Of a DNA stretch of 29,637 nucleotides, positions 1 through 29,637 are shown piece by piece. A program made the translations under genes and the position numbers. Positions within the stretch are counted from its first letter, which is position 1; each line of letters opens with the position of its first letter. Under the pieces are notes generated by a model. It did no database searches and was not told the origin of the DNA. It saw only the letters and a program-made list of their open reading frames with translations. The DNA comes from a virus, in IMG/VR virus record IMGVR_UViG_3300006749_000069, positions 1-29,637 of that record; one strand, 5' to 3'.

Positions 1-1146
1 AATATCTTCAAGACAACTTTTAACACTTACCTTGACAAATTTTACATCTTGTTTGAGTGAATCAATTTCATTGTCATAATGTTTGATTTCTGGAAGAGAT
101 TCAAACTTTTTACTTACCTCTTCTTTTAAATTGGTAAAATATGACAGAATTGTTTCATCTGTTTTTACACTTTCCTTGTTAATCCTCTTGATTTCTGTCT
201 CAAGAGTTTGTTTTAGTTTATTTTGCTCCCCTAAAAGTGCTTTTTTTAGTTTTCTGTCATCATCTTTAAATTCATGCTTATGATCATAAACCCTTAGAGT
301 GATTTCTTTGAGTTCTTTATAAATTTTGTCCTTAGATTCTGAATATACATTCTTAAAATCTTTAAAATCAACTTTTTGCTCAAAATCCTTAACTTCAATA
401 GTTTCAACTAATTCAGAAACTCTTAAATCAATGGTATCTTTAATTAAATCAAAGTGACTTTCTACTTTTTTAAAGTCATCATCTATAACACCAAAGGTTT
501 TTCCAATCCATGAAAAGTCTGGAACCTCATTTACCTCATTAACCCACTTTGGGAAGGTTGGAATATTGTCATTTATCTCTTCAATCCTTAATTTAAGTAT
601 ATCAAGGTCATTTTCGTAGTATTTTACCTCAGGAAGAGACTCAATTTCTTCCTTAATTCTTGAAATTTTGCTATAAATTAACTCAATATCACCTTCATAG
701 TACCTAACTTCAGGAACTTCAGGAATTTTTTGCTCAATTTCAGATAATTTTACCTCAAATTGCTCATTTTTTGCCTTAAGATCATAAATTTTGTCACTTT
801 TAAGGTCATACTGTGAGAAATTTTCTTGAATTTCTGCAATTTTTTCACTTATCTGACCAATTTCATCATCATATGACTTAATTTCAGGTATTTCAGGTAT
901 TTGTTTTCTTACATCATTGACTAATTTGACTAACTCTTGCCATTCAGGTGCTTTTACAACGTCAATAACTTCTGCAAATGTGTTTCCATTTGCATCTTCA
1001 ATAGTTTGATTCTCTTCTAGAGGGTGAGTTTTATATTCTTCTACTGATGGTAATTCTTTTTCTTCTTCAATAAAATCCTTATAAGAGGGCAGTTCACTCT
1101 CCTCTAGATAATCATTTATTGACGGCAAGTCTTCTTTATTAGACAT
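1..1146 (-). CDS. Repeat-rich coiled-coil protein between gp16 and the expected gp17 (3' end cut off by window edge)
   Basis: The frame is open from the ATG at 1146 to base 1, giving 382 residues with no stop, so the C-terminus lies outside the window. The protein is acidic and lysine/glutamate-rich, with no signal peptide or membrane segment. The N-terminus has three short repeats of the form LPSxxDY/FxEE at residues 7, 19 and 32. The rest is largely heptad-like helix. It is punctuated by four units of the form (I/L)PE(I/V)xxYxxx(I/L) at about residues 83-99, 141-157, 171-184 and 351-364, suggesting a segmented rod. Position directly after the small terminase suggests a virion or packaging-associated protein of marine T4-like phages. 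I recall similar LPSxxDY-type proteins annotated as structural in cyanophages, but I cannot confirm this. The start is supported by a late-type box 42 bases upstream; no strong ribosome binding site is seen. Function is unknown. Confidence 0.85.
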   Translation of the reverse strand, partial: MSNKEDLPSINDYLEESELPSYKDFIEEEKELPSVEEYKTHPLEENQTIEDANGNTFAEVIDVVKAPEWQELVKLVNDVRKQIPEIPEIKSYDDEIGQISEKIAEIQENFSQYDLKSDKIYDLKAKNEQFEVKLSEIEQKIPEVPEVRYYEGDIELIYSKISRIKEEIESLPEVKYYENDLDILKLRIEEINDNIPTFPKWVNEVNEVPDFSWIGKTFGVIDDDFKKVESHFDLIKDTIDLRVSELVETIEVKDFEQKVDFKDFKNVYSESKDKIYKELKEITLRVYDHKHEFKDDDRKLKKALLGEQNKLKQTLETEIKRINKESVKTDETILSYFTNLKEEVSKKFESLPEIKHYDNEIDSLKQDVKFVKVSVKSCLEDI

Positions 1147-1187
1147 TCTATTAGTAATAATACTTTGGGATTTCTCTCCCTGGTGTA

Positions 1188-1559
1188 TTATTTATCAGTA
1201 TTATTCTTCAGTAACTTTTGCAGTTCTGCAGTTGATCCAACAAATAAAGCATTATTGACTGTGGTTGGACCTTTATTAACTTTTTCTTCCTCAACATCTT
1301 TTAACTTTTGTTGAAGAGTCATTAGTTTATCTGTGGCATCAGCAACATTTTTAATTAACTGACCAGCAACCTCATATGCTCTTGGCATTTCACTTTCTTG
1401 AGCAAGTTCTAGAATACCATTGATTGCTTCTTGACCTTTTTCTATAATAGAGTATAGATTTCCTCTTGTATATTCATAATCTTTTTCTACATCATTTTTG
1501 ACAATATGAGCAGGTTTATCTTTACCTGGTGTAATGTCTATGATACTATCATCAGTCAT
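1188..1559 (-). CDS. 16: Terminase small subunit (gp16-like)
   Basis: This 123-residue protein matches the small terminase of marine T4-like phages in style and position. In T4, gp16 assembles as a ring and stimulates the gp17 motor-nuclease during headful packaging of concatemeric DNA. The central part (about residues 30-95) is predicted helical and coiled-coil, rich in Glu, Lys, Leu and Gln, as expected for the oligomerisation core. The ends are less ordered. It is shorter than T4 gp16 (164 aa), which is usual for the marine relatives as far as I recall. Its ATG overlaps the gp15 stop as ATGA, so translation is probably coupled. The large terminase gp17 is not in the window and would be expected beyond the left edge. 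The call rests on synteny and recognition of the sequence type; there is no catalytic motif to see. Confidence 0.8.
   Translation of the reverse strand: MTDDSIIDITPGKDKPAHIVKNDVEKDYEYTRGNLYSIIEKGQEAINGILELAQESEMPRAYEVAGQLIKNVADATDKLMTLQQKLKDVEEEKVNKGPTTVNNALFVGSTAELQKLLKNNTDK
1189..1196 (-). promoter_or_regulatory. Putative T4-type late promoter box for the coiled-coil gene
   Basis: The minus strand reads GATAAATA, one mismatch from the T4 late consensus TATAAATA. It overlaps the gp16 stop codon and lies 42 bases upstream of the ATG at 1146. That leader is longer than the 19-24 bases seen at the other boxes in this window. Confidence 0.5.
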
Positions 1560-2563
1560 AACAGTCCACCATCAAATCCAAAGTTATCACCAATATCAAT
1601 GAATCCTGCATCAGATGCTTCAATGCCAGAGACTGCTGCTCCAAGAACATGATTTGATGCTGTGGTTTTATCTTGTCCCCTGTCCACAGTTAAGTTATTA
1701 CCATTTACAGATTTAACAAACATTTCCTCATCACCAATAGTGATGTATTGTTTGGCAGTAATTACTGAACCATTTGAAACACTAATTATAGTTTCTGTGG
1801 CATCAACATCTTCAGCAAGTTCTGTAAGTACATTGCCTGTGTAGTTCTTAGTTGCTCTTGGTGCTACACTATATGAAACATCTCTACTATATGCTTGACC
1901 AGAAGCAGTTCTCTGACCAGATACGTAACCAATTTGTACTTTTTTAATAACATCACTTGAAACATCACTGATTGGTCCATATAGATTTGTCTTTGCAGAA
2001 AATCTTAGTGTGTAAACAAGTGCTCTTCTAGTATCAAAATTACCTTCATAATCATCTTCCATTGACACATTTTCAAGTTGAACAGGTACATTTACAACTT
2101 CTCTAAGTTCACCAAGAAGTTTAATTGGAAGTGTATATGATGGTTGAAAATATGGCAAAATCTGTTCAATAATTTGCAAAGCATCATCATTTAACTTTGT
2201 CATTATTGAAAGTTCAAATCCCATATTATATGGGACAGGCATAAAAACTTTTTTTGTTTTTGTTCCTGAATCAGTTACAGGATGAAATGCTTGTGTTTGA
2301 GTTGCTTTTCTTACAGGATCATATTGTAAATCAGTAAATTCAAATGACATTCTTGGAAGAGTCATTTGAACTGGTTTATTCAAATCTGCTTGTTGCTCCA
2401 GTCTTGCTAAAAACTTTTGAGTAGGTCCATATGCAAGTGGAACTTTAATGACACTGAAAGTATCATCATTAGCATCTTTTTTGTGGATCTCAATTCCGTT
2501 AAAGAGAGAACCAAATGCTATGATTACTGATCTAAAGATCTCATTGTAAAAATGCTCAAACAT
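1556..2563 (-). CDS. 15: Tail sheath stabiliser / tail completion protein (gp15-like)
   Basis: This 335-residue protein begins MFEHFYNEIFRSVIIAFGSL, the typical start of gp15 in T4-like phages. Conserved segments follow: an AYGPTQKFLARL segment, LPRMSFEF, and a region ending near TLRFSAKTNLYGP. In T4, gp15 forms a hexameric ring capping the top of the tail tube and sheath, and contacts gp14/gp13 when head and tail join. T4 gp15 is 272 aa. The extra length here is largely explained by a beta-rich insert at about residues 246-314 that carries an IGDEE...DRGQ...NHVLGAAV module. Similar modules occur in the two giant proteins of this window. The C-terminus (DNFGFDGGLL) is acidic. The gene starts a unit with its own late-type box and overlaps gp16 by four bases. 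No clear Shine-Dalgarno sequence is visible. Confidence 0.92.
   Translation of the reverse strand: MFEHFYNEIFRSVIIAFGSLFNGIEIHKKDANDDTFSVIKVPLAYGPTQKFLARLEQQADLNKPVQMTLPRMSFEFTDLQYDPVRKATQTQAFHPVTDSGTKTKKVFMPVPYNMGFELSIMTKLNDDALQIIEQILPYFQPSYTLPIKLLGELREVVNVPVQLENVSMEDDYEGNFDTRRALVYTLRFSAKTNLYGPISDVSSDVIKKVQIGYVSGQRTASGQAYSRDVSYSVAPRATKNYTGNVLTELAEDVDATETIISVSNGSVITAKQYITIGDEEMFVKSVNGNNLTVDRGQDKTTASNHVLGAAVSGIEASDAGFIDIGDNFGFDGGLL
1621..1826 (-). other. IGDEE/RGQ module inserted near the C-terminus of gp15
   Basis: The encoded segment has the pattern ITIGDEEMFVKSVNGNNLTV followed by DRGQDKTTASNH and GAAV. This is the pattern (I)xIGxExhxVxxxxGxxLxVxRGxxGTxAxxHxxGxxV familiar from many phage structural proteins. 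It lies outside the part of gp15 that aligns with T4 by motif and accounts for about 65-70 added residues. Related copies are at about 6480-6620, 17205-17365, 21835-21990 and 26220-26430. Confidence 0.6.
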
Positions 2564-2582
2564 TTTATTGTTACTTTTTATT

Positions 2583-2590
2583 TATTTATC
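2583..2590 (-). promoter_or_regulatory. Putative T4-type late promoter box for gp15-gp16
   Basis: The minus strand reads GATAAATA followed by AATAAAAAG, 19 bases before the gp15 ATG and overlapping the gp14 stop codon (TGATAAATA). It matches the T4 late consensus at seven of eight positions. Confidence 0.6.
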
Positions 2591-3974
2591 AAGGCATACC
2601 AAATGGATTTATTTTGGTAAAATCAATGATTGCATCTGCTTTTGTTTCAATAGTATCATTATCTGCAAATGGATCATTTAAATCATCTTTATTGACAAGT
2701 CTTACTGCAAATGATGCACCTGATTCTGACCCAACAATATTTTCACCAACAAGGAAAGCTCCATCAACAATTGATACCTCAAGAGTATTGTTTACAGCAT
2801 CAAATTCTTTAACCCTTGCAGTAGTGCCTGAACTTGAACCTGTAACAATTTCATTAAATATATAACTTCCTGTTGCTACACTTGCTGGAGGTGCAGAGAA
2901 AGTTAAAGTTGGAGTGCTTGTATAACCACTACCAGGATTGACTATGAATGCAGCAGTAACAATACCTGCAGAATTAATACGTCCTACACCAGTTGCAGTT
3001 ATACCTCCAATTGGTGGAGAGGAGAATGTTATAGTTGGATTTTCAATGTAACCAGAACCAGAGGCAGTAATCGTAATACCAGATATACTTGTATTTGTTG
3101 TTAATCCAGTGGTAGCAACTGCTCCATTACCCCCACCACCACTAATTACAATTAAAGGTGCAACTGTGTAACCAGAACCAACATTTGATAGTAATATGGA
3201 ATTAACAGAACCACCTTTTGTTCCATCACATCCAACAAAGTCATTAGTTATAGATGCTATACCAACAGCAGTTACTCCACCTGGAGGAGAAGAGGAAAAC
3301 CCAACTTTTGGTGCTGATGAATATCCACCACCCATATTTGTTATTATTGGAATAGTAATCCCACCAGTTGTTGTGGTTGCTGTTCCAGTTGCTGTAATTG
3401 CCTGACCAATTAAAGTCAGAGTCTGCATGTAACCTAGTTGTTCAATCTCATCATCAATTGTCTCTACACCAGTGTCAAGAACTTCATCTTCAAATCTGTA
3501 CAGTTGACATTTCAACGTATATACATAATTTTTTTGAAGTTGGTAGAATGGTTGTTCATGTTCAACATAATTAATCTCAAATAATCTATCACCTAGTGGG
3601 AAGAAAATTAAATCACCCTCTTTTGGTCTAGTAGACAACTCAATATTTGGTATATTTTTTATAAGTGGAGTAATATAATTCTCATATCTTTCTCTTGATA
3701 CAATCAGTGTTAGGTCATCTTGCTCTTCAATTCCAAATTTTGATAATAATGTTCCCTGACCACCATATCCTTCATAACTATCAAGATATGCTTCTATAGG
3801 ATATGCATTGTTAAATTCAGATTGAATTACTTCTCTAATAACAGTATTTTTAGTAACATATCTTCTAGGAATATAATATATTTCAATTCCATACATCTGC
3901 AACTGCTCGTTGACCAGACTCTGTATGAGATTTTGCTCTTGTTTAGAGTTGTTTAAAAAATACGGATTGAGCAT
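2589..3974 (-). CDS. 14: Neck protein / head completion (gp14-like)
   Basis: Residues 1-185 are a clear gp14-type neck protein. They start MLNPYFLNN, then run through MYGIEIYYIPRRYV, a glycine-rich YEGYGGQGTLLSKFGI segment, GDLIFFPLGDRLFEINYVEH and QPFYQLQKNYVYTLKCQLYRFEDE. In T4, gp14 and gp13 form the neck that seals the filled head and connects it to the tail. T4 gp14 is 256 aa; this one is 461. The added part (about residues 185-400) holds four GxGYxxxP glycine-rich repeats, then an SGTTARV...VGENIVGSESGASFAV segment. The C-terminus (DPFADNDTIETKADAI...FTKINPFGMP) looks like the conserved gp14 tail. So the extra material appears inserted into a conserved neck protein. The gene follows gp13 by four bases and has AGG about ten bases upstream of the ATG. 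Confidence 0.93.
   Translation of the reverse strand: MLNPYFLNNSKQEQNLIQSLVNEQLQMYGIEIYYIPRRYVTKNTVIREVIQSEFNNAYPIEAYLDSYEGYGGQGTLLSKFGIEEQDDLTLIVSRERYENYITPLIKNIPNIELSTRPKEGDLIFFPLGDRLFEINYVEHEQPFYQLQKNYVYTLKCQLYRFEDEVLDTGVETIDDEIEQLGYMQTLTLIGQAITATGTATTTTGGITIPIITNMGGGYSSAPKVGFSSSPPGGVTAVGIASITNDFVGCDGTKGGSVNSILLSNVGSGYTVAPLIVISGGGGNGAVATTGLTTNTSISGITITASGSGYIENPTITFSSPPIGGITATGVGRINSAGIVTAAFIVNPGSGYTSTPTLTFSAPPASVATGSYIFNEIVTGSSSGTTARVKEFDAVNNTLEVSIVDGAFLVGENIVGSESGASFAVRLVNKDDLNDPFADNDTIETKADAIIDFTKINPFGMP
2886..3334 (-). repeat. Four GxGYxxxP protein repeats inserted in gp14
   Basis: Four degenerate units are centred near 3310, 3155, 3030 and 2910, spaced about 120-150 bases. The encoded cores are GGGYSSAPKVGFSSSPPGG, VGSGYTVAPLIVISGGGG, GSGYIENPTITFSSPPIGG and PGSGYTSTPTLTFSAPP. 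The intervening segments are short Val/Thr/Ile-rich strands. The repeats are diverged at nucleotide level but obvious in protein. Confidence 0.85.
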
Positions 3975-3978
3975 GTGA

Positions 3979-4842
3979 TCAACCTATCAAATCCATTGGT
4001 GGTAACTCATACTTACTTAACATCTCAACCTTGATTTCATCAAGTTCTCTTTGACCATCATCAAAGAGTTGTCTGCCATTAAATTCAATTCCCCCAGGTA
4101 GTTTTACACCTGTAAATTTAATGAGGTTCTGTCCCCATTGCCTTTTAATTAAAGCGGTCAAATATCTTTTTAAGAAAGGATCATTATATACTCTTGTATA
4201 ATCATTTGGATTAAGTGCTCTATAACATTCAAGAATAATAAATTCATCTTTTTTCAAATTATCCCAATCTACATCAAGATACATTCTATCTTGTCTAATA
4301 TTAAATCTAATTCTCTTGTGAGTGTTAAGGAGAAAATCCATTGTCTCCAAGTAACTCATTGACATTGAATATGATAGCAGGTCAGTGCTACCAAAGTAGT
4401 AAATATCATTCAAGAACAATTGATACTTGAAACTAAACATGTTAGAACTACTTGCTGCCTGAGCATCGTCATATTTAAATATTCTTTCAATACCTATAAC
4501 TTGGGGTGGGACTTGAATATAATTGCTATTTTCATAAAAAGCAAAGTTTGTAGAATCACCACCAACTGTAGTGCTTACTGTAGTTGAAGTGATCCCAGTT
4601 TGAGTGGTTGCACTTGAAGCACCTGGAGGTCTTGCTTTACCTCTTTCTACATCTTTTTCAGTAATTTGATACTTTAAGAATGTTTTTTCAACACCATCAT
4701 AGTGTCTTTCTTGAAAATGTTGAATGGCATCATCCATTAAGTCCTGAAGTTGTTCTTCAGCAACGTTAATTTCTAAGACAGGGGCACCTAACTGTCTTAA
4801 ACAATAATCTATAAGTTCTTGTCTTGAAGAAGGTTGTGCCAT
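3979..4842 (-). CDS. 13: Neck protein (gp13-like)
   Basis: This 287-residue protein starts MAQPSSRQELIDYCLRQLGA and continues with VLEINVAEEQLQDLMDDAIQ and FQERHYDGVEKTFLKYQIT, the hallmark N-terminus of gp13. Other recognisable parts are FSFKYQLFLNDIYYF, MDFLLNTHKRIRFNIRQDRMYLDVDW, ECYRALNP and KRYLTALIKRQWGQNLIKFTGVKLPGG. It forms the neck with gp14 after DNA packaging. Length is close to T4 gp13 (309 aa). A Ser/Thr-rich stretch at about residues 75-97 (ASSATTQTGITSTTVSTTVGG) looks like a flexible loop. The gene starts a gp13-gp14 unit: a late-type box lies 21 bases upstream, and AAGGA lies 11 bases before the ATG, the clearest ribosome binding site in the window. Confidence 0.95.
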   Translation of the reverse strand: MAQPSSRQELIDYCLRQLGAPVLEINVAEEQLQDLMDDAIQHFQERHYDGVEKTFLKYQITEKDVERGKARPPGASSATTQTGITSTTVSTTVGGDSTNFAFYENSNYIQVPPQVIGIERIFKYDDAQAASSSNMFSFKYQLFLNDIYYFGSTDLLSYSMSMSYLETMDFLLNTHKRIRFNIRQDRMYLDVDWDNLKKDEFIILECYRALNPNDYTRVYNDPFLKRYLTALIKRQWGQNLIKFTGVKLPGGIEFNGRQLFDDGQRELDEIKVEMLSKYELPPMDLIG

Positions 4843-4863
4843 TATACACTATATCCTTTTTTA

Positions 4864-4871
4864 TATTTAGT
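4864..4871 (-). promoter_or_regulatory. Putative late promoter box for gp13-gp14
   Basis: The minus strand reads ACTAAATA, two mismatches from TATAAATA, placed 21 bases upstream of the gp13 ATG and touching the upstream gene's stop codon. The position is equivalent to that of the stronger boxes at gp8, gp25 and gp15. Confidence 0.45.
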
Positions 4872-5254
4872 TATACGGAGAGACCTCCTTCTACTACTAC
4901 ATTTCCTGATACCATTTTGTAAACTGTAGATGCTGAACTTACAACATTAATGTCAAAATAATATCTACCTGGTTTCAAATCTTTTGTAATAGTATCTGTA
5001 AGTGAAATATTAAATTCACCAGCAGCAGCACTTGAGATACCACTAGTGAATGTGGTTATTCCTCCTGAAGATGATCCAATGGCAACACTTTTCTTTAATT
5101 TACCATGAACAGCATAACCAGATAAATCAAAAGCAGACTTATTTTCTTTATTAACTTTAAATGTAGATCTAAAGTCAGCACCTTCCAATATTGTGAGGTT
5201 TACACCATATGCAGTATTGGAGTCTGGATTAAAGGTGATTGTGTTGTTAGCCAT
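4871..5254 (-). CDS. Small beta-sandwich-like virion protein, unrecognised
   Basis: This 127-residue protein is Ser/Thr/Gly-rich with alternating hydrophobic strands. It starts MANNTITFNPDSNTAYGVNL, then has TILEGADFRSTFKV, a LSGYAVHGKLKKS segment, and ends GRYYFDINVVSSASTVYKMVSGNVVVEGG. The pattern (an early strand, a linear Asp/Phe-rich strand, then a GRYYFDI...Y.MVSGNVVV terminal hairpin) resembles the small Ig-like N-terminal domains of baseplate upper proteins (BppU-type). I infer this from the pattern only. Its start overlaps the preceding coiled-coil gene by eight bases, so the two are probably translated together. Position between the DUF4815-like giant protein and gp13 suggests a decoration or fibre part. 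Confidence 0.8.
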   Translation of the reverse strand: MANNTITFNPDSNTAYGVNLTILEGADFRSTFKVNKENKSAFDLSGYAVHGKLKKSVAIGSSSGGITTFTSGISSAAAGEFNISLTDTITKDLKPGRYYFDINVVSSASTVYKMVSGNVVVEGGLSV

Positions 5255-5468
5255 TGGTTATTGCTTTTAACATTGATTTGATTTCATCTAGATCACCCTT
5301 TAAATTATCAACTTTTTTTTCAAGGGAGTCTACTCTTTCTTTATCAGATAAAAGTTTCTCCCTGTTTTTTATGTATGCATCAAATTCATTTTTATTTGTA
5401 TTAATTATGGCATTTGTTTTCCCATCTCTCAATAGGTTTTTATTGCCCTCAACTGGAATTAAACTCAT
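5247..5468 (-). CDS. Small coiled-coil protein, unrecognised
   Basis: This is a 73-residue charged protein. Residues 1-35 contain NLLRDGKTNAIINTNKNEFDAYI. Residues 36-70 form a single heptad-patterned helix (LLSDKERVDSLEKKVDNLKG followed by DLDEIKSMLKAI), with Leu/Val/Ile at a and d positions. Such a short helix typically drives trimerisation or oligomerisation of a fibre or peripheral baseplate part. The ATG overlaps the stop of the 2523-residue gene as ATGA, and its own end overlaps the next gene by eight bases. The overlaps on both sides and the regular heptads argue that it is real rather than a shadow. No family is recognised with confidence. Confidence 0.75.
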   Translation of the reverse strand: MSLIPVEGNKNLLRDGKTNAIINTNKNEFDAYIKNREKLLSDKERVDSLEKKVDNLKGDLDEIKSMLKAITNG

Positions 5469-8400
5469 GCTAATGCTAATGCTCTTAGATTTCTGAATTG
5501 GGGAACAACTGCCTGATTAGATGATGTTCCTATCAGTTTAAGTCTAAATGACTTAAATGGTTGAAGATTATCCATAGTAAATTTATATTCAGTAAAGTCA
5601 TTAACTGCAGGTGTTTGGGTCAATTTGTCATTTTTTTCTTTTCTAATGTCAGGAGTTCCATTTGACAGAGAAGGATTGATAACGTTTCCAAAAGTATCAA
5701 TATTATTAATACCTGGAAATGGTCTAAACTTAGTTTCTTTTGCACTTACATTTTGATCAAGAGCATAGAAAACTCTTACATCATTAGAATTTGCAATGTA
5801 AGCATCGATGAATACCTTCAAAGATGTGGCAGGATTTTCAAGAGTTACATTTTTAGTAACATATATCATACTATTAGGATCATTTGGAATACCTGCAACT
5901 CTTGCATCAGTGGCAAAGTCTAAAATTGGACCATCAACTCTATTTGATACAAATACAACAGATGAATGATTAAGATCAATCATAGGTGAAATTCTCTTAT
6001 CATAAGTAAGTAAATCAAGATTTAAAGTAAATGATTTATTACCAGGGAATTGTGTGAGATTTTCATTTTGGTTGATTGATGATGCAACCATTCTCTGTGA
6101 TTCAAAATAGTTCTTTTGATTAAATTGAACATCTTGGAATCCCTGGTCAATAAATGCTATTTCATCACCTGAAACAGATGTTTCAGAAATAGTTCTAGCA
6201 GATGCAAGAACATATGAACCCTCTGGTGTTGTTGAGGTAATGTCAGGGATAATTATGGAATATGGAATGTTATAGGATCCTTTTGCTGTATTTGTGTTAG
6301 TAGATCCATCAGTTAGATAATTTGTTTTTGGAGCAAATGTTCCTATTCCTGTTCTATCTGTACCATTTGAACTCATGTCAATTTTAATATGATATGAGTC
6401 AATTGCTAAAGCATCTTTTTTAGTTACATCTTGAAGATTGTGGATTGTATTTATTCTTCTTAAAGAAACATCATTAAACTCATATTTTGTAACAATGTCA
6501 TTTGTCTTATGACTTGCAGCAATTCCTTCTGCTGCTCTACCAATACCAGTTAATGTTCCAGATGTTCCACTACCAGATGTAACACCCTCATATTTAATAA
6601 TTTCCTCACCAATCTGAACATATCCTGGATTGGTATTTGAAACACCTACATTTTCAAAATTTTCAAATCCATTTGTGTTTGCAATTGAAATATTTGCAGT
6701 GCTAGATCTTGTTATATTAGTAAGAATACTGGTAGGAGCACCAGATCCTTTTACATTTCTCAATTGTACTCTATTTGTATTAGAGTACATTCCATGATTT
6801 CTTTGATTGATCTTTAAATGAAGACCATCATTAATAACTGTTGTGCTTGTAGGACAAACTGAACCACCAACGCCAGCATTGATTGAAAGTCTGGTGCCAC
6901 CAGTAGAATCATATAAGAGATAGTCAGTAACATTAGTGCTAAAATCACCCTGAACATTGTTCAAGATAAGTGTATTTTGTGCTGTAATAATACCAACTGT
7001 AAGTTGACATCCAGATCCAAGTTCATTAATTCCAAATGGTAAAGGTTTAAGAACATCTCCCAATGAATAGTTACTTCCTCCTGATCTGATAGTTGCACCA
7101 ATAGCAACACCATCAAGCACAGTTATATCAGCAGTTGCATTGATACCTCTGCCAGTTACTGCAGTCAAACCAACTCCTGTAAATGTAAATGAACCTGCAG
7201 ATGGTGTAAATCCTATTCCAGCGGTTGTAACACTGAGTTGACCTGTAGCAATACCAGCAAACTTTCTAACAAAACCAGATGCTCCAGTATTCACCTGAAT
7301 AACTTTATTGCCAACAATAAGTGGATTTGATGCAGATCCTTGATTAACTGTTGTACCAATACCAACACTAATGCTTCTAGATTCAGCAAGAATTGCACCA
7401 GGTCCAATTGCTTCATTTTTATCATCAAGTTCAGGATTATAGAATTGAATATTTCCAGATCCTATAAAATCACCTCTATGAAGAACAAACTTCATATCTT
7501 CATATTGACTTGGAGTCCAAACTGAAGAGTTTTGTGACTTGAAGAGTGAACCAAGTACAGGTTGTTCAGTTACTAAGATTCTACCTGATTCTGTGGCAAG
7601 AGTAGTTACATCTGCCTCTCCAAGTCTAGAAATCCAAAGATTGTATGTAGTTACACTTGAGAGAACAACTAATGCATATTCACCACCTGGTCTTAAATAC
7701 ACAGGTGATTCAAATCTAAATGTTGTTGCTGCTGTGCCATCAGCAGAAACATTAACATCATCAGGATCAAGGGTCAATTCTGAATAAGCAAGAATAGTAT
7801 TATTTGGAGTTCCTAATGTAGTTTCTCTAATCTGTACAGTTACAGGCAAAGTATCATCTTTAGTCTGAAAGAATAAATCAACCTTTGTAGCATAGATTCC
7901 AATAGATGAGTCAATCTTAAAAGTCTGTGCAAGCGGATCACCTCTCCTTGGACGAGGGGGTGTTGGTGGAGGAGGGGGAGTTGGTCTTAATGTTGTGCTG
8001 TTAATGATATTCAGATCTATGTTAGACTCAATAATCTGAGATTCTGGAAGCACATCAACTGTGCTAACTCTTGCATTTCTAAGAGACAGAGTTACTTCTT
8101 CTGTAGTATCAATGTCACCTTGTGAATAGAAAATTTCCTCTGCTTCAGTAGTAGTGGTTCCTTCAATGCTACTGTTTATTGAACTGCTTGTAAGTTTAAA
8201 TACATTTCTACCTGTATTGAAGGTTTGTATTGTTAAATCACCTTCACCAGGAACTTCAAAACAACCTTGCAATGTACCAACTCTATCTGTTATAAGGTTA
8301 ACATTAGATACAGTTGCTTCAGCTCCACTTGTTTGACCTTGAAGAATCATTGTATTTACTACATGACCAGTGAAGGTTGGATTTTCTTCTGAGGCAAGTG

Positions 8401-11400
8401 TAACAGTATCTACATTAAGAATTGTGCTTTGAGCAGAATAAACTGAAGGAACAACGTTTGATCTTAAATAAGGATTACTATCATAAAAATCAGTTGGATT
8501 ATTGTAAGGACCATACTTATGATTAGCACTAGCAACCCTAAATCTTAATTCCTCTTCAGTTGCTCCAGGAATTCTTCCTACAACTTCCTCACCAACTTGG
8601 AACACACCAGAATTCATTACAATCTGAATCAACTTAGGAGTGCATCTTGTAGTTACATTTACATTATCAAAGAAAGCAAATACTTGTGTATTTGGTTTCA
8701 TTCTAGTGCCAGTGAATTCAATATTTCTCTCTCTCATAAAATTAGAGATAGATCTATTTGTAATTCTAGTACCAAGTGATTCTGCATCTGTTAAAATTTC
8801 ATTTACAGTCTGCTGAACACCAGTTCTATTTTGTTCAATATTAATAGTGCCATCAAGTGATGTTGAATTGATTGAACTTAAATTAGCATTGTTACCCCTC
8901 AAACCCAAATCAGCATTAGATCTACCAGTTCTTCTTGAAGCAGCTGCAAATGTTTCAGTTTGAGTTGATCCTGAAAGATCAAGACTAATTCCAGTGGTCT
9001 CCCAAGAATTCCACAAAGTAGGTGCTACACCTGTTCTCAAACCATCAGCACCATCAGTCACATCTGCTTGAAGTGCATCTGCAATTGACTCAAAATTGCC
9101 CTCTATAATAACATTATTTGTTTCAGGTGGTAGAGTGCTTACCCAAACATCTGTAGTTGGATTTAAAGCAATACTTCCTTGATAAAAATCAATTAAAAAA
9201 GGAGTGACATTTTCAACTCTTGTGGCATATGGTTGAGATATTTCTGCAACCTCAACATAATCTAAACTAATTACATCTCCAGTTCTTCTTACATTTTGTC
9301 CAGATAAAGATGCAAATCTTGAATCAATATTTGATGGAGTATCTCCACCAATTCCTGGAATAGCAGAACTACCAACTTGAAGATTAACTGCTGTTGAATA
9401 GTGTGCAGGTCTTAAGATTTTTTGCACAGGATCAATACTATTTCTAATACCAATGCTTACATCTTGTGGAGTATATGAAGAGAAATTATCAATGAAAATA
9501 CCAGATTTGAATCTGTTTAATCCATTAGCATCAGAAACAAAAGTATTAAGAGTGTTTTGCTCAAGAAGATTTAGAGAAGTGTAATATTCAAGATTTTTAA
9601 TTCTCTTTTCAAGTTTTGCGATATCATTCATTTGATATCTCTTGTGTTCAATAAAATTAATATTTGATTCTTTTACATTGTAAAGATATGGTGGATTAAA
9701 AACATTAGCAATATTTAAAGCACCAGGTAAAACATCAGGAAGTTCTGGTCTATCAGATGGAGCTCCAAGAGTAACTTGAATATCTCCATTTTTAGTCAGA
9801 TAAACCCTATCTGCCCTTCCAAGATAGTAATCATACGCAAGAATTGTTGACTCATCACTTGCAAAAATATATTTTGAACTATGATTACTATTATCAAAAA
9901 TTCTTCCATCAAACTCAAATGGTGAATTACCACCTTCAGTAATAGTATAATCTGAAACTCTTGGTCTTAAATCAATTATGTCAGTATTTCTAAATCCATC
10001 TACAGACTGAATTTCCTTAGAATAATCACAATTAGTATATGAGTTTGCAGTTGTTATATCACCAGTATCACTAGAATCATAATCAAGATATCCATAATAA
10101 ATAAGGAGTTTCTTAGTAGGAGTGTGAGAACTGAATCTTCTTCTTATCCTTGATATATCATAAATGTCACTTCTTTGACCATTATCAAAATCAAAAGATG
10201 ATGTAATATTTGGTGAACCTGCTGTAACGTCAGAAATATTTGATATAATATTGGTATTTGTAAAACTTACAATTTCATCATTTTGGAAAGTTTTATTATT
10301 AAGATACGCAAAAGCAATTGAACTTGAAGATAATTGCTCCAGATAAATTCCTTTAGCATCACTTAAATTGCCAACAAATATATCACCAATTTGAAGATCA
10401 TTTGTATTACCACTTGGACCTGTCATATTACTGACAGTCAATGTTGGACTAGATGGGTTATTTACATCAATGGATTCAAATATTGCATGAACAAGGTAAG
10501 CATCTGGTTTATTTAAAGAAATAACATTATCTTGAACCCTTGTTCCAAAAGGATAGTTTCCATACTCAAGTCCATCATTTAAAGTTGTACCTGCAAAACC
10601 TACTTTATCAATACCTGATATTGGGTTAGATGATTTATCAACTAATAATTTCTGAACAATATTTTTTCTTTTTACTTTTGAACTAACTTTATTTTGAGAA
10701 ACAGTTCCAACTAAAACTGCAGCACCAGTTCCAGTTAAACCTTGAATTGTAAGTTCTGTTCTGGCACTATTAAATGAAAACTTATCACTTGTAAGAGTTT
10801 GGGTGGTTCCATCATCACTTTGAAGAGAATATCTCTCTTCATCAAATGATGTCCAAGTTTGATTAGAGAGGTCATCAACAGCAATAGCACCTGTATCACC
10901 TGCTGCACTAATGGTTACATTTTTCTTTACTCTTATTACTGCACTAGAGTTATTTAAGTTTACAGAATTTATATTTACATTAGGTAAGGCACTATAAAGT
11001 GAATTTTTATTTGCGTCATTTCCACTATTTGATGAGTTTGTTAATTTAGTTGTAACAATTTTAAGATCATTTACATCAAAAGTGGCAGTTGGAAGACCAC
11101 CATCAGCAACTCCAGTGACAGAAGAAACACCTGAAATTGTAAAATTAGTTGATGCTACAGAAACAACTCTTGCAAATGAAACATCATTCAATCCTGGTCT
11201 TTCATACTGAATTATATTACCAGATGTTACAACTCCAACAAAAGTGCCTCCACCCAATGAAGGACTAGTTACAGTTGAAATACCTCCACTTAATGCACTA
11301 ATTCTTGCATTATCAAAGGTTAAAATAGGACTTTGAATTATATCAGCAGTAAATGTATTAGCAGTTCCAACAACCCCAAAAATTGATTTAACATCAGAAA

Positions 11401-13036
11401 GAGAATATTGTCTAGTAGCAACTAAAAATCTTTGTTGATCATCATCTCCATTTAAAGTAACTGGTTCACCAACTTTAAATTGACCTCTTACATTGAAAAG
11501 AGTGTGCGCAACACCTGTGTGTGATGTATGAATATAACCATTTGCACCACTATTTTTACCTTCAATAAATGTTGATTTTGCTAGTGTAGCAGACAAATTA
11601 AGAGTAATTTCATTTTTAAATTCAATATCAAATAGTGAAAGATCCCATTGATTTAGATTTGAATTTGATGCATCATATGAACCAGATTCTAAAGCAAAAT
11701 CATAAATTCTTGCCTTACCAATTTCATCACCAGCAGCAATATACTTATCAGTTCCAGTTCCAACTCTTTGACTTCTTAAAGAAAGTGTATTGGTTGTATT
11801 AAACCCAATAGGTGCATTTCCAGTTACATTATTAACTGCAACAGTTGGGGCAAAATCAAAAGCAACACCAGTATTTCCCATACTTCTTGTTGTTCTTGGT
11901 TTTGGAACATCAATAAATTGTGGTGATTTAATTTCAGTCTCATACCCTCTAACATATGCTTTACCAGGTGAAATCTGGAAAACCATTAAATCATCAGAAG
12001 GAGGATTTCCATTTTGAGTCAGTTGACCTGATTTATATACACCTCTATTACCTTCAAGATCATTTAAACTTTCTTTAATTTTAGTTTGTAATTCTTTTAT
12101 ATAATAATGACCAGATTCGTCAAATGTTCTTTTTGCTAATTCATTACCAAGAACATTATATCTAGTGGTATTATTAATTGCATTTTTTAGTTGACCATTA
12201 TTAATTTCAGCAATCTGTACAAATCCTTGAGTATCAAAATTATCAATTGCTTTTTTTGCTAGATTAGCAACAATTTTAAGTCTGTCTGCACCTGGTGCTG
12301 TAAAATTGTTAAATCCACTTGCATTATCATAAAGAGAGTTATCATCATCAGCAGTAATAATTTTTTCTTCAACTTGAAAACCAATTCTGTAACTTGAAGA
12401 TGTTCTATATTGATCAAGAATAAGAATCTGATCATCAACAGTGACAAAATTACCTCTAAGATAGAAAATACCAGCACTTAATGTAAATGCACTTCCAATC
12501 GCTGATGCACCTGAAACAATAGTATTGGCAAATCCTTCACCAGCAGAAATAAATGAGTTTCCAAAAGCTATTGGAGAACCAGAAGTTAAAATTTCATCAT
12601 CAAAGAATACTTCAGTTGAATTGCCATCATCACTAGAATCTTCATAATTTAAGTATAATGTATAATTACCATTATCAGATTGAGCATTAGTGATATATGT
12701 TACAACTTTTGCAGTTACACCTGATGTTCTTCCTGTAATTTTTTTACCAACTAAATCATCAAGATATAGACTTACTGGCACACCTAAAAATTCTGGTTGT
12801 ATCTGAATACATTGAAATCTAGGTTTATATGATGAATTTCCAGGTATGACAACACTACCCTCTTTAAAGAGGTTGTCACCCATAGATTCAATCTGTCCTT
12901 GGAGAATAGATTGTATATTATTTAATTCTCTTGCCTGGATTGGATATGCAGGTTTGAATAAAACTTTATTAAATTTTTTAGTTGCGTCAAAATCATCAAA
13001 ATAAGGAGCAACGTTGAGATTAGTTTCCTGTGGCAT
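5465..13036 (-). CDS. Giant tail/baseplate protein with DUF4815-like N-terminus (gp9-gp12 position)
   Basis: This 2523-residue structural protein is in the slot of T4 gp9-gp12/wac. The N-terminus has APYFDDFDATKKFNKVLFKP, AYPIQARELNNIQSILQGQI and KEGSVVIPGN. This is the pattern of the DUF4815 family found at the start of many myovirus tail proteins (recognition, not a search). At about residues 1684-1695 is a proline-rich hinge, PPPPPTPPRPRR, followed by GDPLAQTFKID and a module with KVDLFFQTKDDTLPVTVQI and SLFKSQNSSVWTPSQYEDMK. This recurs in marine phage tail proteins. At about residues 1970-2000 is a GGxNY unit, and at about 2140-2185 an IGEEIIKY module. The C-terminus is a beta-rich jelly-roll-like region ending RNLRALALA. 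No membrane segment or enzyme motif is seen. Six bases separate it from gp8, and AAAGAA precedes the ATG. It is likely a baseplate-periphery or fibre-attachment protein; exact role unknown. Confidence 0.88.
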   Translation of the reverse strand: MPQETNLNVAPYFDDFDATKKFNKVLFKPAYPIQARELNNIQSILQGQIESMGDNLFKEGSVVIPGNSSYKPRFQCIQIQPEFLGVPVSLYLDDLVGKKITGRTSGVTAKVVTYITNAQSDNGNYTLYLNYEDSSDDGNSTEVFFDDEILTSGSPIAFGNSFISAGEGFANTIVSGASAIGSAFTLSAGIFYLRGNFVTVDDQILILDQYRTSSSYRIGFQVEEKIITADDDNSLYDNASGFNNFTAPGADRLKIVANLAKKAIDNFDTQGFVQIAEINNGQLKNAINNTTRYNVLGNELAKRTFDESGHYYIKELQTKIKESLNDLEGNRGVYKSGQLTQNGNPPSDDLMVFQISPGKAYVRGYETEIKSPQFIDVPKPRTTRSMGNTGVAFDFAPTVAVNNVTGNAPIGFNTTNTLSLRSQRVGTGTDKYIAAGDEIGKARIYDFALESGSYDASNSNLNQWDLSLFDIEFKNEITLNLSATLAKSTFIEGKNSGANGYIHTSHTGVAHTLFNVRGQFKVGEPVTLNGDDDQQRFLVATRQYSLSDVKSIFGVVGTANTFTADIIQSPILTFDNARISALSGGISTVTSPSLGGGTFVGVVTSGNIIQYERPGLNDVSFARVVSVASTNFTISGVSSVTGVADGGLPTATFDVNDLKIVTTKLTNSSNSGNDANKNSLYSALPNVNINSVNLNNSSAVIRVKKNVTISAAGDTGAIAVDDLSNQTWTSFDEERYSLQSDDGTTQTLTSDKFSFNSARTELTIQGLTGTGAAVLVGTVSQNKVSSKVKRKNIVQKLLVDKSSNPISGIDKVGFAGTTLNDGLEYGNYPFGTRVQDNVISLNKPDAYLVHAIFESIDVNNPSSPTLTVSNMTGPSGNTNDLQIGDIFVGNLSDAKGIYLEQLSSSSIAFAYLNNKTFQNDEIVSFTNTNIISNISDVTAGSPNITSSFDFDNGQRSDIYDISRIRRRFSSHTPTKKLLIYYGYLDYDSSDTGDITTANSYTNCDYSKEIQSVDGFRNTDIIDLRPRVSDYTITEGGNSPFEFDGRIFDNSNHSSKYIFASDESTILAYDYYLGRADRVYLTKNGDIQVTLGAPSDRPELPDVLPGALNIANVFNPPYLYNVKESNINFIEHKRYQMNDIAKLEKRIKNLEYYTSLNLLEQNTLNTFVSDANGLNRFKSGIFIDNFSSYTPQDVSIGIRNSIDPVQKILRPAHYSTAVNLQVGSSAIPGIGGDTPSNIDSRFASLSGQNVRRTGDVISLDYVEVAEISQPYATRVENVTPFLIDFYQGSIALNPTTDVWVSTLPPETNNVIIEGNFESIADALQADVTDGADGLRTGVAPTLWNSWETTGISLDLSGSTQTETFAAASRRTGRSNADLGLRGNNANLSSINSTSLDGTINIEQNRTGVQQTVNEILTDAESLGTRITNRSISNFMRERNIEFTGTRMKPNTQVFAFFDNVNVTTRCTPKLIQIVMNSGVFQVGEEVVGRIPGATEEELRFRVASANHKYGPYNNPTDFYDSNPYLRSNVVPSVYSAQSTILNVDTVTLASEENPTFTGHVVNTMILQGQTSGAEATVSNVNLITDRVGTLQGCFEVPGEGDLTIQTFNTGRNVFKLTSSSINSSIEGTTTTEAEEIFYSQGDIDTTEEVTLSLRNARVSTVDVLPESQIIESNIDLNIINSTTLRPTPPPPPTPPRPRRGDPLAQTFKIDSSIGIYATKVDLFFQTKDDTLPVTVQIRETTLGTPNNTILAYSELTLDPDDVNVSADGTAATTFRFESPVYLRPGGEYALVVLSSVTTYNLWISRLGEADVTTLATESGRILVTEQPVLGSLFKSQNSSVWTPSQYEDMKFVLHRGDFIGSGNIQFYNPELDDKNEAIGPGAILAESRSISVGIGTTVNQGSASNPLIVGNKVIQVNTGASGFVRKFAGIATGQLSVTTAGIGFTPSAGSFTFTGVGLTAVTGRGINATADITVLDGVAIGATIRSGGSNYSLGDVLKPLPFGINELGSGCQLTVGIITAQNTLILNNVQGDFSTNVTDYLLYDSTGGTRLSINAGVGGSVCPTSTTVINDGLHLKINQRNHGMYSNTNRVQLRNVKGSGAPTSILTNITRSSTANISIANTNGFENFENVGVSNTNPGYVQIGEEIIKYEGVTSGSGTSGTLTGIGRAAEGIAASHKTNDIVTKYEFNDVSLRRINTIHNLQDVTKKDALAIDSYHIKIDMSSNGTDRTGIGTFAPKTNYLTDGSTNTNTAKGSYNIPYSIIIPDITSTTPEGSYVLASARTISETSVSGDEIAFIDQGFQDVQFNQKNYFESQRMVASSINQNENLTQFPGNKSFTLNLDLLTYDKRISPMIDLNHSSVVFVSNRVDGPILDFATDARVAGIPNDPNSMIYVTKNVTLENPATSLKVFIDAYIANSNDVRVFYALDQNVSAKETKFRPFPGINNIDTFGNVINPSLSNGTPDIRKEKNDKLTQTPAVNDFTEYKFTMDNLQPFKSFRLKLIGTSSNQAVVPQFRNLRALALA
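7936..7985 (-). other. Proline-rich hinge before the DPLAQTF module
   Basis: This segment encodes PPPPPTPPRPRRGDP, a rigid basic linker between the N-terminal two thirds and a conserved DPLAQTF-type beta module of the 2523-residue protein. On the plus strand it shows as a G-rich run (gggggtgttggtggaggagg) in otherwise AT-rich DNA. Confidence 0.8.
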
Positions 13037-13042
13037 AATTCT

Positions 13043-14599
13043 TTAGAATTGCAAAATGATTTTGACGTCTTCTTTTTGGGAAGTGGACCTGGTGACTGGG
13101 GGTCTATTATCTACGTAGACAATGTTTCCTGAATATTTTTTAGATTCTGGATTTGCAGTGCCCATGGCAAATTCTTGCCCAAGATTATATGTCTTATTAT
13201 TTATTACAGTGCTAATACCTGTAAATGAAGTGCTGATCTGCAATGTTGCTGATCCACCAATAATATTTACATTTCCACCTATATTTGATTTTGCATCACC
13301 ATCAAATAAAATATTTACAAATCCATAATCAGGACTGGGATTTTGTGAACCATCAGAATTAAATCCAACATTAGTTCTATCTTGCCAATATTTTAATACA
13401 CCAGTTATTTGATCATATGAAATAACTCTTCCAACTGCTGTTGAACCAAGTCCAACTGTCTGTGTAATTTCACTATCAGGAGTAAAAACTACTGAACTAT
13501 ATCCAGTGCCTGTTAGTCTCAATGCGTAAGTTGCTGCTGCTTTGTCTGAAGATAGAAGACTATTTGAACCAAACTGTTGTGGATTTTCAATAAGACCAAC
13601 TCTTGCAAATTGATTTCCTGTAATAAAATCAGGATTTTGAGTGTCATTATCATATCTTGAATATGTAAGGACATTTGATGCACCTAATTCAGTATAAATG
13701 TCATGTCCATGACCTCCAGGAGGAGGAATGATTACATTAAAAACTGGTGATGTTACTGCTGTTATACCTTTTTCTGTAAGGTCAATTGTTCCATAAGTAT
13801 ATCCTGAACCACCATTAGTAACAGCCACTGATTGAATTTTACTGTCAGCATTTACAACAACAGTTGCTTTGCCACCTTTTCCATCACCCTTAATGGTGAG
13901 ACCAGTATAAGTATTTGCATTTCCTAAACCAGCACCTCTATTTCTAACAGTGATAATTTTTAATTGCCCACTTGAGGCAGCATTTGCCTTAACTGTGGAA
14001 GTGTCAGTTGTATTTCCCCAATCATTAGGAACTGGAATATAATTTGTTGAGTCAAATTTTATAGCATCACCTGGTTTGATTGTATAAAGATATTTCCAAA
14101 TGTATCCATCACCACTTGAACCTGCTGCTCTAGGTTCTAAGTCAGTAAAGGTTGGTTCATCAAGTGAGGGACTTCCTTTGAAATTATTTTCAGGATTTGA
14201 ATTATTATACAGACAAATATATACTCTAAAATCACTGTTCATTACATAATAATTTGCACTGTATATGTTAAATGAACCAGATGGTTGTGAAGGATTTGAT
14301 CTTGAAATATCATTCCTCCACATATCATATATGCTACCAGATGACCAAGTATTTTTATTGACAACCTGAGTTACATCTCCACTACCTACCTTCTTTAAGG
14401 CAATCATTGTATCCCAATAGTCATTTGACTCATTTAAATTATCTTTTGGGGAGGGTGGAGTGCTATCCCAAGTAGATGAATAATCAGTGGCATTGGGTAG
14501 ACCAATGAACGTATAATATGAATTGCTGCTAGATTGAACTCCAGCAACAAAGTTTTTAGCATTTAATATACGAAGTTGATCAGTTATAATCGCAGCCAT
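13043..14599 (-). CDS. 8: Baseplate wedge subunit (gp8-like)
   Basis: This 518-residue protein starts MAAIITDQLRILNAKNFVAG, with SYYTFIGLPNATDY, DYWDTMIALKKV, YDMWRNDISRSNPSQPSGS, YYVMNSDFRVYICLYNNSNP, PTFTDLEPR and GDGYIWKYLYTIKPGDAIKF. This is the conserved gp8 core of marine T4-like phages. The C-terminal part has PPPGGHGHDIYTELGA, RVGLIENPQQFG, SGNIVYVDNRPPV and ends KEDVKIILQF, also typical. In T4, gp8 dimerises and joins gp10, gp7 and gp6 in the wedge. T4 gp8 is 334 aa; the extra residues include a glycine-rich insert at about 203-285 with two GxG(Y/L)-type units (NRGAGLGNANTY, NGGSGYTYGTI). The gene has the best late promoter match, 20 bases upstream, and heads a four-gene unit. The leader has no obvious Shine-Dalgarno sequence. 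Confidence 0.94.
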   Translation of the reverse strand: MAAIITDQLRILNAKNFVAGVQSSSNSYYTFIGLPNATDYSSTWDSTPPSPKDNLNESNDYWDTMIALKKVGSGDVTQVVNKNTWSSGSIYDMWRNDISRSNPSQPSGSFNIYSANYYVMNSDFRVYICLYNNSNPENNFKGSPSLDEPTFTDLEPRAAGSSGDGYIWKYLYTIKPGDAIKFDSTNYIPVPNDWGNTTDTSTVKANAASSGQLKIITVRNRGAGLGNANTYTGLTIKGDGKGGKATVVVNADSKIQSVAVTNGGSGYTYGTIDLTEKGITAVTSPVFNVIIPPPGGHGHDIYTELGASNVLTYSRYDNDTQNPDFITGNQFARVGLIENPQQFGSNSLLSSDKAAATYALRLTGTGYSSVVFTPDSEITQTVGLGSTAVGRVISYDQITGVLKYWQDRTNVGFNSDGSQNPSPDYGFVNILFDGDAKSNIGGNVNIIGGSATLQISTSFTGISTVINNKTYNLGQEFAMGTANPESKKYSGNIVYVDNRPPVTRSTSQKEDVKIILQF

Positions 14600-14619
14600 T
14601 TTATTAGGACTTTTTTGTT

Positions 14620-14627
14620 TATTTATA
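14620..14627 (-). promoter_or_regulatory. T4-type late promoter box for gp8 unit
   Basis: The minus strand reads CCCTATAAATAAA, containing a perfect TATAAATA, 20 bases before the gp8 ATG and immediately after the stop of the giant gene. The flanking bases match those at the gp25 box (CCCTATAAATAAA), supporting a common promoter type read by a gp55-like late sigma factor. Confidence 0.8.
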
Positions 14628-14632
14628 GGGAA

Positions 14633-17600
14633 TTAAGTGTAGTTTTTAAATTTGAGGGATGCAGTTCTTTGAACCAAACCAGATGTTGAAATTCCAATAA
14701 CTCCATCATTGTTGTATGAGTCAAAAGATTTGGTGTTAGTTCTGTCCTCAAATACAATTTTGCCCCAACTGTAATTGCCCATAAAGGGTCTTTGAGTGTG
14801 ATTAATGCCCGAACCATATGTATCAACATCACATTTAATCCTTCTTATTGCTGTTACAATACCAGAAGAATTTTCAGTTGTAACTGTTATCATCTGAGTT
14901 GATGCAGAATCAACTTGATATACACAATCAAGGAAAGTTTTTGCTACTCCAACATTGGATGCAAATGTGCTACCAATTGATAGGAAAGTATCACTCACAA
15001 CAATAAAATCACCTGTGCTAATTCCACTTACTGTCTGTGCAGTTCCAACAATACTTGCATCTCTCATAAATGAATCAGTTGGAATATAAACATCAAAGAA
15101 CAATTGTTTTTGTGATCCAACATTTGTGCTTCCAACACCTACAATTACACCATAATCACCTGAATAAGAATTAACATTAATTGTTTCTTTTGTTATTCTT
15201 GGTGGTTGGATCAAAACCAGAGGTTGTGTGGAGTAATTAGTTCCTCCATTAGTAATGGTAACACTTGTAACTACTCCTGCTGTCACAGAGGCAGTAGCAG
15301 TAGCCTGAGTGCCTAATGTACCAATACCTGCAATAGTGACTGTGGGAGTAAAATCATATCCCAATCCACCATCAGTAACAGATACTGTTGATATAGTTCC
15401 TCCAGTAGAAACAGTAGCAGTAGCAACAGCACCCTCAAATCCATTTTGTGAGATTAGTGTTACTGAGTTTTGGAATGCAGTATTAAATGATTCATTTGCA
15501 ACATTAAACAATGGTCTCACACTATCTACATATGCCTCAGTTGAATTTATTCCAACTGGAGTTGTTAGATAAGCAGCAGGGAAAATATTAGGTTCATATT
15601 TTGGTCTATCTTTGCCAATAAATTGACCATTTATTTTTTTGTCAATTGTTTGCCTACACCAAGTTAAAGGTCTCTTAACAGTTTCATCATCAGTAAGTCC
15701 AGGTCCAGGATATGCATTTGTTTTTACAGCATCAATTGTTGTAATTCCTGTTACAACCCTCTTATTCTGATCAAAAATTATACCTTGATCATCATCAATA
15801 TTAGGATTCAATTCAACAGTATCACCTATCTTAATTGTCTCTAAAATATCTTTAAATACCACATCAGTATCACCTGCTCCTTTGTAGAACAAAATTCTTG
15901 ATGTGTCACCTTCTGGAATACCTGAACCACGTCCTTTAGGTGCTTCATTAAATGTAATCTGACTTCCACCTTCAAAGAAGTAAGATTCTCCAGGAGTTTG
16001 AAGAATATCATTTATAAAGACAAAGAGGGTTTGATCAACTTCAATAGAGGAATCTCTAGCTGCTCTAATAGAGATTGGTTCATTCTCAAGTGTTAATGGG
16101 AATACTTTCTTTTGTCCATCAAATTTGTCATCTATTCTATCAAATACTTGGAATTCACCTGGAGAATATCCATGGAAAATATCACTATAGGTATCTTGAA
16201 TTGAAATTTGGAATTCACTAAATGCAGTAGATGTATCTGTTGGAATGCCAGTGGCACCACCTACAGGCACTGTAAGTATTTCACCTCTCTTGAATGCGTA
16301 TCCAAAATTATTAATTTCAAACTCAATAATACTAGATCCTTGACCAACTTTAACATTTATACTTGCTTGAGTTCCAATACCTGATGAAGATGAAGAATAA
16401 ACAAGAGGAATATTTGAATAACTAAGTGGTTCATCAATTACAACAACAGGTGGATTAGAACTTGTAAATCCAACTCCTCCATTTGTAATATTAAAACCTG
16501 TAACATGACCATTATTAATTGTTGCAGTACCAACATGAGTTAAGATAGGTAAAACACCATTATATGTCTGCACACCCACATTGTATGCTGTTACAACACC
16601 TGTCCTATATCCTGAACCACTATTACCAATACTAATTGATTGAACAGTGCCTCCAGCAGATATAACAGCAGTTCCACCTGCACTAACAAGAGGTTGATAT
16701 CCAGAACCTTCAAATGAACCAACAGAAACAATCAATCCCCCAATTGGAAGACCCCCAAGATTCTGGTCATGACCAGTGGGTGTACCAGAATTTGTGTTAA
16801 ATCTTATAGTAGTTACACCAGCACTAGCACTTTCAAAGTTTTGATATTCACCAATTTCATTTATATTTGCACCTTGTGGCGTTTGAAATATATTATTAAC
16901 AAGTATTAAAGAATTACTGGAAATACCACTTACATTTTGATTATCTGATTTTAAAATAAATTCACTTGTAATACCAGTAAATTGATGTGATATATCATCA
17001 AAAACAAAGTTATTATTATATGTTTCAGTTGTTGATGATGTAACTCCTCTCTTTGTTAAAACTCTACCACTAAAAGTAGAACTTGTAGTGATTCCTGTAA
17101 AATCTCTTTCATCAGGTGGATTTGTTGTAGATCCAATAGGTACATTACCAAATGGAGCGTTTACAAAATTCAGTGTATTATTTGTAACTGAAAAATTACC
17201 AACAAATTTCTCAATAGTTGCACCAATACTATGAATGCCAATTTGAGTCCCAAGAATAGGTCTCTGGACAAACATAGTTGTTCCAGAACCAATAATAGAT
17301 GTTACTCTCATGAATTCATCATCAATTTTAATAATATCATTAGATGATATTGATGTTATTCCACTTGTAGCAAACTGTGTTTGGAATATAACATCTTGAG
17401 ATAAAGTAGCAGCAATACCAGTTTTAGCAATTGGTGCTTGAATCATATTGTCAATTGACACAACCATTTTACTTGTTTGCTTGGTTGATGTGATAAAGTG
17501 TGAATTACCAACTCCAACACCATTAAACTGAATAAAGGATGGATTTACTGCTTGTGCATCAGTTGGACTAGTTGCAAATCCAATCAAGGCATCATTTACT

Positions 17601-20600
17601 TTAATTGCAAATAAATCAGTTGGTAGTAAAGAAGTTGAACCAACACTACCACCAAAATCAGTTGTAACTATTCCAATTCTTTGATCAGTTCCAGTAACAA
17701 CATATTTGATTGCCTCACCACTTTGGAAGAAGTGATTAGGTAAACTGATTTGATTTGTTGTTGTATTAACAACAGTTGTTGATGAACCATCAAATTGCCT
17801 TTCAAAAATTGGATCACCTTTGTGTGTTAAATTAAAATTAGTTCTGACAGAGTTTCTTGTACCAAAATAATTACCTGTTTGTGCTTTAAAGTATCCATCA
17901 TCAAGATCAATCTTATTATCAGTAACATCTGGGAAGATTTCTCTAAGATCAACAAAGAAAGACTTTACTTCAACAGCAATTCCTGGATTGGGTGTATAAG
18001 TAATCTGCACTAAATCCCCAGTTGTTGTTATACCAACTGTTCCAAGAGATGAATCAGTTTCTACAATTCCATATGGTGTGATTCCCTGTGTTGGAATTGT
18101 AAGTGAGTTTATCACTCCTAATTCAAACATTTCATGTTTGTTATTTGCAGTATCCTCTACAGTGATAACTTGATAAGATGCGCTGTATTTTTCAGAAATA
18201 GATCTTGTATCATAACTTGAAACTACATGTGCAGTAGGAGAACCAGAGGAGGCAATTGAAGTATAAGCACTACCAATTCTAGCAGTGTTCATTGTTGTAA
18301 TACCAGGAGAACTAGTCCCTCTAACAGTATTAACTATTTGACTATATGAAGTTGCTGCAATACCAGCATTTGGATGGAACTTAAGAAGAATATTAGATCC
18401 ACTGATTGCAGCACTGTAAGTTCCTATACCACCACCATATGAGATATCTGTATTTTCATCAATGTTATTATATTCAACAAAAGAAACATCACTACCATTG
18501 TGAATAATATTAAGTTCTGCAAAATGATATTCATCACCAGTAACTAAAAGATTCATAACTTTTAGTGATCTGAAACTTGTTCCCACAGAAACAATATTAG
18601 TGGTTGTTGCAGTTGCAACATTAACTTCTTGACTTTCATAGTGAACAATATCACCAAATGAAGTTATTGCAACACCACTTGCTGTAGGTTCAAAGGCAAA
18701 TGAGAATGATGAGACAAAATAATTATTATTCAAAAATTTATTGGGATGGAATACAAAATTCCATTCAGTATCAGATACATTAACATCAAAGAACCCTAAA
18801 TCAGGGAAAGTATATAAGTTTGCATAACTTGTCATATATGCAAAAGCATCATCATCAACTACAGCAGTTGTAATTTGGAACTGCCTTTCATCTGTAAATG
18901 TTGTATCTTGAACAAGGAACAATGATTTAACAAACTTTACGCCAGGTTCAAAACTAGATATATTAGAAAAAGCTTCTGGTCTAACTGTGCTGTTAAAAAG
19001 ATGACTTATGTTATCAACACTTAAAACTCTATTTCCTTGTGATTCAAAAAAGTCAGTTAGAACAACATTTTCTAAGAAAATTGTATCAGAAAATCTTTCA
19101 CCATTAACATTGTAAATATTTTCCTTTGCAATATCAAAATCATACACACAATTTAAATCACCCTCTCCAATACAATCAACAATAAATGACAATTCAGAAT
19201 CATTAACAAATGGTGTTAGATTACTCTCAGATTGACTTGTTATAACTAAATCTGAGAATTTTTTAAATCCTGCTGTATGGTTTAGTGATCCAACAGTATT
19301 ATCCCATTTATCAAATGGAACTGGTGATTTAAGTGCATATGAAAATCTCTGGTAGTAATCATTATCTGGCATTCTTTGGAGACTGTCATTTAATACACCA
19401 ATATCATCTATCCAACCATAATTAATTGTTGTTCCAGCACCAGTTTTTACATCTGCAATAAAGTCCCATTTCTTAACAACAATTCCTCTTGTCTTAGAAG
19501 AATCTGCTGTAACAATATCACCAATTGATAAATCATTTGATGTTTTAATTTTAAGAATATCTGTATCTTGATTGTAGTCCTCTACAATACCAGAACTTGA
19601 GTTCCAACTTACAGATTCATCATTAAGGAATTTATTTTTTCCTAATATTGGTTCAAATATTGGTAGTTGTGATTCTGCAATTACTCTTGCAGAGTTAAGT
19701 GATATTACATTACCAAGAATTTCATTCTGACTAAGATTATCTTTCATTGTATATTCAACATATGCACCTGAACCACCAGCATTAGTTTTTACACCAACAG
19801 TTTCAAATAATTTGTGTTTGTATTGTTCAGAATTGTATCCTTTACCAGTTGTTCCAACACCAATGTTTATACCTTCAACATATACATTATTTCCAATTGA
19901 GAAAGGATATTCATCATTACTATTAAATTGATTAGTAAGATTTAATCTGACTGTAGTTCCTGTTACTGCAATACTTCCAATTTCAAATCCATTAGAATTT
20001 TTAGTTGCTATAATTCTGGGACTTATTGGATAGAATCCTTTAGAGTTAGAAACAATTTCTACATTTGTATCACCTAATTCATAATTTAAAACACAATCTA
20101 CAATTTCATCAGTATATCCATCTCTTACTACAAGAGTTGCAGGGACAAGATAATCTTTTCCTGATGTGGTAATACCTATTCTTTCAAATGATGCAAGTGG
20201 ATTTACCTCAACAATTTCTGGAATATTTGCAGTTGGTTTGAGAGTTTTATCAGTAGGATAGTTCCAACCAATATTATTAGATTGAAACTTTTGATTTTGA
20301 ATTACACCAATAGATTTTGACTCAGCAAAAAGAATAGCATCAGAACCAATGTCACTTTTAATTGATGATATTCCAGGTAGCGTTTTATATCCATAGTTAT
20401 TATCAACTAAATCAACATTTTTTATAGAACCAAATGCAGTTTTTGATGTAGTTGTGTATTCAGGTTCTGCAGTTGTCCTATTGTAACTTGAAATGGGAGA
20501 TGTGTTGTCAAGATCAAAATTAAAAGTTGTAGTTCCAATTCCTGTAATTGAGAATGAACCATCTATTAATGATTTAGATTTAAATATTGTATTGTTAGAA

Positions 20601-23600
20601 ACAACATCATCATCAACTACTAATTTTTTATTTTGTGAGACGAATGATTCATTAACATTACTAAATTTATAATAAAGAGTTGATGGTGTATCTTTTATAT
20701 CAATTGTGAGTTGTCCGTCTGTTCCAACAACACCTGATGTCTTTACATTAAAATCATCATTTTCATTAGAAGTTAGATATTGATTAATAAACAATGAATC
20801 AGTAAAGATCTCTACTTTAAATGCAGGATACTTTATTGAATTAGAAATAAATGATAATGATTCATCTGACAAATCAAATTTTATATTTGAAAATGCAGGT
20901 ACACTTGGATTGATTTTTGATATAGTGCCAATGCCAGCACTAGTAATATTTACAAAGTTTGGTGAAATTTTATTCAGTTCAAATTTATCTTCAACAAGTT
21001 TTAATGTTGTTGGAGAATCCATATAAACATAATACATTTTTTCATTAGTTAAACCACCAGAGGGTGAATTTGATGAATGAATTACTTTATCTCCAGTTTT
21101 AAAAACATTTTCAACAACATCAATTGCATTTGTAGTAGTATTAACACCAGATGCTGCAAATGTTTGAGGATCAAATACTATTCTTCTGTTAAAGTCATTA
21201 TATCTGACATCAATAGTGGTTTCATTTTTTGCATTCAATGAGAAAATAACATTATCATCTTTTCTAAGTCCATGAGAACTAGCAGTTGATACAGTTACAT
21301 CAGTCCTCTGAGCAGTTCCTTTTACAACATCATCAAAGTTAGTAACTAAACTATGATACGCACCAGTTCCAACTCCAGTAAAATACAATAAACCAACTGT
21401 GTTATCAATAATTCCAACATAACCTGATGTAGTTAATCCAACTTTAGTAGATGATAATCCAATTAAATTATCATTAAAAGGAGCTACAAAAAGTGTTGAG
21501 AACTTGCTTAATGAGGTTTTTGCAATTCCAGTTCTTCCAGTCCAAACTTCTATTGAATCACCAGTGTTTGTATTATAAGTTACAGTATCATTGACTTTTA
21601 ATTTATGATTAGGAATAAACAATTGTTGTTCTGGCACAAATATATTTGTGATACCTGCTCCTGGATTTGAGAAGACAATAGTCTTTCCTGCACCAACAGT
21701 TGTCTCACTTCCAATCCCTAATGCTTCATTTGGATCAAAATATAATTCTGTATTAGTTTTTAAAATTTTAGTGGTTTTAATTGCTCCAACATTAATTAAG
21801 AATGATCTAGAATCTTGGAAAAGTTTTACATTTCCAGTGTGAGCAGCACCAGTTGTTCCTTCTTGCGCTCTTAAAACTCTTACTCTATTATTAAGTGGAT
21901 CACTATTCAGAACTTTTATTTTTTCAGATTCAATATTAATAATATCATTGGGTCTCATAATTGGATATTGGAAAGCACCACCTACTTCAAAATATGTAAC
22001 AATACCAGTTACTGATGAAGACTCTACATTATTAAGAAGAATGTAAGATCCAGTATTAACACCAACATTATAATATTGATCTAATCCTGGAAAATAATTA
22101 GATAAACCAGAAATTTTTAATCTAGTATTATCTTTTAAATTATGAGGTGCAGTCATAAACCCAACAAATTTATTAAAAGCACCTGCGTTCAAGAATTCAA
22201 TATCACTAAATGAGGTGGTATCAATGTTAACAAAATCAACTTGTTTGCCACCAATTTTATTAATAACACCTCTTGCTGTTTTACCAAATGTATCACCCTT
22301 AAAAACAACTTTGTCATTAATTTTATAATTTGAACCACCAGTGAATACACCAACAGAGTCCACACTACCTGTTGAAACGCTAGTTATTTCAATAACTTGT
22401 TCTTTAATATTATTTGAATTAAAGATATAGTCATAACCACCAAATATAGAATTAATTTTATATGGTGTTGTAATTCTCCTCCAATTATTTTTGACTAAAT
22501 CATAATCAACATGATTGGATGTTTTTTTATAATTGAAAATATTTTCCTTATGTTGAAATGTATTACCAATTAAGTATGGGAATTGTGGTTTTTTGAAATT
22601 TTTAAATGGACCTGTGCTTTCAGAGGTTTCTGAAATAGTTGAGAAATAAACAAATCTACCATTTGGATAATCAGGTGTTACACAAAATCTTCCATTTGAT
22701 TCATTTAAGTCACCAGAATCAGTAAATTGATAATCATTAACAAAGAAACCAAGAGGATACAAGTTTAAAGGAGGTCTATTAGATGAAATGACTTGTTCAT
22801 AACCACTTACCATCCTTCTTACAACACCACCATCTGGCCTATCATATCCATATGGACCATAAATTGGAGATCCATCATAAGCCCAACCAATAATTGGAGA
22901 GTGATATTTAGATTCAATCTCTATACCACCTAATTGTTTTAAGTCTGGGTGCTGATATTGAATTACACCATTTGATTTTTTGCCATATACTGATGTCCTA
23001 ATATTTCTAGGAGAATATAGATGTGCGATTTGAGTTGTCCCATCAAGTGTACCATTAGTAATAATACAATCATCATCAGTTAAATTATTAAATTTTTGCT
23101 CAAATTTATTAATTACCCATTGGTTTATGTTGGCAGAAATAGAACCATCATTTCCTGCAGGAATAATGGTAATATTAGAATCATTTTTATATTCAATTCC
23201 GCCAGATACAACAATAACAGACACAATTGAACCATTTGAAATAATAGGTGTTAATTTACAATACCTACCATCAGAAACAATTAAATCTGGTGGTGAATTA
23301 TATTCACTACCACCATTATTAATAATAACTTCTACTATTGATCCATTTACAATAATTGGAGTAAGTTGTGCATTTTTACCACTGTTTAAAGTGACAGATG
23401 GTTTTCTATCAAAGTTAAGTATTTCAGATGAACCATAACCAACACCTTCATTGTTTACATCTGCACTTGTAATACTACCTCTAATAATAGGTTGTAATGT
23501 GCAATCTATATTCTGTCCAAAAGACGTATTAACCCCAACTCTCCCAGAAACTGTTACTGTAATGGGTTTATAATTGAAACACCCATCTCCTACTTTTGTA

Positions 23601-26600
23601 ATATCAACTATGATATTGTTATCAATATAATATCTTTTTTCTAAAGAACCAGTCCCTAATTGATAAAGATTAAAATTGTCATCATCTATTTTTCCAACAT
23701 AATAATCAGTTTCAGAAGTAATTCCAGTTATAGAAGTTCCTTTTGGAGTGTATTGAATAATTTCATTAGTATTATAACCATGATTTTTAATTGTAAATCT
23801 ATTCAGTGATGTACTGATTCCACTTGAAACAATTGTTCTTTCTTGATTTTTGTATTCAGAACCACTATCTGAAATAATGATATTGCTTACAACTTTTTTT
23901 CTTTCAACTGTAGAGAATACTTGTGTGCCATTACCAACAGATGTAAGATTAACTGTGTTGATGCCAGAATTTGCATCATCAAATGAAGAGAATAATTTTA
24001 TCCTTGTACCATCAATAACTTTAGCAAAATAAACTTGATTAGTTCCTAGACCAACAACTGGATTTTTTGTGGTATTGTATGTTACTTGCTCAATATCTCT
24101 TAAATTGTGAAAAGTTGAGAATCCTATGATATCATTTGTAAGATCCACACCACCATCAAGATTGTTAAAAACAATACCTGCTTCAAATGGGATAGAATGA
24201 TCAACATCAATTAAATTAACTTCTGCTTTTGCTGGAGTTTTAGGACTACCTCCATCAATAGTTACAACAGGAGTTTCAAGATAATCAAAACCCTTATTGA
24301 TAATTCTCAATTCATCAACTGATCCAGAAACTGATACTGATCCTGTAGCATCAGTTCCAGATCCATCAGTAACATTAATTACAGGAGGATTAATTACATC
24401 ATAATTTTTACCAGGACTTGTTATTTCAAATGATTTTAATGCGCCATAAAAAATAACATCAGATGATTTATAGTTGTCTATTTCTACACCATTAATTAAT
24501 ATACCAGTTTTTCCAGGATTTGTTGTAAATGAACCTGCCTCTTGAATTGGTTCATCAATTTCTCTGTAAATTTTTTGACCAGAAAGTGGTTGTTCAAAAA
24601 ATGGATAGTAAGTAAATTTATTATCTGTTACAGTTCCTTCAGGAACTAAGAATTTATTATTATATAAATCTGATTTACTTTTTGACAACTTAATAGAAAA
24701 AGCACTTTCTCTCTTTACAAAATAAACACCCTCTTCTAGATTGCTAAAACCATCAATAGTTGTATCAACAAAAATTTGTGCATCAGAGGAACTAGATGTA
24801 GTAGTTACCTTTTTGTTGTAGTAAACAGAATCACCATTATATAAACCATGATCCTGACCATTAGTAATTTTTAAAATATCAAAATTTGCTGAACCACTAA
24901 ACAAAAATGTTTTATTATCACTTCTAATTTCATCATTATAATTTGGAACACTATTAGATGCTATTAAATATTTGCCATTATTTTTGTATGCATTAAGGAC
25001 ATTTGCATTTATACTGTCAATAGATAATTTTTCTGAATTACCTTTAAGAGTTTGATTTTCCAGTGTAAATGCATTACTTAAAGTGTTAGTTGGAATTGAT
25101 GTTGTTAACTTTACATTTAAATTTTTATTTGAATTAATAGATGTTACTTTGCCAAATTTAATTGCATTTAAGTTTACATCAGTTACCTCAACACTATATC
25201 CTACCACTAAATTGTGATCTTCAAAAAATTCAATTGTGTATATGTTACTGCTTGGATTGGTAAGTGATATAGATTTAATATTAAGTTTAGATTTTACATT
25301 ATAAAACCAATCAGATTTAATTGTATTATCTTCTACACCAATAGTCTTTAAACTAATTCTATCTCCAACACTTAATCCAAAATTTTCTCCATCATATTCA
25401 ATTTCTTGTAGAGTAGAAAGAATTCTTACTTTTATCTGTTCATCTGCTGCAATGTTTGCAAATGTAAAATCATTCTTTCTAACATCAACTCCTTTTGTGA
25501 AAGTTGATGTTGTTGTAGTTAATCCAATAAATTGAGTTAGATTCTTATCAGTGTAGTTTGTGATAAACTCATTACCATTATCATCAATAAGTGAAAGAGA
25601 ACCTGATGACTCAAAATCTATAGTAGAATCAACATCTATTATTGTTGATCCAATACTTACGTTATTGATAAGAATTGTTTTTGAATTTGGCTCAAATTTT
25701 CCAAATATTGTTCCACTCACATCAATATCACGCTGATATCCAGTATCAATTGAAATTTGATAAAAATCACCATCTACATTTAGTTTTTCAACTTTTGTTA
25801 CTGTGCCTCTTGAGTTAGTTGAGTTTTGAAATATTGTTCTATTCTTGAGATTAAGAGGATCACCAACATATTTTTCTACAACATAATCTTGACTGACAAC
25901 ATAATTTGCATCAGAAGGTCTAATTAGAAAATTATTTGGTTTAATAATATCTACATCAACACCATAAATTGCTTTAAACAAAATTTTAAATGATTCATCT
26001 GTGCCTTTTGATTTGTAAAAACTATCAGCACCAATAATAAAATTCTTTTTATTTAATTTTGAAGCAAGAGTTCTATTTTCAAATCCTGGAACAATTTGTG
26101 TCTTCAACTTTGTGAAGAATTCTTGTAAGAAAAGAACGCTCAGATTTTTAACAGTAGCACCTGTTTTATGTGTTGCAGGTAAAGTAGAAGTAAATGTTTG
26201 TTTATCTGGTATAAGTGTATTAATATATTGGGTAACACCACTAAAACCTCTTACACAACCTTCTAATGTGGTTGCAGTTTTACTGCTATATTTTATTATT
26301 TCATCATCTATTTGAATTAGACCATTCTTTTCAGGGAATTGATATGTAAAATTAGTATCAGCAGAAAGAGTAATGGTTGTTGAAACTGCACTGAGATCAG
26401 CACCCAATAATGCCTCAGTCTTTAGATTTGTAAGTTCATCAACTTTTACATATTGATCAAGATTTTCAATAAGGTCAAGGGATCCACCTTGTGTTTCTTG
26501 AGAAATATAATACTCTTCTAAGAAATCTACAAGTAAAGGAAAATCATCCTGTACATAGGAAGGAATCTGGGATGATAATACATCCTGAATTTGTACTCTA

Positions 26601-26611
26601 TCTACCGCCAT
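14633..26611 (-). CDS. Giant modular baseplate/structural protein in gp7 position, with YHYH-type domain
   Basis: This uninterrupted 3992-residue frame lies between gp6 and gp8, where T4 has gp7 (1032 aa), the wedge initiator. The N-terminus reads MAVDRVQIQDVLSSQIPSYV, then DFPLLVDFLEEYYISQETQG and GGSLDLIENLDQYVKV. I recognise this opening from structural proteins of marine T4-like phages. An IIKY/RGF module follows at about residues 60-130. GGxxY repeats occur at about 725-795, 1050-1150, 1417-1437, 3308-3395 and 3727-3807. A YHYH-type segment (GWAYDGSPIYGPYGY) is at about 1240. Three related beta units lie at about 2560-2890. Three NDILQTPGxxY-type units begin near 3047, 3231 and 3527. It ends QRTASLKFKNYT. 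No signal peptide, membrane helix or enzyme active site is evident. The start six bases after the gp6 stop is well placed. It probably forms part of the wedge and extends outward; calling it gp7 is positional inference only. Confidence 0.88.
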   Translation of the reverse strand: MAVDRVQIQDVLSSQIPSYVQDDFPLLVDFLEEYYISQETQGGSLDLIENLDQYVKVDELTNLKTEALLGADLSAVSTTITLSADTNFTYQFPEKNGLIQIDDEIIKYSSKTATTLEGCVRGFSGVTQYINTLIPDKQTFTSTLPATHKTGATVKNLSVLFLQEFFTKLKTQIVPGFENRTLASKLNKKNFIIGADSFYKSKGTDESFKILFKAIYGVDVDIIKPNNFLIRPSDANYVVSQDYVVEKYVGDPLNLKNRTIFQNSTNSRGTVTKVEKLNVDGDFYQISIDTGYQRDIDVSGTIFGKFEPNSKTILINNVSIGSTIIDVDSTIDFESSGSLSLIDDNGNEFITNYTDKNLTQFIGLTTTTSTFTKGVDVRKNDFTFANIAADEQIKVRILSTLQEIEYDGENFGLSVGDRISLKTIGVEDNTIKSDWFYNVKSKLNIKSISLTNPSSNIYTIEFFEDHNLVVGYSVEVTDVNLNAIKFGKVTSINSNKNLNVKLTTSIPTNTLSNAFTLENQTLKGNSEKLSIDSINANVLNAYKNNGKYLIASNSVPNYNDEIRSDNKTFLFSGSANFDILKITNGQDHGLYNGDSVYYNKKVTTTSSSSDAQIFVDTTIDGFSNLEEGVYFVKRESAFSIKLSKSKSDLYNNKFLVPEGTVTDNKFTYYPFFEQPLSGQKIYREIDEPIQEAGSFTTNPGKTGILINGVEIDNYKSSDVIFYGALKSFEITSPGKNYDVINPPVINVTDGSGTDATGSVSVSGSVDELRIINKGFDYLETPVVTIDGGSPKTPAKAEVNLIDVDHSIPFEAGIVFNNLDGGVDLTNDIIGFSTFHNLRDIEQVTYNTTKNPVVGLGTNQVYFAKVIDGTRIKLFSSFDDANSGINTVNLTSVGNGTQVFSTVERKKVVSNIIISDSGSEYKNQERTIVSSGISTSLNRFTIKNHGYNTNEIIQYTPKGTSITGITSETDYYVGKIDDDNFNLYQLGTGSLEKRYYIDNNIIVDITKVGDGCFNYKPITVTVSGRVGVNTSFGQNIDCTLQPIIRGSITSADVNNEGVGYGSSEILNFDRKPSVTLNSGKNAQLTPIIVNGSIVEVIINNGGSEYNSPPDLIVSDGRYCKLTPIISNGSIVSVIVVSGGIEYKNDSNITIIPAGNDGSISANINQWVINKFEQKFNNLTDDDCIITNGTLDGTTQIAHLYSPRNIRTSVYGKKSNGVIQYQHPDLKQLGGIEIESKYHSPIIGWAYDGSPIYGPYGYDRPDGGVVRRMVSGYEQVISSNRPPLNLYPLGFFVNDYQFTDSGDLNESNGRFCVTPDYPNGRFVYFSTISETSESTGPFKNFKKPQFPYLIGNTFQHKENIFNYKKTSNHVDYDLVKNNWRRITTPYKINSIFGGYDYIFNSNNIKEQVIEITSVSTGSVDSVGVFTGGSNYKINDKVVFKGDTFGKTARGVINKIGGKQVDFVNIDTTSFSDIEFLNAGAFNKFVGFMTAPHNLKDNTRLKISGLSNYFPGLDQYYNVGVNTGSYILLNNVESSSVTGIVTYFEVGGAFQYPIMRPNDIINIESEKIKVLNSDPLNNRVRVLRAQEGTTGAAHTGNVKLFQDSRSFLINVGAIKTTKILKTNTELYFDPNEALGIGSETTVGAGKTIVFSNPGAGITNIFVPEQQLFIPNHKLKVNDTVTYNTNTGDSIEVWTGRTGIAKTSLSKFSTLFVAPFNDNLIGLSSTKVGLTTSGYVGIIDNTVGLLYFTGVGTGAYHSLVTNFDDVVKGTAQRTDVTVSTASSHGLRKDDNVIFSLNAKNETTIDVRYNDFNRRIVFDPQTFAASGVNTTTNAIDVVENVFKTGDKVIHSSNSPSGGLTNEKMYYVYMDSPTTLKLVEDKFELNKISPNFVNITSAGIGTISKINPSVPAFSNIKFDLSDESLSFISNSIKYPAFKVEIFTDSLFINQYLTSNENDDFNVKTSGVVGTDGQLTIDIKDTPSTLYYKFSNVNESFVSQNKKLVVDDDVVSNNTIFKSKSLIDGSFSITGIGTTTFNFDLDNTSPISSYNRTTAEPEYTTTSKTAFGSIKNVDLVDNNYGYKTLPGISSIKSDIGSDAILFAESKSIGVIQNQKFQSNNIGWNYPTDKTLKPTANIPEIVEVNPLASFERIGITTSGKDYLVPATLVVRDGYTDEIVDCVLNYELGDTNVEIVSNSKGFYPISPRIIATKNSNGFEIGSIAVTGTTVRLNLTNQFNSNDEYPFSIGNNVYVEGINIGVGTTGKGYNSEQYKHKLFETVGVKTNAGGSGAYVEYTMKDNLSQNEILGNVISLNSARVIAESQLPIFEPILGKNKFLNDESVSWNSSSGIVEDYNQDTDILKIKTSNDLSIGDIVTADSSKTRGIVVKKWDFIADVKTGAGTTINYGWIDDIGVLNDSLQRMPDNDYYQRFSYALKSPVPFDKWDNTVGSLNHTAGFKKFSDLVITSQSESNLTPFVNDSELSFIVDCIGEGDLNCVYDFDIAKENIYNVNGERFSDTIFLENVVLTDFFESQGNRVLSVDNISHLFNSTVRPEAFSNISSFEPGVKFVKSLFLVQDTTFTDERQFQITTAVVDDDAFAYMTSYANLYTFPDLGFFDVNVSDTEWNFVFHPNKFLNNNYFVSSFSFAFEPTASGVAITSFGDIVHYESQEVNVATATTTNIVSVGTSFRSLKVMNLLVTGDEYHFAELNIIHNGSDVSFVEYNNIDENTDISYGGGIGTYSAAISGSNILLKFHPNAGIAATSYSQIVNTVRGTSSPGITTMNTARIGSAYTSIASSGSPTAHVVSSYDTRSISEKYSASYQVITVEDTANNKHEMFELGVINSLTIPTQGITPYGIVETDSSLGTVGITTTGDLVQITYTPNPGIAVEVKSFFVDLREIFPDVTDNKIDLDDGYFKAQTGNYFGTRNSVRTNFNLTHKGDPIFERQFDGSSTTVVNTTTNQISLPNHFFQSGEAIKYVVTGTDQRIGIVTTDFGGSVGSTSLLPTDLFAIKVNDALIGFATSPTDAQAVNPSFIQFNGVGVGNSHFITSTKQTSKMVVSIDNMIQAPIAKTGIAATLSQDVIFQTQFATSGITSISSNDIIKIDDEFMRVTSIIGSGTTMFVQRPILGTQIGIHSIGATIEKFVGNFSVTNNTLNFVNAPFGNVPIGSTTNPPDERDFTGITTSSTFSGRVLTKRGVTSSTTETYNNNFVFDDISHQFTGITSEFILKSDNQNVSGISSNSLILVNNIFQTPQGANINEIGEYQNFESASAGVTTIRFNTNSGTPTGHDQNLGGLPIGGLIVSVGSFEGSGYQPLVSAGGTAVISAGGTVQSISIGNSGSGYRTGVVTAYNVGVQTYNGVLPILTHVGTATINNGHVTGFNITNGGVGFTSSNPPVVVIDEPLSYSNIPLVYSSSSSGIGTQASINVKVGQGSSIIEFEINNFGYAFKRGEILTVPVGGATGIPTDTSTAFSEFQISIQDTYSDIFHGYSPGEFQVFDRIDDKFDGQKKVFPLTLENEPISIRAARDSSIEVDQTLFVFINDILQTPGESYFFEGGSQITFNEAPKGRGSGIPEGDTSRILFYKGAGDTDVVFKDILETIKIGDTVELNPNIDDDQGIIFDQNKRVVTGITTIDAVKTNAYPGPGLTDDETVKRPLTWCRQTIDKKINGQFIGKDRPKYEPNIFPAAYLTTPVGINSTEAYVDSVRPLFNVANESFNTAFQNSVTLISQNGFEGAVATATVSTGGTISTVSVTDGGLGYDFTPTVTIAGIGTLGTQATATASVTAGVVTSVTITNGGTNYSTQPLVLIQPPRITKETINVNSYSGDYGVIVGVGSTNVGSQKQLFFDVYIPTDSFMRDASIVGTAQTVSGISTGDFIVVSDTFLSIGSTFASNVGVAKTFLDCVYQVDSASTQMITVTTENSSGIVTAIRRIKCDVDTYGSGINHTQRPFMGNYSWGKIVFEDRTNTKSFDSYNNDGVIGISTSGLVQRTASLKFKNYT
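15190..15430 (-). repeat. C-terminal GGxGYxxxP repeat pair in the giant protein
   Basis: Two adjacent units are encoded: VSVTDGGLGYDFTPTVTIAG and VTSVTITNGGTNYSTQPLVL, joined by an ATATAS.. strand. They belong to the same repeat family as the gp14 insert and are the best-conserved copies in the giant gene. Confidence 0.8.
15956..17468 (-). repeat. Three spaced NxxxQxPxxxY units in the giant protein
   Basis: Units with cores VVSIDNMIQAPIAKTG (about 17418-17468), LILVNNIFQTPQGANINEIG (about 16850-16917) and TLFVFINDILQTPGESYFFE (about 15956-16030) share the pattern hhxhxNxhxQxPxxx. Each is followed by a Thr/Ile/Phe strand (for example SQITFNEAPK after the last). The last copy resembles a module widely seen in marine phage fibre and baseplate proteins. 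Confidence 0.6.
17940..18932 (-). repeat. Three tandem beta-rich units of about 100-120 residues in the giant protein
   Basis: At about residues 2560-2890 three segments share a plan. Each opens with F/Y-rich strands (RQFQITTAVVDDD, YHFAELNIIHNGS, YSASYQVITVEDT), passes through a central turn region, and ends with hhhxFxPNxGhxxxxY-type strands (FVFHPNKFLNNNYFVSSF, LLKFHPNAGIAATSYSQIV, QITYTPNPGIAVEVKSFFV). Divergence is high; the repeat is judged by eye. Confidence 0.55.
22700..22990 (-). other. YHYH-type domain segment inside the giant protein
   Basis: Around residues 1207-1300 the protein reads VIQYQHPD, then KYHSPIIGWAYDGSPIYGPY followed by GYDRPDGG, and later GFFVNDYQF, GDLNESNGRFCVTPDYPNGRFVYF. 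The GWAYDGSPIYGPYGY core with the following C-x-T-x(2)-YPNGxFxY stretch matches what I know of the YHYH family (Pfam PF14240), which is otherwise mostly found in secreted bacterial proteins. A profile search would settle it. Confidence 0.7.
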
Positions 26612-26617
26612 TTCTTA

Positions 26618-28771
26618 TTAATAACCTGAAGATGAACCTGATGAACTTGATGAACTTGTACTTGATGAACTTGTACTTGGAGTTGATACAGCACTAGATG
26701 TATTAGATACTCCATTCTGATATGTAGTTGTAGTACCATCCATACCAGAAATTACTGTTACAGTATTTTGTTGAATATTTGGAGTGGTGCTTGTGCTTGA
26801 TTGTGTAGTAGTTGATATAGTAGAGGGTGATGAAATAATTTCTTTACCTCTAACAAGTTTTCCATTTGAGTAGGAAGAACTAACAATATAGTTACTTCCT
26901 GAAATATCATCACCAGATGCAATTTCATCTGTCACAGCATTAATGAAAACATTAGATTTATCAAGTTGTAGATAAAGATCCTGTTTACCAATTACATCAT
27001 TAGAATAGGGTGTGGCAGATATTTCAATTAGTGCCTCACCTCTATTTACTACGGTAGAAATGATATTAATTGGTGACAACATAATTTCACCTTTTACATA
27101 ATCAATTGATCCAATATCTTGTTTAACAATTACAAATTCAGTATCAGAATTTAATTTAAACAGGAACACTGTGCCCTTCTTCAATGTTTGATCTGGAGAA
27201 TCTCCCAGATAAACTGTATCAGAAATACCTGCAACTTTAAAACCAGATGATTTAATATTGAAACCAATCTCACCACCATGTGTTCCATGACCATGATTCT
27301 TGATATGGAATCTGTTTCCAAAACAAATTTCATATTCTGCAAATGCATTTAACACAACTTGCAGATCTCTGCGCATATTTACAGTTGTAATATTAGATGT
27401 TATAGAAACATGACTATTATCTAAAACATTTTGATATTTACTATACTTAAATCTTGCACCAAATTTATTTAACTCTGATGAATCTGCATATAAATTAATA
27501 TTATTTCTACAGGAACCAGTTATTGTTGTTGCACTTGGTGCTTTATTCTCATTATAATATACAAATGAATTAGTTTCTACATAAAGATATTTTAAATCAA
27601 CAATCTCAGGTATAATTCCAGCAACAGAATATTTTTTTAATTGTCTTGAAATATCATTCTTTACTGTGCTTGAAAGAAACACACCATTAATTGGTTTTAC
27701 TGCTATCAATACTCTTCCAAATTTTGGAGGAGTGAGTTCCTCACCACCAAAAGCAGATACAGATTCTGCTTCAGGATAAATCTTTGGAATCATTGCTTCA
27801 TAATCAACTGCTGTAACTGCACGATTTTGTGAAGAATAAATTTGTGGTGCATATTTTTTAATTGATTCTACACTTTCAATTTCAGAACCACCAAAACTTT
27901 GTTGATCAACAAACATTGTAGTAATATTTGTTGTAATTGAACCACCATTATTATTAACTAATTGACCAGAATAAGACAGTCTTGATAGATTATTTCCACT
28001 TTCACCATTAGATACAATATATCCAACTTTAACTACATTTGGTTCTTCAACAGGTAATCCAAAGATACCATCACCAAATAAAATCTCATATCTTTCATTA
28101 TCTACTTCTTGTAGAAAAAATACAGGTGAGTCTTTCTTAATATCAAACAATCCTTTTGATTGTGTAAATTTTCTAACAATTGTTGAGTTTGGTGAATCCT
28201 GTACATTTACTCTAATTAAATTAGTGTCAATACCACTATTGCTTAGAGTATATTTTTGATTGGGTGTTCTTGAATTTACATTGTAAGACTCTTCAATATA
28301 CACACCTTCATATACTGTGATAGAATCAAACAATGCTAATCCACTATCATCTACACCAACTGTGATATCCTCTGGAATAGAAAAAGTAAAACTTTCACCA
28401 CCAAAAGTTGCAGCAGTGGTTGCAACAATTCCTTTCTTCAAGGTAACAGCAACAGTTGTTGTACCACTAACATCAACAGCAAATGATACTAATGCTTTTG
28501 CAGATCTTCTTGGTCTTGGTGTATAACCAATGTTCTTTGCCAGTGATACAACATTCTCTCTTAATGTTGCACTATCAATGAAGACCTCATTGGTCACCAT
28601 GTTAGCATTATATGAATTGATATATGTGTTATATGCTAACAAATCAATTATAGTTGAAAGATTAGAACCTTCAAAATCATAATCAGTAAAGTTTGAATTC
28701 GCACGAAGGTAATCCTTTAATGATGTTTTGATTTGATTAAAATCTAGATTGCTGAAATTTACTAAAGGCAT
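26618..28771 (-). CDS. 6: Baseplate wedge subunit (gp6-like, baseplate J family)
   Basis: This 717-residue protein has the gp6/baseplate-J pattern. The N-terminus has FNQIKTSLKDYLRANSNFTD, DYDFEGSNLSTIIDLLAYNT and SATLRENVVSLAKNIGYTPR. The middle has EILFGDGIFG, VKVGYIVSNGESGNN and RAVTAVDYEAMIPKIYPEAE followed by SVSAFGGEE and FGRVLIAVKP. The distal part has HGHGTHGGEIGFNIKSSGF and GDSPDQTLKKGTVF. In T4, gp6 dimers form the continuous ring that ties six wedges around the hub. Length is near T4 gp6 (660 aa) plus a Ser/Thr-rich C-terminal tail from about residue 660, ending SSSSTSSSSSSGSSSGY. It ends with tandem stops (TAA TAA). Its ATG directly follows the gp25 stop (TAAATG), with AGG just upstream, so it is cotranslated with gp25. 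Confidence 0.95.
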   Translation of the reverse strand: MPLVNFSNLDFNQIKTSLKDYLRANSNFTDYDFEGSNLSTIIDLLAYNTYINSYNANMVTNEVFIDSATLRENVVSLAKNIGYTPRPRRSAKALVSFAVDVSGTTTVAVTLKKGIVATTAATFGGESFTFSIPEDITVGVDDSGLALFDSITVYEGVYIEESYNVNSRTPNQKYTLSNSGIDTNLIRVNVQDSPNSTIVRKFTQSKGLFDIKKDSPVFFLQEVDNERYEILFGDGIFGLPVEEPNVVKVGYIVSNGESGNNLSRLSYSGQLVNNNGGSITTNITTMFVDQQSFGGSEIESVESIKKYAPQIYSSQNRAVTAVDYEAMIPKIYPEAESVSAFGGEELTPPKFGRVLIAVKPINGVFLSSTVKNDISRQLKKYSVAGIIPEIVDLKYLYVETNSFVYYNENKAPSATTITGSCRNNINLYADSSELNKFGARFKYSKYQNVLDNSHVSITSNITTVNMRRDLQVVLNAFAEYEICFGNRFHIKNHGHGTHGGEIGFNIKSSGFKVAGISDTVYLGDSPDQTLKKGTVFLFKLNSDTEFVIVKQDIGSIDYVKGEIMLSPINIISTVVNRGEALIEISATPYSNDVIGKQDLYLQLDKSNVFINAVTDEIASGDDISGSNYIVSSSYSNGKLVRGKEIISSPSTISTTTQSSTSTTPNIQQNTVTVISGMDGTTTTYQNGVSNTSSAVSTPSTSSSSTSSSSSSGSSSGY
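26621..26700 (-). repeat. Short tandem repeats coding for the poly-Ser tail of gp6
   Basis: The plus strand shows imperfect 9-15 base repeats built from gatgaacttg and tgtacttgatgaac. They encode runs of Ser and Thr at the extreme gp6 C-terminus. Such repeats can expand or contract by slippage without changing frame. Confidence 0.75.
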
Positions 28772-29173
28772 TTACCTAGTGAGCTCTAATGCGAAACTAA
28801 TTTGTTGGGTTGGAAGATCAACACCAATGACTTCATAAGTAATTAAGACATCAAAAGCATTATTAGGAATATTTGATTTTACATCAACACTAGTTAATTT
28901 AATTCTAGGTTCATACTTTATAATAGTATTTTCAATTTGTGATTGTATTGATGTTGCTGTAATTTGATCTAACTGATCAAATAATGAATCATACACTTCA
29001 GAACCTAAATCTGGTTGAAATGGTTTTTCACCAGGTACAGTTAATATTAAATTACGAATTGATCTTGATATTGCATTTGAATTTTTTAACGCAATAAGAT
29101 CACTGTTCAAAGGATTTGTTTGAAAAGTAGCACTTATATCTTTAAAAGGTTTACTTACCCTTTGAACAGGCAT
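28772..29173 (-). CDS. 25: Baseplate wedge subunit (gp25-like)
   Basis: This 133-residue protein is the same length as T4 gp25 (132 aa) and has the gp25/GPW pattern. It has an N-terminal FKDISATFQTNPLNSDL, NAISRSIRNLILTVPGEKPF followed by QPDLGSEV (the conserved PGE+PFQPxxGxxV region), FDQLDQITATSIQSQIENTI, KYEPRIKL and a final strand VLITYEVIGVDLPTQQISFA. In T4, gp25 sits in the inner wedge with gp6 and gp53, near the first sheath ring. Homologues share a lysozyme-like family name from old annotations, but no lysozyme activity need be assumed. It heads a gp25-gp6-giant unit behind a perfect late promoter box 24 bases upstream. The start MPVQRVSKPFKD is the only sensible ATG. Confidence 0.95.
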   Translation of the reverse strand: MPVQRVSKPFKDISATFQTNPLNSDLIALKNSNAISRSIRNLILTVPGEKPFQPDLGSEVYDSLFDQLDQITATSIQSQIENTIIKYEPRIKLTSVDVKSNIPNNAFDVLITYEVIGVDLPTQQISFALELTR

Positions 29174-29197
29174 GATCTAGACACTATGATATGTCTT

Positions 29198-29205
29198 TAT
29201 TTATA
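29198..29205 (-). promoter_or_regulatory. T4-type late promoter box for gp25 unit
   Basis: A perfect TATAAATA on the minus strand in the context CCCTATAAATAAAG, 24 bases before the gp25 ATG and just after the stop of the preceding gene. It lies in the longest true intergenic gap of the window (48 bases). Confidence 0.8.
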
Positions 29206-29221
29206 GGGGTTTTTAAAAAAT

Positions 29222-29637
29222 TTAAAGAGGATCTACAAGATCGTTGATTTCCTTCTTTTTATCCTGTGTAGTTTTCCAGAAATATGAGTCCTCATCACCA
29301 AGTCCCATTCTGTCATGACCATTTTCCACCTGATAATATTCTGTTGATACCTTAAAGTCAGGCATCTTTGGATTTTCTGGTGTCAGACTGTTATCATAGA
29401 TACGAGTTCTGTTATTAGGATACAAACAATACTGACCATTGTTCAGTTCAATCAGGTTATGTGACTTGTGCTCAGATGGTATCTCAGAGGTGCTGTAATC
29501 AACAGTATCAATGTCCTGATGATAATTATCAATAGTGCATACATAAGTGCCTTTCTGGACTCCATGGTCCCTTGTCAGCACCTCATAGTCCATTGATCCA
29601 ATGAACTGCTTCTGAACTGCTACAATTCCATAGTCCA
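29222..29637 (-). CDS. Unrecognised acidic protein, 5' end beyond window edge
   Basis: The frame has an ATG at 29593, but it stays open to the right edge, adding DYGIVAVQKQFIGS in front. The real start is therefore probably outside the window and about 138 residues are seen. The sequence is rich in Asp, Glu, Tyr and Asn and contains DHGVQKGTYVCTIDNYHQD, LNNGQYCLYPNNRTRIYDNS, MPDFKVSTEYYQV and DSYFWKTTQDKKKEIND. It has no membrane helix, repeat or coiled coil. The two Cys are isolated and no catalytic motif is evident. It lies upstream of the gp25 late promoter, so it belongs to another unit. By eye its base composition is less AT-rich than the structural genes. I cannot assign a family; small conserved proteins of unknown role occur near gp25 in marine T4-like phages. 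Confidence 0.8.
   Translation of the reverse strand, partial: DYGIVAVQKQFIGSMDYEVLTRDHGVQKGTYVCTIDNYHQDIDTVDYSTSEIPSEHKSHNLIELNNGQYCLYPNNRTRIYDNSLTPENPKMPDFKVSTEYYQVENGHDRMGLGDEDSYFWKTTQDKKKEINDLVDPL

What the first reader, a model, noticed from the sequence alone, without database searches (positions are those of the whole stretch)
2886..3334. Glycine-rich GxGYxxxP repeats inserted into conserved neck protein gp14
gp14 is normally a compact neck protein. Here four repeats and flanking strands add about 200 residues between its N-terminal core and its C-terminal tail. The repeats probably protrude from the neck, where whiskers are found in T4. No wac (fibritin) gene is seen between gp8 and gp13.
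Basis: partly seen in the sequence, partly recalled or inferred. Interest (0 to 1): 0.55.

Follow-up and report, generated by a model that had tools for sequence, protein, structure and literature searches.

The report
Phage neck protein with swappable modules
In marine relatives of phage T4, the protein that closes the virus neck carries an extra barrel with repeats in one of its loops, and close relatives swap these repeats for quite different modules, even a propeller-like domain, which suggests that the neck is a mounting point for outward-facing parts.

Summary
The gp14 gene (2589-3974, minus strand, 461 aa) has a T4-type neck core (1-176), about 180 residues with four GxGYxxxP repeats, and a conserved C-terminal arm. 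None of 1000 shuffles gives one such repeat. T4 gp14 lacks the region. It is common in Kyanoviridae, not unique to this phage.

New here: (1) The repeats sit in a loop of an extra small barrel that T4 lacks. (2) Two loops are used: loop A here (usually four repeats), loop B in the S-RIM2 group (two repeats). (3) They behave as plug-in sites: near-identical gp14s differ by a FG-GAP propeller (L222/L195, core 97%) or a ~370-residue repeat cassette (L134/L145, core 98%). (4) The insert evolves faster than the core but under purifying selection. (5) T4-type whiskers are missing: no wac in 11 of 11 complete relatives, and gp13 lacks the fibritin-binding domain.

Best reading: outward-facing accessory modules at the neck-sheath junction, probably touching retracted tail fibres or the cell surface. 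Exposure is inferred from insertion tolerance; binding is unproven; they are not whisker homologues. New variant of a known kind.

The parts
2589..3974 (-). gp14 (head closure Hc2, neck protein), 461 aa
   Evidence: PF11649 E 2.5e-33; phrog_460 E 1.4e-130
3447..3974 (-). N-terminal T4-type neck core, residues 1-176
   Evidence: Pfam residues 1-174; PDB 9mkb/9lu4 residues 2-164; structure match to 9lu4_M Z 12.7
3405..3434 (-). first strand of the carrier barrel, residues 181-190
   Evidence: strand in both models; in all 50 rows the aligned range starts at tail residue 1-6 and ends at 241-257 with only 55-76 residues aligned
2871..3404 (-). loop-A insert, residues 191-368, holding the four repeats
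3246..3344 (-). repeat unit 1, residues 211-243 (GGGYSSAP)
   Evidence: 22.6 bits
3093..3209 (-). repeat unit 2, residues 256-294 (GSGYTVAP)
   Evidence: 48.5 bits
2964..3089 (-). repeat unit 3, residues 296-337 (GSGYIENP)
   Evidence: 47.0 bits
2886..2960 (-). repeat unit 4, residues 339-363 (GSGYTSTP)
   Evidence: 24.9 bits
2685..2870 (-). rest of the carrier barrel, residues 369-430 (two F..GE.v.G.tSGa halves)
   Evidence: alignment with repeat-free gp14 of P-SSM4 and S-SZBM1; fold
2592..2684 (-). C-terminal arm, residues 431-461, ends NPFGMP
   Evidence: weak homology to the T4 gp14 C-arm, which binds gp15 in T4 (PMC12270204)
3979..4842 (-). gp13 (adaptor Ad2); lacks the T4 fibritin-binding domain III
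   Evidence: phrog_211 E 1.2e-47
1556..2563 (-). gp15 (tail sheath stabiliser), partner of the gp14 C-arm in T4; has a C-terminal extension (residues ~241-335)
   Evidence: PF16724 E 1.6e-83, residues 4-249

Best explanation
Kyanoviridae gp14 is a T4-type neck closure protein with an added small beta-barrel between its core and its C-terminal arm. Two loops of that barrel are insertion sites. In this phage loop A holds four GxGYxxxP repeats. The barrel anchors the insert next to gp15 at the neck-sheath junction, and the insert faces outward without touching the channel seal. Each virion would carry six copies (gp14 is a hexamer in T4). The modules are exchanged and lengthened by recombination between phages. 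They most likely make contacts outside the neck: docking retracted tail fibres, as whiskers and gp18 domain I do in T4, or weak attachment to the cell surface. Shown: the domain order, the two loops, the clean insertions, the faster evolution, the absence of wac and of gp13 domain III in relatives and window. Inferred: outward orientation, hexamer, binding.
For: Core plus insert plus C-arm. Repeats are real. Tail-only model confident (mean pLDDT 88.9, most repeat blocks 94-97) and all beta; in all 50 VIA rows the ends of the tail, not its middle, form a barrel-like match. Size classes in 352 distinct complete gp14s: 0, 2, 4 and up to 10 repeats. Loop A versus loop B changes once on the core tree, whereas four-repeat versus long changes at least 16 times with 27 long rows; 12 of 27 long forms have a four-repeat gp14 as nearest core. 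Empty/filled pairs: L195/L222 core 97.1% and 93.5% over the shared 201 residues of tail; L145/L134 core 97.7%, tail 307 against 677; window/L095 core 94.9%, tail 285 against 660. FG-GAP_2 E 1.4e-74 and 1.9e-69 in L222 and L175. A ~345-residue cassette shared by six gp14s is more alike than the tail before it in 15 of 15 pairs, and than the core in 6 of 15. dN/dS of the insert 0.13-0.51 against 0.03-0.12 for the core in 8 pairs.
Against: No structure or electron microscopy of a Kyanoviridae neck was found, and no complex could be modelled. The barrel and gp18 resemblances are weak (Z 5.2-5.9; Z 5.9; profile probability 8%). Foldseek finds no PDB match at E <= 0.001 for the tail. Some Kyanoviridae do without repeats (P-SSM4, S-SZBM1, S-CREM2), so the insert is dispensable in the family. 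In cyanophage A-1(L), which has real neck fibres, the distal carbohydrate-binding module did not bind its host (PMC10966104, passages). dS values are near saturation in most pairs, so the dN/dS values are rough.
Confidence: 0.55

Rival explanations
1. Neck-mounted adhesin: the inserts are receptor- or glycan-binding modules that hold the phage to the cyanobacterial envelope, and they are swapped because hosts change their surface.
For: Propeller and laminin-G-like modules are common in adhesion proteins (recalled). FG-GAP relatives lie in virion structural and baseplate proteins of marine phages. Laminin_G-like scores in L434 (PF13385 E 7.5e-4) and L140 (PF02210 E 3e-4), both below Pfam's cut-off. 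Frequent exchange.
Against: Two of four suspected lectin-like modules have no such Pfam match (L428, L437). The window itself holds only plain repeats. A-1(L) neck-fibre module does not bind its host. dN/dS stays under 1.
Confidence: 0.25
2. Functional stand-in for whiskers: the repeats dock the retracted long tail fibres, the role of fibritin and gp18 domain I in T4.
For: No wac and no gp13 domain III. gp18 domain I protrudes and binds retracted long tail fibres in T4 (PMC3004832, passages) and resembles the repeats weakly in fold and in register.
Against: T4 whiskers sit on gp13, not gp14. Relatives without repeats also lack wac (P-SSM4, S-SZBM1, S-CREM2). Resemblance to gp18 is not significant.
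Confidence: 0.2
3. Structural brace: the repeats pack on gp15 or the first sheath ring and strengthen the neck, without any outside partner.
For: The C-arm next to the barrel binds gp15 in T4. gp15 of this phage also has an extra C-terminal module.
Against: A brace should keep its size and sequence; instead the insert is the fastest part and can be replaced by unrelated modules while core and barrel stay near-identical.
Confidence: 0.2
4. Neutral cargo: mobile repeat cassettes that spread among virion genes and are merely tolerated.
For: The same repeats or barrel occur in large virion genes of 11 of 11 Kyanoviridae genomes searched (6-20 matches each, gp14 included), none in T4.
Against: Purifying selection (dN/dS 0.13-0.51); frames kept open in 410 complete gp14s; glycines and P of the repeats invariant or nearly so in 64 tails.
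Confidence: 0.08

Closest known systems
T4 gp14 (head closure Hc2, PF11649)
   Same: Core fold and sequence (E 1.1e-29; Z 12.7), gene order 13-14-15-16, weakly similar C-terminal arm
   Different: T4 has neither the barrel nor the repeats; 256 against 461 aa
gp14 of Prochlorococcus phage P-TIM68 and other Kyanoviridae (S-B43, S-SM2, P-SSM2)
   Same: Full-length match with repeats in the same loop; P-TIM68 65% identity over 100%
   Different: Annotated only as neck protein; insert sequence and length differ
Fibritin (Wac) whiskers of T4
   Same: Both would be fibrous or protruding parts at the neck
   Different: Coiled-coil trimers of a separate gene bound to gp13; the insert is beta and part of gp14
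T4 gp18 domain I (protruding sheath domain, residues 98-188)
   Same: Outward-facing insertion domain; one structural alignment of 74 residues at 2.6 A, 19% identity; GxNY motifs in register
   Different: Z 5.9 and profile probability 8% do not establish homology; the repeat profile itself does not score gp18
A-1(L) neck fibres (gp82/gp81/gp80)
   Same: Appendages on a cyanophage neck
   Different: Separate trimeric proteins on a pentadecameric ring (PMC10966104, passages)

Membership tests
Head closure Hc2 / T4_neck-protein (PF11649) | N-terminal neck core matches the family over its curated cut-off | tested here: met
   116.1 bits against cut-off 25, residues 1-174; phrog_460 and phrog_679 head closure Hc2
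Head closure Hc2 / T4_neck-protein (PF11649) | Gene lies between gp13 and gp15 | tested here: met
   gp16, gp15, gp14, gp13 in order on the minus strand
Head closure Hc2 / T4_neck-protein (PF11649) | C-terminal arm that binds gp15 | tested here: inconclusive
   28 columns, E 1.8e-4, probability 49%; binding itself not tested
Head closure Hc2 / T4_neck-protein (PF11649) | Hexameric ring closing the channel | not testable with these tools
   single-chain prediction only
Fibritin neck whisker (Wac) | Matches fibritin families phrog_1056 or phrog_9687 | tested here: not met
   gp14 has no such hit among 12 PHROG families; 0 of 11 Kyanoviridae genomes, T4 positive
Fibritin neck whisker (Wac) | Segmented coiled coil | tested here: not met
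   insert predicted as strands only, pLDDT mostly 94-97
Fibritin neck whisker (Wac) | Anchored on gp13 domain III | tested here: not met
   window gp13 has 19 residues between anchors where T4 has 62
T4 gp18 domain I fold | Six-stranded protruding barrel, related sequence | tested here: inconclusive
   Z 5.9, 74 residues, 2.6 A, 19% identity; hhalign probability 8%; not among the 50 rows for the tail alone
EF-Tu/eIF2-gamma domain 3-like barrel (carrier barrel) | Fold match to a solved barrel | tested here: inconclusive
   Z 5.2-5.9 over 55-76 residues; Z 8.2 over 77 residues to 9f4a_A0, a Klebsiella phage KP1 baseplate chain
FG-GAP beta-propeller (relatives only, not the window) | Several FG-GAP_2 repeats over the curated cut-off | tested here: met
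   L222 7 stretches, 246.5 bits; L175 6 stretches, 230.1 bits; cut-off 23. L223 not scanned, same tail length and near-identical start
Laminin G / concanavalin-like lectin (relatives only) | Pfam match over the cut-off | tested here: not met
   L434 20.1 bits (cut-off 27.6), L140 21.7 (cut-off 22.9), L428 and L437 no such hit

The most novel reading that the evidence does not exclude
The gp14 hexamer of marine T4-like phages is a six-fold neck-mounted display platform: two loops of an added barrel take interchangeable binding modules (repeat stacks, propellers, lectin-like folds), a second adhesion apparatus besides the tail fibres that replaced whiskers and diversifies by cassette exchange with other virion genes.
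Probability: 0.3. Interest if true: 0.75.

Novelty: new variant of a known kind. Interest (0 to 1): 0.55.

Why it matters
Neck closure proteins are treated as conserved plumbing. If gp14 of abundant marine phages is a plug-in site for surface modules, then host contact or fibre handling is partly set at the neck, and comparative genomics has been overlooking a fast-changing virion part inside a 'core' gene. The empty/filled pairs (L195/L222, L145/L134) make this directly testable. It also offers an answer to what, if anything, stands in for whiskers in phages that lack wac.

Tried and rejected
Whisker homology: rejected. In one search the fibritin profile also rang in one control genome, Haloferax volcanii, so weak hits of that profile mean little; rang in none.

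Uniqueness of the insert: rejected; full-length relatives in P-TIM68, S-B43, S-SM2, P-SSM2 and others.

Known fold for the repeats: not found. Profile search of the tail against PDB sequences gave only E 0.22 and 0.45, host cell factor chains, not believed. Foldseek on the tail gave nothing at E <= 0.001 in the PDB; in BFVD 47 matches at E <= 0.001, mostly large marine-phage structural proteins with low TM-scores. A fold missing from these lists is not excluded.

gp18 domain I as a homologue: left open, see above. Laminin-G modules in L428 and L437, suspected by eye: not confirmed. NCBIfam: no family.

The full-length model has a poor core (pTM 0.46), so only its tail was used. The repeat profile at E < 0.01 found units in two window proteins only, gp14 and the 3992-aa protein; units seen by eye in gp8 and the 2523-aa protein were not scored.

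Limits: contig sets were the best 80 per query, so class frequencies are not population frequencies. 29 of 439 gp14s were dropped as cut or partial, and 58 identical ones merged. The short-tail class of 21 holds T4, 17 T4-like contigs, L363 and L364, and L236, whose frame ends early. Classes A and B were assigned by a motif rule, and the propeller class by length. FastTree counts may be inflated by tree error.

Papers: passages of PMC12270204 (a preprint); passages of PMC10966104; passages of PMC3004832; passages of PMC10665884; passages of PMC3797505; passages of PMC4362835, PMC3037559, PMC7029224. The rest are listings. No paper on gp14 inserts was found in searches; only open-licence PMC papers are held.

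Full report
What is there. The window is a 29,637-base virus record from IMG/VR, a fragment. On the minus strand it encodes gp25, gp6, a 3992-aa protein, gp8, a 2523-aa protein, two small proteins, gp13, gp14, gp15 and gp16. gp14 (2589-3974) is 461 aa. Residues 1-174 match the T4 neck family (E 2.5e-33) and solved T4 gp14 (residues 2-164, E 1.1e-29). The closest named relative is P-TIM68 (65% over its length).

The repeats are real. Four units match a 42-position profile at 22.6, 48.5, 47.0 and 24.9 bits; no shuffle of 1000 reaches 20 bits. They cover window 2886-3344, nearly the coordinates given. A profile without the window's units still finds all four above the best shuffle.

Anatomy. T4 gp14 goes from its core straight to a C-terminal arm. 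The 11 named Kyanoviridae gp14s aligned have in between a domain of about 70 residues built of two halves of the kind F..GE.v.G.tSGa. P-SSM4 and S-SZBM1 have this domain and no repeats; S-CREM2 has a divergent version (its barrel and arm columns match the tail profile at E 4.8e-6). In the window, residues 181-190 and 369-430 correspond to it and the repeats lie between (loop A). In S-RIM2, S-CAM4 and ACG-2014d two repeats lie one strand later (loop B). The tail-only AlphaFold2 model (64 sequences, mean pLDDT 88.9) is all strands apart from one C-terminal helix. In all 50 structural alignments listed, 55-76 residues from the two ends of the tail (1-13 and about 200-255) are matched and span the whole insert, so the ends form the barrel. 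Those Z-scores (5.2-5.9) are too low to name the fold; a full-length-model match to a Klebsiella phage KP1 baseplate chain reaches Z 8.2 over 77 residues. The last 31 residues resemble the T4 C-arm (E 1.8e-4, probability 49%); two contigs, L363 and L364, have this ending and no barrel, as expected if barrel and repeats are insertions.

Survey. From 440 loci and the window, 439 gp14s were found, 410 complete and 352 distinct. By length after the core: 21 at 80 aa or less (no repeats), 13 at 81-180 (none), 56 at 181-215 (2 repeats in 52), 1 at 216-265, 231 at 266-335 (4 repeats in 212, 3 in 15, 2 in 2, 5 in 2), 30 above 335 (2-10 repeats plus other material). The set is biased towards the queries. 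On the tree of cores, loop A versus loop B changes once (314 rows), while four-repeat versus long forms change at least 16 times (258 rows, 27 long).

Plug-in behaviour. L222 and L195 have cores 97.1% identical and tails 93.5% identical over the 201 shared residues, but L222 has a FG-GAP propeller of about 350 residues in loop B (E 1.4e-74, 7 repeats). L175 has another (E 1.9e-69); L223 looks the same but was not scanned. L134 and L145 have cores 97.7% identical, yet tails of 677 and 307 residues, the extra ~370 lying inside repeat 3. The window and L095 have cores 94.9% identical, gp13 93% and gp15 92.5% (part), and tails of 285 and 660. A cassette of 344-349 residues occurs in six gp14s; it is more alike than the tail before it in 15 of 15 pairs, than the tail behind it in 13 of 15, and than the core in 6 of 15, as expected of transfer as a unit. 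L140 and L434 hold laminin-G-like stretches below Pfam's cut-off; L428 and L437 are not confirmed.

Evolution. In eight pairs with the window, dN/dS of the insert is 0.13-0.51 against 0.03-0.12 for the core: a faster but constrained part. Most dS values are near or beyond 1, so these are rough.

Wider use. The tail profile, which holds repeats and barrel, matches 6-20 places in each of 11 Kyanoviridae genomes, gp14 included, many in very large frames, and none in T4. The propeller has relatives in 18 phage records, in features called structural, baseplate, TolB or FG-GAP protein; none of those listed is called a neck protein. So gp14 draws on a common pool of virion modules.

Whiskers. In T4 fibritin binds gp13 domain III (190-239) and the gp14 C-arm binds gp15 (PMC12270204, passages). 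The window's gp13 has 19 residues between two anchors where T4 has 62. The fibritin families match 0 of 11 complete Kyanoviridae genomes and do match T4. tblastn with Wac hits 1428 phage records; Synechococcus is not among the ten commonest names, though 28 further names are not shown. So T4-type whiskers are absent, but the gp14 insert is no homologue of them.

How it most likely works. The core does the T4 job: it joins gp13 and seals the channel. The arm holds gp15. The barrel sits between them, and its loops tolerate very large, unrelated folds while core, barrel and neighbours stay nearly unchanged; that is hard to reconcile with buried loops. Six copies would ring the neck-sheath junction. 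The T4 parallel for such outward domains is gp18 domain I, an insertion that protrudes and binds retracted fibres (PMC3004832, passages); a weak fold and sequence resemblance exists. Contact with fibres or with the cell surface is therefore the best guess, not a result.

Known or new. The gp14 family is known, and accessory beta-domains on phage virions are a known theme (recalled). That gp14 is a two-site module carrier in marine T4-like phages was not found in the library searches. Pelagimyophages have a host-recognition island between the VrlC gene and gp14 (PMC7029224, passages), so the neighbourhood is already known as variable, upstream of gp14 rather than within it.

Noticed in passing
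window 1559-1843 (gp15 residues 241-335): gp15 carries a C-terminal extension of about 70-80 residues found in some relatives (P-TIM68, S-B43, S-SM2, P-SSM4, S-CAM9) and missing in others (S-RIM2, S-SZBM1, T4); a second module at the same junction.
   Followed up: partly
window 14633-26611 (3992-aa protein): Five further GxGY-type units at residues 729-789, 3371-3394 and 3739-3802.
   Followed up: partly
window 13790-13999 (gp8 residues 201-270): gp8 matches the gp14 family phrog_460 at E 0.0047 through a GxGY-like stretch.
   Followed up: no
L085 1871-2992 (S-CAM9 gp13): gp13 of S-CAM9 is 373 aa against 287 in the window and has its own internal insertion.
   Followed up: no
window 4871-5254 (127-aa protein): Small protein between the 2523-aa protein and gp13 matches phrog_3304, L-shaped tail fibre assembly (E 1.9e-14), and phrog_1084 of unknown function.
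   Followed up: no
L236: A gp14 frame of the S-RIM2 group ends 43 residues after the core, in a different reading; either a sequencing error or a broken gene.
   Followed up: partly
L437 and L439: The longest gp14s seen, 1109 aa each, with 8 and 9 repeats.
   Followed up: partly

Follow-up and report, generated by a model that had tools for sequence, protein, structure and literature searches.

The repeats found in four structural proteins of a T4-like cyanomyophage were confirmed to be one homologous module family, which forms an insert in at least two of them, gp14 and gp8. This family turned out to be more ancient and much more widespread than first proposed, and the new element is a pair rule: judged from unit counts and from the order of profile matches, the working unit appears to be the pair and not the single repeat. 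A unit comprises about 38 residues in three strands, b1 (AxATATI), b2 (GxVxxIxITNGG, then SGYTxxP), and b3 (TVTI).

Cyanomyophages are abundant in the ocean, and their baseplate proteins, several times the size of those of T4, are mostly unexplained. The window, i.e. the whole stretch of DNA analysed, is a 29,637-base IMG/VR fragment of such a phage, to which Prochlorococcus phage P-TIM68 and Synechococcus phage S-SM2 (Kyanoviridae) are the closest isolates. Comparison with the S-SM2 annotation identified gp6, a gp7-like giant protein (3992 aa), gp8, VrlC (2523 aa), gp13, gp14, gp15, and gp16; all genes discussed are located on the minus strand. VrlC has been proposed as a component of a two-layered baseplate (PMC7029224). 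In Pfam scans, the N-terminal core of gp14 (PF11649, E=2.5e-33, aa 1-174) and gp8 (PF09215, E=9.1e-13) were recognized. The gp14 core matches T4 gp14 over aa 2-164 (PDB 9mkb, 9lu4), and both ends of gp8 match T4 gp8 (PDB 1n7z) at aa 3-191 and 486-518, with the gp8 pair sitting between these two stretches. The cores are thus shared with T4, but the T4-type proteins are without the module.

GGxGYxxxPxVxI and AxAxVxxGxVxxVxVTNGG motifs had been assigned by the first-pass annotation to gp14 (aa 214-363), gp8 (aa 204-285), VrlC (aa 1973-2003), and the gp7-like protein (aa 724-794, 1048-1151, 1418-1438, 3308-3394, and 3728-3808), and the DNA does translate to them at these places. The elements delimited by profile searches are listed in Table 1.

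Table 1. Repeat units, pairs, and other modules located in the window
Feature	Residues	Position	Strand	Score or model
gp14 (neck/head-closure) insert; four units, an even number, two pairs	193-366	2877..3398	-	gp14-only and pair HMMs
gp14 unit 4, TATGVGRINSAGIVTAAFIVNPGSGYTSTPTLTFSAPP		2886..2999	-	42.9 bits
gp14 unit 3		3012..3125	-	34.9 bits
gp14 unit 2		3129..3275	-	38.7 bits
gp14 unit 1		3282..3395	-	31.5 bits
VrlC (2523-aa baseplate protein) pair	1933-2021	6974..7240	-	25.5 bits, pair HMM; 12.3 bits, cellular-only (aa 1933-1995)
gp8 (baseplate wedge) pair	211-295	13715..13969	-	49.5 bits, pair HMM; 22.1 bits, cellular-only
gp7-like pair D	3716-3815	15167..15466	-	54.1 bits, pair HMM; 48.3 bits, cellular-only
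gp7-like array C; two clear units and weaker flanking ones	3311-3455	16247..16681	-	unit and pair HMMs
gp7-like marginal unit, not secure	1415-1451	22259..22369	-	8.8 bits, pair HMM (shuffled maximum 7.7)
gp7-like array B; three clear units, possibly a degenerate fourth	1018-1165	23117..23560	-	42.3 and 32.6 bits
gp7-like pair A	722-805	24197..24448	-	69.2 bits, pair HMM; 37.8 bits, cellular-only
gp14, further module	366-431	2682..2879	-	
gp7-like YHYH domain (PF14240)	1232-1328	22628..22918	-	E=2.8e-20
gp15, second small module	247-312	1628..1825	-	
VrlC, second small module		6488..6655	-	
gp7-like, second small module		17210..17407	-	
gp7-like, second small module		21833..21952	-	
gp7-like, second small module		26243..26407	-	

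A unit HMM built from gp14 only (324 units from 81 phage proteins) was run on all window proteins and on 2,400 shuffled proteins, the best of which reached 8.1 bits. Scores of 17.8 bits for gp8 and of 38.6, 28.2, 22.5, 20.8, 16.2, and 11.1 bits for the gp7-like protein were obtained, while gp7-like sites at 1042 (5.7 bits) and 1409 (6.6 bits) were within the noise. The expectation that a profile of the gp14 copies retrieves those of the other genes therefore held for gp8 and the gp7-like protein; VrlC of the window gave no match with this model, and its homologues scored 12.0-15.2 bits, several of them at the homologous position. Among 2,936 ORFs of related viral contigs, 769 matches of at least 12 bits were found, compared to one in reversed ORFs and none in locally shuffled ones. 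A two-unit pair HMM made solely from cellular proteins (best shuffled score 8.9 bits) detected gp14 with 52.4 bits, gp8 and VrlC with the scores given in Table 1, and the gp7-like protein at pairs D and A and with a further 30.1, 20.4, and 16.8 bits. The single family suggested for the four structural genes is therefore upheld, by the gp14-only model for gp8 and the gp7-like protein and by the cellular-only model for all four. The marginal site, annotated at 22300-22360, is narrowly above the shuffled maximum with a 29-row pair model (Table 1) and below it with the cellular-only model (5.5 versus 8.9 bits). A model from the four gp14 copies of the window alone was weak (7.1 bits for gp8, 11.8 for the gp7-like protein), with both proteins still ranking above their own shuffled versions, and it was superseded by the 81-phage model. 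Independent PHROG models also cross-match between gp14 and the baseplate genes. A tblastn search of phages with a gp7-like pair gave no match, possibly through low-complexity filtering.

Searches of bacterial and archaeal genomes with a consensus pair yielded 80 loci that were kept, in all of which units were detected by the gp14-only HMM; the query was a self-written two-unit consensus favouring arrays of two, so that these loci do not sample the genomes at random. The module is carried, among others, by a SusD-family lipoprotein, by proteins of the prophage tail-sheath, DUF3383, and FGE-sulfatase kinds, and by large proteins that Pfam leaves unmatched. In the SusD and prophage sheath-like proteins, two units form a clean insert. 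While the four-gene family among the head-tail genes stands, its restriction to such genes was too narrow, since the module is widespread in bacteria. No Pfam or NCBIfam model recognized it in the scanned carriers; its presence in SusD-family and sheath-like proteins makes it an insertable domain common to cells and viruses and unnamed in the scanned family libraries. Several SusD-like lipoproteins of Bacteroidota (loci L251, L258, L192, L243, and L244; Pfam annotation was run on L251) have two-unit inserts at comparable positions.

Unit counts revealed a clear parity. Among 63 nonredundant cellular arrays, 50 contain an even and nine an odd number of units greater than one (p=2.6e-8). The bias held when the HMM, the score cut-off, and the gap limit were each varied over three choices, and it persisted when arrays of exactly two were omitted (p from 4e-6 to 0.04; for example 30 even versus nine odd, p=5e-4). 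Phage arrays are mostly even too, but represent orthologous sites and are not independent. Within the window, four units are present in gp14 and two each in gp8, VrlC, and gp7-like A and D, the second half of the VrlC pair being a GDxL variant. Arrays B and C of the gp7-like protein, with three and two clear units and weaker neighbours, obey the even rule only when degenerate units are included in the count. Some phage arrays with three recognizable units, for which a degenerate fourth is needed, speak against pairing, and the pairing register of the gp14 array is ambiguous. The even-number rule provides a simple test of the half-domain nature of the repeats.

The order of the matches points in the same direction. 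In many inserts the HMM gave partial matches, first at model positions of about 12-39 and last at 1-14, corresponding to b2-b3, b1-b2-b3, and a final b1. This order implies that two units close into one circularly permuted block. The permutation is visible in the SusD and prophage sheath inserts, and gp7-like pair A is a clean example (b2-b3/b1-b2-b3/b1). A tentative wider proposal, to which slightly less than even weight is given, is that the module would be a very widespread insertion domain of two half-domains that fold only as a pair and can be placed circularly permuted into loops. It would be common to surface proteins of bacteria, to sheath-like proteins of prophages, and to the neck and baseplate of T4-like cyanophages, and nameless in the scanned Pfam and NCBIfam libraries.

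AlphaFold2 predicted three strands per unit both for the gp14 repeats (block means of pLDDT about 77-91) and for the C-terminal part of the gp7-like protein (mean pLDDT 82.8); in gp7-like pair D, strands were placed where expected, with pLDDT mostly 73-91. Foldseek comparison of the gp14 and gp7-like models with the PDB gave no solved Ig-like match: the sole significant match was the T4 gp14 core for the gp14 model, and there was none for the gp7-like model. When compared with predicted viral proteins, the gp14 model matched structural proteins of cyanophages as well. When the pair profile was compared with the PDB, the sole credible match, a weak one, was Dpo31 aa 448-507 (E=0.017); the single-unit profile matched Dpo31 with E=0.24, and both matches fall within aa 434-536. 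Two matches to BURRH had better E-values than Dpo31 and were discarded, since they add up weak repeat scores in a helical protein.

Dpo31 is the tailspike of podovirus Carin-1 (PDB 28lx, 8ck1; PMC13317679), and the pair-profile match lies inside its protruding, Ig-like domain D3*. Like the module in gp14 and gp8, D3* is inserted into another fold, and it contains two GxGY units with a spacing of about 44 residues. It differs in that the sequence match is weak and in that the podovirus tailspike has just one such insert, and the passages of PMC13317679 concerned describe neither a two-repeat module nor a link to other families. Ig-like domains of phages in general (Fraser et al. 2006, as cited in passages of PMC13370021; T4 Hoc, PKD, Big2, FN3) are small beta domains on unrelated structural proteins which are also present or absent between relatives, like the gp14 array. 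The placement of the module is similar, in four varied structural genes and with an array in gp14 that is variable between relatives, but the module has two homologous halves and several copies within one giant protein. No Pfam match to Big_2, I-set, FN3, PKD, or HYR was obtained in gp14, gp8, VrlC, the gp7-like protein, or ten cellular carriers. The tandem BACON repeats of crAssphage (PMC6949934) are likewise tandem beta modules in a phage protein; they differ in motif, whereas even counts and pairs inserted into loops characterize the module, and the BACON profile had no match in the Pfam scans of window proteins and cellular carriers. PHROG families 460 (Hc2), 438, 708, and 2885 (baseplate wedge), 358 (VrlC-like), and 701 match module-carrying phage genes, and PHROG 460 cross-matches the gp7-like protein via the repeats, but these are whole-protein families that leave the module undefined. 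A literature search on the motif 'GGSGYT' found no paper.

Taken together, the pairs are rather probably small inserts in neck and baseplate proteins, with an Ig-like beta-sandwich fold. One pair, with six strands and about 80-90 residues, would constitute a folding domain, often inserted in circularly permuted form (b2-b3/b1-b2-b3/b1'), and would sit in a surface loop of the carrier protein, leaving its fold undisturbed. Such pairs would decorate the neck, with two per gp14 subunit, and the baseplate through gp8, the gp7-like protein, and VrlC; they may point away from the particle and make additional contacts, with adjacent subunits of the virion or, weakly, with polysaccharide of the cell surface. 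The surface-binding or thickening role suggested by the first-pass annotation is plausible. If two-repeat beta inserts explain part of the size of these proteins, much of the unannotated sequence in the gp7-like protein, VrlC, gp8, and gp14 becomes readable.

Two narrower roles, which may be combined, are conceivable. The pairs could be ligand-free spacers packed between adjacent subunits, stiffening neck and baseplate. The carriers form rings or wedges, the arrays have kept the same gene positions over long divergence, and residues 178-256 of T4 gp14 contact gp15 in the mature virion (PMC12270204), the gp14 array being inserted at about the start of the equivalent region. The role as a brace is nevertheless doubtful, because the module is also present in bacterial proteins that form no virion and the array is dispensable in one phage. 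Phage P-SSM4 has a gp14 without the whole array, although the flanks on both sides still align, and T4-type gp14 is also without it. P-SSM4 being an isolated phage, this argues against an essential structural role in its gp14, where the array would be dispensable. In other proteins of P-SSM4, 31 units were counted; P-TIM68 has 21 matches and S-SM2 16, and a unit search of a T4-type coliphage genome found none. Many of the P-SSM4 units are contained in a 7312-aa open frame (NC_006884.2, positions about 58038-78992).

Somewhat less likely still, the pairs would be carbohydrate-binding Ig-like domains that mediate reversible adsorption to host polysaccharide, a role that has been proposed for Ig-like domains of other phages. 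Passages of PMC13317679 liken Dpo31 D3* to sugar-binding Ig-like domains and place depolymerase activity near the D3*/D3 interface, but that likeness is weak, with a Z of about 2.9, and D3* has no known ligand. Insertion of the module in a SusD-family protein and its occurrence in an FGE-sulfatase protein are consistent with an adhesin, as are the YHYH domain in the same gp7-like giant protein and the promotion of adhesion by Ig-like phage proteins in another system, reported in passages of PMC13370021. Against it, the neck is an odd site for an adhesin, and no conserved polar binding site was found in the units, in which G, Y, and P are the conserved residues.

The history of the copies could be followed independently of their role. 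Recombination had been suggested to have spread the units among neighbouring head-tail genes; in the sense of recent events, with gene conversion keeping the units alike, this is unsupported. The units are homologous across the four genes, but gp14 units from different phages have about 54% identity when they occupy the same position, whereas identity between positions is about 33%, no matter whether the units come from one phage protein or from different phages. The tree expected to decide between grouping by gene and grouping by phage comprised 70 units from seven phages, with 38 columns and many forks open, and grouping was by gene and position, not by phage: the gene label required six changes (shuffled mean 27.9) and the phage label 56. 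Cross-gene similarity at the synonymous level did not differ (p=0.43) between comparisons within a phage, with a mean z of 0.09, and those across phages, with 0.08. Clustering by gene and position together with equal cross-gene codon similarity indicates duplication long before these phages diverged, with positions kept. The duplications are old, and the copies are inherited vertically in place. To go by these sequence comparisons, the module has the look of a long-established accessory domain and not of something recently copied between phage genes. One unit pair stands apart: gp8 13798-13865 and gp7-like 16606-16673 share 72% of 68 nt, which is above the codon-usage expectation (z=3.4; p=0.0004, uncorrected), but this isolated outlier was selected as the best of all window comparisons. 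Its likeness may go back to a copying event long ago or, with so many comparisons, be due to chance. With identity pattern, tree, and codon-level tests all against it, recent copying is very unlikely, already largely refuted, and was dropped. A common origin itself is hardly in question: despite the abundance of G, S, T, and V in the motif, convergence of glycine-rich low-complexity sequence is discounted by the near-zero scores of reversed and shuffled sequences and by the recovery of all four phage genes with a model from cellular proteins alone.

Two other modules were observed in the window (Table 1). The residues following the gp14 array contain a further module, FNEIVTGxxSGxTARVK..., which is present in P-SSM4 gp14 and can hardly be aligned in gp14 of the T4 type; a search of the window with its HMM gave no further copy. 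A second small module, IGDEExxV...RG...H..GA.V, is common to gp15, VrlC, and three places in the gp7-like protein, and an iterated HMM begun from gp15 gave 71.4, 25.2, 19.9, and 17.5 bits compared to 10.3 bits for shuffled sequences.
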